From Primulina eburnea (taxonomy: Eukaryota; Streptophyta; Magnoliopsida; Lamiales; Gesneriaceae): DNA of 64,000 nucleotides. Location: positions 11,370,183-11,434,182 of the forward strand of contig NC_133117.1 in the NCBI RefSeq assembly GCF_022965805.1, written 5' to 3'. This document shows, one piece after another, positions 1 through 64,000 of the stretch. Below the pieces are notes generated by a model. It was not told the origin of the DNA. It ran no database searches and saw only the letters and a list, made by a program, of their open reading frames with translations. The first letter of the stretch is position 1. Each line of letters begins with the position of its first letter. Made by a program: the position numbers and the translations under genes.

Positions 1-178
1 ACTAGTTTGAATAATTGTTGTACATTATTGTAATTTTATACTGAGATGTATAATAGTTAAATTCCATTACGTTCCGCACTTACATTTTAAAAAGAAATAT
101 TTTTTAGACCCTGTTTATCTTAATTGATAATTAGTCCCAATGATGATTAAGAACATGATTAGCGTCCGGGTCCCCACA
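1..178 (+). repeat. 3' end of an LTR, family B-like
   Basis: This closely resembles the last ~180 bases of the family B LTRs ending at 55265 and 61138: a purine/AT-rich stretch, then a conserved tail ending GTCCGGGTCCCCACA. It ends in CA at 178. It is followed by GTTAAGG rather than a primer-binding site, so it is the 3' LTR of an element lying to the left of the window, or a solo LTR. Confidence 0.8.
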
Positions 179-1020
179 GTTAAGGTCCTAGGAGGGTGCA
201 CAAGGGTCTGGGAAGGGGCTGGTGTGGTTTGATTCAGGGAGGGCATGAGCAAAACCAGAAAACTTGAGGGATGCATGAAGCGCGCAGGTTGGTGCTTCTA
301 GTTCAGGAGCTTCGCTGCTGGGTCCTAGGGAGTGGGCTAGCTTGGGCATGGTCTGGGCGTGGTCTAGGGACAGTAAGGGTCATGGGTGGTCGGTGGTTAG
401 ATGGCTGGTAGAGTCCTAGGCAACTAGGGAACCCAATTCATCAAGAACACCCTTCAAGCACACAAAGCACATGCAACGGGCCTTCTGCCAGCACGTTTTT
501 GGAGCGGTCCAGGGCTGGTTTTCGGGCTAGGCTTTGTCAAGAGGGTCCCTAGATGGGTTGGCTAGGTTTTGGCTCAAGGTGGCTCGGGCGTGGCTCGAGT
601 AAATTGGGAGATGGATCGGGTTGTTCAACAATGGGTCAATATTTCGAATTTAATTGGGAAAATTGAATCCATGGGTCCACGGGTGTGGCTCATGACTTGG
701 AAGGGTAGAATAAATCATAAAAAGGTTATGTTTAAAATTTGGGATCAAAATAACGAGTATTGGATTTATTCGGGATTTAATCGCCGCACGAAATGCTAAT
801 TAACGAGTTAATTGAAACGCCTAGTTTTAGGCTTTGTAAAATTATGGAAAATTTAGGTTTAAGCTTAAATAATTATTAGAAGCCTAAGTTTTTAATTTGG
901 GAACTTTATTTTAAGTTTTGGTTTAATTCGGGATTAAAATGCAGTAATACGACTTATTTGAGGAATAAATTAAAAGTCATCGATTTAGGCTAAATAAAAA
1001 TATGAGAAAATTCATATCCA
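179..1020. other. Old LTR-like sequence, no gene
   Basis: About 840 bases without a convincing gene. The left half is rich in GGCT/GGGT words and the right half is AT-rich. The style matches the interior of Tekay-type LTRs (compare 9960-10760), so I take it as a decayed LTR fragment of another chromovirus. The open stretch at 569-799 has no recognisable domain and is not called. Confidence 0.4.
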
Positions 1021-1070
1021 CGACTTTTGAATCAATGATCCAACTTCCTTTTCTTACTTCTTGATTGCGA

Positions 1071-1670
1071 TCAATTGATCTTTGTTATCATCGGATCAGG
1101 TTTATGAAAAAAAGCTTCCAAATCATCAATTAATTGGTTGGCAGTCGAAGCACAGATGAGCATCCGTCGTGAATTTTCTGAAATGAAATTCAGTTCCACA
1201 GCTTTATCAAGAAATGTCAACAAAATGTCATAATAATTATTGATATTCAACAAGTCCACAGGTTTATTATGGATATTAAGTTGTGCCCAAGAAACAGTGT
1301 GAAAAATTTCTTCTAATGTACCAAAACCACCTGGTAGTGCGATAAAAGCATCAGAATTTTCAATCATTTGAGTGATTCTTTCATACATAGAAAAACCTTT
1401 TAATTCCTCCCCAATCGTAACACCTGTAATATTTCCTTCAGCTAAAGCTGTAGGAATAATACCCAAAACCAGACTACCTCCAAGATGAGCAGATGTTGAA
1501 ACAGATCCCATTAACCTAATATTACCTCCCCCATATACCAATTGAATTTTTCTCTCAGCCAATATCTTTCCAGGATTATTCGCTGCTTCTACAAACATTT
1601 CATTTTTTCCAGGACTCGACCCACAAAATACACAAATATTTTTCAATGTTTGTGCAGAGGATCCAGCCAT
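1071..1670 (-). pseudogene. LOG-like: LOG-like cytokinin phosphoribohydrolase, intronless copy
   Basis: A 199-codon uninterrupted frame matching the LONELY GUY family, cytosolic enzymes that release active cytokinin bases from cytokinin riboside 5'-monophosphates. Family signatures are visible: CVFCGSSPG near residue 14, VYGGG near residue 46, and the nucleotide-binding/catalytic PGGFGTLEE near residue 117. The family's GLMG after YGGG reads RLMG here, a substitution at a normally conserved glycine. Family genes have several introns and this copy has none, so it is probably a retrocopy. The start chosen is MAGSS, the usual family N-terminus; the frame stays open 42 codons further upstream. 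It lies on the same strand as the Athila-type remnant beyond 11744, and both would be joined if the Tekay element were removed. The frame could still be translated, but context and the substituted glycine favour a pseudogene. Confidence 0.75.
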
Positions 1671-1846
1671 GTTTTTACTTTCTTTTTTTTTTTGTCTGCG
1701 AAAATAGAGAGAAAGATGAGAGATTTTATAGGGGTAATATGTTATCATGACAAAACTATGGTTCACATCTGTAAACAGAATAAATAGTAAAAACAATAAT
1801 GATACACATGCATATAAACAGTAGTGTGATTGTGGCTCACAATTTT

Positions 1847-3578
1847 TGTAGAACCCGTAAATCAGTCTACGTATAAGCCATGCATAATTCTAGATTTTTA
1901 AATTAAATTGACTTCATTGCATGATTATTTTAATGCATTTCTTTGAAGTTAATTATTTTATTGTTTCATGCAGTAGTTTGATTTTTCAGTTATTTCAGTG
2001 AGGCCGGACTGGAGTTGGAGTTTTGAGATAGAATTTAAGATTCAATAAATATTTCCAGAAGTTAATTTAGCTAGCAAGTAAGTTCATTTAAGTTAAAAAG
2101 GATGTTTTGAGGATTTAATTTAATTACTTGAGGTGATTAAGAAATAAGTTCATTTAAGTTCCAATAATTAAGGGTTAATTCACTAAATTAATTAGGGATT
2201 AGTGAGGCTTTTAAGGATTATAAATTTACTAGCTAGATAACATTTTTCTCTTCCCTTTTAATTGTTAAATTTCGGCCACCCCTTTTTGTTGATCAAATAA
2301 TTCATTTGCCAACTCATCATTTGACCAATTCTTTGTCATCTTTTAGCATGCTAACCTTTTCTATCGGTAATCAACTTTAATTAATTAATGTTAGAACATT
2401 ATCCTAGTCTAGATGAGCATGTAGAATCGGTCATTGCACCACCATAATCCCTCCAAGTAGAATTGATAGCAAACCACAATTCAAAATTCAAAAAAATGGA
2501 GACTTGGTCTTGATTCTTTCCCTATATTTTGCACCCATCTCCCTCACTCCCCTAACCATCATATCCCCTCCCTTAGTCACGAAATTCAGAGTGTTTTTGA
2601 GAGAGGAAAACCGTGGGACTCATAGCTAAGCGAAGGGAGAAAAATCGAGTAGAAGAGGAAAGGAAAGAAGCGTCACAGTCGTATTTTTGAAATTAAAGCG
2701 CATAGTTGGCCAAGTTTAAGCTATTGCTAATTTTTCATGGCATATTTAGGTTGCAGCGAGCCTGGGGACAATCCAATCCAGTTGGTAAAATGATACAAGA
2801 TATTTAATCCAGTCATTTAATTTATTACATGCATAAAAATAGAAAATGCTTATTTTTTAGATTTATGTGATATTGCTTGTGGTCGATTCACTATCATGGG
2901 AATATTATTTTACACGGTCGCCAGTGACCGATCAGCTCAGTTTGGTACCCCGGTCGCCAGTGACCGATCGGTTCAGTTTGGTACCCCGGTCGCCAGTGAT
3001 CGGACAGTTCAGTTCAGTGCAGAGACCATATGCGTAGAACATAATCTCAACAGAAAATTTTTATCAGTCATTTCAGTTCAGGGCTCCAAGGAGCAAACAT
3101 TTTTACTATGTTATTTAATTCAGTTATGCACATAATATAATTGCTCAGTACAAGTTATTTTCAGCATGCCTCATGACACGATATTTTGTCCCATGCAAAT
3201 TTTACTACAGTATTTTCCCGTTATCTACGATATATGCATGCTGAGTCTTTAGGCTCACTAGACTTGATTGTTGTAGGTACCGATGAGGTCAGGGCCGAGG
3301 GCGGGGATCAGTGAGCCAGCTTGGTTCGGCAGTAGTGGCACCCTAGGACCTCAGTTTCAGCATTTGCCATTTTATTTGATGCTCAAACATTTTTATCAGT
3401 TGTTGGATATTCTTTAAATTGTTATTTTTGGCAAACTTTATTTTCTTCCGCTGCTATATTTTTAAACGTTGAACTTGATTTATCAGTTGATTTTATGAAT
3501 GAGGCAATTTAAGTTCTTTAAAAAGAAAATTTTAAATTTTTCCGCAAATTTTCAAGCAAGGATTTTTGGGCAGTCACA
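1847..3578 (+). repeat. Left (5') LTR of Tekay-type element, internally deleted
   Basis: Runs from TGTAGAACCC to GCAGTCACA, directly followed by the primer site. It is 1732 bp, against 3020 bp for the right copy. The whole difference is one 1288-bp block missing at 2670-2672, present in the other copy as 9550-10837. The block is bounded by GCG on both sides, as expected for a small-microhomology deletion in this copy. Confidence 0.85.
2915..3017 (+). repeat. 36-bp tandem repeats in LTR (about 2.8 units)
   Basis: Units start at 2915, 2951 and 2987. Each opens with CGGTCGCCAGTGACCG, a 5-bp stem (CGGTC/GACCG) around GCCAGT, followed by about 20 bp containing TCAGTTTGGTACCC. The third copy has GTGATCGG. 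The same array lies in the right LTR from 11080. Confidence 0.85.
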
Positions 3579-3580
3579 GT

Positions 3581-3592
3581 TGGTATCAGAGC
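3581..3592 (+). other. Primer-binding site, initiator tRNA-Met type
   Basis: TGGTATCAGAGC two bases after the end of the left LTR; this is the standard plant primer site complementary to the 3' end of initiator tRNA-Met. The same word follows the LTRs at 38248, 55271 and 61144. Confidence 0.9.
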
Positions 3593-3821
3593 CTATGTTC
3601 TTGTAAAGGGTTACACTACTACTGACCACGAGAAGCTCACGAAGTCACGCCTTCGGTCTGTAAGTTTTACGTTTCAGCATTGTATTTAAAGCACGAATTA
3701 TTTTGACAGCATGCTTCCATGTAATAGTTTACAATCAGATCTTTTCAGTATTTCAGTGTTCATTTAAAATAAATCATGGAATTATGCATGTTAGTTACGT
3801 ATGGGTTATGTATGGAACAGT

Positions 3822-4926
3822 ATGCCCCCTAGACCCCAAGTAGGACGCCCTAGAGGCGGTGGTGGGCGCCGTCATGAGAACGAGTTTGATCAGAGACAAG
3901 AGAGGCATGCACCTCCTCCTCCTCCTCCTCCTCCTCCTCCTCCTCCACCTCCACCTCCACCTCCACCTGACATGAATGCCCAGATGCTAGCTGGGATGAC
4001 GCAGTTCTTCGCAAAGTTTGCGGGGAACAATGCCGCAGCCGTAGCCGCGGCCGCAGCTGCAGCCAGGCCGACAAGGCTCGAGGCTGTTTATGAGAGGTTT
4101 ATGAAGATGCGTCCGAAGGAGTTTTCTGGGACGTCTGACCCCATGATTGCTGAGGGATGGATCAAATCCCTCGAGGTCATCTTCGAGTTTATGGAGCTGG
4201 GAGATGCCGATTATTTGTTCACTTGAGATGCCCGCTTATGGTGGGAAGGAGCAGCAGTAGCCCCGACCTTGGCTACACTGTCATGGACACGCTTCACGGA
4301 GGTTTTCTACTCCAAGTATTTTGCGGAGGAAGATCGCACCAGGTTGACCACCAAGTTTATGAGTCTGAGGCAAGGGGATAAGACGGTTACGGAGTTCATC
4401 CGTAAGTTCGAGAGGGGCTGCCACTTTGTGCCCCTGATAGCGAATGATGCCAGAGCTAAGTTGATGCATTTCCTGGTGGGTCTACAGCCGATCTTGCGCC
4501 GGGATGTTAGGGTGTCTGACCCTTCTACTTATGAGATTGCTGTCTCCAAAGCCCTAGCCGCAGAGCAGGATCTGCGGGATATCGATAGGGATCGCCGGGG
4601 CAAACGCCCAGTCCAAGTACCACACCGCCCTCCTCCTCATCAGCATCAGCAGCAAAACAAGAGGCCATTTCATTGGCCGCCTAGAATCAGAGGCCAGCAG
4701 CAGCAACAGCAGGGGCGCCCAGCCCCGAGGACTTTTGAGCACACAGTCTGCCCCAGGTGCTCACGCCGCCATCCTGGAGCGTGTAAGTCTGGCTCAGGAA
4801 AGTGTTTTAAGTGTGGTAGTCCAGACCACATGTTGCTGCAGTGTCCTCAGAGAAATCTGCCTACTCAAGGCAGAGTTTTTGCTCTCCATGCCGCGGAAAC
4901 AAACCCGGAGACTATGTTGTTGACAT
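3822..4926 (+). pseudogene. gag: Tekay-type gag (capsid/nucleocapsid), one stop
   Basis: Capsid-nucleocapsid protein of the chromovirus. I take the start at MPPRP (3822), the usual family start, rather than the upstream ATG at 3801. Order: basic N-terminus, a long proline run (about 3910-3968) made of repeated CCT/CCA codons, an alanine run, the retrotransposon gag domain (RPKEFSGTSDP, then EGWIKSLEVIFEFME, DARLWWEGAA and FYSKYFAEE), a glutamine-rich linker, and the zinc knuckle CFKCGSPDHMLLQC (CX2CX4HX4C). The frame is interrupted once, by TGA at 4224-4226, and otherwise stays open to the proposed splice donor at 4927. The stop falls where a CGA codon would be expected. Confidence 0.85.
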
Positions 4927-5128
4927 GTACCTTTAAGCATTGAGTATTATTCGAATTTCAGCGTTTTGGAAACCGGGATTTAGATTTTTGAACTTAGAGC
5001 TGTTATAGGATTGCATGCTCTGCTCAGATTTATTTTGGGGATTTAAGTTAGAAGAACTTTGACCTTTGCATGTCTATAAGTTTAGTTCTTGTAGCTATTG
5101 GATTCAACTTAGAGTTCCAATCTTTCAG
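4927..5128 (+). other. Possible 202-bp GT-AG intron between gag and protease
   Basis: The gag frame leads to TTGACAT, then GTACCTTTAAG, a non-coding 202-bp stretch, and a polypyrimidine tract ending CAATCTTTCAG before GGAGAATTTTTATT, where the protease frame begins. Removing it joins codon base 4926 to 5129-5130 and puts gag in frame with PR-RT. The interval has stops in the linking frames and does not match the usual gag-PR linker. It could instead be a small insertion. No splicing data are available. Confidence 0.5.
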
Positions 5129-8105
5129 GGAGAATTTTTATTTCTTGTTCCGCTACCAAGGCCTTGATAGATTCAGGGGCCACTCACTCGTTTATTTCGG
5201 AGGTCTTTGCAAATTTTCTCAAGATCAAGACCATTGGTCTAGACATAGCCTTTTCAGTAGTGTTGCCGTCAGGCGAGGAGATGGCAGCTACCAATGTTAT
5301 CTGAGATATAGACCTGGAGCTGCACGGTAATCTTGTTTATGCGGATCTGATCGTGCTACCGATGCCAGAATTTGACATCATCCTAGGGATGGACTGGCTA
5401 TTGAAGAACAGAGTGTTGATAGACTTCCAGCGGAGGTCTGTCCTCGTCCGACCGCCTGGAATGGAGCAGTTCTTATTTGTGCCGGACAGGTCCTTTCCTT
5501 TACCGCGCATTATTCCATATGTTCAGGCTAGGAAGCTCATGCATAGAGGGTGTCGGGCATTTCTAGCGACCTTTTTATCTGTCCCCGAGGAACCCAGCCA
5601 GTCAGCCTCAGATGTTCCGATTGTCAGAGATTTCTTAGACGTTTTTCCCGAAGACGTCTCTGGTATGCCACCCGAGAGAGAGGTAGAGTTCTCCATTGAG
5701 CTTATGCCAGGTACGGCTCCGATATCCAAAGCGCCGTACCGACTAGCACTGACATAGATGGCAGAGCTTAAGAAGCAGATTCAGGAACTTCTCGACAAGG
5801 AGTTCATTCGCCCGAGCTTTTCTCCATGGGGCACGCCGGTCTTATTTGTGAAGAAGAAGGATGGCTCGATGAGGCTTTGCATTGACTATCAGGAGTTGAA
5901 CAGGGTTACAGTGAAGAATAAATACCCACTGCCGAGGATTGAGGATCTGTTTGACCAGTTGCAGGGAGCTTCGATTTTCTCTAAGATAGATCTGCGTTCC
6001 GGTTATCACCAGTTGAGGGTGAGAGATGCAGATGTTTCCAAGACAGCTTTCAGAACTCGTTATGGTCACTACGAGTTCCTTGTGATGCCGTTCGGTCTGA
6101 CGAATGCGCCAGCGATCTACATGGATCTCATGAATCGCGTATTTCAGCCGTACCTCGACCAGTTTGTGATAGTGTTCATAGATGACATTCTCGTCTACTC
6201 CAAGAGTCGGGAGGATCACAGCAGACATCTGACCACAGTGCTGCAGACCTTGCAGAAGCACAAATTATTCGCAAAGTTCAGTAAGTGCGAATTCTGGTTA
6301 GAGAAGGTGGCGTTATTAGGCCACATTGTTTCTAGCAGTGGCATTGAGGTAGACCCAGCGAAAGTCGCTGCAGTCAGAGATTGGGTTGTGCCGCAGAATG
6401 CATCTGAGATCCGCAGTTTTCTGGGGCTAGCAGGATATTACAGGAAATTCATTCAAGGATTCTCCTCCATTGCCGTTCCACTCACATCATTGACAAAGAA
6501 GAATGTGAAGTTTGTGTGGAGCGATGACTGTCAGAAGAGCTTCGATACTTTGAAGCAAGCTCTTATTTCAGCACCAGTTTTGGCCATGCCATCAGGGCCC
6601 GGCGAGTTTGTCCTTTATACCGACGCTTCGAAGCTCGGTTTAGGTGCAGTTTTGATGCAACATGGGAAGATGATAGCATATGCGTCTCGACAGCTGAAAA
6701 CCCATGAGAAGAATTACCCTACCCATGATCTAGAGTTGGCCGCCGTAGTTTTTGCCTTGAAGATTTGGAGGCATTATTTGTATGGAGAGAAGTGCTAGAT
6801 TTTTACCGACCACAAGAGCCTCAAGTATTTCTTTACGCGGAAGGAGCTGAACATGCGTCAGAGGCGTTGGTTGGAGCTTGTGAAAGATTACAACTGTGAC
6901 ATTAGCTACCACCCGGGTAAGGCTAATGTAGTTGCAGATGCACTGAGCAGAAAAGTCGCAGTGATGGCTCACTTGACGATTCAGAGACCTCTTCAGACTG
7001 AGATGCAGAGGTTTGATCTCGAGACTTATCCTCGAGGTAGAGTTCCTCGTCTATCTACCTTGACCATTCAGTCCTCTCTTCTTGACCGTATTCGCAGCGG
7101 TCAGTCAGCAGATGAGCAACTGGCACAGTGGAAGAAGAGAGATGAAGCCAAGGGTAGTGTCTTGTATACAGTTAGAGACGATATTGTGAGATACCGAGAC
7201 AGGATATGGGTTCCTAGCAGTGATTCTATCCGAGCAGACATCTTATCAGAGGCCCATATGTCATCGTACTCTATTCACCCTGGGAGTACGAAGATGTACA
7301 AAGATCTGAAGCTATTGTACTGGTGGCCTGGGATGAAGAAGGACATCAGGCGTTTTGTGTCCGAGTGCCTGACTTGCTAGTTAGAGAAGGCCGAGCATCA
7401 GAGACCAGCAGGTTTGCTCAAGCCTCTTCTTATTCCCGAGTGGAAGTGGGAGAACATTACCATGGATTTTGTGACCGGTTTGCCGAAGTCAGCCAGAGGA
7501 TCGAATGCCATCTGGGTGATTGTAGATCGTCTTACCAAATCAGCGCACTTCTTGCCTATTAAGATGACTTTCATTATGGTTCAGTATGCAGAGTTGTATA
7601 ACCGGGAGATAGTCCGACTTCATGGTATTCCAGTTTCGATCGTATCTGACAAAGACCCTAGATTCACTTCCTCCTTTTGGAAGAGTTTGCATTAGACCAT
7701 GGGTACGAAGTTGCTGTTTAGCACAGCTTTCCATCCGCAGACAGATGGGCAGTCGGAGCGAGTTATTCAGATCTTGGAGGATCTTCTTCGTGCTTGCGTC
7801 ATTGATTTTTCTGGGAGTTGGGAGGCGAACTTGCCATTGCTAGAGTTCACCTATAACAACATCTTCCAGTCTTCTATTGGTATGGCACCGTATGAAGCTT
7901 TGTATGGCCGCAAGTGCAGATCTCCTGTTCATTGGGATGAAGTAGGAGAGAGAGCAGAGTTGGGTCCAGAAATTGTTCAGCAGGCTGCAGATGTAGTAGT
8001 CAAGATCCGTGATCGGATGAGGACTGCTCAGAGTCGACAGAAAAGCTATGCAGATCAACGGAGGAGAGATTTAGAGTTTGCAGTGGGCGATCATGTTTTT
8101 GTGTC
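5129..8105 (+). pseudogene. pol: Tekay-type pol: PR, RT, RNase H, integrase
   Basis: One continuous frame broken by five stops (5302, 5755, 6796, 7378, 7693). Protease: LIDSGATHSF at 5167-5196, then IILGMDWL. Reverse transcriptase: [10 protein letters not shown], the metal-binding [10 protein letters not shown] and [11 protein letters not shown]. RNase [21 protein letters not shown] and ADALSRK. Integrase: an HHCC zinc finger around 7250-7378 with WWPGMKKDI, and a DDE core with [19 protein letters not shown] and PQTDGQSERV. The C-terminal GDHVF motif is reached, but the chromodomain that should follow is missing because the sequence switches to a LOG fragment at about 8103. Five of the six stops in gag-pol look like C-to-T changes (CGA to TGA or CAG to TAG). 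It is inactive as it stands. Confidence 0.9.
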
Positions 8106-8546
8106 ATAATAATTATTGATATTCAACAAGTCCACAGGTTTATTATGGATATTAAGTTGTGCCCAAGAAACAGTGTGAAAAATTTCTTCTAATGTACCAA
8201 AACCACCTGGTAGTGCGATAAAAGCATCAGAATTTTCAATCATTTGAGTGATTCTTTCATACATAGAAAAACCTTTTAATTCCTCCCCAATCGTAACACC
8301 TGTAATATTTCCTTCAGCTAAAGCTGTAGGAATAATACCCAAAACCAGACTACCTCCAAGATGAGCAGATGTTGAAACAGATCCCATTAACCTAATATTA
8401 CCTCCCCCATATACCAAGTGAATTTTTCTCTCAGCCAATATCTTTCCAGGATTATTCGCTGCTTCTACAAACATTTCATTTTTTCCAGGACTCGACCCAC
8501 AAAATACACAAATATTTTTCAATGTTTGTGCAGAGGATCCAGCCAT
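8103..8546 (-). pseudogene. LOG-like: LOG-like copy 2, C-terminus lost
   Basis: Second copy of the gene at 1071-1670, codons 1-148 only. It starts at the same MAGSS and ends at the fusion with pol, where the frame runs on for three foreign codons. It is nearly identical to copy 1 over 444 bp; one visible change gives HLVYGGG instead of QLVYGGG. PGGFGTLEE is kept. It lacks about 50 C-terminal residues needed by the family fold, so it is non-functional. Confidence 0.85.
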
Positions 8547-8723
8547 GTTTTTACTTTCTTTTTTTTTTTTGTCTGCGAAAATAGAGAGAAAGATGAGAGA
8601 TTTTATAGGGGTAATATGTTATCATGACAAAACTATGGGTCACATCTGTAAACAGAATAAATAGTAAAAACAGTAATGATACACATGCATATAAACAGTA
8701 GTGTGATTGTGGCTCACAATTTT
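8547..8723. repeat. Duplicated left flank of the Tekay element
   Basis: Matches 1671-1846: the sequence upstream of LOG up to and including the ATTTT target duplication. There is no polypurine tract before the LTR at 8724, unlike 41849-41860 or 59022-59035. This LTR is therefore preceded by flanking DNA, not by the 3' end of an element. Confidence 0.8.
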
Positions 8724-11700
8724 TGTAGAACCCGTAAATCAGTCTACGTATAAGCCATGCATAATTCTAGATTTTTAAATTAAATTGACTTCATTGCATG
8801 ATTATTTTAATACATTTCTTTGAAATTAATTATTTTATTGTTTCATGCAGTAGTTTGATTTTTCAGTTATTTCAGTGAGGCCGGACTGGAGTTGGAGTTT
8901 TGAGATAGAATTTAAGATTCGAGAAATATTTCCAGAAGTTAATTTAGCTAGCAAGTAAGTTCATTTAAGTTAAAAAGGATGTTTTGAGGATTTAATTTAA
9001 TTACTTGAGGTGATTAAGAAATAAGTTCATTTAAGTTCCAATAATTAAGGGTTAATTCACTAAATTAATTAGGGATTAGTGAGGCTTTTAAGGATTATAA
9101 ATTTACTAGCTAGATAACATTTTTCTCTTCCCTTTTAATTGTTAAATTTCGGCCACCCCTTTTTGTTGATCAATTAATTCATTTGCCAACTCATCATTTG
9201 ACCAATTCTTTGTCATCTTTTAGCATGCTAACCTTTTCTATCGGTAAACAACTTTAATTAATTAATGTTAGAACATTATCCTAGTCTAGATGAGCATGTA
9301 GAATCGTTCATTGCACCACCATAATCCCTCCAAGTAGAATTGATAGCAAACCACAATTCAAAATTCAAAAAAATGGAGACTTGGTCTTGATTCTTTCCCT
9401 ATATTTTGCACCCATCTCCCTCACTCCCCTAACCATCATATCCCCTCCCTTAGTCACGAAATTCAGAGTGTTTTTGAGAGAGGAAAACCGTGGGACTCAT
9501 AGCTAAGCGAAGGGAGAAAAATCGAGTAGAAGAGGAAAGGAAAGAAGCGCTCCATCTTCTCCGTGCCGCATCGTCGTCGTTTCGTTCGTTTTCTTTCGAA
9601 ACGAAACTAGGCATGTCTAGATTTCTTTCAAACCTCAATCAAGTCATATTATCAATTATTTTTCAGTACATGATCATGTTTTATCATGCTAAAACCGAAT
9701 TATATCAGCAAATTTCAGAAACTTACACATGCAGAATTTTCGATTTTTAAGATGCATTTCACGGTTTGCTTTGTGTTGTGAGTTTCAGATATTGGTTCGA
9801 TTCCAGGCTCCCAAGGCGACATCTAGACATGTCCTAGCATGGATTAGGATCACTTTATTCCAATATTTCAGTCACCCTGCTTGCTGGAATTCGAAATTTA
9901 CAGCAACTTTCCATCGGTACAAGTTTGGGTCTCAAAGTTTCGGTCTTTGCTGTCAAGGAGAAAGGATCTGATCCTGGCTGCCCCAAGGGCCTATAGCCAT
10001 GGTTAGATCCCTTTCCTAGCAAGTCTAAGACGTGACTAAGTTTCCCTTTTGGTGGCTTGGTCCATGGCTCCTCGATTTTTAATCAAAACAACAAGAACAG
10101 CCCCCTCCCCTCTCGGCCCCTTCGGTTGGACAGCACTTGTGCATCGAGTTGGTTGGTTTGGTATGGATCTTGGTTGGCCTATGGCCCTTAGCCACGGTTC
10201 ATACCATACCCTTAGATGTCTAGATCATGACATGGTCAATCAAATGGCCACTGGAACGACACGAGACATTGATCAAAGCAAGACACTACACACACATGCA
10301 CGCGAGTTCTCGGTTGGAGTTTCGGATGTTTGCTGGAATGGTGCGAATTGTGGCTGGCCTAGGGCCCTTAGACATGGTCAAAATCACTCCTTGGGATGTT
10401 GGTAAGAGTCTCTGGTCGGTGTTTCACGCCCCCAATGGCCGGCAGACTCGAAAACGACACAAGAAGAACACATGTACAGCTGCTGTATTTTTACAGCAAG
10501 TTGCTGTTTCGGTTCGGAGGCTCGTTCGAGTTCTCGGTCGGCTTTTAGCCTATGGCCTTGGACTGGACAGTGCCCCATTGAGTTAGGAAGGTCATGTTTT
10601 CGACCGTTTGTGATTCGGATCATTTTTGAGGTCGTACGAGAATTTACGGTGCGATGTGCCAAATTGACTCTCGAAAGAGCGTTTCACTTTTTGGCCTCCA
10701 TTCATCTAGATTTCGACCCTCATCATTTTAGGAGCATAAGTTCATAATTTTAAGCGTATTTTAATCATGACTATATGTCGGTTCAGTGTCGGTTCGGGTT
10801 GGTTCGGAGTCATGATTAAATACAAATTCATTAGGCGTCATAGTCGGATTTTTGAAATTAAAGCGCATAGTTGGCCAAGTTTAAGCTATTGCATATTTTT
10901 CATGGCATATTTAGGTTGCAGCGAGCCTGGGGACGATCCAATCCAGTTGGTAAAATGATACAAGATATTTAATCCAGTCATTTAATTTATTACGTGCATA
11001 AAAATAGAAAATGCTTATTTTTTAGATTTATGCGATATTGCTTGTGGTCGATTCACTATCATGGGAATATTATTTTACACGGTCGCCAGTGACCGATCAG
11101 CTCAGTTTGGTACCCCGGTCGCCAGTGACCGATCGGTTCAGTTTGGTACCCCGGTCGCCAGTGATCGGACAGTTCAGTTCAGTGCAGAGACCACATGCGT
11201 AGATCATAATCTCAACAGAAAATTTTTATCAGTCATTTCAGTTCAGGGCTCCAAGGAGCAAACATTTTTACTATGTTATTTAAGTCAGTTATGCACGTAA
11301 TATAATTGCTCAGTACAAGTTATATTCAGCATGCCTCATGACACGATATTTTGTCCCATGCAAATTTTACTACAGTATTTTCCCGTTATATACGATATAT
11401 GCATGCTGAGTCTTTAGGCTCACTAGACTTGATTGTTGTAGGTACCGATGAGGTCAGGGCCGAGGGCGGGGATCAATGAGCCAGCTTGGGTCGGCAGTAG
11501 TGGCACCCGAGGACCTCAATTTCAGCATTTGCCATTTTATTTGATGCTCAAACATTTTTATCAGTTGTTGGATATTCTTTAAATTGTTATTTTTGGCAAA
11601 CTTTATTTTCTTCCGCTGCTATATTTTTAAACGTTGAACTTGATTTATCAGTTGATTTTATGAATGAGGCAATTTAAGTTCTTTAAAAAGAAAATTTTAA

Positions 11701-11743
11701 ATTTTTCCGCAAATTTTGAAGCAAGGATTTTCGGGCAGTCAGA
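8724..11743 (+). repeat. Right LTR of Tekay-type element, full length (3020 bp)
   Basis: Starts TGTAGAACCC like the left LTR and ends GCAGTCAGA, followed by the ATTTT duplication. It contains the 1288-bp block (9550-10837) missing from the left LTR. That block is GC-richer, with repeated GGCCTAGGGCCCTTAG-like words and several chance open frames that are not genes. Confidence 0.85.
11080..11182 (+). repeat. 36-bp tandem repeats in right LTR
   Basis: Units at 11080, 11116 and 11152, the same as in the left LTR: CGGTC/GACCG mini-hairpins spaced exactly 36 bp. Confidence 0.85.
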
Positions 11744-12480
11744 ATTTTCCTCTGGTTTTACGTCCAGAAACGGCTTCAACGCCTTCTATGAGTCGAGGAT
11801 ATGCTTCCCATCCAATTTTCTTATAAATTGGCAAACAGTGTCTTTTTTAGTCGGATTCCTAAGACTATGATGATCATCTTGAAATTGTTTACATAAACGG
11901 AGAAGTTCAATATGCACATGTCCACTAGAATGTGTCTCCAGAGTCAATAAGATGTTATCTACAGACTCCTTACTCAGCCCATTCTTAATGAAACCAATTT
12001 TATCTTCTCTGTTATCGGAAACACATCCCAAAGATCTGCATCGTTTGTCACAAGTCCATCTTGCACACTAATGACAAACCCCTAAACTTTTGGCCCTTCT
12101 TTTTTTCGCATAAGTGCTTTTTCTTAATATAGGCAAATACCGAATGAGCAATGATTGTGGAACTTCTCCTCCTAATCGGACCTTAGCTTCTATTACAAGA
12201 CGAATATCTTCTGGAATTCTTTTGTGCATTAGCAATCTCAATCTTTCACACCTTCCTGCGTAAATTTTTCTTAGAACATTTTAAGAAACAGAGGGAAAAT
12301 ATTTACAAATTTTTGAGAGAATTTCATCCATTTTGAAAAGAACAGAAATGATTTTTTTTTTTGTATCAGCAATTGTGGGAAACTGATTTAACCGAATATG
12401 AGAGTCACGGAGTACCGTTATCCGCCATTTAACCAGGAAAATAAAAAGATTAAGAAAACCTGAAATAAAAACAAACAAAC
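11744..12480 (-). pseudogene. Broken 3' ORF region of Athila-type element, or unidentified gene
   Basis: Downstream of the Athila-type pol on the same strand. Conceptual translation shows coding-like pieces in changing frames: around 12070-12260 a basic segment with RLRLLMHKRIPEDIRL and VRLGGEVPQSLLIRYLPILR, then DADLWDVFPITEK, then an 81-codon frame (11786-12031) with SKESVDNILLTLE and HIELLRLCKQF. I do not recognise the protein. Its position fits the variable extra ORF that Athila elements carry after pol, but a fragment of a host gene is possible. At least two frameshifts or stops break it. The Tekay element is inserted in it at 11744. Confidence 0.4.
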
Positions 12481-15400
12481 TTAAAGAGAAATAAACTCTT
12501 CTTGAAAGATTTCATTTTCTAAAAATGCTTTAAGCCTTTGTCCATTTACTTTAAAAATATCACCATTTTTAGGATTTTCAAAATCCACAGCTCCATAAGT
12601 ATACACATGCTTTACAACATATGGGCCTGTCCGTCTTGATCGTAATTTTCCTGGGAATATGTGAAGTCGAGAATTATAAAGCAAATTTTTTTGACCAATC
12701 TCAAAAGATTTTCTAAGAATTGTTTTGTCATGAAATGATTTGATTTTTGGTTTATTAATCCTTGAATTCTCATACGCGTCATTTCTGAGTTCATCAAGTT
12801 CATTAAGTTGCAATTTACGCAATTTTTTGGCATCATCCATGCTTGACTTTAAAGTTTTGATTGTTCAATAAGCTTTATGTTCCAATTCCACAGGCAAATG
12901 ACAATGTTTTCCATAAACCAACCTATAGGGAGACATATTCAATGATGTTTTAAAAGCTATTCGATATGCCCAAAGTGCATCATTAAGTCGCAGAGACCAA
13001 TCTTTTCTATTTGAGTTAACAATTTTGTTCAAAATTTACTTTATCTCCCTATTAGCTAATTCAACTTGTCCATTTGTTTGAGGATGATAAGGAGTAGTTA
13101 CTTTATTAGTAATACCATATTTTTTCATTAATGAAGCAAATGGTTTATTAACAAAGTGAGTTCCCCCATTACTTATCATGGCTCAAGGAATTCCAAATCT
13201 ACTAAAAATATTTTCTTTTAAAAATTTGATGACGATTTTATGATCATTTGTTTGACGTGGAATTGCCTCTATCCATTTGGAAACATAATCAACTGCAACT
13301 AAAATATACAAGTATCCAAACGACGGTGGAAAAGGTCCCATAAAATCAATTCCCCAACAGTCAAAGATTTCAATTTCAATGATAGGATTCAAAGGCATCA
13401 TGTTTCTTTTTGAAATCGCACCCAATTTTTGACAATTTTCACAGATCTTACAGATTTCGTGGGTGTCTTTAAACAAAGTGGGCCAATAAAATCCACAATG
13501 CAAGATTTTTGCAGCCGTTTTCTTTGAAGAAAAATGTCCTCCGCATGCTTCTGAATGAAATAAATTTAATGACACTACTTACCTCATTGTCGGGTATGCA
13601 ACGTCGAAAAATTTGATCTGGACAATACTTGAACAGATACGGATCATCCCAATAAAAGTTTTTTACCTCATTCAATAATTTTCTTTTATCTTGGGAACTC
13701 CATTGCAGTGGCATTTTTCCTGTCACAAGAAAATTTACTATGTTAGCAAACCAAGGTGTAGTAGTAACTGAAAATAAATGTTTATCAGGAAAATTATCGT
13801 TAATTGGTGTCATTTCACAAGATGATCCTGTTACCAGTCTCGATAAATGATCGGCTACGACATTCTCGGTTCCTTTTTATCTTTGATCACAATGTCAAAT
13901 TCTTGGAGCAACAAAATCCATCGTATCAGTCGGGGCTTTGCATCCTGTTTGGTCAACAAATATCTAATAACAGAATGATCAGTAAACACAATAGTCGTTG
14001 ATCCAATCAAATAATAACGAAATTTATCTATCAAAAGCATTTTGACATTCTTGAGTCTACTCAAATGCAGTGTCTTTTGTTAAGAGGTTACAAATAGGTT
14101 TAGAGATTAAACTAAAGTCCTTTATAAACCTCCTATAAAATCCAAGCATGTCCCAAAAATGAGAGAATTTCTTTAATGATTTTTGGAGGGGGTAAATAGG
14201 CAATGACATCAACTTTTGCTTTTATATCAACTTCAATTCCATGAGATGACACGACATGTCCCAAAACAATTCCAGAGGTAATCATGTAATGACATTTTTC
14301 CCAATTTAAAATAAGACCTTTTTCCTCGCATCTTTTAAAAATTTTTCCAAATTTTCAAGACAATTATAATATGTATTCCCAAAGATAGTTAAATCATCCA
14401 TGAAAATTTCCAAACAATTTCCAACCATGTTGCAAAAAATGCTTAGCATACATCTTTGAAATGTTGCTGGGGCATTGCATAATCCAAATGGCATCCTTTT
14501 AAATGCAAATGTTCCAAAAGGACATGTGAATGTAGTTTTATCTTGATCTTCGAGTGCAATGGGAATTTGATAATAACCTGAATATCCATCAAGAAAACAG
14601 TAGTATGGATTACCTGCTACTCTTTCTAAAATTTGATCCAAAAATGATAATGGAAAATGATCTTTTCTAGTGGCGCCATTTAATTTTCTATAATCAATAC
14701 ACATCTGCCAACTAGATGGGACTCGAATTGTTAACAATTCATCTTTTTCATTTTTTATCACTGTGATGCCAGATTTTTTTGGAACTACTTGTGTTGGGCT
14801 TACCCACTTACTATCAGAAATAGGGTAGATAATCCCAACATCAAGTAGTTTGAGAACTTCAGTTTTCACAACATCTTTCATGTGTGGATTTAATCTCCTT
14901 TGTGGTTGTTGAGATGTTTTTGCATTTTCTTCTAAGTGAATTTTGTGAGTGCAAATTAGTGGATTAATGCCCTTGAGATCTTTTAGTGTCCTACCAATTG
15001 CATTTTTATGTCTTTTAAGCATATCAACTAATTTACCTTCTTGATCACTTTCTAGTTTGGAAGAAATTACCACCGGATATGTTTCGTCTTCTCCAAGAAA
15101 TGCATATTTCAATTCTTCTGGCAAGGGTTTTAACTCCAATATGGGTGGTTCGTCTTTGTATTCATATTTTGCATCAAATTCTTTCTCTGATCCTGCTAAC
15201 GAGTGATACCTGATAAAATCATCAAGATCAATTTCAATATTTTCTTTAACAGTTTCAATTGAACAAATATCTAATTGATCACGAGTACTGCTTTCTTGAA
15301 TGTTTTCTTCCACAAGAGTTTCAATAAGATTTTCATCTTCACTTTCATCTCCTTTGTCATGTGGTTGCTTACAAAGATTAAAAAAATTGAGCTCCAAGGT

Positions 15401-16168
15401 CATGTTACCAAATGAAAACTTCATTATTCCATTCTTGAAATTTATAAGGGCATTAAAAGTTGCTAAAAATGGACGACCCAGAATTACAGGAATTGCATTA
15501 CAAGCTTCGATAGGTTGTGTATCTAAAACTATGAAATCGACAGGATATACAAAGTTATCAACTTGGACCAATATGTCTTCTACCAAACCTCTTGGCACCT
15601 TAACAGATCTATCGGCATGTAAAAGTGTTACCGAAGTAGGTTTTAACTCGCCTAGATTGGGTTATTGATAAACTGAATATGGAAGTAAATTCACACAAGC
15701 TCCAAGATAAAGCAAAGTTTTTTTAATCTTTCGTTCTCCAATAGTACATGAAATAGTAGGACTACCAGGGTCTTTGTATTTCAAAGTATTATTATTTTGA
15801 ATGATTGCACTTACTTGTTCGGCTAAAAATGCTTTCTTTTTCACATTCAATTTTTTTTTCACAGTGCACAAGTCTTTCAAAAATTTGGCATATGACGGTA
15901 CCTGTTTTATTGCATCTAATAAAGGAATATTAACTTTTACTTGTTTAAAAATATCATATATATCAGAATTCAAATTTGATTTTTTTGTATTTTTCAATGC
16001 ATGAGGAAATGGTGGTGACACTGTCTGTTGAACCTCCTCTTTGCAAGTTATGGGTTCCACTTCCTTACCCTTTGGAGTTGATTTATCATCATCTTCACAA
16101 TGTTCAAGAATGGATTTTTCCACAACCTTACCACTTCGAAGGGTAATAACAGATTTTACCTGATCCAC
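12481..16168 (-). pseudogene. pol: Athila-type pol, multiply frameshifted
   Basis: Recognisable in order on the minus strand. Protease: the segment near 15670-15700 reads YLGACVNLLPYSVY, where the family has an aspartate before LGA, so the catalytic residue appears lost; LGRPFLATF follows near 15460. RT in a 430-codon frame (14306-15598): [38 protein letters not shown] and FMDDLTIFG. RNase H is only partly readable (14064-13855). Integrase: zinc finger [20 protein letters not shown] and [10 protein letters not shown] (13183-13575), then further core pieces with stops. The C-terminal domain (12481-12840) has LLYNSRLHIFPGKLRSR and ends at a natural stop. At least six interruptions make it an old, dead copy. 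Confidence 0.85.
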
Positions 16169-17616
16169 CGGTTGAGTTCCAGAAGTTCCAGTTTGTGAAT
16201 GATGATCCTTGGGATTAGGCAGAGGTTGTGAAGGAAATTTATACCTTTTTCATGAACATTAAGTTCATATGCAAATTTAGCAAGAGTATCTTTCAAATCA
16301 GTCATGGTTTGAGCAGTTTGAGTATTGATAGACTCTTGCTTTGCAATGAAAGAATTCAATGTATCTTCCAAATTTCTTTTAGATGGAGGAACATAAGGTA
16401 CATAATTTTGAAAATTTTGTTGATTTTGGAAATGTGGTTTGGAAAATTGTGCAGCATTATCATTCCTTCAACTAAAATTTGGATGATTTCACCAACCTGG
16501 ATTGTAATTTTGAGAAAATGGTTCAAAATTTGGCCTTTTGAAATTGTTCAAAACATTGGCTTGTTCATGGAGACATTCTTTAAAAGAGGGCAAAGTGGGA
16601 CAATCTTTTGTAAAATGATCACTTGTATCACAGATGTGACACACAATTTATTGAAAAGATTTTAATTGACCATTCTTTTTCAATTCAAGTGCCTCAACTT
16701 TTCTTGCCAAAGAGATAAATCTAGCTTGAAGATCATGTTCATATTTGAGAGTGTACATACCTCCACCAGATGTTGGAGATTGAATCTTGTTTGATGGTTC
16801 GATTGTACCTATAGTGTCCCAATTTTGAGCATTTTCAGATAATGAATCGAGATACTCAATTGCCTCGTTTGGATCTTTATCTTCAAATGTTCCATTACAC
16901 ATAAATTCAACCATTTGCCTATCTTTAGTTGTTAAGCCTTCATAAAATTGAGAAACAACTCTCCAAATTTCAAAACCATGATGTGGACAAAGATTAAGCA
17001 ATTCTTTGTAACTATCCCAACACTGATAAAAAGTTTCTCCTCTTTTTTGAGTGAAAGTGATTATTTGCCTTTTGAAAGAATTTGTTCTATGAGATGGAAA
17101 TAACTTTTTCAAAAATTGTTGTTGCAATTCATCCCAAGTTCGAATGGATCTCAATCTAAGATTTTGTAGCCAAGTTTTAGCTTTATATTTTAAAGAAAAA
17201 GGAAAAAGTTTAAGTCGAATGGTGTTCATGCTACAATTTAGATCATTATATGTGTTGCACACTTCTTCAAACTCTCGTAAATGCATGTATGGATTTTCAG
17301 AATCTAAGCCATGAAAATTGGGTAAAAGTTGGATAATACCAGGCTTAAAATTGAAATGAGATGCATCAGGGGGAAAAACTAGACATGAAGGTGCACTAGT
17401 ACGTCTAGGATTCATGTGATCTCTAAGTGTTCTTCGTCTATCATGATCATATTGAGATTGAATTTCATCTTCATTTTCTTGGATGGGTTCTTCCTCCATG
17501 TTTTGTAAAAATAAAGGGTTATTTCGAATGAGTCGACCACTAAGTGTACGTGACCAAATGCTCATGCAAATGCAAATGCAAAAGAATAAAAACATACAAA
17601 AGCAATAAAAATTCAA
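16156..17616 (-). pseudogene. gag: Athila-type gag, frameshifted
   Basis: The 322-codon frame 16648-17616 carries the Athila/Tat gag signature (LLPNFHGLDSENPYMHLREF, then LFPFSLKYKAKTWL and CPHHGF). It breaks near 16650; the C-terminal part continues in another frame to 16156 (NPGW, NHPNFS, then an asparagine/glutamine-rich stretch). The first codons from 17616 are probably leader; MEEEPIQENEDE near 17498 is a more family-like start. Confidence 0.8.
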
Positions 17617-17670
17617 ATAAAGAAAAATAAAATATAAACAAAATTAAATAGACTTGAAATTAAATTATAC

Positions 17671-17689
17671 TTCCCCGGCAACGGCGCCA
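17671..17689 (-). other. Primer-binding site, tRNA-Asp type
   Basis: On the minus strand TGGCGCCGTTGCCGGGGAA, complementary to the 3' end of plant tRNA-Asp; typical of Athila elements. It lies six bases from the inner end of the LTR at 17696. Confidence 0.85.
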
Positions 17690-18073
17690 AAAACTTGTTG
17701 CGACTTTGATTTTTGCACTCCCAAGAGCAGGTTGTCCACAAGTAGTATAGTTCGGTGAGTTCGAATATCGTATCCACGAGAAACCTAAGGTAATTACAAG
17801 TCCACTATAATGTCTTTTTATTTTTATTTTTTTTAGTTGTTTGAATCTTTAATTGCTAGTTTTTAATTGTTCAAATTTTAATTAAGTAGTTGAGATTAAA
17901 GGATCTACTCTTGGTATTTTAATAAAGTTAACATTAACGAACATTATTGAAATCCACTTAATAAAATGGTTCCAATATATTAAATAATCATATTTATATT
18001 ATGTTATATATTATTATCATATAAGTATATAATATATACCAAAACTTATAAATGTTGTCAAGTATTTATTGTG

Positions 18074-18074
<1 letters not shown>

Positions 18075-18133
<59 letters not shown>
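18075..18133. repeat. (TA)n microsatellite
   Basis: About 59 bp of uninterrupted TA inside the Athila LTR. Confidence 0.95.
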
Positions 18134-18137
<4 letters not shown>

Positions 18138-18144
18138 AAACATT

Positions 18145-18460
18145 AAATCAAGGTTCCCACTTTAAATGGTTGGTAAAACCAAAATAATATTTAAATGGTA
18201 CCAAGAAATTAATATTATGATATATTTATATAAAGCAAATCAAGGTTCCCACTTTAAATGGTTGGTAAAACCAAACAAACATTTAAATGGTTCCAAGTAA
18301 TTTAATATTATAATATATTCATATATAATAAATTAAGGCATCCACTTTAAATGGTTTGTAATACCAAACTAACATTTAAATGGTTCCAAGAATTTAGTGT
18401 AACATATAGCAACAATAAATCAAAACTCCCACTTATAAGTAGGGTATAAAAATGCTAAAA
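18145..18460. repeat. About 92-bp tandem repeats in Athila LTR
   Basis: Units begin near 18147, 18239, 18332 and 18419. Each has CCCACTTTAAATGGTTGGTAA-like sequence, then ACCAAAC and ATTTAAATGGTTCCAAG. TGGTT and AACCA form a small inverted repeat in each unit. The last unit is degenerate. Confidence 0.8.
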
Positions 18461-19303
18461 GAAATAAATATAACATAAACAATGAATAATGATTAAATAA
18501 TATAAAACATATATTCTTACCTTTTAGTAACTTTATTATCATGCTAAGAGTTTCACCTTTTCATCTCAACTTTAGGAAGTTAGCTATTCATTATTCAAAG
18601 TGTAAAACTTTGAAAATGAAATTAACATTCTATTTATATTTAAATGAAGAAATAAAGGAAAACTATAGAGAGAAATATTATGAACTCAAAGGTTTGTTCA
18701 TAGAAGAGGGATATCTCAATACATTACAATGCACCCCTATTTATAGCCAAATTTGGGGAGACAACCACAAATAAATATTATTTTTTTACACATAAGTCTT
18801 CATTGGTGTTCCAAGATATTATATTATATTACACATCACTTTTGAAAATCTTCTCTCCGAATTTGCTTCTTCACATAAAAAGAAACATGTGGATAATTGA
18901 GTTGTCTAGTTGTGGTATTTTTTTCAAACCATTTGACCAAGTAATTTGAGAGATATGGTCAAAATAATAGAACATGATAAAACTACTACTCCTTTGGTAA
19001 CTTTATTTGTTGCTTAATTTGATCCCAATTGTGAGAGGATTTTTATCTCATGCTTATCACCAATATTGTAGATATTATCATCAACTTTCTATAGGTCCAA
19101 GAATCATCTTAATCCCATTTACAACGCCAAGGTTATTCTTCTTTTATCGAACCTGTAAAAATAGTAAAAACTTATAATTACACAACAACTTATATTTTAT
19201 ACAATTTATTATAAAACATATAATATTTAAACATTTAATAAAACAAAAACTATATATTTATATTATAAAAAATTTAATTAATGTACAATTTTTATGTTTA
19301 TCA

Positions 19304-19436
19304 TATGACGCAGTTCTTCGCGCAGTTTGCGGGAAACCAGGCTGCAGGGGCAAGGCCCAGACCGGAGGCTGTGTATGAAAGATTTAGGAGGATGAATCCG
19401 AAGGAGCTTTCTGGGACCACTGACCCGATGATAGCT
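19304..19436 (+). pseudogene. gag: Scrap of Tekay-type gag
   Basis: Translation reads MTQFFAQFAGNQAAG, EAVYERFRRMNPKELSG and TTDPMIA, matching residues 60-110 of the gag at 3822. It is about 130 bp of an older chromovirus, cut on the left by the Athila LTR and on the right by the LTR beginning TGTAATACC at 19437. Confidence 0.8.
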
Positions 19437-20275
19437 GTAATACCTGAGATTTTATCACTGTAATCAAACATTCATTACGTGACAACATTGAGATTTGAGG
19501 AACTAAAGTAAGAAGTGAGTGGAGAAGTCGAGCGCCGGTACATTACCGTACAAACCTTGTGACAGAAGGTCTGGCACCCGAGCGGTAGAAAAGGACCGCC
19601 CGAGCACTAGTGTGCAACAAGTTTAGTAATCCGACAGAATGTTCAGCGCCCGAGCGGTAGAAAATGACCGCCCGAGCGCCAATGCATCATAAGTTGAGGG
19701 CTCAGACAGAACGTTCCGCGCTCGAACGGTAATTTTTGACCGCCCGAGCGCCGCCTGAGATAGAGGAAGAATAAGCTATGTGTCCTTGCCATGCAATATA
19801 AGATGAATCATCCTTCATGCCATGCAATATAAGATGAATCACGCCTTGCATTTTTGAGACATTTGATTGTTCAAGAACCGGCTATGAGATTTTTTATCCG
19901 AACATAGTTTTTTACTCCTTTCGTCAATGGCTTCAAAAGGACGTAAGTTTTATTATGTTCTAGCATGATTCAAAATTTATGATTTGAAGGAATAATGATT
20001 TGATTGAGATTATGTGTTCTCGCGATATTGATAATCGTAAAATCGAAACCGGATCGAAGAACAGATACCGTATGGAATTTTTATGATTTTCAGAATTTAT
20101 TTGATTGAGATTATACAGATTTGGTCTCAGATTGTATTTGTTATTGATTATGAGTTATTGAGATTGGTATATACTGATTTTGTATTACCGATATTTCAAG
20201 ATTGCGATGTTATGCCGTTGAAACAGAATTAGATTGAGTTCTGATTATATCTGGTATTGAGAGTCACTTGGCAGA
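19437..20275 (+). repeat. Truncated LTR, family D (related to A and B)
   Basis: Starts TGTAATACCTGAGATTTTAT, close to the family B start TGTAATGCCCGAG. It carries a hairpin array, then AGGACGTAAGTTTT and a TTGAAACAGAATTAGATTGAG tract also seen in LTR A near 37130. It stops near 20275, where Tat-type pol begins, so the 3' half is missing. Confidence 0.7.
19573..19752. repeat. GC-rich hairpin array (3 units), LTR D
   Basis: 36-bp inverted repeats at 19573-19608, 19645-19680 and 19717-19752, exactly 72 bp apart. The best is 19645-19680: stem near GCGCCCGAGCGGT paired with ACCGCCCGAGCGC around AGAAAATG. The spacers are 36 bp and both end with a CGACAGAAT/CAGACAGAAC-like word before the next hairpin. 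A decayed half-unit (AGTCGAGCGCCGGTA) lies at 19527-19541. Confidence 0.85.
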
Positions 20276-20289
20276 ACTTTCTGTGTTAG

Positions 20290-21286
20290 TTAAGCTAGAG
20301 CCTCGGGGAAAAACTGTTTGTATCTTTGTCGACTACTGAATATGTTGTCAGTCTAGTGCTTATAAGGGAAGAAGGCTCTGATCAGAAGCCTGCTTATTAT
20401 GTTAGGCATCCTCTCAGAGGACCCGATCTCCGGTACATTGAAGTGGAAAAGATAGCCCTGCCCTTGGTTGTGATTGCCCGTAAACCGCGGCCTTATTTTC
20501 TGTCACACCAAATTATTGTGCTTACTAACTGTCCTCTTGGGAGGATTATGACTCATTCAGAAGTGTCTGGGAGGATGATAAAGTTGACGGTGAAGTTGGG
20601 AGAATATAAAATTGAGTCCCGTGTTGCCATCAAAGCGTAGGTCTTATCAGACTTATTGTCTGAAATGATTCTGCCTGATGAGGATGAAGTTTGGAGGGTA
20701 TTTTTGGATAGGACATCTAGTCTCTCTGGATGTGGAGTGGGAGTAGTGGTAATAGTCCCCTCTGGAAGAAAAGATTACATTGGCCTTAAGAATTGATTCT
20801 CGGGTTACCAACAATGATGCAGAGTATGAGGCTGTTCTGGCCGGTATGCGTGATGTCAGGGAAGCAGGAGCATCTCGTATCATCCTTTATTCTGATTCAC
20901 AACTAGTAACGCAACATATAAAGGAGCTTACGAAGCTAAGGATGAAAAGATGCTCAAGCAATTGAGACTTATTTTGGCTCAGGCAGAATCCTTCCTGGAT
21001 TGGAACGTTGAACAGATCCCCCGAGAAGAGAATAGTGAAGCAGATGCTTAGAAAAAATGGCTGCCTCTCTGACGGAAGGAAGGACTCGGGAGATATTTCT
21101 TTTCACCCGACTTGTTCTTTCTACTGAGGAAGAGTCGCTACTAATACAAAGAAATTCATGGATGACACCTCTCATCGAGTTCATGACCCAGGGCAAGCTA
21201 CCGGATGATCGAGCTCGGTACCAAAAATTCAGATAGCAGGCCTCCAGGTTTGTTCTCTTAAACAACAATTTGTACAGGAGATGATA
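20290..21286 (+). pseudogene. pol: Tat-type pol fragment: RNase H and archaeal-type RNase H
   Basis: Left part of a Tat-lineage Ty3/gypsy element. 20326-20640 reads as the end of the normal RNase H (YYVRHPLRGPDLRYIEVEK, VVIARKPRPYF). 20640-20965 is the extra RNase H typical of this lineage (VFLDRTSSLSGCGVGVVV, NNDAEYEAVLAGMRD, LYSDSQLV). It has several stops and frame changes. The start joins abruptly to LTR D near 20275, so gag, PR and RT are missing. It is interrupted at 21287 by the copia element and resumes at 28181. Confidence 0.75.
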
Positions 21287-22452
21287 TGAAGAACCTAAGG
21301 GGGGGGGGGGGGGGGGTGAATAGGTTCTTTAAGGCCCTTTAGCGTTTTTAAAACGAGTTTGCAAAAATTGCAAGCGGAAGACTTGAGGGACAATCACAAA
21401 TAAAGATGAATGCGTAAAGTAAGTGCGTAAAATAAATGCGTAGTAAAGTAAATGCGTAAAGTAAAGAGGGATAGAGATGTTTATGGAAGTTCGACGAAGA
21501 ATCGTCTACGTCTCCCCTTCTCGATGAGGATCGAGGTATCACTATGACGACTTGGCTTTAGGAGCTCCAAGCTAGCTTTTACAACCATGCCTCGATGCGT
21601 CTACTTGGCCTTGAGGGCTCCAAGGATAGCCACGAACTTTACAACCCACTCGAGAGTATTACTTTCACTCTTTTTCTACAACTCTTTTGATATTACAACT
21701 CTTTTAATCAACGCACACAAGAGATAGTAGAAAGCTTTGTAAGAGACAAGAGAGAGTGGAGTGGGATGATTGAGAATGCATCCTCAAAGGCCTATTTATA
21801 CTAGTCTTGGACGCCAAAGTTCGGATCTTCTGTTTATACTTCGGAACGTCCGATGTGATTGAAATCAATTTGCGTAATTTCTGGAATGACTTCGGATCTT
21901 CCGATCTTGACTTCGTAGGGTCCGAACATATGCTTCGGAGGGACCGATCAAACTCCGTTTCTTCCGAACAATTCTTTCAGACAGTGTATGAACAGCTTCG
22001 GAAGGTCCGAACTCCAGTTCGTACCGTCCGAATATTCCCGCGTTTCCGGAGATTTGAAATCTTCAACACTTCGTATCTTCCGATCATGTCCATCGTAGCG
22101 TCCGAAATCTACTCAATCAAATCAGTCAGATCAAATTGTCTCCGAATTGAAGTGATTTGATTGCTTGTGTTCGGAACGTCCAATCACGTCTTCGGACCGT
22201 CCGAACTCGCTACTCGCAGCTTCCGAACAGCTTCTAATTTGCTTCTGATTTGCACAATTTCGGAACGTCCGAACCAAATTTCGGATCTTCCGAACGTAAC
22301 CTTGTTCTTAATTTCCTGCATGCCTCAATATAAAACATTAGTACATTTTTAATCCAAGTTTTGGTATCATCAAAACAAAAACTTTGGGATATGTTACAGC
22401 ATTAAAAACATTAATCTCATCCTTGAGATTTGTATGCGTTTAAGGCGTAACA
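21287..22452 (-). repeat. Copia 3' LTR (left)
   Basis: In element orientation it runs TGTTACGCC to CTTAGGTTCTTCA. It contains a run of about 18 G (plus strand, from 21299), a short GTAAATGCGTA repeat and the palindromic-motif cluster at 21810-22300. The polypurine tract (plus strand TCTCCCCCTTTTTG) adjoins it at 22454. Confidence 0.92.
21810..22300. repeat. Cluster of TTCGGAnnnTCCGA palindromes in copia LTR
   Basis: About a dozen variants of TTCGGAACGTCCGA, TTCGGATCTTCCGA and CGTAGGGTCCGA in 490 bp, with irregular spacing. The same cluster is in the other LTR at 27540-28020. In element orientation it lies in the 5' half of the LTR, where promoter/enhancer sequence is expected. Confidence 0.8.
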
Positions 22453-22895
22453 ATCTCCCCCTTTTTGATGATCACAAAACTTGGTTAAAAATTGAGAAAC
22501 AATAATCAACAATCTAAATGTTATTAAATAACTCCCCCTTAATCAAATAACAAATCTAAGAGGTTGAATTAATAGCAATTTATTTAATAACCATTTAATA
22601 GCAATTTTAACCAAATAAATTCTCCCCCTTTTTGCGATAATCAAAAAGACATAAGCATAAAGAGAGACAAATAAACAAGTAAAATATCCACTAATAAATG
22701 CAAGATGAGGAACGGTGATTCCGAAGTAGCCAAGATGAGGAACACCTAAAATTTAAAATATTTAGCACATAAATGAATGTTGAGCCATAATTATGGATAA
22801 ATACAATTAATTTGTATTATCCGACATTATAATGCTCACATTAATAATACTCCCCCTCAATTTAACAAATATGTACGAGAGTATTTGACTAATGT
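22453..22895 (-). other. Copia 3' untranslated region and polypurine tract
   Basis: About 440 bp of AT-rich sequence between the pol stop and the 3' LTR, with several CTCCCCCTT words (plus strand 22453-22467, 22532, 22621, 22850). The one touching the LTR is the likely polypurine tract; the others look like duplicated tracts. There is no ORF. Confidence 0.7.
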
Positions 22896-25800
22896 TTACA
22901 ACTCAATCATGCCAAGTTTACCACGCAAACGAGTAAAAGTAGATTCATCTAGTGGTTTTGTAAAAATATCAGCAATTTGATTCTTGGTGTCAACATAGTG
23001 AAGTTCAACATCATTTTGCTCAATGTGATCACGAATAAAATGATGTCGAATGTCAATATGTTTAGTACGAGAATGTTGAACTGGATTTTTTGTTAGACAT
23101 ATGGTGCTTGTATTATCACAAAAGATTGGAATTTTTGAAAAAGTAACACCATAGTCGAGTAATTGATACTTCATCCAAAGAATTTGTGCACAACAACTAC
23201 CGGCAGCCATATACTCGGCCTCGGTCGTTGAAAGTGCAACACAGTTTTGCTTTTTAGAAAACCATGACACCAAGCAATTTCCCAAAAAGAAACAAGTACC
23301 ACTAGTGCTCTTTCTATCCACCTTATATCCTCCAAAGTCGGCATCACAGTAAGCTTTTAAATCGAAAAATGAGTTCTTAGAATACCATAATCCGAGATTT
23401 GGAGTATTGAAAGATATTTGAAAATGCGTTTTAAGGCGAATAAGTGTGATTCCTTTGGACATGATTGAAATCGTGCACACAAGCAAACACTAAACATAAT
23501 GTCAGGTCTACTAGCAGTCGCATAGAGTAGGGAGCCAATCATGCTACGAAATAACTTTTGGTCAACAGGTTTACCTCCCTCATCTTTGTCGAGTCTGACT
23601 GTCGTGCTCATAGGTGTGGATGAGGCTTTGGAAGACTCCATCCCAAACTTTTTGAGCATCTCCTTGATGTACTTCCCTTGGTTGACAAAGAAACCATCCT
23701 TGCATTGCTTGATTTGGAGACCAAGGAAGTAGTTGAGCTCGCCCATCATGCTCATCTCAAAGTGATCCTGCATAAGCTTAGAAAAATCTCTACACAAGTG
23801 TTCATTAGTAGCACCAAAAATAATATCATCTACATATATTTGTACTATCAGCAAATCATTATCTTTAGTCAAGGTAAACAAGGTAATATCAACTTTACCC
23901 CTACAAAAACCATTAGACAGCAAGAAAGTAGACAATTTCTCATACCAAGCTCTAGGAGCTTGTTTCAAACCATACAAAGCCTTATCAAGTTTATACACAT
24001 AATCAGATAAGTGCACATCTTCAAAACCAACAGGTTGCTCAACATACACTTCTTCTTTCAAATCACCATTAAGAAAAGCACTTTTAACATCCATTTGAAA
24101 CAATTTAAAGTCTCTAGAGCAAGCAAAAGCAAGTAGCATGCGAATGGATTCTAGTCTAGCAACAGGGGCATAAGTTTCATCATAATCAATTCCCTCTTCT
24201 TGACTATATCCTTTAGCTACTAGCCTAGCTTTATTTCTAGTGATTGTACCATGCTCATCTAACTTGTTCCTAAATACCCATTTAGTTCCTATAACAGGTC
24301 TATCAATGGGTCTAGGTACAAGATTCCAAACTTTATTCCTTCTAAATTCATTTAGTTCATCTTGCATAGCAATAATCCACGAATCATCAAGTAAAGCTTC
24401 TTCTATGTTCTTAGGCTCTATGTGAGAAAGAAAAGCAAGATAATTGCACATATTAGAAGAGCGAGTAGATACTCCCTTCGATGGGCTACCAATGATGAGG
24501 TCCATGGGATGATCCTTGTGCGTAGTCCACTCCTTCGGAAGAGGTGCGTCCTCTTGATCTTTAGGAACATCATCTAGGCTTGTGGACTCCAATTCTTCGC
24601 CAAGGATATCTATATCATCATCATCAGAAACAACAGGTCTAGGCAAGCAAGGGTTAGTTTCATCAAATATGACATGAATAGATTCTTCAACTAGTAAAGT
24701 GCGTTTATTAAAGACTCTATATGCTTTGCTAGAAGTAGAGTAACCAAGAAAGATACCTTTGTCCGATTTAGCATCGAACTTACCCAGGTTGTCCTTACCA
24801 TTGTTGTGGATGAAGCATTTTGATCCAAAAGCGCGGAAGTAAGAAATGTTAGGCTTTCTCCCTCTCCATAGTCCGTATGGAGTTTTCTTGAGAATTGGCC
24901 TTATTGATACGCGATTGATGATGTAACAAGCAGAACTCATCGCTTCAGCCCAAAAATATTTTGGTAGAGAATGCTCACATAGCATGGTCCTTGCAATCTC
25001 TACTAGGGTCCTATTCTTCCTCTCAACGACACCGTTTTGTTGAGGAGTTCTAGGACAAGAAAAGTTGTGACCAATGCATTTGCTTTGACAAAAAATTGAA
25101 AAATTTTCATTTTGAAATTCCGTTCCGTGGTCACTACGGATTTGTTTGATCAACAGATTTTTCTCATTTTCAACCTTTTTGACAAAAATTTTGAAATGAT
25201 CAAAGGCATCACTTTTGTGGGCTAAAAACAATGTCCAAGTAAAACGTGAAAAATCATCCACAATGACAAAAGCATAGGATTTACCTCCTAGACTAGTTGT
25301 CCTCGAGGGACCACATAAATCTAGGTGAAGTAATTCAAGGGGCATAGAAGTGGATACAAAAGTTTTATTTTTGAAAGATTCCTTTGTGTGTTTACCAAGT
25401 TGACAAGCATCACAAAAAGAATCTAATTTTAAATTCAGCTTTGGCATTCCGGAAACTAGGTCAAGTTTTAAAAGTTTTTCTATGGTGCTCATCCCAACAT
25501 GACCAAGTCGTCTATGCCAAAGAATGTTGTCATCAACATTTAATGTTACAAGGCTTTTTATTTTTGAAAAAGATGAAATCTTTAAATCGACCTTGTAAAC
25601 ATTTTCACTTCTATAACCTTTGAAACTAATGGATTTGTCAGTAGTGAGTGATACAGTGCAATCGTGTGGTGTGAATTTGACTTCATAACCCCTATCGCAC
25701 AATTGACTAATGCTTAGGAGGTTATGTTTAAGTCCTTTCACAAGAAGTACATCATCAATAATAGTAGAGTTAGATATACCTATTGAGCCGATGCCTTCTA

Positions 25801-26956
25801 TGATCCCTTTGCTGTTGTCTCCAAAGGTCACCGATCCCTTTTCTTTTGGTCGAATGGATTGTAGCAGCTTCTTTTCTCCCGTCATGTGTCGAGAGCATCC
25901 ACTGTCAAGATACCAAGTGCTCGATGACTTGTCTCCCCTTTGTCCCTCGTCGTCATCCGAGTCGGTCAGATGATCTTCCTTCGCCATGAAGCATAGGGTA
26001 GACTCCTCTTCGTTGTCGCTGTCGCTCCACGTGGCTAGAAGGGCCTTCTTCTTGTCTTTGCCGGCCTTCTTCTTGGAGGGACACTCGTTTGCATAGTGAC
26101 CCTTTTGTTGACAGTTGTAGCAGGTCACTTCCTTCTCAATCTTTTTGTCCTTCTTGTTGAAGTTGGAACTCCGCATGAATCTTTTGAACTTTCTAGTGAG
26201 GAGTGCCATTTCTTCATCGTCGCTATCTTCAAGTTGACTGGTCAAGGCGATCCCTTTCGCCTTTACTTTGTCGTCATCTTTCTTTGTCTCCTTCCGGGTA
26301 GATACTTCAAGTTCATGGGTCTTTAGGGTCCCATGAAGTTGATCAAGGTCGTAGGATGCCGCATCTCCCTTGTTGGATTCAATGATAGCCGTGCGCTTTG
26401 CATCCCATTCCGCCGGTAATGCTCGAAGGGCTCTCCTCCACACTTGTTTAGTTGGGTAGTTCTCACCAAGTTGGGCAAGCTCATTGATGATTTGGGTGAG
26501 CCGCCGGAACATGGTGTCGATATCCTCCTTGGGTTCCATCTCAAAGGTCTCGTACTTGAGTTGGAGAAGGTCTATCTTCGTTTCTTTGACTTGATTGGTT
26601 CCCTCGTGGCAAATCTCCAATTTGTCCCAAATCTCTTTGGCGGAGGTGCAAGCCGAGATTCGGTTGTATTCATTCATATCTAGAGAACAATGAAGAATAT
26701 TCATAGCTTTAGCATTTTGAGAGATAAGTTTCATATCGTCCTTGGTGAAGTCATCCATTCCCTTAGGAATTTCCTTATCATCCACCGTTTGCATGGGGAT
26801 ATAGGGACCTTTCACCGTTATTTTCCAAAGGTCGTAATCGACGGATTGGATGTATAGAGATATTCTATTCTTCCAATATCCGTAATTAGTACCATTGAAA
26901 AGAGGGGGACGATTTGTGGATTGTCCTTGGGCATACTCGCTTGCTAGATTGGCCAT
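22896..26956 (-). pseudogene. gag-pol: Copia gag-pol polyprotein, one frameshift
   Basis: A 1199-codon frame from MANLASEY plus a 196-codon frame carrying the C-terminus; the frames switch near 23400. Gag occupies about 1-270, with the zinc knuckle [14 protein letters not shown] at 279-292. Protease YLDSG has catalytic Asp 351. Integrase: zinc finger H481, H485, C515, C518; DDE residues D546, D609, E645 all present. RT runs about 870-1120 with YVDD at 1041-1044. RNase H is in the second frame: YCDADFGG, TTEAEYMA and FCDNTSTICL, ending ADIFTKPLDE. All catalytic residues I can see are kept, so the single frameshift in the RT-RH linker is the only obvious lesion. A sequencing or assembly error there would make it intact. 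Confidence 0.9.
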
Positions 26957-26977
26957 TTAAAAGATTTTGAAAAATCT

Positions 26978-26990
26978 GGCTCTGATACCA
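26978..26990 (-). other. Copia primer-binding site
   Basis: Minus strand TGGTATCAGAGCC, initiator tRNA-Met type, two bases inside the right LTR. Confidence 0.92.
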
Positions 26991-26992
26991 CT

Positions 26993-28175
26993 TGAAGAAC
27001 CTAAGGGGGGGGGGGGGGGGGGGTGAATAGGTTCTTTAAGGCCCTTTAGCGTTTTTAAAACGAGTTTGCAAAAATTGCAAGCGGAAGACTTGAGGGACAA
27101 TCACAAATAAAGATGAATGCGTAAAGTAAGTGCATAAAATAAATGCGTAGTAAAGTAAATGCGTAGTAAAGTAAATGCGTAAAGTAAAGAGGGATAGAGA
27201 TGTTTATGGAAGTTCAACGAAGAATCGTCTACGTCTCCCCTTCTCGATGAGGATCGAGGTATCACTATGACGACTTGGCTTTAGGAGCTCCAAGCTAGCT
27301 TTTACAACCACGCCTCGATGCGTCTACTTGGCCTTGAGGGCTCCAAGGATAGCCACGAACTTTACAACCCACTCGAGAGTATTACTTTCACTCTTTTTCT
27401 ACAACTCTTTTGATATTACAACTCTTTTAATCAACGCACACAAGAGATAGTAGAAAGCTTTGTAAGAGACAAGAGAGAGTGGAGTGGGATGATTGAGAAT
27501 GCATCCTCAAAGGCCTATTTATACTAGTCTTGGACGCCAAGGTTCGGATCTTCTGTTTATACTTCGGAACGTCCGATGTGATTGAAATCAATTTGCGTAA
27601 TTTCTGGAATGACTTCGGATCTTCCGATCTTGACTTCGTAGGGTCCGAACATATGCTTCGGAGGGACCGATCAAACTCCGTTTCTTCCGAACAATTCTTT
27701 CTGACAGTGTATGAACAGCTTCGGAAGGTCCGAACTCCAGTTCGTACCGTCCGAACATTCCCGCGTTTCCGGAGATTTGAAATCTTCAACACTTCGTATC
27801 TTCCGATCATGTCCATCGTAGCGTCCGAAATCTACTCAATCAAATCAGTCAGATCAAATTGTCTCCGAATTGAAGTGATTTGATTGCTTGTGTTCGGAAC
27901 GTCCGATCACGTCTTCGGACCGTCCGAACTCGCTACTCGCAGCTTCCGAACAGCTTCTAATTTGCTTCTGATTTGCACAATTTCGGAACGTCCGAACCAA
28001 ATTTCGGATCTTCCGAACGTAACCTTGTTCTTAATTTCCTGCATGCCTCAATATAAAACATTAGTACATTTTTAATCCAAGTTTTGGTATCATCAAAACA
28101 AAAACTTTGGGATATGTTACAGCATTAAAAACATTAATCTCATCCTTGAGATTTGTATGCGTTTAAGGTGTAACA
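26993..28175 (-). repeat. Copia 5' LTR (right)
   Basis: 1183 bp, paired with 21287-22452. It has one extra 17-bp GTAAATGCGTAGTAAA-type unit near 27155 and a slightly different G run. It contains the same palindrome cluster. Confidence 0.92.
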
Positions 28176-28180
28176 TGATA

Positions 28181-28860
28181 CATATCATAAATTATGTCCT
28201 CCGAGAGATACACAAAGGATGTTGTGGAGAGAATCTGGGGGAATAACGTTGGCCTGAAAGGCAATGCTTGCTGGATTTTTTTGATGGCCAAGAATGAGTC
28301 AAGATTCTGCTCAAGTGGTCCGGGCTTGTGATGATTGTCAACATCATTCTAATTTTCAACACGATCCGGCCACTCCGTGGAAGTCTATCTGGGCATCTTG
28401 TCCTTTCAATCAGTGGGCTATGGACATTTTTGGTACCTTCCAAGTTGCCCGGGCTCAAAAAAAATTTCTTTTCGTGGCCGTCGACTATTTTTCCAAGTGG
28501 GTAGAAGCCTAGCCCCTGGCAAGGATTACTGAGAAGAAAGTTTTGAAGTTTCTATGGAAAAACATTGTATGCCGGTTTGGAGTTCCCAGGAAAATAATTT
28601 CAGATAACGGATGGCAGTTTCAGGGAAGAGCGATCACAGCCTGGTGTCAAGATAGGAAGATCACCCAGTCTTTCACTTCCGTTGCTTACCATCAATCAAA
28701 TGGTCAAACAAAAGTTGTAAACAAAATTATCGTGCAAGCTTTGAAAACTAGGCTACAGGGCAAAGGAGAAGACTGGGTGGAAAAGTTACCTAGTGTTCTC
28801 TGGGCATATAGGACTACTCCCCGAGCACCTACTCAAAAACTCCCTTCAATCTAGTGTATG
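28181..28860 (+). pseudogene. pol: Tat-type integrase fragment
   Basis: Resumes the Tat element after the copia insertion. The zinc-finger part is broken (28200-28320, CDDCQHHSNF). The core is clear: QWAMDIFGTFQVA, FLFVAVDYFSKWVEA, a stop at 28510, WKNIVCRFGVPRKIISDNG, SVAYHQSNGQTKVVNK (the glutamate of the DDE site replaced by K/V-like residues) and LPSVLWAYRTTPRAPT. It is cut at 28861 by the Cassandra TRIM and continues at 29737 without loss of coding sequence. Confidence 0.85.
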
Positions 28861-28865
28861 GTTCT

Positions 28866-29264
28866 TGAAACGCCTCAGATTCGACGACTGTCCTCACTGT
28901 ATCAAGACGGGTCTTTCCAACGTGCTTATGTCCTCACTCACACGCACCATAGAAAACTTCCCATAATGTCACCCATCCCAAAATTGCCCCAAGTCAAGCA
29001 TGCTTAACTTTGGAGTTCTTATGTAATGAGCTATCGAAAAGAAAATGCACCTTCTTGATATGAGTAGTACATATCAAATCTTTTAAGCCCTCTTCAACTG
29101 TACAGTCCATTACATTGAACAGTCTCGGAATCCTTCTCATTCCGGTGTGGGATCGGTTCATTTATGTTCCCTCCACCTAGAAGCCTGCCTGGAGTCGCTC
29201 ATTGTCCGTGCAACTTCATAGACCCGGCGATCACCCCCCGCCCTCTTTGGCCCCGGGCCTCACA
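28866..29264 (-). repeat. Cassandra LTR (left)
   Basis: Ends TGAAACGCC and GGCCTCACA. The 5S-like core is at about 28940-29015; the GAGGTCACCC box is altered to AATGTCACCC. Confidence 0.9.
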
Positions 29265-29334
29265 TGGCCACTAGCTTCCGCTTGGTTCGTCCCCGAACCA
29301 CACCGTACTAAGAGCGGTCGGCTCTGATACCAAC

Positions 29335-29731
29335 TGAAACGCCACTGATTCGATGACTGTTTTCACTGTATCAAGACGGGTCTTTCCAACGTGCTTATGT
29401 CCTCACTCACATGCACCCTAGGAAACTTCTCAGGAGGTCACCCATCCCAAAATTGCCCAAGTCAAGCACGCTTAACTTTGGAGTTATTATGTGATGAACT
29501 ATCGAAAAGAAGATGCATCTTCTTGATATGAGTAGTACATATCAAATCTTTTAAGCCCTCTTCAACTGTATAGTCCATTACATTGAACAGTGTCTGAATC
29601 CCTTTCATTCCGGTGTGAGATCGGTTCATTCATGTTCCCTCCACCTAGAAGCCTGCCAAGAGCCGCTCATTGTCCGTGCAACTTCATGGCACCTGCGATC
29701 ACCCCCGCCCTCTTCAGCCCCGGGCCTCACA
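29335..29731 (-). repeat. Cassandra LTR (right)
   Basis: Pairs with the left LTR. Its 5S-like core (about 29410-29485) is closer to real 5S, with GGAGGTCACCCATCC intact. Confidence 0.9.
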
Positions 29732-29736
29732 GTTCT

Positions 29737-30110
29737 GAAGCAGTTCTTCCTGTTGAGATTGAACAATCTTCTGCCTGGGTAGAATCTTACCCAGATAAAA
29801 ATGATCAGAGCCGGAAAATGAAGTTGGATATGGTGGAGGATAAGAGAGAGCGAGATATGATTCGAATGGAAGATTATTGAGGTCGGGCTATGAAATCATA
29901 TAATAGACGAGTCCGAATCCGAGACTTTCAAGTAGGTGATCTGGTGATGAGAAAATTCAACAGCTGGGGATATTGGTAACTTGGAGGCTCGCTGAGAAGG
30001 ATCTTTTAATATGATCCGAAAAGTTAGCTCGGGAGCTTTTTATCTGCAGATCGCTCTCTCAAGCGACCTTGGAATGTATTTCATTTGAAAAAGTTTACGC
30101 TTAAAGATGT
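29737..30110 (+). pseudogene. pol: Tat-type integrase C-terminus
   Basis: Continues the frame from 28860: EAVLPVEIEQSSAWVESYP, a charged stretch to RMEDY, a stop at 29878, then KSYNRRVRIRDFQVGDLVM and RPWNVFHLKKF near the end. This is the end of Tat pol, with stops and a frameshift between 29960 and 30060. Confidence 0.8.
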
Positions 30111-30208
30111 AATTATTATTCGAAAACATAATGAATTTATTTTCTTCTTAGAAAAAGCATTGAATATTATATCTAAACCCAAGTAATCAAAAACCGGACA
30201 ATCTATAA
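30111..30208. other. AT-rich linker after Tat pol
   Basis: No gene or repeat seen; short 3' untranslated stretch leading into tandem repeats. Confidence 0.5.
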
Positions 30209-30705
30209 AGTCCCGGGACCAGCTCCTCGGCCCAGGGCTCCGTACCCTGCTTATTTCATAAGCCCAGGGCTCCGTATCTTGGCTCAGTGTTCCGCACCTC
30301 GACCATTCCAAGTCCCGGGACCAGCTCCTCGACCCAGGGCTCCGGACCCTAGTTATTTTATAAGAGAAGGGCTCCGTACCCTAGCTCAGGGCTCCGCAAC
30401 TCGACCATTCCAAGTTCCGAGACCAGCTCCCCGGCCCAGGGCTCCGTACCCTGGCTCGGGGCTCCGCACCTCATCCATTCCTAGTCCCGAGACCAGCTCC
30501 TGGCCCAGGCTCCGTACCCTGGTTATTTAATAAGCCAAGGGTTCGTACCTTGGCTCGGGGATCTGCACCTCGACCATTCCAAGTCCAAGGACCAGCTCCC
30601 CAGCCCAGGGCTCCATACCCTGGCTCGGGGCTCTGCACTTCGACCATTCCAGGTCTCGGGACCAGCTCCCCGGCCCAGGGCTCCGTACCCTAGTTACGTA
30701 TCAAG
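30209..30705. repeat. 70-100-bp GC-rich tandem repeats (6 units), Tat 3' region
   Basis: Units begin near 30209, 30311, 30412, 30483, 30582 and 30652 with AGTCCCGGGACCAGCTCC-like sequence. They contain CAGGGCTCCGTACCCTG, itself a small palindrome (CAGGG/CCCTG), and CTCCGCACCTCGACCATTCC. Long units have an extra TTATTTxATAAGCC segment; short ones lack it. Confidence 0.85.
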
Positions 30706-31000
30706 TCCTCAAACATTTACTAAGTATAGGGATCTATACCCGACTCAAGGCTCAACATCAGGATTACTTATTGCAAGTACCAGCTATTTTACAACACTTA
30801 GAAAAATTCAGATATTCAACTGTCACAAGCAACTTATGAGTAAGAAGAATCTAATTATTTCTAAGGTCGGTTATATTACATGCACTATCAAATTATATGG
30901 AAGCAAATAATTAAAGGAAAAAAGTATTTCATTGATAAAAAACCCGATGGCCAGTATTACAAGAAAAATTGAAAGGAAAAAGTTTTACAATCCTATTCTG

Positions 31001-33161
31001 TTAATACCGGTCGCTCTTCACCTCATCTCCCAAAACTCTCTCGGCATCTGCATTGGCCACCTGAGCATCATCCTTAGGAAGGGAATCAATGGCATTATCA
31101 ATATCTGGGAAGCCCTCCTTGTCTGTAGGAATGAGACCCTCCTCCTCAAATTGTTCCTGGCATTTGTCAAAGCCGATCTTGAAGAAGTTATAAGAACTAT
31201 CTTCAACAGCTGCTTGGAACTCTGGAGATTGGAGGAAGGAGGCCTGCCACTTGCTTTTATTGTATTCAGTAGCAGACATCGCCCGGGAGTGTTGTCTCTC
31301 TTTGTCCTTGGACACAAAGTGATTCTCTGACTTTAGAGAAGAGATACGCCTTTGGAGTGTTTCCTTCCAGACAAGGCCCTCGTCAGCATCATCTCGGGCC
31401 TTAGCCAGATCCGCTTGAGTTGTTTGCAGTTGCTGATTGGCCTCTTCCAAAGAAATGCGAAGACATGCCACCTCTTCTTAATGAATGGATCGAACCCGGG
31501 ACAACTTTCCTTGAAGTTGGCCATGAAACTCTTGTGTGCCCCGGGCTCGACCACTCTCTTGTAGCCACCGCAGCTACCTCTTCAAATGCCTACATCAGCA
31601 TTTGAACACAATGATCAATAAGAGATGAAAGGAATAAGTATAGAATACCAAAATTGAGAATGTACTGGAAGAAGAGGACGGCTTACAGAGAGAATCGATT
31701 GGAACCCTCGAAGAGTTCTGGGGTCGCGCGAGAGCTCTTCAAATGAGCTTCCTCATCAGGAAGAAGAATACTCTTAAGGAGTCAGACTCCAGCAGTGGAA
31801 GCTCCCTCCGAAAAGAGATTAACCCAAGGAGGCAGGCTGGGAGCGTTGGAAGAAGAGAGGCCCTAATTCACAAGAAAGTGTGACCCGACAGCTTGACGAG
31901 TTTCCTCTTCAGGGCAAGTTATCGCTTTTCTTTTGCAGTGCCACAAATGAATACGATACTCTGCCTCCTCAAGAGAGTTTGGCGGGGAAATAGTAGGGAT
32001 TAGTGGCTCCGCCCCGCTTGGCTAGGCCATTTGAGCAGCGACCCGAGTTTCATCTTCATCGGCCCCCCGAGCAAGGATTTTCTTAGCAGCCGCCTCCTGG
32101 GTAGCTATCTTTTTTTCTGCTGCCGCTTCTTTTTCAGTTGCACGCTAGTGCATAAAGGCTGCTTTCATCACGGTTTCACCTACAAGACATGGTTATAATC
32201 AGAATTGACGAAAATAAAAATCATTAAAGTACGGAATAAGAAGAGATAAAAATTACCAAGATGAGCGCCCGAGCCGGCCACTTCATCAATCACCCGTATG
32301 TTATTAAATTTTCCTCGGAGATGAGGTGGAAGAAGAAAATTTTTGAGCCTCTACCAAGTCTTGGCTTCAGGTGAATGGTTCCTCAAATTTGTATGATTTG
32401 GGAAGGGAAGGTTGTGTAGGAAGAGAAGTGAGAAACTCGGTTAAGCAAGAGAGAGGTGCCGGGATGCGGATATTGAAAAAACGTCATTTCCATCTCTTCC
32501 GGGAAGAAGGGATATCCTCAATGAACCAAGATTTTAGCCAGGTATACAGATAGAAGGCGTTGTATCCCAGTCGACAAACACAAAAATAATGGAGAATCAG
32601 GGGGGTAATAAGAAGGTCGTGCATTTTAAAAAAAATATAGGCCGAGGCCATAATCTGGAAAGAGTTGGGGTGGAATTGATTTACCGGGACGCCAAAAAAT
32701 TTGGAACCCTCAATATAAAAGAAAGGAATGGGGAAGCGAAGGCCATTCCTAACTTGGTTTCGGAAGAAAGTGGTGAAACCAGGAGGAGGGTTATTGGCCC
32801 TGTCAGAGGGGTCAGGGATCAGAATAGGGAAAGAGGAAGGAATAGAGCCGAGAGCCCGGAGTTCCTCGTCAGCCCCCGAGCATAGTGGGATGCTCATTGA
32901 GGAGAACCAGGGAACTCCCAAGGCCTCATATTGAAGAGGAGAAGAGGCACGGGCTTTGCCCTTGACCTTGACCTTATTCAGAGAATGGGAAGGGCCGGAA
33001 GAAGAATGTTTTGATTTTTTGGTTTGGGGTTTCGAAGAAGATTGAGTAAAAGAACGTCTCGTAGGAGGAGAAGGGGGAGAATCGGAGTGCATCACAGTAG
33101 AATCATCGCTAGGCGAGCCTCGCGAATTATCTTCGGAGGTAGAGGAGTTGGAATTCGACAT
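31001..33161 (-). pseudogene. Antisense ORF of Tat-type element (gypsy-type transposon domain), broken
   Basis: On the strand opposite to Tat pol, as known for the extra antisense ORF of this lineage. The N-terminal 225-codon frame (32484-33161) has a Ser-rich start and then the segment GLRFPIPFFY, HPNSFQIMASAYIFFK, which fits the putative gypsy-type transposon domain of plant Tat elements. The frame breaks near 32490 (continuing with RFFNIRIPAPLS). The middle is degraded with a GC-richer stretch. The C-terminal 31001-31471 frame is a coiled-coil-like region (ISLEEANQQLQTTQADLAK) ending FFKIGFDKCQEQFEEEGLIP. The molecular role of this protein is unknown. It probably has several disabling changes. 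Confidence 0.7.
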
Positions 33162-33675
33162 ATTTAAAGGAAAAGAAAAGAAAACTTACGAAGGTTGATT
33201 GAGCGAAGGATTGGTAGTTGGAATTAACCGAAACCGATGAACGCCGCGTGATTCAAGGGGAGTGATCTCCATTGTTGATCTAAAGGTGAATCGGACGGAT
33301 ATGATGCATCTTGGAAATTGGGCGGGTAGATGAAAGGACATGCGCCAAAATCGATGTATGTCAGACTGATCGCATTCTTGGAATACGAAACATTTTCGGA
33401 CCGTTCAAATTCCAAGGCACACATCATCATGACATCAGCCATACTATCCGAGAGTACTAAACGATAAAATATTCTTAACTCCGGGAGACATGAGGCCCCG
33501 ACATCTTATCTTATGTCTAGAAGACATGAGGCCCTGGAACCTCATCCCATCTCTGGGATATATGAATCCCCCGATGATTTTATAAACAAGAATGATCATC
33601 TTTCTGGTAGAGTCCAAACATGAATGATCGGGACAACGAGTATGAATCTAGCCCGACTATTTTAGGGATGGGTGG
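33162..33675. other. Tat 3' region without a gene
   Basis: About 510 bp between the antisense ORF and the likely 3' LTR. A 72-codon minus-strand frame at 33224-33442 has no recognised domain. AGACATGAGGCCC/AGGCCCTGG words recur near 33490-33535. Confidence 0.4.
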
Positions 33676-34279
33676 TGATACCCCCAATCTGAGCTCGGGT
33701 CATGGATGACCCGGGATATTGTATCGATAGCCAAAATCAGGGTAAATCTGTAGGTAAGGTTCAACAGAAGCCGAGCAGGTGGATGCCCGAGACATCTTCT
33801 TCCCTGGTTATCAGAAACCCGGGCTCTCATACAAAGCTCCCGGATGATTTCTACCCGAGCTAACTCGATAACAGTACTGTACTCAAGTGTTTGAGTAGGT
33901 ATGATCTTGTCTCGATATTCGTTCCCGACAAAATCCTATTGATGTGACATGATAGAAAAGTAGGGTGGCATGACAAGAAGTCAACATATAAAGTTACAAG
34001 TGGTAAGTAGGCACTGAAAACAAAGCGTTCATTGCCTTCCTTCCTTTAAATGCTAGGTTCTTCTTGCATTGATGATTATTCAACCACATATATTCACACC
34101 AGTAGCATTTATTTCTCTATAGAACTACATTGGTTATCTTTTTCATCCTTCACCTATTGACTTAAGCATCGGAGTGGCCACGTCAGACACCCTCGTTGCT
34201 CATTTTCCTTAAACACAACTCTTATCAGATCCGGTGGACTACCCAGACACCGCTAACCCAATTCGCCCGGATCGCATCA
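33676..34279 (+). repeat. Probable 3' LTR of Tat-type element
   Basis: A purine stretch AGGGATGGGTGG is followed by TGATACCCCCAATC. The tail near 34160-34279 (GGAGTGGCCACGTCAGACACC, then CGGATCGCATCA) has the look of a Tat LTR end. The partner LTR is not in the window, so both ends are inferred. Confidence 0.5.
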
Positions 34280-35099
34280 TAAGTGATAATATTTTTCAAT
34301 CAAATCAATATATATATATATTAAGTAATATTTATTTACAATAAACTAAAAAAAATGACACATTGAAAAATAATATTTTGGACATAAAAAAATATATTTC
34401 TTCAGGGTCAGATATTCATCTTACAAAATTGAAATGTAAGAACAATAAATGAGATTTTATTTTTCTCAAGAAATTGACGCCACTATATCGATAGAAGCCA
34501 TTGTTAGATATTTAACATAATATTGAACTAATTCAATCTACATACGCACAAACATAACACGTAAATATCGATATGCAGAAATATAAAAAAAAGAATTCTA
34601 ACTTTTAGCCATTGATGTTGAATTTTAGGGAACTGAAGAGAACCCAAGAACAGGAGAAAACAAAGATCTTCTAGATTTTTCGCAATTATATAAATGTTGT
34701 ATTTTTTATATTTTTGTAGATTAGGGATCATATATAAATTAAATTTCAATTTATTTATTATCTTAATTTAGATAATATTTTTTATTTATCTTATTTTAGA
34801 TATGAGACGTCTATCATATTTATCTTAATAAAATATGTTGATCACAATTAAATTATTTTATAAAATTTAATAAAATAATCTAACTTTCTCACTTGGTCTA
34901 CATATTTTTAATGAATTGGATAATCAAGAAATTAATTATCATTCAAAGTTAAAAAAAAATATGAATCATGACGATACGTGCTCTTATATTGAGTATTATT
35001 TTTCGTGTATCATATTTTTTAATAATTATTTAATGAATAAAACTAATATTTTATTTTAGGTCCAATTTAATTTATGTTTTCTCAAGATAACTGAATATG
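34280..35099. other. AT-rich sequence, no gene
   Basis: About 820 bp, very AT-rich, with a short TATATATATA run near 34311. The 73-codon frame at 34528-34749 (minus) is low-complexity and not credible. It could be the 3' side of the decayed copia element at 35100-35610. Confidence 0.5.
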
Positions 35100-35610
35100 T
35101 TAAATATCATAACTCAATGAGTTTCATAATCAAAACCAAATGTAAGTACCAAAATTCATTTAAAAACCACTTTCATCGTTAATTATCATATGATCTTTAA
35201 ACACCTTAATTTGCATCTCTCTAGGCCAAATGATCATTAATTCAATAATAATGTGTTCATTGACAACTTTATTTTTGTTATTACATTCTCCAACAGATCA
35301 TGGCTGAGACTGTCGCTTTAGTCACAAAGACTACAACTGAATTGTCGTAATATAATATTAATGGCTTAGACATAAAATTAACAATTCTAACCCACAAAAG
35401 AAACTCCTTAATATACATCATACAATAGTGCTTCAAAATAACAGACAAATTTTGATTCATTTTAACTAATTAGAAATATATATATGATGAAAATAAAGAA
35501 GCGTAATAAATTACTTCCAAATTGTCAATTCGTCTATACAAAAACATGTAATCTTTAGTACCATGAAGGTGTCTAATAACATTTTGCATCTTTCTAGTTG
35601 TTAATACGTT
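35100..35610 (-). pseudogene. Decayed Ty1/copia RNase H fragment
   Basis: Minus-strand reading near 35520-35600 gives VIRHLHGTKDYMFLYRR, and near 35290-35400 gives FMSKPLILYYDNSVVVF. These match the copia patterns RYLxGTKDYxLxY and KPLKLYCDNxAAVF. Stops and frame changes are frequent and the catalytic block between them is lost. It belongs to a different copia lineage from the SIRE-type element. Confidence 0.55.
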
Positions 35611-35668
35611 GACTACCCTGATTAATTCCCAACAATTTCATTTTCACTAACTTTCAAGTATACATAAT

Positions 35669-36258
35669 GTAAGGCCCTAAAATATATTACCCAGTAATTT
35701 GGCATAATCTGAATAATTATTGATAAATTATAATAATTATTTATGCCAAATAACTTTTGAATGTATGTTAAAAAAATGTATTTTAGAATATCGGAGTTAA
35801 AACGATATAAAATATATATTGAGATTGAAATAACACACGAGAGAAAATAAATTCAAAACCGGGATAAAAAAAATCATGAATTTTACTTTATATACATGTG
35901 AATGCACACATAACTTACCTTATTAGAGAGAGAAGGAAGAAACAATTTCCCAAACCCATTCCTGTAACCCATCTCCATTTCCCGGCACTTTCCGCACCTC
36001 CATCTTGGAGACGCCATAACTTTCATGTCCGGCGTTGAAATCTCAAACGGTTTGACGGGTTGTCTTCCTTACATCATTAGCTTCGTTTTGAACTAGGTCG
36101 CTACTTTTGATGCTCTTTCAGCCCTGTTCATGGATGCTTCTGTGTGAGTTTCTTGTTCGACCTTAGTTGAGCTATTGCTTCTTTTTTCTTGGTTCTTTGC
36201 AGTATATTGAGCAAGGATTTGAAGCTTAATTTTTACCCTGAAGTTCTTGCATTTTCCA
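35669..36258 (+). repeat. 5' part of an LTR, family F, cut by element A
   Basis: Begins TGTAAGGCCCTAAAATAT, a typical chromovirus LTR start. Then come AT-rich sequence and a leader-like region with the CTTCCCAAACCC and ACGCCATAACTTTCATG words common in such LTRs. It stops where LTR A starts at 36259. Confidence 0.6.
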
Positions 36259-36387
36259 TGTAAAGCCCGAGAATTTTATCCTGTTAATCTGAAATGATTT
36301 GGGGATAACTGATATGATTATAGACGGAAGGGATCGGACCGGGAAAGACGAGAAAATGCATGAAAATGTGCGAGGAAAAGTAGCCTC

Positions 36388-36590
36388 GCGCATATGCGCG
36401 GCATAGATGCGCGCATATGCGCGACGGAGGAAGAGGACCTCGCGCGAGCCCTTGAAAGCAAATTCCAGAGGACCTAGCGCATATGCGCAGAAATGAGTCG
36501 CGCATATGCACGAGCTGCCGAGAAGCTTATCCACGAGACCAGTAGGTCTCGCGCATATGCACCGATATTGGTCGCGCATATGCGCGAGAC
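36388..36590. repeat. CGCGCATATGCGCG palindrome array, 5' LTR A
   Basis: Paired palindromes forming three larger hairpins. The second expected hairpin is reduced to CTCGCGCGAG at 36439-36448, against 40 bp in the 3' LTR (42042-42081). Confidence 0.85.
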
Positions 36591-36633
36591 GTGCAGGAGG
36601 CACATTGAGACACTTGCCTTCTTTCATGTGCGA

Positions 36634-36634
<1 letters not shown>

Positions 36635-36715
<81 letters not shown>
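36635..36715. repeat. (TA)n microsatellite in LTR A
   Basis: About 80 bp of TA just after the palindrome array; the 3' LTR copy has a much shorter TG/TA run (42266-42310). Confidence 0.95.
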
Positions 36716-36719
<4 letters not shown>

Positions 36720-37429
36720 GAATTCTTGAGAAATTCAGGAAAGAAGAATCGAGAATGGGACGAGGAAAGTTACGAAAAATCCTTACGCCTTTTGTGAGAA
36801 ATCCGCCCGTCCGAATTTGAATCCGACTTCGGTATTGAGTTCCTATCGACGTAGGCTACAACTGGACATAAGTTTTGCTACGTTTTGATATGTTTTGAAA
36901 TTATGGTATTGTCAGAATTTGATATGATTCATATATGATGTTCTTGACATGGTAGACATCGTATAATTGAAACTGGATTGAGAAACAGATACCATATGGA
37001 ATTGTTATGATTTTTGGAGTTGAGTTGATTGAGATTTGATATCCGAATTGACTTGTTATCGAATATGAGGTGTTAGAATTAATAACTGACTGATATGGTA
37101 ATGCTGGGTATATTGAGACTATGATGTTATGCTGTTGAAACAGAATTTGATTGAATTCTGATTATATCCAGTATTGATTGAGTGGTATATTGATACCGTA
37201 CCCTTGATATTGTTATTGTCAGATTGAGTATTAACAAGCTTTGAGTTCGAGGCTTCAACAGAGTCAGAGTATCAGAAAGAAAGGTATAAATTAATGTTGT
37301 GTTGGGATTGCACAACTCGAGTGAGGTTTGACTCGAGTTTCCCTAAATCACATACTTAGTTTATTGCATTGATATTTGTAATTTTTGAGATTGATGTTTG
37401 TAGTCTATTGATTTATAGCCACTGCATGT

Positions 37430-37612
37430 ATTGACTACTGATTCGTTTAGTCAAAGGCTGATTCGCCTAGTCACTGACTGATTCGTCTAGCTATCGGCCG
37501 ATTCGCCTAGCTATTGGCTGATTCGCTTACTTACTGGCTGATTCGTCTAGTTATTGGCTGATTCGCTTAATTCTTGACTGATTCGTCAATTCCGTGGCTG
37601 TTTCGCCCACAC
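37430..37612 (+). repeat. Short degenerate tandem repeats in LTR A
   Basis: About eight copies of GGCTGATTCGxxTAGTTATT, period 20-21 bp, between 37430 and 37612. Confidence 0.8.
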
Positions 37613-38247
37613 ACTGGATATATGAATTATATCGATGCCGTTTAGGGTTGATTCATTCCTACCGACTTAGATTCGATATAATTATTAATATCCAGACATC
37701 GGGATCCCTAGGATAGAGTTGAGTCGAGTCTGAGACGACGCGTTGTTTGAGTCGAGTCTGAGTCTGAGTGTGATTCATTGCTTGATATTGATTTATGTTT
37801 CTGATTTGATACATGTTATGAATAATTATGCTATGCTTTTGTATATGCTTTTATATGATTGCATGTTTACATTGTTTATACTGGGATTTATTCTCACCGG
37901 AGTTATCCGGCTGTTGTCTTGTTTTGTATGTGTGCATGACAACAGGTGGGGCTGGATCAGGGTCAAGAAGAGGATGAGAGAAGACAGTTAGCGTGGAGAT
38001 CCGGACTTAGGAGTATATCTGTTATATCACCTGAGGTGTAGTGAAGAAGCAGTAGTTATTATGATTTATTGTTGTACAGGACTTGTACTTAGATCTGATT
38101 AGTGATCTTTTAAATGAGATAAGATTTATTTATATGCTGCATACTCTCATGTTTTTTAAAAAAAATTTAGACCCTGTTTATTATAATTGATTAATTATTC
38201 CCAGAAAGTGATTAAGAATTGAATTAAGTTCGGGTCCCCACAACAGG

Positions 38248-38259
38248 TGGTATCAGAGC
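38248..38259 (+). other. Primer-binding site of element A
   Basis: TGGTATCAGAGC, five bases after the LTR end. Confidence 0.92.
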
Positions 38260-38527
38260 AGTAGGTACTAGAACTGTAGGTTCTTGAGATTGAGATAGAA
38301 GCTAGTGAGCGGGGTAGATTGAATTTTCTTTCCTTGCTTTTGATTGCTAGCATGTTGTACTGCTTTATATAATACATGTTACTTGACTTATCTGATTTGA
38401 TTATGTAATATGTATTATTGGGAACGAATTTGAACCGATTCTCGATCACCAGTAAGATGATCGGAAAAGGGAACCGAAGTGAAACAGGTTTATTGGATTG
38501 GGTTACTAATCCATTTGATTATCAGAT

Positions 38528-39642
38528 ATGCCTCCGAGAAGAGTACCGGAATAGGGTAGTACTTTGAATCCTCCCATGGATGTTACAGCTACTCCTATTG
38601 AAAAATTATTGAAAATATTTCAGTCATTCAAACCGCCAACCCTAAAAGGAACAAAGACTTCGGTTGACTGTGAGAGTTGGTTGAATGACATAGAAATGTT
38701 GTTTGATTCGTTGGAGTATACAGATGAACGACGAGTTCGGCTGATAGGACACCAGTTGCAGGACATAGCAAAGAACTGGTGGGTTACGATGAAGAGGGCC
38801 TTGGAGCATCGAGGTATGACTATTACTTGGGATGTATTTAAAACTGAGTTTTATCAGAGATTTTTCCCAGTGTCGTACATGAAAGACAATGGGGCGGAGT
38901 TTGCCAATTTGAGACAGGGTCAGCTGAACATTGAAGAATATGTGACCAAGTTCTCTACCTTGTTGGTTTTGCTCCACATGTGGCTGAAAATGACGAAGTC
39001 GTTGCTGATCAGTTCATCAATGGCTTGAATCCCGATATATTTACATTGGTGAACACAGGGCGACCGAATAACTTTGCTGATGCCATGAATAGAGCAAAGG
39101 GCGCTGAAGCGGGCCTGATAAGGCAGAGAGGAGCTACAGATATTCCTCCCGCACCGAGACCACAGCAACCACCTCCCCGATTCGAGAGTGGCAGTAGCAG
39201 TGGTGGAAAGAAAGATTTTCTGAAGGTTAGAGGAAAGCAGTTTAAGAAGTCTGGCGGCAGTTCTTCTAGCTCCAATGGTCCCCAACAGAGTTATACCGGG
39301 GCTTACTGTGGAACTTGTGGAGGGAGACATTCCACTGAACAATGCCAAGGAGTACTTGGTAGTTGTCACTTCTGCAAACAACAGGGACATTTTGCCAGAG
39401 TGTGTCCACAGAAGGGTTCTAAGAGATCTCAGGGAGCTGAATCATCTGGATCAGTGGCACAGTGGAGTAGACGATCAGCTGTTGTTCCTTCATTTCAGCC
39501 AGCACTATCTCAGTCACAGCAGAGGCCAGGAGGAAGCCAGACAGTTGTCCATCCTCCTAGACAGCAGGCCAGAGTATTTGCTTTGACCGAGGAGCAGGCT
39601 CGGGAAGCACCAGATGATGATGTTGCAGGTAACTATTCTTGA
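38528..39642 (+). pseudogene. gag: Element A gag, frameshifted
   Basis: The family start ATGCCTCCG is at 38528, but TAG follows at 38552. The frame then stays open from 38555 through the gag domain (CESWLNDIEMLFDSLEY, NWWVTMKRAL, FKTEFYQRFFP, RQGQLNIEEYVTKFSTLL), breaks near 38970, and resumes as DQFINGLNPDIFTLV. Two adjacent zinc knuckles, CGTCGGRHSTEQC and CHFCKQQGHFARVC, precede a Gln/Ser-rich tail. Two lesions make it a pseudogene. It is a paralogue of the family B gag at 55677. Confidence 0.88.
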
Positions 39643-41847
39643 TGTAGTTATCCTACTTTTGTATTGATTAATACGGATGCTTCCCATACGTTTATTTTTA
39701 AACGATTTGCATTGAGTCATGCATTCCCTGTTGAGTATCTATCTACTGTAATGTATCTCTTTAACGGTTGGGGAGAGTTTTTATAGCAGTGAATTATATA
39801 AAATATCGTATACTACAATAGGATAAGAATGAGATCGAGTTAGATCGTGTGGTAGCTTGTATTGTACTAGTGTTGTCTGATTTTGGGACTGCATTATTGA
39901 TTTTGATATGCTGACCAAGTACAGAGCTACCCTAGATTAGTTCCAGAAGATGGTGAGAATCGGACCTGAGATGGCCAAGGGATGAATATTGTACGATAAG
40001 GATTCTAGATTGAGAACTCCTTTGATATCCGTACTATCTATGACTCAATTATTACAGAAAGGAGCAGAGGGCCTCCTTATGTATTCAGTTGATTTACTGA
40101 AGCTAAGTCTGTCATTGGCTGATTTACCAATGATATGAAAGTTATTGATGTTTTCCCCCGATAAGACTTCAGATCTAGTTTCAGTCAGAGAGATTGATTT
40201 TAGCCTTGATTTGATATCAGAAATTGTTAGAATAGTGAATCTTGATTGAGACAGATTGCACACAGGGTGTGTCATATCTGAGGATGAGGTATCTGTTGAT
40301 TTTAGCAGAATTAAACCATAATTAGTTGGCCGAGGTGGATATCAGTGTCAGATATTTGCGGTTTTATGAGTTTAGCAGATCAGTACCGATGAGTGATTTT
40401 TTGAATCTGATTGAGTATTGCCGTTATTCTGAATTGTGTTTGAATCAGATAGTAGACAGTGGGGAATTTATATTGTACAGTCCGAACCAGAGCTGATTTT
40501 GAAATATAAGCAGCTCGGAAAGTTGATCACAATGTACAAAACTAGATAGCGAGGGTTAGAACAAGACATCGATCCGAGTATCAGGTTCGTGACAATGTTC
40601 TGTATGTAAATAATCGTATTGTTGTGCCAGATGTTTCGGATTCGAAACGATAGATACTATCAGAAGCGCACAAAATTCGATTCAGTATTCATCCTGGTGG
40701 CAGGAAAATGTATAATGACTTGAAAATATAGTTTTGGTGGAAACAATTGGAAGCTGATATTGCTGAATTTGTAGCCAAATGTCTGAATTACCAATAGGTG
40801 AAGGCTGAGAGAAAGAAACCCGAAGGATTATTACAGAGTTTGTCCATTCCTGAATGGAAATGGAATCACATTTCCATGGATTTTGTAATGAAGTTACCGA
40901 GATCTTTCCGAGGTTGTGATGTGATTTGGGTTGTGAGTGACAGATCGACCAAATCCGCATGATTTATTTTGTACAAGAGGACGTACAGACATGACCAGAT
41001 GGCTGAGATTTAGGCCAGAGAGGTAGTCAGACTGCATAGAGTGCCGAAGTCGATTGTAACAGACCGTGACCCTCGGTTTACATCGTACTTCTGGCAGAGT
41101 TTGCAGCAGGCTCTAGGTACGAAGTTACATCTTCGTACCGCATATCATCCACAGACCGATGGATAGTCTGAGCAGACGATCCAGACATTGGAGGATATGC
41201 TGAGAGCAGTAGTGCTTGATTTTAACACTAGCTGACAAGATGCATTGCCACTTGGTGAGTTTTCGTATAACAACAGCTATCAGACGAGTATTGAGATTGC
41301 TCCTTTTGAAACGTTGTACGGAAAGAGGTGTTGATTCCCTCTTTATTAGGATGATATCTCTGAAGTTCCTGAGATCGGACCTGGCATGATCAGAGATATA
41401 ATTGGAAGAGTGAAACTGAATTAGAAGAAATGTAGACAACTCATAATAAACAGATGTGATAACAACTATCGATGTTAACTTGTTATGAGCTGTTAATTGC
41501 TATATACGGATGTTGTATAGCCAGTATTGTGAGATTGATTTATCATCAGTTATTTGAGTGGTATTATGAGATTATACTTCTTGAAGCATTATTCCAAATT
41601 GAAATCAGAATCAGTAAAAGAAAGATGATCCAGAATAAAGAATATTCCGTTTGTGAAATTTCAATGGAATCGTTATGATACTGAAGAAACTATTTGGAAA
41701 ACAAAATCCGAAATGAGATAAAGATTCTAGGATTGTTTTAATAAGGTGAGTTTTCTGTTAGCCTTTGTATACATTTCTTCCTAGTTTGATATGATTACCT
41801 ATGATATGATTTGATTGCCTGTGATTTCGAGGACGGGATCATATCTT
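39643..41847 (+). pseudogene. pol: Element A pol remnants (PR, INT), RT deleted
   Basis: 39643-39760 reads like a protease N-terminus (TDASHTFIFKRFALSHAFP). 39900-40200 carries the segment before RT (ILYDKDSRLRTP, SMTQLLQKGAEGFLMYSVDL, ADLPMI). RT and RNase H are absent. 40560-41460 is a decayed integrase: [47 protein letters not shown] and AYHPQTDG followed by a stop, then [19 protein letters not shown]. There are many stops. The final 400 bp are 3' untranslated. Confidence 0.8.
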
Positions 41848-41861
41848 AGGGGGGTGAGAAA

Positions 41862-42269
41862 TGTAAGGCCCGAGAATTTTATCCTGTTAATCTGAAATGA
41901 TTTGGGGATAACTGATATGATTATAGACGGAAGGGATCGGACCGGGAAAGACGAGAAAATGCATGAAAATGTGCGAGAAACAGTAGTCTCGCGCATATGC
42001 GCGTCATAGATGCGCGCATATGCGCGACGGAGGCAAAGGACCTCGCGCATATGCGCGAAGTGAGTCGCGCATATGCGCGAGCCCTTGAAAGCAAATTCCA
42101 GAGGACCTCGCGCATATACGCGGAAATGGGTCGCACATATGCGCGAGCTGCCGAGAAGCTTATCCACGAGACCAGTAGGTCTCGCGCATATGAGCCGATA
42201 TTGGTCGCGCATATGCCCGAGACGTGCAGGAGGCACATTGAGACACTTGTCTTCTAGCATGTGCGAGTA

Positions 42270-42314
<45 letters not shown>

Positions 42315-42450
42315 GAATTCTTGAGAAATTCAGGAAAGAAGAATCGAGAAAGGGCCGAGGAAAGTTACGAAAAATCCTTACGCCTTTTGTGAGAAATCCG
42401 CCCGTCCGATTTTGAATCCGACTTCGGTATTGAGTTCCTATTGACGTAGG
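41862..42450 (+). repeat. 3' LTR of element A, first 589 bp
   Basis: Matches 36259-36855; truncated by element E directly after GACGTAGG. It has four palindromic hairpins (41988-42030, 42042-42081, 42107-42147, 42181-42222), one more than the 5' LTR. Confidence 0.9.
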
Positions 42451-43936
42451 TGATCGAGCAAAACTTGCACTGTGAATTCCCCAATAAAATATGATTTTGT
42501 ATGCTCAAAAATTAATCGCAAGTGCACGATGTCAAGTAATAATATAGTGTATGTGAATACGAGTATCGTTCCGCTGAAGACTGTATTTAACAATTATTAT
42601 TTTAGTTATTAAAACTTTAGCGACGAAAGGTGATTGGTTGTGTTATGACTAATAAAATGCAAGAAAATTAAATAAACAAGTTCAAAGATTAAATGATAAA
42701 ATATGATTGCTAAATCGATTGATTAAATTTCAAATGATAAAAGAATTTGTTGGGAATTCTGGTTCACCTACCCCTTATGAATTAATTAATTCGTTCGATT
42801 GTGTTCTACGCTTCCGACAGGATTTCCTATTCAATTAAACACACTCTCTCGAGCTATGCCAAACTAATTCACTCAATGAAGTAATTAAATGTCTTTAATT
42901 ATTTATCAAGAATGAATCGCATTTCGATTGATGAAATCCCCTAGTTTTCGACCCTAAGGACTATGACTATCGGCACGTATCCAATTTCATATATCTATGC
43001 AAATTGTAGATCCGCGAATTATACTACTAGTTCTTATCACAAGTTATTCTCTCGAACTCACTCGCGATATAAAACCGTTGTTAAAGTTAGCTACGCTCTA
43101 ACAACACAATAAAACAATAGTATAACCAAGAACAAATCACAAATCGAAATATGAATTAACTAGATCAAAGTTTTGGGGTAGGATCCCCTTTAATCCCAAC
43201 AAATATGAAAAGTTAGCTACTAGAATTCATAATTAAAATCAGCAAAACAATGTTTAAATAAGAGAAAATAAACTTGAGATACTAGATGTAGCGAAGTCTG
43301 CGAAGAACGATGCCCGGAAACCGTCGAATCTTCAATCCAAGTGCCAAAGCTCTCCAAAACTCCTTGTCCTCCTCCAATAATGTCTGAATCTCTCCCAAAA
43401 ACGTCTAACCCCCCTTTCCATTCCAACCATTCTCCCCACTAAGGTAAGAAATCGAGCATGAAATCTTGCCAAAAATAGATGGCGCTCGGGCGGTAGAAAA
43501 TTACCGCTCGAGCGCCACACCTTATGTGAATCTCCTTGGGAAGTGCAGCATTCGCGCTCGGGCGGTAGAAAACTACCGCTCGAGCGCCGACCTTTCTGTC
43601 GAAGTTCTTGGGGTGAGTGGCTCTCGCGCTCGGGCGGTAGAAAACTACCGCTCGAGCGCCAACCTTTCTGTTGCCTTGGTCACCTTTCGCGCCCGGGCGG
43701 TAGAAAATTACCGCTCGGGCGCCACTCATTCTGTCTGTTGCCTTCTCATTTGTACACTTTGCTCCATCTTTGGTTTTCCGGTCACTTTTACCTGCAAATT
43801 TGTCACAACCCAGTGAGACATGATAGAATGCAGATGTTTGCTCAAAAATGAACAACATGTAACTAAAATGCATGCATGCACAATGCAAACACAACTAAAA
43901 CTAATGCAATAAAATACGTAAAAATGACACATATCA
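42451..43936 (-). repeat. 3' LTR of element E
   Basis: Element orientation: TGATATGTGTC to GCTCGATCA, 1486 bp, next to a TATGAGGGGGT polypurine tract (plus 43937-43948). The end carries the conserved Athila tail, AAGTGCACGATGTCAAGTAA on the plus strand. It contains the hairpin array at 43481-43723. Confidence 0.85.
43481..43723. repeat. GC-rich hairpin array (4 units), LTR E
   Basis: Hairpins 43481-43516, 43553-43588, 43625-43660 and 43688-43723. The arms GGCGCTCGGGCGGTA and TACCGCTCGAGCGCC enclose GAAAAT-like loops, with one G-T or C-A type mismatch allowed. Steps are 72, 72 and 63 bp. Both strands stay open through the array, giving repeated GARAVVFYRPSA or RARAVENYRSSA peptides, which I regard as a by-product of the palindrome. 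Confidence 0.9.
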
Positions 43937-45232
43937 ACCCCCTCATACTAACCTTTTGCTTGCCCTCAAGTAAAATAGGTTAAAGCACGAGATACTAAAC
44001 AAACTCAACAACCACAAAATTACTCAAACACGAAATAACTAACACAATTAAATATCAATGGTGAGTTAACAAATTTTATGCTCATGCCTCAGTGATCTTT
44101 CTTTCGTACAAATCATAATCAAGTCAAATCTCAAACGAATACTCATTCTCATCTACACATAAATCTTGACACTAATTTGAACGTGTGTGAGTGTCATGAT
44201 GGGTCTAGTCATCCGTATTTCAAATAGATCAATTATCCAATCATGCGAGTCACTCAATTTAACACTTCAATACAAGTCTCACTAGCATGCATCCCCGTGT
44301 CCATTTATCACTAGCCATTAATTGAACTTTATTCAACTTTTTAAGTGTAGATAAGGGTGTCGAAAAGAAGGAAAATTAGCTCGAGTGGCTAAAAGTTGGG
44401 AGTACACCGATCATTTTCATTGTGCAATCGTCAAGACGTTTCGTCTGACTTTCCGCGTCTCCTTACAACTCCAACTTTTAGCCTAGGAATAGAATTTCAT
44501 TCCTTTTATTTCGGCTCCCCCTCACCTTACATCTCCTTCTTCCTTCTCTTTTTCTCTTTTTTTTTTTTAAATGCACAATTTTCACACATGTACTCCCTAG
44601 GCTAAGAATATAATCTTTTGGATTACAGCTGGTTAGGAGTATGAAATTTTAATTCAGTGCATTGGAAAGGAGGTAAATGTACAGTTCAAGGCAAAATAAA
44701 TTTTCTCATTCGAGGTCCCAATTAGCGACTTATTTTCACGGGTTTACATGCTAAATCAACTCATAAATGGTGCCTTTCAAGTTAACCACACAAAACTTTC
44801 AAATTTCACCATTATTCCTACAAACTTCTAGTCCCCACACATATGTGCTTAAAAAGTTCAAACTTGAGCCAACATTCATGCTTTAACAATCAAGAGTACC
44901 GTTCATGAAATGACCCGATCAATACTATTGTATACTAACAATCTGACCTCATCATTGGCGCATAAATTATGTCTTCTCACCATAAACGACACTAGACAAA
45001 ATAAATGCAACGAATAACTAATCAAACATAACAATCTACCCCCCCTCATACTCGAGTTGTGCAATGCCCTCATTGCACAAAACGAAACAGACACTAAGAA
45101 TGCAAACACAAATGCAGACTAAAAATATGAAAGTTAATAACCATGGTAGACTGAAACAATGATAAGAAAGAAAAATAGAAAAGCGGCAAAGAAATAAAAG
45201 TGCGAAGTAGGGGAGACAGTAAACTCCCCTGA
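43937..45232. other. 3' region of element E, non-coding
   Basis: About 1.3 kb between the extra ORF and the LTR, AT-rich, with an 11-T run near 44560. No gene is seen. Most of it recurs inverted at 51732-52970. Confidence 0.6.
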
Positions 45233-46659
45233 TCAAGCGTCATCCTCATCATACTCCGGCGGTGGCGCTCCTGCGGCTGCCCCCTGCTGAGAGTAATCAT
45301 ACTGGAACTGGAATGGGGGAGGAGGTAGCGGAGTCGGTGGAATGGTCCACGGGTCAACACCCCCGTGCACAAGCAAAGATAGCATCATAGAGTCAATGTG
45401 AGATAGGTGGTCCGTGACATACGAGTTAAACTGACTCTGATGTGCTTGGAAGGCGAGATTTTCATCCATTTTGTCATTCTGCGTTCGCCTGCGGCGTGGA
45501 ATGGCAGTGCTAGATCCACTGGCGTCCTCCTCCCGAGGGGAAAATGCACTGATTCGCTTAGCTCGTTTCCGCTGGAGGTCTTCGACACAAATAGGCTTCA
45601 TGGGCTGCAACCACTCCTCATCATCGCGAAATACGACTCCCGCTCTAGCGCACAACTCGGAGATAATGGTGGGGAAGAACTGGCCCACATGACTGTCGTG
45701 GGCACTCAGTGTGATTTGTGAATTGATGAGTGTGCCCACGTTGATGGCGTATCCCTCGGTCAAAGCATAAAGCAGCACCGCCCGCTCTTTCTGGACCTCG
45801 CTCTTATGCGAGACCGGCATCATTCTCCGAGCCACAAATAAATACCAAAGGGCCACTTCGGTTTTCAAATACTTCTCGTCAAAACAACTCGGCGAGCCGC
45901 CCAATGGTTTCCATAGTGCGCCGGATGGCACAATGTGGCGAGAATCGTATCATAATTCGGGTTAGCAACTAATGTCTGGAAGTGGGAGTCGTCAACCTCC
46001 GCTGTCCCTAACAGTGCATTGATCGTTACCGAGTCATACGGCACATGTTTACCCCTAACAAACACCAACCCATTTCGCCCCTCGGCTGCATTGGCATAAA
46101 ATTCGCGAACCACAGAGACTACCGCCACCTTAGGTTTCTCACCGTATTGTTCCCAACCACGCCTTTGCAATTCAACAATAATATCCAAGTATCGGTCCTC
46201 TAACTGTCGCCGGACTCCCCTCTCGGCTATTGGGTTGCGATGAATTTTCGCATGCTCGTATCGAACCCTAGCCTCCATACTAACAAAACGGTGTCTATCA
46301 AATGAGGATGAAGAGCTAGAGGAGCCGGGGTTACCTTTTTGCTTTTTGGGAGCCATTGTGTTGGACAAGTTGGATCTTTGAGTTGGAGAATGGTGTTCTT
46401 GCTTCCCAAGGGAGATTGTGCCTTGTTGCCGGAGACTAGAGTGGATATTGAAAGCCTGCACCACAAAATTGAAAGAACAAAATGAGAGTAGTGAGGGATT
46501 TTGTGAGAGGGGAATTTGGGGATTAGGGATTTTGAGAGGGGAAATTCGTGCAGAATGAAGAAAGGGGAAGGGGATCTGCGCTTTAAAAGTCTTCGCGCTC
46601 GAGCGGTAAAATATTACCGCTCGAGCGCCGAGTCCTCGGGAAAAAATTATTAGCGGCAA
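45233..46659 (-). pseudogene. Element E extra ORF (putative plant transposon protein), one frameshift
   Basis: Lies after pol on the same strand, the position of the env-like/extra ORF of Athila elements. Two frames overlap near 45900. The first (45865-46659) has MAPKKQKGN near 46356, then RRGWEQYGEKPKVAVV, VVREFYANAAEGRNGLVFVR and the start of a LG/HPxA segment. The second (45233-45931) has LKTEVALWYLFVARRMMP and RAVLLYALTEGYAINVGTLI, then a charged C-terminus with a Pro-rich run ending DEDDA. This fits the 'putative plant transposon protein' domain found in such ORFs. There is no signal peptide or membrane segment, so it is not a classical envelope. The start is likely MAPKK; codons upstream run through a hairpin array. 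Confidence 0.65.
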
Positions 46660-46763
46660 ATGCTCGCGCTCGAGCGGTAAAATATTACCGCCCGAGCGCC
46701 AAGCTCTCTAGACTTCTGCATTAGCTTCGCGCTCGAGCGGTAATAAACTACCGCCCGAGCGCC
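46594..46763. repeat. GC-rich hairpin array (3 units), inside element E
   Basis: Hairpins 46594-46629, 46665-46700 and 46728-46763, steps 71 and 63 bp, located between pol and the extra ORF rather than in an LTR. The first has perfect arms GCGCTCGAGCGGTA and TACCGCTCGAGCGC with loop AAATAT. Confidence 0.9.
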
Positions 46764-46948
46764 GAGTTCTCGGGAAAAATTCACATTTCACACCTTTTTT
46801 TTTCATATTTTTTTTTAAAGAAATTAACACAACTGGAAAATAAAAAAAAAAACTGACACGAAAGAAAAATAAAATTAAATTAAATGCAAGAGAAGGGAAA
46901 AGAAGTAAGTTCTCAATTTATCGTCGAGAGCTAGACTGTCGGTCTGTC
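46764..46948. other. Linker between pol and extra ORF of element E
   Basis: About 185 bp, A/T runs; no gene seen. Confidence 0.5.
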
Positions 46949-49791
46949 TCAGTTCGGCGTGTCTTGGAACCGGGTGATTCCAAGTTGTGGCTCAATTGTG
47001 CCACCCATGTAGTGCTTCAGTCGCTGGGCATTGACCGTAAATGCCCCATCCTTCCCATCTTTCAATTCTACAGCTCCCGATGGATAAACTTTCGAGATCA
47101 CGAATGGACCGGACCATCGCGACTTCAATTTACCGGGAAACAAGCGCAACCGGGAGTTGTAGAGCAGAACACTTTCACCCTCCTTAAATTCTCTCTCGAT
47201 GATTCTTTTGTCATGAGCCTTTTTGGTTTTCTCCTTGTAAGACAGTGCAAGATCGTAAGCCAAATTGCGGAACTCCTCCAACTGGTCCAATTGAAGCAAA
47301 CGCTGTTAACCTGCATCAGTAAAATTAAAGTTCAGCGCTTTTGTTGCCCAATATGCCCGATGCTCCAACTTGACAGGTAAATGACATGCTTTACCAAATA
47401 ACAACCTATACGGTGTAGTGCCTATAGGTGTTTTAAAAGCAGTCCTATATGCCCATAGAGCATCATCTAACCTCACCGACCAGTCTTTCCTACTGACGCA
47501 TACCACTTTCTCCAGAATTCTCTTTATCTCTCGGTTCGACACTTCCACTTGACCACTCGTCTGGGGGTGATAAGGGGTAGAGATCTTATGTGTGACACCA
47601 TATTTGCTTAAAAGTTTTTCAAAGAGTTTGTTGCAAAAATGAGTGCCACCATCACTAATGATTGCTCGTGGTGTTCCAAAGCGGTTAAAAATGTTTTTCT
47701 TCAAAAATTTTAGAACCACTTGAGCATCATTAGTGGCGTATGCTTCCGCCTCTACCCACTTAGACACATAATCCACCGCCACCAAAATGTATTTTTCGTG
47801 AAAGAACTGGGAAACGGTCCCATGAAATCTATTCCCCACACATCAAAAACCTCACACTCAATGATATTATTTAAAGGCATTTCGTGACGGTTAGAGATGT
47901 TACCTGTCCGTTGGCATTTATCACATGCTAGCACATAAGAACGAGCATCTTTAAAGAGGGTTGGCCAATAAAAGCCACATTCGAGTACCTTAGATGCCGT
48001 CCTCGTTGGTCCAAAGTGACCACCTACCTCACGGTCATGGCAATGAGTAAGAATCGATCCCATCTCTTCCTCCGCCACACATCTCCGAATCATAGAATCT
48101 GCACAAATCTTAAACAAGAAAGGTTCCTCCCAAAAATAATATTTCACGTCCGAAAAGAATTTCTTTCTTTGGTGAAATGTTAGATTTGGGGGAGGTGAGC
48201 CTGTAACAAGAAAATTCGCAAGATTTTCATACCATGGACAATTTTTTACCTCAAACAACTGCTCATCCGGAAACCAATCATTAATCGCATCAGTCACACA
48301 ATCATTACTGATAAATTCTAATCTAGACAAATGATCTGCAACCACATTCTCAACACCCTTCCTATCTTTTTTTCCACATCAAATTCTTGCAATAATAAAA
48401 TCCACCGAAGTAAGCGTGGCTTTGCATCTTTCTTTGCAAGTAAATATTTAAGGGCAGAATGATCAGTAAACACAATTACTTTAGACAAAACAAGATAAGC
48501 ATGAAACTTGTCAAGTGCAAACACTACTGCAAGTAACTCTTTTTCGGTGGTGGCAGAATTCAATTGTGCTTCATCTAGAGTCCTACTTGCATAGTATATG
48601 GTGTGAAATACCTTGTTTTGTCTTTGTCCGAGGACAGCACCTACCGCAGTATCGCTAGCATCGCACATGATCTCGAAGGGTAGATCCCAATCTGGTGCCA
48701 CCAAGACAGGAGCCGTCACTAAGCGCTCTTTCAACTTCTCGTATGCCTGCAAATAATCAGAATTGAAATCAAAAGGCACATCTTTCATGAGTAAAGAAGA
48801 TAAAGGTTTCGCAATTTTAGAAAAATCTTTGATGAAACGTCGATAAAAACCGGCGTGGCCTAAAAAACTTCTAACTCCCTTTATGGACGCCGGAGGTGGT
48901 AAGTTCTTGATAACTTCAACTTTCGCCTTATCCACCTCTATTTCGTGCCCCGAAACCTTGTGCCCTAGGACAATTCCCTCTTGTACCATAAAGTGGCATT
49001 TTTCCCAATTAAGCACCAAGTTTGTCTCCTCACATCTCCTCAACACTACCTGCAAGTTCTGCAAACAATCATTAAAAGACGAGCCAAAAATCGAGAAGTC
49101 ATCCATAAATATCTCAAGAAAAGTTTCAATCATATCATGGAATATAGCAGTCATGCATCGCTGAAAAGTGGCAGGGGCATTACACAAACCAAATGGCATC
49201 CGTCTAAAAGCAAAAGTGCCATAAGGACAAGTGAAAGTGGTTTTCTCTTGGTCCTCGGGTGCAATCATGATTTGGTTATACCCAGAATACCCATCTAAAA
49301 ATCAATAGAACTCATGACCCGCTAACCTCTCAAGCATTTGATCAATAAAGGGAAGGGTAAAGTGGTCTTTACGGGTAGCATCATTCAATTTCCTATAATC
49401 AATGCACACACGCCATCCCGTAACAGTCCTAGTGGGTATTAATTCATTATTTTCATTTGTGATAACAGTAATCCCACCTTTCTTTGGCACACACTGAACA
49501 GGACTTACCCATGCACTATCAGATATAGGATAGATAATACCTGCGTCGAGAAGCTTAATTGTTTCAGCCTTTACTACCTCTTGCATCTTTGGATTTAATC
49601 GTCTTTGAGGTTGCACAAGAGGTGAGTACTTCTCTTCCATCAAGATCTTGTGCATGCAGACGGATGGATTTATTCCTTTGATATCTGCCACCTTCCACGC
49701 AAATGCACCCTTGTGCGCTTTCAAAACTTCCAACAGCTTGTCCTCCATCACATCTGTCAAAGCAGCAGAAAATGACAGGTAAAGTGTTATT
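46949..49791 (-). pseudogene. pol: Element E pol: RT, RNase H, integrase
   Basis: Frames 49302-49760, 48318-49268, 47752-48345, 47306-47839 and 46949-47299 follow one another. RT: GIIYPISDSAWVSPVQCVP, VCIDYRKLND, a stop at 49302, [15 protein letters not shown], the catalytic FMDDFSIFG and [13 protein letters not shown]. RNase [16 protein letters not shown] and [12 protein letters not shown]. Integrase: the finger ends CDKCQRTGN; core [34 protein letters not shown] and [15 protein letters not shown] (all three acidic residues kept); C-terminal LLYNSRLRLFPGKLKSRWSG. Lesions seen: a stop near 49302, frameshifts near 49760, 48340 and 47800, and a stop at 47306. It is less decayed than element 1. 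Confidence 0.88.
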
Positions 49792-51731
49792 CTAACCTAA
49801 GTATACGTACTTGAGGTGTGGAGGCAACGGCTTTAGCTCAAGCGTTGGTGGATCCTCGATGCTTGACCTTTGAGGGGTCAAATCTCTTCGTTCCCCTAGA
49901 TCCTCCAATCGCATCCTTATTGGCCTTCTCCATGGTTGGTTGGCATTAAAGCGTGCCACAATTTCAGCTCTTTCTTTGTCTAACTCCTCTTCTCCCAATT
50001 CAGTATTGATAGTGGCCTCCAAAGGGTCCCTAAGAGCATCCTGCACGTAGTTGGATACAAGAGAGTCAAAAGCATCAATTCTAAAACAACTATCAGAATG
50101 CAGTGTGTGCTTAAGTGCATTAAAAACATCAAATGTAATCTCTTCTTCGCCCACTCTCAATCTCAACTTTCCCTCTTGCACATCAATAAGTGCCTTGCCA
50201 GTCGCAAGGAATGGTCTCCCCAAAATGAGAGGCATCTCGGTATCCTCCTCCATGTCGAGCACCACGAAATCGGCCGGAAAAATGAATTTGTCCACCTTCA
50301 CTAGAACATCCTCAACCACTCCGCGGGGGTACTTGACAGATCTGTCAGCCAGTTGCAAGGACATCCTCGTCGGCTTAGGCTCTCCCAACCCAAGTTTCCT
50401 AAACACAGAAAATGGCATCAGATTAATACTTGCACCAAGATCACATAATGCTTTATGAAAAACAACATCACCAATCATGCAAGGAATAGAGAAACTCCCT
50501 AGGTCTTTTAGCTTAGGTGGGATTTTGTTTTGCACCAAAGCGGAGCAATTTTCAGTTAAGTTGACTGTCATATGATCCTCCAACTTCCTCTTATTTGCTA
50601 AGATATCCTTCAAAAATTTAGCATAACTAGGCATTTGCATTAGAGCATCGGCAAAGGGAATATTGATATGCAACTTTTTAAACACCTCGAGAAACTTACC
50701 AAATTGTGCATCTAGTTTTGCTTTTTTCAATGCAGCAGGAAAAGGAGGAGGTATAACAATTTTTGGTTGTGTAGTGGGTGTTAGTGTAGGGTTAGAAGAC
50801 TTACCTTTAGATGTCGCCTCTTGTTCATCCGGCACTTGGCTTTTCTCTTTTTCTCTAGGCTTCAAAACTTTCCCGCTCTTCAACTCAATGGCCTTCACTT
50901 GCTCTTTTGGATTAGTCTCGGTATTACTTGGCAAGGTGCCCGGCTCTCTACTTGCTATCATCTTGGCCAACTGTCCAATTTGATTCTCGAGCCCCTTTAT
51001 CGATGCATCTTGGTTTTGGAGTCGAGTTTCAGTGGAAGAAATAAACTTAGACATCATTTGCTCCAAGTTGGACTTTTCTTCTCTAGGAGGATCGGATCTG
51101 TACATCGGTTGTTTGCCATATTGTTGTCCTCCTTGTCGTCTATTCTGACTGTTTTGACCGCCCCACGAGAAGTTGGGATGTTGCCTCCACACAGGATTGT
51201 ATGTGTTCGAATAAGGGTCATTCCTTGGGCAGTTTTGGACTCCCACTTGATTCACCGGTGCCTCATTTTGCACATAGAAGGGATTTCCATCTTGACAGTC
51301 TTTCACATAGTGCTCTCCTCCACACTTTTCACAGAATATCTCTTGAAGACGCATAGCCGTGCCACCCACATTCAAGCCGTCTATTTTCCTTTTTAAAGCG
51401 TCAAGTTGTGCAGTAATAACAGAAAAATCAGTTACCTGGTGAACTCCGGCACTTCTCCGCTGGTTGTTCCTGTCAGATTGAGGATGATAGCTGCTAGCAG
51501 CCATCTCCTCCAACAACTCATATCCTTCTTCCGCAGTCTTCCTCAAAAGGTTCCCACACGCAGCAGCATCTATCATAGTACGATTAGGAGTAAGTAAGCC
51601 ATAATAGAAGGTTTGAACGACTAACCCAAGTGGCAACTCGTGATGTGGGCATCTTCATAATAGATCTTTGAAATGCTCCCACACCTCATATAGTGACTCT
51701 TGATCGAACTGAGCAAATGTTGTGATGTCTG
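49792..51731 (-). pseudogene. gag: Element E gag C-terminus and protease, N-terminus lost
   Basis: One 614-codon frame from 51636, with homologous sequence extending to 51731 (FDQESLYEVWE). It contains the gag end (MPLGLVVQTFYYGLLTPNRT, AYELLEEMA-like), a zinc knuckle CEKCGGEHYVKDCQ, a long linker, and the protease with intact ALCDLGASINLMP and LGRPFLATGKALID. It ends at 49792 where the family continues. The N-terminal half of gag is missing because of the inversion breakpoint at 51731. Confidence 0.85.
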
Positions 51732-53334
51732 TTTTTCTTTCTTATCATTGTTTCAGTCTACCATGGTTATTAGCTTTCATATTTTTAGTCTGCATTTGTG
51801 TTTGCATTCTTAGTGTCTGTTTCGTTTTGTGCAATGAGGGCATTGCACAACTCGAGTATGAGGGGGGGTAGATTGTTATGTTTGATTAGTTATTCGTTGC
51901 ATTTATTTTGTCTAGTGTCGTTTATGGTGAGAAGACATAATTTATGCGCCAATGATGAGGTCAGATTGTTAGTATACAATAGTATTGATCGGGTCATTTC
52001 ATGAACGGTACTCTTGATTGTTAAAGCATGAATGTTGGCTCAAGTTTGAACTTTTTAAGCACATATGTGTGGGGACTAGAAGTTTGTAGGAATAATGGTG
52101 AAATTTGAAAGTTTTGTGTGGTTAACTTGAAAGGCACCATTTATGAGTTGATTTAGCATGTAAACCCGTGAAAATAAGTCGCTAATTGAGACCTCGAATG
52201 AGAAAATTTATTTTGCCTTGAACTGTACATTTACCTCCTTTCCAATGCACTGAATTAAAATGTCATACTCCTAACCAGCTGTAATCCAAAAGATTATATT
52301 CTTAGCCTAGGGAGTACATGTGTGAAAATTGTGCATTAAAAAAAAAAAAAAGAGAAAAAGAGAAGGAAGAAGGAGATGTAAGGTGAGGGGGAGCCGAAAT
52401 AAAAGGAATGAAATTCTATTCCTAGGCTAAAAGTTGGAGATGTAAGGAGACGCGGAAAGTCAGACGAAACGTCTTGACGATTGCACAATGAAATGATCGG
52501 TGTACTCCCAATTTTTAGCCACTCGAGCTTATTTTCCTTCTTTTCGACACCCTTATCTACACTTAAAAAGTTGAATAAAGTTCAATTAATGGCTAGTGAT
52601 AAATGGACACGGGGATGCATGCTAGTGAGACTTGTATTGAAGTGTTAAATTGAGTGACTCGCATGATTGGATAATTGATCTATTTGAAATACGGATGACT
52701 AGACCCATCATAACACACACACACGTTCAAATTAGTGTCAAGATTTATGTGTAGATGAGAATGAGTATTCGTTTGAGATTTGACTTGATTATGATTTGTA
52801 CGGGAGAAAGATCACTGAGGCATGAGCATAAAATTTGTTAACTCACCATTGATATTTAATTGTGTTAGTTATTTCGTGTTTGAGTAATTTTGTGGTTGTT
52901 GAGTTTGTTTAGTATCTCGTGCTTTAACCTATTTTACTTGAGGGCAAGCAAAAGGTCAGTATGAGGGTGTTGATATGTGTCATTTTTACGTATTTTATTG
53001 CATTAGTTTTAGTTGTGTTTGCATTGTGCATGCATGCATTTTAGTTACATGTTGTTCATTTTTGAGCAAACATCTGCATTCTATCATATCTCACTGGGTT
53101 GTAACGAATTTGCAGGTAAAAGTGACCGGAAAACCAAAGATGGAGCAAAGTGTACAAATGAGAAGGCAACAGACAGAATGAGTGGCGCCCGAGCGGTAAT
53201 TTTCTACCGCCCGGGCGCGAAAGGTGACCAGGGCAACAGAAAGGTTGGCGCTCGAGCGGTAGTTTTCTACCGCCCGAGCGCGAGAGCCACTCACCCCAAG
53301 AACTTTGACAGAAAGGTCGGCGCTCGAGCGGTAG
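51732..53334 (+). repeat. Inverted partial copy of element E 3' end (E')
   Basis: Reverse complement of 43573-45174 with few differences, so the two form 1.6-kb arms around a 6.6-kb centre. It comprises the non-coding 3' region, a GTATGAGGGTGT polypurine-like tract and the first 364 bp of an LTR (from TGATATGTGTC at 52971). It ends inside a hairpin unit, fused to LTR B. Confidence 0.9.
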
Positions 53335-53497
53335 AAAAGGACCGCCCGAGCGCCAATGCATCGCAAATTGATCTTTGGACAGAACGTAGGGCGCCCGAGC
53401 GGTAGAAATTGACCGCTCGAGCGCCAGGGAATTGTAAGATAAGTAACCGGGCAGAAGGTTCGGCGCCCGGGCGGTAATTCTTGACCGCCCGAGCGCC
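53184..53497. repeat. GC-rich hairpin array (5 units) across the E'/B fusion
   Basis: Hairpins 53184-53219, 53247-53282, 53319-53354, 53390-53425 and 53462-53497; steps 63, 72, 71 and 72 bp. The first two belong to E', the last two to LTR B, and the third is the fusion point. Spacing is undisturbed at the fusion. Confidence 0.92.
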
Positions 53498-55265
53498 ACC
53501 TGGAAATCATGAAGTGCGCCACTTGCTTTCATGCATGTCATGGATGTATATATATATATATATACACATGCAAATCCTTCAGAATATTTAGAAGGAAATC
53601 GATAAGTTGGGGAAAGGCTTCGTTCTGGAGTTTTGGAAATTAAGTACGAGAAATCCGTCAGTCAGATTTTGAATCTGACTTCGGTACCGTGTTTCTAGCA
53701 ACGACAGCTACAACTGGACGTAAGTTTTGTTACGTTTAGACAAGATTTGACTTTATGATAGTGTTAGAATTAAATATGAATCAGATATGATGTTTCTACT
53801 ACCGTAGACATTGTTGAATTAAAGTCAGATTAAAGAACAGATTGTTTCTGTAATTGTTATGATTTTCGAAGGATATTGACTGAGATTTTGATATCAGAAT
53901 TGTGTATTACTGATTGTGAACATACCGATACTGAGATTATGAGTTCTGGTATTATATATGTGGTGTTCAGATTGACGAGGTTATTCAGACTTTATTGTTA
54001 TGCCGTCGAAACATCAGTAGATTGATATTGATCAGATTCAGTATTGATTGAGATTGATCAGACTCAGTAATTATTCAGATTATATTGTGATATCGATGAT
54101 ATGAATTGAATTGTGTCTTGTTCAGATATTGATCAGATTATATACTGATTTGAGTATTGATCAGAACAGATTGTGTATTGAGTTATTCACTGACACAGCG
54201 TATTCGATATTGTCATTTCAGATTTGATATGGACAGAGTTGAATACCAGACTTCGTCTTCGTCAGACAGGGACGACAAAGGTATAATTCATGTGATATTC
54301 GGGAAGATACAACTCAAATAAGATCCTATTTGAGTTTCCCAATAAAATCACATACTAGATTATTGTTATATTCTGATATGAATATTCTTTGTTTATATGC
54401 TGATATGCTATGCTTTGTTTACAGATTGCTATGCATTGCATTTAAGATAGGAGAGTCGTTGACAGCTATTGTCAAATATCTAGATGTTCGGTGTATCCCA
54501 GCTTAGGAGCAGCTCTGACTCCTATTGCAGCCGTCGATACAGCTCTGACCGAAGTCTAGGAATAAGACGTACAGTCACCCCGAGTGGGAGGGTAGGTGAC
54601 AGCCATTGACGTCTTATTCACACCGGGATCCCTAGAGTTATAGTTGAGTCGAGTCTAGACATGATTTGACTAGAACTGCATGTGTTTATGAATGTGGTTT
54701 CATAGACTATGAAACACATGCTTATTGCTTTCATTTATGATAGCATGTTTATATGATTTGATCTAAATTGCATGTTAGCTGAATCGAGTTGCATGCTTAT
54801 TTCGAACAGATTTCATCGATTATGCAATCTATTATTTTGAGTATGTTCATGATAGCTTGTTTTATGATTTAGATTGTTTATATACATGCTTACCATGTTT
54901 TATACTGGGATTTATTCTCACCGGAGTTATCCGGCTGTTGTCTTGTTTTGTATGTGTGCATGACAACAGGTGGGGCTGGATCGGGGTCAAGAAGATGATA
55001 AGAGAAGACGAGTTAGCGTGGTGATTTCGGACTTACTGTAGATTTGGTTTACTACTTGAACTTAGTAACCAAACCTTAGACTTAGATCGTACATTATTGT
55101 ACTGTTATACTGAAATGTATTTTATACTGAGATGTATATTATTTAGCTTCCATTACCTTCCGCATTTACATTTTAAAAAGAAAAAAATTTTTGACCCTGT
55201 TTATCAGAACTGATAATTAAATCCCAACGATGATTAAGAAGATGATTAGCGTCCGGGTCCCCACA
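53317..55265 (+). repeat. LTR B copy 1, 5' end replaced by E'
   Basis: From the fused hairpin to GGTCCCCACA at 55265; matches 59160-61138. The first ~125 bp of a normal LTR B are missing. The (TA)n run is short (53545-53563). It keeps the segment CTCACCGGAGTTATCCGG ... GGGGCTGGATC (54916-54990) shared with LTR A. Confidence 0.9.
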
Positions 55266-55270
55266 ACAGG

Positions 55271-55282
55271 TGGTATCAGAGC
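55271..55282 (+). other. Primer-binding site, family B copy 1
   Basis: TGGTATCAGAGC, five bases after the LTR end. Confidence 0.92.
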
Positions 55283-55607
55283 GATAGATCCTTTAGATTG
55301 AGATAGTCAGAGATGATAGATCCTTTAGACTGAGATAGATGGAGATAAGATAGAATGAGCGGGGTAGATTGAATTTTCTTTCCTTGCATGTGATTGCTAG
55401 CATGAGAATTATTTTAATGTTGACTTACATTGTGTGTGCTAGCATGATTTATTGCTTTCCCTATTACATGTTGTTTGTTATCTGATTTGACTACAACATG
55501 TAGTCATCAAGACTGAATCAGAACCGAGTCTGAATCAGAGGTATATGATCAGAGGAGGGCTGAGACAGATTATATAGATTGGGTATTAATTTGTTTGATA
55601 TTCAGAT

Positions 55608-56507
55608 ATACCTCCACGGCGAATTCCAGAAAGGGGTAGTACTTCGTCCGAACAGATAGATGCATCAGAAACTCAGATGGAAGTAAAGTTGGCAGAATTG
55701 CAGTTATTACAGCCGCCGATTCTGAGTGGTACCGAGACATCTGAAGAGTGTCAGAACTGGGTTGATGACATAGAAATACTATTTGATTTACTCGATTGCA
55801 CAGATGAACAGAAAGTTAAATTGGTATTTCACCAGTTACGAGAGGCTGCCAGAAGTTGGTGGATTACAATCAAAGGAGTCTTAGCACAACGTGGTATTGT
55901 GATCACGTGGGAAGTCTTCAAGACTGAATTCTATCAAAGATTTTTCTCATTCTCGTACCGAGAGGACAAGAAAGCGGAGTTTGAGAATTTGAGCCAAGGT
56001 CAATTGAATATTGATGAATATATTGCTAAATTCTCTACTCTACTGCATTTTGCTCCTCATTTAGCTGGAAATGATGAAGCCATAGTAAATCAGTTCATCA
56101 GAGGGTTGAATTCAGAGGTAGTTGCATTTATGAATCTGCAGCGACCTTACCATTTTGCTGATATCTTGAGTAGAGCGAAGAGAGCTGAAGCGAGTCTGAT
56201 TAGACAGCTAGGGAGGTTGTGTGTGAAGCAACCCCAGACACAGCAATCCCCTCTCAGATTTGATCGCGGCAGTACGAGTGGGAAGCAAGATTTGCTGAAA
56301 ACTCGAAAGAAGCCATTCAAGAAGTTGGGGAGTAGTTCCTCTAGCTCAAGTGGTTCCAGTCCAAGTCATATTGGAGTCTATTGCAGGAATTGCGGAGGGA
56401 GACATTTCTCAGAGCAATGCCAAGGAGTGCTTGGTAGATGCAATATTTGTAAACAGCCGGGACACTTTGCTAGAGTCTGTCCCCAGAAAGGTTCCCGAAG
56501 ATTTTAG
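55608..56507 (+). CDS. gag: Family B gag, open frame
   Basis: Gag of a chromovirus-type element: gag domain (EECQNWVDDIEILFDLLDC, SWWITIKGVL, FKTEFYQRFF, SQGQLNIDEYIAKFSTLL), a basic linker, and two zinc knuckles, CRNCGGRHFSEQC and CNICKQPGHFARVC. The 276-codon frame opens at the ATG at 55677. The family start (MPPRR in element A) corresponds to ATACCTCCACGG at 55608, in frame and without a stop before 55677. The original start codon is therefore changed to ATA and the first 23 codons are probably not used. Everything downstream is uninterrupted. Expression is unknown. Confidence 0.75.
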   Translation: MPPRRIPERGSTSSEQIDASETQMEVKLAELQLLQPPILSGTETSEECQNWVDDIEILFDLLDCTDEQKVKLVFHQLREAARSWWITIKGVLAQRGIVITWEVFKTEFYQRFFSFSYREDKKAEFENLSQGQLNIDEYIAKFSTLLHFAPHLAGNDEAIVNQFIRGLNSEVVAFMNLQRPYHFADILSRAKRAEASLIRQLGRLCVKQPQTQQSPLRFDRGSTSGKQDLLKTRKKPFKKLGSSSSSSSGSSPSHIGVYCRNCGGRHFSEQCQGVLGRCNICKQPGHFARVCPQKGSRRF

Positions 56508-59021
56508 GGAACAGAATCGAGAAACAGACCCAGAATACACTACAGGTATTATTCTTTTATGATTCTATTGCATATGTATTGATATATACTAATGCATTTG
56601 TTAAGAATATCTTTGACTAAGTTGCATGGAGATATGCTGTATCTGTTGGGTTTGTATGTACTGTAGTATTGATGTCCTTGCTTGTTGAGGAAATGTTGAT
56701 ATCAGAGACTTCTGTATATATTGTATACTACAGTAAGATGAGAATGAAATAGAAATAGATTATGATGTACTTGTGTTTTCTGATTTGAACGCATTATTGA
56801 TATGTATATGCTGAACAAGTACAGACATATTGTAGAATTGTTCCAGAAATGGTAAGAGTCAGACCAGAGATGACTGATCAGTGGAGATACCACGATAAGG
56901 ATTCTAGATTTAGAATTCCTTTGATATCTGTAGTGTATATGACTCGATTAATACAGAAAGGAACAGAATGTATCCTTATGTATTCAGTAAACTTACTGAA
57001 ATCGAGTCTAGCATTGGCAGATTTGCCAATAATGCATGAGTTGGCTGGTATCCTTATGTATTCAGAATTGAATTCAGCTCAGATACTGATTGTTATTTTA
57101 GAATTCAACACAGAATAACGTTGAATGTATAGAATGATACAGAATGAAGTGAAAGATCAGTAGAAGAGTACCGACCAGGAGTTACATCTGATTTAGTGTT
57201 TCTCTTTGGCGTGTTCCAGTATCTTCAGAGATGTTCTGATGATTCTATGCTTGTTATATCTATGAGATTTTGATATAATTGCAGCATTTGATTGATTGAA
57301 TTGAATATCTGAAGATTGTGTTAGATATTCTGAGAACTATAATGATTGTATACAGAAATTATTCAGATAAAAATCCTGCTTGACACAGATTGTATTCAGA
57401 ATGTGCGTTATCTGAAGCTAGTATACAGATTGATTCTAATACAGTTGAAATTGCGATCAGTGACTGATAAGATATCGATATGAGAAAGAACAGGAAGTTC
57501 AGAAATGTATGTTGTCGGATTTGACAGATTATTTTATTCAACTGTTGCTCTATATCTGCTGAGTATTGGTATTGTTCTGAATCAGTATTTGAGTTATCTT
57601 ATATTGTTTTGAATCCGTATATGCTACAGATTATTGTGAACCAGCGAGAGTATATACAGTTTCAACCGAATCAGAGCTGAATTCGAGAGTTACAGTAATT
57701 CAGGAATGTGATCAGAATGTTCAGAACTAGATTTTTATAATCAGAGCCGAATAACGGATATGTGATTTTGTGTTTTGTATGAGACTGATTATCTTATGAT
57801 GTCAGATGTGTCAGAATTGGACAACAAAGCTTGATATCGATAATCAGAGCCGAATACCAGGTAGGTATATTTTCTTTTATTTATGTTATTAACTGATTTG
57901 TTTATGTCAGTAGTTCGGATCTGAAATCACAGATAGGGTCAGAAATGCACCGTAGTGGATTCAGTTTCAGTTTGATGATTGAGAATGTATGATATTCGAA
58001 AAGATAGTTGTGATATAGACATATTAAATCAGTTATAGCAGAATTTATGCTGAAATGTTGGCAGAAATTGTACTGATATGTCTGAATTGCTAACAGAAAA
58101 GACAGAAAGATAGAAATCAGAAGATTTATTACAGAATTGTATAGTTCTAAATAGAAATGAGAGTACATTTCTATTGCTTTCGTAATGAAATTACCGCCAT
58201 TTTCTCCAGATCATGATAGAATATGATTGTGATTGATAGATTATTCAATCTATATTCTATTAGTTTGTACAAGATCATGTACAAACATGACCAAATGACA
58301 CAGATCGGTGTCAGAGAAGTGGTCAGAAAGATCAGAATGCCATAGTAGATTATATCAGATTGTGATTTGATTGATTTTGTATGTGTGACAAAGTATATCA
58401 CGAGCTCTCTCTTAAATGGTTTTACAGATTGACAGACCGTCAGACTGTATTAGCTAGATATTAGAAGATTTTGGTACAGCTTTAGTGCTAGATGTTAGCA
58501 CTAGTTGATATGACTTATTATCACTGCATGACAATACCTATCAGCCTACCAGATTGGTAATGAGATAGTTTCAGTCAGGACAGTATACAGTGAATACTAC
58601 AGATTTCTAATTCTTTTGAAGAAATTCGAAGGAAGATGAAGATAGTTCAGAAAGAACAGATGTCATAAACCAACATCGGATGATGATGATTGGTATTTGA
58701 GGTCGAGGATTGAATATGTCCTAGATTGAGAGCAACAGATTTAATGATAGTTGGCTGTATTGAATCATTATAGACTATGGAGTGGTTTATACGGATATTG
58801 TATAGCCCACATGGCAGGATTGATTTTGTCAGAATTAAATTGAGAAGTATTATGATAATATACTTCATGAATTCTTATTCAGATTTGAAATCAGAGGTTG
58901 ATACAAGAAAGAGATTTCAGAATGGATTCAGTAAGATGAGAGTTTGATTTAAACTCAGTTATACATTTCTTCTGATATAGTTAAATTGATTGTTTGTGAG
59001 TTCGAGGACGAATTCAGATCT
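56508..59021 (+). pseudogene. pol: Family B pol remnants, copy 1
   Basis: Only parts are readable. 56800-57116 gives MVRVRPEMTDQWRYHDKDS and LIQKGTECILMYSVNLL, the region between protease and RT, matching element A at 39945-40140. RT and RNase H are not seen. 57900-58600 has a decayed integrase-like stretch, identified only by position relative to element A. The rest is AT-rich with many stops. Confidence 0.6.
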
Positions 59022-59161
59022 AAGAGGGGGAGAAATGTAATGCCCGAGATTTAATTATTGTAATCAGACGTTGATTAATTGACATAATTGTGGTTATAAG
59101 AATTCAAATGGCGAGGCCGGGCGTCGTTGCATGGTTAGCCAAGAATTTGGACAGACCCTTC

Positions 59162-59340
59162 GGCGCTCGAGCGGTAGAAAAGGACCGCCCGAGCGCCAAT
59201 GCATCGCAAATTGATCTTTGGACAGAACGTGTGGCGCCCGAGCGGTAGAAATTGACCGCTCGAGCGCCAGGGAATTGTAAAATAAGTAACCGGGCAGAAG
59301 GTTCGGCGCCCGGGTGGTAATTCTTGACCACCCGAGCGCC
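59162..59340. repeat. GC-rich hairpin array (3 units), LTR B copy 2
   Basis: Hairpins 59162-59197, 59233-59268 and 59305-59340; steps 71 and 72 bp. They correspond to units 3-5 of 53184-53497. The last differs from 53462-53497 at two bases that pair with each other (C/G to T/A). Confidence 0.92.
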
Positions 59341-59385
59341 ACCTGGAAATCATGAAGTGCGCCACTTGCTTTCATGCATGTCATG

Positions 59386-59389
<4 letters not shown>

Positions 59390-59448
<59 letters not shown>
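59390..59448. repeat. (TA)n microsatellite in LTR B
   Basis: About 58 bp of TA; only about 18 bp in the first LTR B. Confidence 0.95.
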
Positions 59449-59452
<4 letters not shown>

Positions 59453-61143
59453 GCAAATCCTTCAAAATATTCAGAAGGAAATCGAGAAGTTGGGGAAAGG
59501 CTTCGTTCTGGAGTTTTGGAAATTAAGTACGAGAAATCCGTCCGTAAGATTTTGAATCTGACTTCGGTACCGTGTTTCTAGCAACGACAACTACAACTGG
59601 ACGTAAGTTTTGTTACGTTTAGACAAGATTTGACTTTATGATATTGTCAGAATTAAATATGAATCAGATATGATGTTTCTACTACCGTAGACATTGTAGA
59701 ATTAAAGTCAGATTAAAGAACAGATTGGTTCTGTAATTGTTATGATTTTCGAAGGATATTGACTGAGATTTTGATATCAGAATTGTGTATTACTGATTGT
59801 GAACATACCGATACTGAGATTATGAGTTCTGGTATTATATATGTGATGTTCAGATTGAAGGGGTTATTCAGACTTTATTGTTATGCCGTCGAAACATCAG
59901 TAGATTGATATTGATCAGATTTAGTATTGATTGAGATTGATCAGACTCAATAATTATTCAGATTGTATTGTGATATCGATGATATGAATTGAATTGTGTC
60001 TTGTTCAGATATTGATCAGATTATATACTGATTTGAGTATTGATCAGAACAGATTGTGTATTGAGTTATTCACTGACACAGCGTATTCGATATTGTCATT
60101 TCAGATTTGATATGGAAAGAGTTGAATACCAGACTTCGTCTTCGTCAGACAGGGACAACAAAAGTATAATTCATGTGATATTCGGGAAGACACAACTCAA
60201 ATAAGATCCTAATTGAGTTTCCCAATAAAATCACATACCAGATTATTGTTATATTCTGATATGAATATGTTTTGTTTATATGCTGATATGCTATGCTTTG
60301 TTTACAGATTGTTATGCATTGCATTTAAGATAGGAGAGTCGTTGACAGCTATTGTCAAATATCTAGATGTTCGGTGTATCCCAGCTTAGGAGCAGCTCTG
60401 ACTCCTATTGCAGCCGTCGATACAGCTCTGACCGAAGTCTAGGAATAAGACGTACAGTCACCCCGAGTGGGAGGGTAGGTGACAGCCATTGACGTCTTAT
60501 TCACACCGGGATTCCTAGAGTTATAGTTGAGTCGAGTCTAGACATGATTTGACTAGAACTGCATGTGTTTATGAATGTGGTTTCATAGACTATGAAACCC
60601 ATGTTTATTGCTTTCAGTTATGATAGCATGTTTATATGATTTTATCTAAATTGCATGTTAGTTGCATGCTTATTTCGAACAGATTTCATCGATTATGCAA
60701 TCTATTATTTTGAGTATGTTCATGATAGCTTGTTTTATGATTTAGATTGTTTATATACATGCTTACCATGTTTTATACTGGGATTTATTCTCACCGGAGT
60801 TATCCGGCTGTTGTCTTGTTTTGTATGTGTGCATGACAACAGGTGGGGCTGGATCGGGGTCAAGAAGATGATAAGAAAAGACGAGTTAGCGTGGTGATTC
60901 CGGACTTATTGTAGATTTGGTTTACTACTTGAACTTAGTAACCAAACCTTAGACTTAGATCGTACATTATTGTACTGTTATACTGAAATGTATTTTATAC
61001 TGAGATGTATATTATTTAGCTTCCATTACCTTCCGCATTTACATTTTAAAAAGAAAAAATTTTTTGACCCTGTTTATCAGAACTGATAATTAAATCCCAA
61101 CGATGATTAAGAAGATGATTAGCGTCCGGGTCCCCACAACAGG

Positions 61144-61155
61144 TGGTATCAGAGC
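61144..61155 (+). other. Primer-binding site, family B copy 2
   Basis: TGGTATCAGAGC, five bases after the LTR end. Confidence 0.92.
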
Positions 61156-61480
61156 GATAGATCCTTTAGATTGAGATAGTCAGAGATGATAGATCCTTTA
61201 GACTGAGATAGATGGAGATAAGATAGAATGAGCGGGGTAGATTGAATTTTCTTTCCTTTCATGTGATTGCTAGCATGAGAATTATTTTAATGTTGACTTA
61301 CATTGTGTGTGCTAGCATGATTTATTGCTTTCCCTATTACATGTTGTTTGTTATCTGATTTGACTACAACATGTAGTCATCAAGACTGAATCAGAACCGA
61401 GTCTGAATCAGAGGTATATGATCAGAGGAGGGCTGAGACAGATTATATAGATTGGGTATTAATTTGTTTGATATTCAGAT

Positions 61481-62380
61481 ATACCTCCACGGCGAATTCC
61501 AGAAAGGGGTAGTACTTCGTCCGAACAGATAGATGCATCAGAAACTCAGATGGAAGTAAAGTTGGCAGAATTGCAGTTATTACAGCCGCCGATTCTGAGT
61601 GGTACCGAGACATCTGAAGAGTGTCAGAACTGGGTTGATGACATAGAAATACTATTTGATTTACTCGATTGCACAGATGAACAGAAAGTTAAATTGGTAT
61701 TTCACCAGTTACGAGAGGCTGCCAGAAGTTGGTGGATTACAATCAAAGGAGTCTTAGCACAACGTGGTATTGTGATCACGTGGGAAGTCTTCAAGACTAA
61801 ATTCTATCAAAGATTTTTCTTATTCTCGTACCGAGAGGACAAGAAAGCGGAGTTTGAGAATTTGAGCCAAGGTCAATTGAATATTGATGAATATATTGCT
61901 AAATTCTCTACTCTACTGCATTTTGCTCCTCATTTAGCTGGAAATGATGAAGCCATAGTAAATCAGTTCATCAGAGGGTTGAATTCAGAGGTAGTTGCAT
62001 TTATGAATCTGCAGCGACCTTACCATTTTGCTGATATCTTGAGTAGAGCGAAGAGAGCTGAAGCGAGTCTGATTAGACAGCTAGGGAGGTTGTGTGTGAA
62101 GCAACCCCAGACACAGCAATCCCCTCTCAGATTTGATCGCGGCAGTACGAGTGGGAAGCAAGATTTGCTGAAAACTCGAAAGAAGCCATTCAAGAAGTTG
62201 GGGAGTAGTTCCTCTAGCTCAAGTGGTTCCAGTCCAAGTCATATTGGAGTCTATTGCAGGAATTGCGGAGGGAGACATTCCTCAGAGCAATGCCAAGGAG
62301 TGCTTGGTAGATGCAATATTTGTAAACAGCCGGGACACTTTGCTAGAGTCTGTCCCCAGAAAGGTTCCCGAAGATTTTAG
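61481..62380 (+). CDS. gag: Family B gag, copy 2, open frame
   Basis: Same 276-codon frame as copy 1, opening at the ATG at 61550, with the same ATA at the former start (61481). Compared by eye with copy 1, the only differences are three single-base changes, and each alters an amino acid: FKTE to FKTK, RFFS to RFFL, GRHF to GRHS. Both zinc knuckles are kept. Confidence 0.75.
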   Translation: MPPRRIPERGSTSSEQIDASETQMEVKLAELQLLQPPILSGTETSEECQNWVDDIEILFDLLDCTDEQKVKLVFHQLREAARSWWITIKGVLAQRGIVITWEVFKTKFYQRFFLFSYREDKKAEFENLSQGQLNIDEYIAKFSTLLHFAPHLAGNDEAIVNQFIRGLNSEVVAFMNLQRPYHFADILSRAKRAEASLIRQLGRLCVKQPQTQQSPLRFDRGSTSGKQDLLKTRKKPFKKLGSSSSSSSGSSPSHIGVYCRNCGGRHSSEQCQGVLGRCNICKQPGHFARVCPQKGSRRF

Positions 62381-64000
62381 GGAACAGAATCGAGAAACAG
62401 ACCCAGAATACACTACAGGTATTATTCTTTTATGATTCTATTGCATATGTATTGATATATACTAATGCATTTGTTAAGAATATCTTTGACTAAGTTGCAT
62501 GGAGATATGCTGTATCTGTTGGGTTTGTATGTACTGTAGTATTGATGTCCTTGCTTGTTGAGGAAATGTTGATATCAGAGACTTCTGTATATATTGTATA
62601 CTACAGTAAGATGAGAATGAAATAGAAATAGATTATGATGTACTTGTGTTTTCTGATTTGAACGCATTATTGATATGTATATGCTGAACAAGTACAGACA
62701 TATTGTAGAATTGTTCCAGAAATGGTAAGAGTCAGACCAGAGATGACTGATCAGTGGAGATACCACGATAAGGATTCTAGATTTAGAATTCCTTTGATAT
62801 CTGTAGTGTATATGACTCGATTAATACAGAAAGGAACAGAATGTATCCTTATGTATTCAGTAAACTTACTGAAATCGAGTCTAGCATTGGCAGATTTGCC
62901 AATAATGCATGAGTTGGCTGGTATCCTTATGTATTCAGAATTGAATTCAGCTCAGATACTGATTGTTATTTTAGAATTCAACACAGAATAACGTTGAATG
63001 TATAGAATGATACAGAATGAAGTGAAAGATCAGTAGAAGAGTACCGACCAGGAGTTACATCTGATTTAGTGTTTCTCTTTGGCGTGTTCCAGTATCTTCA
63101 GAGATGTTCTGATGATTCTATGCTTGTTATATCTATGAGATTTTGATATAATTGCAGCATTTGATTGATTGAATTGAATATCTGAAGATTGTGTTAGATA
63201 TTCTGAGAACTATAATGACTGTATACAGAAATTATTCAGATAAGAATCCTGCTTGACACAGATTGTATTCAGAATGTGCGTTATCTGAAGCTAGTATACA
63301 GATTGATTCTGATACAGTTGAAATTGCGATCAGTGACTGATAAGATATCGATATCAGAAAGACCAGGGAGTTCAGAAATGTATGTTGTCGGATTTGACAG
63401 ATTATTTTATTCAACTGTTGCTCTATATCTGCTGAGTATTGGTATTGTTCTGAATCAGTATTTGAGATATCTTATATTGTTTTGAATCCGTATATGCTAC
63501 AGATTATTGTGAACCAGCGAGAGTATATACAGTTTCAACCGAATCAGAGCTGAATTCGAGAGTTACAGTAATTCAGGAATGTGATCAGAATGTTCAGAAC
63601 TAGATTTTTATAATCAGAGCCGAATAACGGATATGTGATTTTGTGTTTTGTATGAGACTGATTATCTTATGATGTCAGATGTGTCAGAATTGGACAACAA
63701 AGCTTGATATCGATAATCAGAGCCGAATACCAGGTAGGTATATTTTCTTTTATTTATGTTATTAACTGATTTGTTTATGTCAGTAGTTCGGATCTGAAAT
63801 CACAGATAGGGTCAGAAATGCACCGTAGTGGATTCAGTTTCAGTTTGATGATTGAGAATGTATGATATTCGTAAAGATAGTTGTGATATAGACATATTAA
63901 ATCAGTTATAGCAGAATTTATGCTGAAATGTTGGCAGAAATTGTACTGATATGTCTGAATTGCTAACAGAAAAGACAGAAAGATAGAAATCAGAAGATTT
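62381..64000 (+). pseudogene. pol: Family B pol remnants, copy 2 (partial)
   Basis: Equivalent to 56508-58127. The readable stretch is at 62722-62989 (MVRVRPEMTDQWRY). There is no RT. It is cut by the window end. Confidence 0.6.

Follow-up and report, generated by a model that had tools for sequence, protein, structure and literature searches.

Eighteen copies of a 36-bp GC-rich inverted repeat lie in five arrays, four in LTRs and one in the interior of an element, within the 64,000-nucleotide stretch of Primulina eburnea DNA analysed here (the window). Each copy, or cassette, consists of two inverted copies of a palindromic 10-bp site, CGCYCGRGCG, with centres 22 bp apart (18/18). We consider it fairly probable that the cassettes are U3 enhancer arrays of CpG-rich palindromes that have been reused upstream of ORF3 in the element called E. 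This best explanation draws on what is directly observed: the sites, their spacing and positions, a motif shared between retrotransposon lineages, and a chimeric junction.

Results

When each 36-mer of the window was scored against the consensus and its reverse complement, exactly 18 copies emerged, with 29-34 of 36 positions matching, and the next-best 36-mer scored 21/36. The original prediction, which had counted 18 such copies in five arrays with start-to-start steps of 71-72 or 63 bp everywhere, is borne out on both points, the measured steps being 71, 72 or 63 bp (Table 1). At two mismatches or fewer, GCTCGAGCGGTA is matched 43 times in the window against 1.2 expected, and one of the 43 matches lies outside the arrays, at 45638. 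When recurring GC-rich palindromes were sought without bias, the window yielded eight merged clusters, with arrays D and B missed, and 20 first-order Markov controls yielded none; six of the clusters are U3 arrays and one is the interior array of E. The eighth, at 30233-30606, is without a class.

At gathering thresholds Rfam gave no match at the arrays, its sole match in the window being snoR71 at 16973-17081, and the exact hairpin pattern occurred 0 times in viral contigs and 0 times in prokaryote genomes, collections where plant DNA is not expected. In literature text, the titles listed for the arm sequences were unrelated, the matches probably being primers with XhoI sites. Two minus-strand frames that run through arrays, at 43439-43891 and 53056-53538, had no protein match at E<=1 among 3021 and 187 candidates, respectively; the protein database contains at least some plant proteins, since the first ORF3 frame of E matches one from Primulina eburnea. 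A CRISPR-like 'repeat plus spacer' reading was set aside because the context is a plant LTR.

Table 1. Palindrome arrays and associated features, in window coordinates
Feature	Positions	Strand	Details
Array D, 3 cassettes, U3 of LTR D	19573..19752	+	Starts 19573, 19645, 19717
Copia array, 3' LTR, 15 sites TTCGGAnnnTCCGAA (<=3 mismatches)	21820..22294	-	9/14 gaps 20-22 bp
Array C, 5' LTR, 6 palindromes GCGCATATGCGC (<=1 mismatch)	36388..36585	+	3 pairs
Array C, 3' LTR, 8 palindromes GCGCATATGCGC (<=1 mismatch)	41991..42218	+	4 pairs 22-23 bp apart
Array E, 4 cassettes, U3 of 3' LTR	43481..43723	-	Starts 43481, 43553, 43625, 43688
ORF3 of E, PF20167 'putative plant transposon protein'	45233..46356	-	Pfam; two frames here
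Interior array of E, 3 cassettes	46594..46763	-	Starts 46594, 46665, 46728
E', U3 start of E-type LTR	52971..53318	+	Cassettes 53184, 53247
Chimeric hairpin	53319..53354	+	Alignments: preceded by E-type sequence, with B-type loop and right arm
B-type cassettes 2 and 3, first B copy	53390..53497	+	Starts 53390, 53462
Array B, 3 cassettes, U3 of LTR B	59162..59340	+	Starts 59162, 59233, 59305

The base-paired hairpin had been put forward as the conserved unit, a view that the 18 copies do not support. On the sense strand, pair 9-28 reads AC in 11 copies, AT in 3, GC in 2 and GT in 2, pair 6-31 reads TA in 10, CA in 6 and CG in 2, and pair 11-26 reads CG in 17 and TA in 1, so that A.C and C.A stand at the first two pairs in 11/18 and 6/18 copies. 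Two-sided changes occur at three pairs without an excess of matched combinations, judged from the pair table, and across the 18 copies no compensatory change preserving stem pairing is in excess. A check on whether the arms keep their pairing had been suggested; pairing is not kept by covariation, and what stays constant is the pair of 10-bp palindromes 22 bp apart.

Arms are 80-100% identical within arrays, and spacer positions -27 to -13 are at 31-40%. An ACAGAAnGT-like word had been noted at the ends of the spacers in D, B and E', and in the corresponding region, the 12 bases 5' of the hairpins, D, B and E resemble one another more than any of 2000 shuffles, whichever two families are compared; ACAGAA is absent from the interior array, whose 12 preceding bases are still weakly alike to those of the others (3, 2 and 0 of 2000 shuffles). 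The five arrays are richer in CpG (observed/expected 1.29-1.82 versus 0.76 for the window) and in GC (0.56-0.61 versus 0.39), with three of them shorter than 200 bp, and CpG observed/expected ratios above 1 also occur elsewhere in the LTRs, as in the stretches before array B and after array E, both at 1.22.

Other elements in the window carry palindromes of different sequence. Element C is a relative of B with GCGCATATGCGC in place of CGCYCGRGCG, lacks the CGG-CCG signature, and has its array at a place in U3 that matches B's. The word before the C pairs was compared with ACAGAA by eye only and carries no weight here. The copia sites form groups of 2-4 rather than strict pairs and are followed, in the sense direction, by TATAAATA; equivalent sites occupy the other LTR at 27543-28017. 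Sites are 22 bp apart in B, D and E, 22-23 bp in C and, at most gaps, 20-22 bp in copia. As many gaps of 20-23 bp arose by random placement in 0 of 20000 trials for copia and with p of 0.007-0.020 for five other arrays, figures to be read with the caveat that gaps of one array may be mutual copies. For the 17 longer gaps, Rayleigh tests of helical phasing gave p of about 0.01 with a 10.5-bp period and 0.002 with a 10.0-bp period, which we take as weak because the gaps are not independent. In element A, CGGT..ACCG palindromes are 36 bp apart, and close spacing is thus not universal.

The arrays begin 126 bp (B), 137 bp (D), 129 bp (C, both LTRs), 158 bp (copia) and 213 bp (E) inside their LTRs, which places them in U3. 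Downstream, a TATA-like word stands out for copia alone, where 8 of 500 shuffles reach it; in B and C it consists of TA runs reached in 38-74 of 500, and for D, the E LTR and the interior array it is no better than shuffles (225, 468 and 382 of 500).

Since element E lies on the minus strand, with an LTR at 42451-43936, its array at 43481-43723 is in U3 of the 3' LTR. The interior array, in the same orientation, lies between the end of pol and ORF3, confirming that one array is outside an LTR, and it ends 238 bp upstream of the ORF3 ATG; that start (MAPKK, at 46356) has support from P0001, a Primulina eburnea protein of 374 aa (65% over 146 aa). With four hairpins in the 3' LTR and three in the interior, E has 14 single sites. 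Its RT-RNaseH (RVT_1, RT_RNaseH) precedes integrase (H2C2, rve), which is the Ty3 order, and it is without a 5' LTR and PBS. Pieces of E share 68-71% DNA identity with an element at 12855-17689 whose PBS, TGGCGCCGTTGCCGGGGA, we take to be Athila-type, and our assignment of E as probably Athila-type rests on this identity and on the gag-pol-ORF3 order.

LTR D begins at 19436 with TGTAATACC and LTR B at 59036; blastn aligns 19436-19757 with 59036-59345 at 69%, and on this homology the two are a single LTR lineage by descent, with three hairpins (six sites) per LTR. The hosts had been called unrelated and ordinary descent insufficient. Both statements apply to the Athila-type E versus the other Ty3 lineage and not to D and B, whose sharing is by descent; the motif thus has a single gap between lineages to cross, that between E and B/D. 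The gag of B carries PF03732 and PF19259, and no long pol frame was found in B or C; B, C and D are putative chromoviruses, a label drawn from LTR ends, the PBS TGGTATCAGAGC and gag.

At the site designated the E'/B fusion, an E-type 3' end in + orientation, whose TG is preceded by a purine tract (by eye), has its U3 joined to that of B inside a hairpin. The left arm of this hairpin lies in a tract common to E and B, and the breakpoint falls within 18 identical bases. A second odd join lies near the chimera, at about 51728.

Discussion

We propose that the cassettes would act as DNA-level cis-regulatory units, with CpG-rich palindromes recognised by a host-plant factor that binds DNA as a dimer. 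Palindromic sites about two helical turns apart, repeated in U3 upstream of the core promoter, would constitute an enhancer array, and the second array, just upstream of ORF3 in E, would most likely serve as an internal promoter or enhancer for that frame; for the ORFs of Athila elements, the other predicted route is splicing (PMC2829016). An enhancer was among the roles originally suggested and is now the best reading, in which protein binding, enhancer activity, an internal promoter and the direction of exchange are what we infer from the arrangement of the sites. E and B/D may have come to hold a common motif through exchange of U3 pieces when arrays recombined or the template was switched from one to another, and the E'/B junction would be one such event; convergence on the same factor would be an alternative route.

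The layout itself has a precedent, since palindromic motifs in the LTR and upstream of ENV have been published for Sireviruses. Sirevirus repeated-motif (RM) boxes are palindromic and CpG-rich, bear a CGG-CCG signature and are found in two places, 5' of the TATA box in the LTR and 5' of ENV (Bousios et al. 2010, PMC2829016); with at least eight copies per element, they occupy the upper half of the LTR, the first box lying 200-400 bp after the PPT/LTR junction, and form a CpG island with a TATA box shortly downstream. The cassettes would act like these boxes and resemble them in showing CGGT(6-9)ACCG in 17/18 hairpins (the 18th, at 59305, has both letters changed), in carrying the Inga half-site AGCGGTA in 15/18 (on both arms in only 1/18), and in having all three interior copies of E between pol and the putatively env-like ORF3 (Pfam PF20167). 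The start of the array in E fits the Sirevirus range, whereas B, D and C begin nearer the LTR start. RM boxes were called Sirevirus-specific in a comparison that covered Ty1/copia elements (PMC2829016). In contrast, the cassettes occur in Ty3 elements (E and the B/D/C lineage), besides the copia palindromes, their arms extend to the palindrome CGCYCGRGCG with sites 22 bp apart, and one motif is found in two lineages. Given the Ty3 order of E and the PF03732/PF19259 gag of B, the arrays would work like RM boxes and are not Sirevirus RM by definition. What looks new is the presence in Ty3 elements, the motif common to families, the tight spacing and the E/B chimeric LTR whose break falls within a cassette.

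The accessory gene of Grande was reportedly found by Gomez-Orte and colleagues in 2013 to be transcribed from its own promoter. E likewise has an additional ORF towards the 3' end of its internal region, for which the array suggests a separate promoter, and differs in being another element with another ORF. Complex elements that share an LTR have been explained by template switching or recombination (PMC1950507), and E' and B are likewise joined through one LTR; in the window, the joined families have LTRs that match only around the cassettes, and the breakpoint is inside a cassette.

That the arrays function as RNA, their U3 and interior stem-loops serving packaging, export or 3'-end formation in genomic RNA, appears very unlikely. 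Single hairpins do fold at about -11 to -31 kcal/mol, U3, present in the 3' part of the genomic RNA, and the interior array would both be within that RNA, and sense pairs 2-14 of the interior array are standard in 37/39 cells and G.U in 2/39. In the LTR arrays, however, the same pairs are A.C in 20/195 cells and G.U in none, making the sense strand the poorer folder there; covariation shows no excess, and C and copia repeat a similar spacing with other sequences. Those A.C cells would be G.U in antisense RNA, which counts towards the decidedly unlikely proposal that the arrays serve as templates for 21-24-nt RNAs, or as their targets, and have their role through silencing. Against it, stems of ~15 bp are short, and target status does not explain why elements retain the sites. 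In maize Sireviruses the palindrome-rich cis-regions of the LTR are small-RNA hotspots (Bousios et al. 2016, as relayed in PMC5311732 and PMC10760457), and our LTR arrays similarly fall in the regulatory part of the LTR; a role in silencing can be compatible with enhancer function.

Spread without any regulatory role, by selfish tandem duplication and conversion of units in U3s or between families at palindromes, seems quite unlikely. It would fit the E'/B junction within a cassette and the plainly related arms of units in one array, but spacers have diverged to 31-40% while arms remain at 80-100%, which needs constraint or very local conversion, and the different palindromes of C and copia retain similar spacing and place. 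It is unlikely, too, that the chimera is an assembly error, as a junction within an 18-bp tract common to both families and the odd join nearby might suggest; such an error would account for the chimera alone and not for the cassettes in D, E, the interior and B.

Returning to enhancer arrays, we raise tentatively, as something rather short of probable, a single promoter grammar across unrelated superfamilies, here a Ty1 copia element, the Ty3 B/C/D lineage and Athila-type Ty3 elements. CpG-rich palindromes two helical turns apart would recur through U3 in pairs or small groups; their sequence could be exchanged as a set, as with CGCYCGRGCG and GCGCATATGCGC in the related B and C, or passed between families by U3 recombination within a cassette, and the array could serve a second time, as internal promoter of an additional ORF. 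If this were true, palindrome arrays would be a device by which plant LTR retrotransposons in general are controlled and not a Sirevirus peculiarity, one that families can trade, and the internal promoter suspected for the extra (env-like) ORF would have a physical candidate in the interior array. It would also connect the motif, in a testable way, with a host factor that binds DNA, with targeting by small RNAs and with bursts of particular families. The binding site box of the trihelix factor GT-2 is GCGGTAATTAA (PMC4267404); on either strand, CGGTAAT is present in 8/18 hairpins and CGGTAATT in 5/18.

Results

Scoring every 36-mer of the window returned exactly 18 copies of the GC-rich inverted repeat (cassette), with scores of 22-28 out of 36 absent, and bore out the hairpin coordinates and steps of the original prediction. 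The copies are distinct in composition (GC 0.69 vs 0.39 for the window; CpG per base 0.185 vs 0.029), and each arm contains a 10-bp palindromic site, CGCYCGRGCG. The centres of the paired sites lie 22 bp apart in 18/18 hairpins, and the distance to the next pair is 41 or 49-50 bp. Read in sense, the direction of host transcription, LTR cassettes run with few exceptions from a GACAGAAnGTTC-like word through a left arm ending in CGCYCGRGCGGTA and a mostly A/T loop to a right arm starting with KACCGCYCGRGCG. This word, the ACAGAA-like one previously noticed ahead of the hairpins, is common to D, B and E, with a likeness that none of 2000 shuffles reached for any pair. In the preceding 15 bases D resembles both B (10/2000 shuffles) and E (4/2000), and no likeness was found there between B and E (206/2000). 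Despite lacking ACAGAA, the interior array of E is weakly alike to the other arrays in its 12 bases (0-3/2000).

Features of the window
Feature	Position	Strand	Description
Element E		minus	Protease-bearing gag frame, then RT-RNaseH, integrase (H2C2, rve) and ORF3 (PF20167)
3' LTR of E	43936 to 42451	minus	Begins TGATATGTG, preceded by a purine tract (by eye); ends ...GATCA
E-type 3' end	from 51728	plus	Alignment 51728-53426, 96.7% over 1705 positions; last part B-type
Element B	LTR start 59036		Two tandem copies, 53296-58127 and 59139-64000, 97.8% identical; period about 5.87 kb (53296-64000)
Copia element	21287-28175		Ty1 domains and order
LOG-like frame	1071-1796 and 8091-8546	minus	PF03641 (Lysine_decarbox), tested on first copy
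Rfam snoR71 match	16973-17081	plus	43.6 bits (gathering 40)

With RT-RNaseH before integrase, E has the Ty3 order; we infer the names Athila (E) and chromovirus (B, C, D) for the hosts. Given the strand of E and the position of its 3' LTR, which is nested within element C's 3' LTR (C homology ends at 42450), array 43481-43723 sits in U3. The E-type 3' end is joined back to front with the truncated gag of E, a join at 51650-51800; the 5' LTR of E is absent. LTR D (start 19436) aligns with B over 19436-19757, also outside the array, so the cassette of D and B is common by descent. The earlier claim that sharing goes beyond descent of one LTR thus fails for D and B; it stands for E against B and D, between which no blastn match (80 bp or more, E<=1e-8) reaches more than about 25 bp past the arrays.

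Similar spacing recurs with other words. The LTR of C is related to that of B (75-76% over shared parts), and the CTCGAG cassette is absent from C, which carries GCGCATATGCGC palindromes at the corresponding point of U3, 129 bp into the LTR (126 in B). There are eight in the 3' LTR and six in the 5' LTR, the latter count omitting a 3-mismatch site at 36401; they are paired at 22-23 bp, with 31-66 bp separating pairs, and within the window none with <=2 mismatches lies outside the C LTRs. The copia element, which may be Sirevirus-like to judge from its gag and PPT-AT-TG junction, has 15 TTCGGAnnnTCCGAA sites in the U3 of each LTR (<=3 mismatches, a loose pattern with 24 matches in the remainder of the window); gaps are 20-22 bp in 9/14 and 43-78 bp in the others, which groups the sites by two to four. 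When sites were placed at random (15-bp minimum, 20000 draws; of the C LTRs, the 3' one), the copia count of 20-23 bp gaps was reached in 0/20000 draws, with p = 0.010 for the C 3' LTR, 0.015 for D, 0.007 for E, 0.020 for the interior array and 0.015 for B. Sites within one array may derive from one another, which gives more weight to comparing families. The three CGGTCGCCAGTGACCG units of element A, 36 bp apart, do not fit the 20-23 bp pattern; at 2915-3014 and 11080-11179, in an LTR-like repeat, such palindromes have the CGG-CCG signature with this different spacing.

When the window was scanned for recurring GC-rich palindromes of whatever sequence, eight merged clusters emerged (two in copia, two in C, and E, interior, E'/B and 30233-30606), against 0 in 20 controls; arrays D and B fall below the threshold of the scan. 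The eighth region, 30208-30696, repeats GGGCTCCGTACCC words in tandem and may be a further U3, belonging to a minus-strand element whose PBS is at 29321.

Discussion

Everything here draws on a single window of 64 kb, one plant protein and published work. The hairpin columns are better explained by conserved DNA sites than by stem pairing. The hairpin reading of the original prediction finds no support in kept pairing: the two variable stem pairs are A.C in sense in 17/36 cells, and their matched two-sided types (T-A 10, C-G 2; A-T 3, G-C 2) show no association among the 18 copies. Across pairs 2-14 in sense, cells of the LTR arrays are Watson-Crick in 175 cases, A.C in 20 and G.U in 0, and those of the interior array Watson-Crick in 37 and G.U in 2; at pair 11-26, both bases are changed in copy 59305. 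An antisense RNA, in which the A.C cells become G.U, may nonetheless form a hairpin. For the sharing between families, the chimeric hairpin 53319-53354 is instructive: it follows E as far as 18 bp that E and B have in common (TCGGCGCTCGAGCGGTAG), and beyond them it follows B. An exchange of this kind, which would place an E-type U3 start onto a B element, shows one route for moving cassettes between families; the sharing itself could stem from such exchange or from convergence. Assembly error may lie behind this one junction.

Under the DNA-site reading, the place of the cassettes (in U3, and again ahead of ORF3), their richness in CpG, and sites that are strictly spaced while the spacers are free likely point to a DNA-binding factor that would act on the closely set sites and so enhance the LTR promoter. 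In orientation the interior array agrees with the E LTR array; it lies 238 bp upstream of the ORF3 start, which a Primulina eburnea homologue supports. The TATA-like word TTTTAAAG, beginning 5 bp after it, is no better than shuffles (382/500), so the case for a putative internal promoter comes from the array and where it lies. The word CGGTAAT, which belongs to the GT-2 box quoted in PMC4267404, is present in 8/18 hairpins, making a trihelix factor a lead only.

Our literature comparison took in passages of PMC2829016, PMC5311732, PMC10760457, PMC11963269 and PMC6911290. In Bousios et al. 2010 (PMC2829016), repeated motifs of palindromic form are reported for 13 Sireviruses and bear a CGG-CCG signature in 12. 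They occupy the LTR's upper half ahead of a TATA box, where they form CpG islands, and recur upstream of ENV where ENV is present, which the authors take to support an internal ENV promoter. The authors term the motif Sirevirus-specific, against a comparison set of Ty1/copia elements. The Inga motif reported there, AGCGGTA-S-TACCGCT, is akin to the inner stem of our hairpin: the AGCGGTA half-site occurs in 15/18 hairpins, once in both arms, with 16 occurrences in the window. The Osr9 and HOPIE motifs of that source resemble, by eye, our copia sites. Passages of later work describe maize Sirevirus palindromes as small-RNA hotspots (PMC5311732, PMC10760457). Among the titles and opening lines of abstracts retrieved, together with the passages named above, we recognised no description of arrays of this type in Athila or chromoviruses; the literature searched holds few subscription papers.

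Two further observations concern other parts of the window. The LOG-like frame, perhaps a host gene fragment captured by an LTR, lies within a direct repeat (1226-2672 / 8102-9549, 99.2%) that seems to belong to the LTRs of element A. The snoR71 match, opposite in strand to an Athila-like element's frame (16648-17616), could be a chance match or a copied snoRNA.
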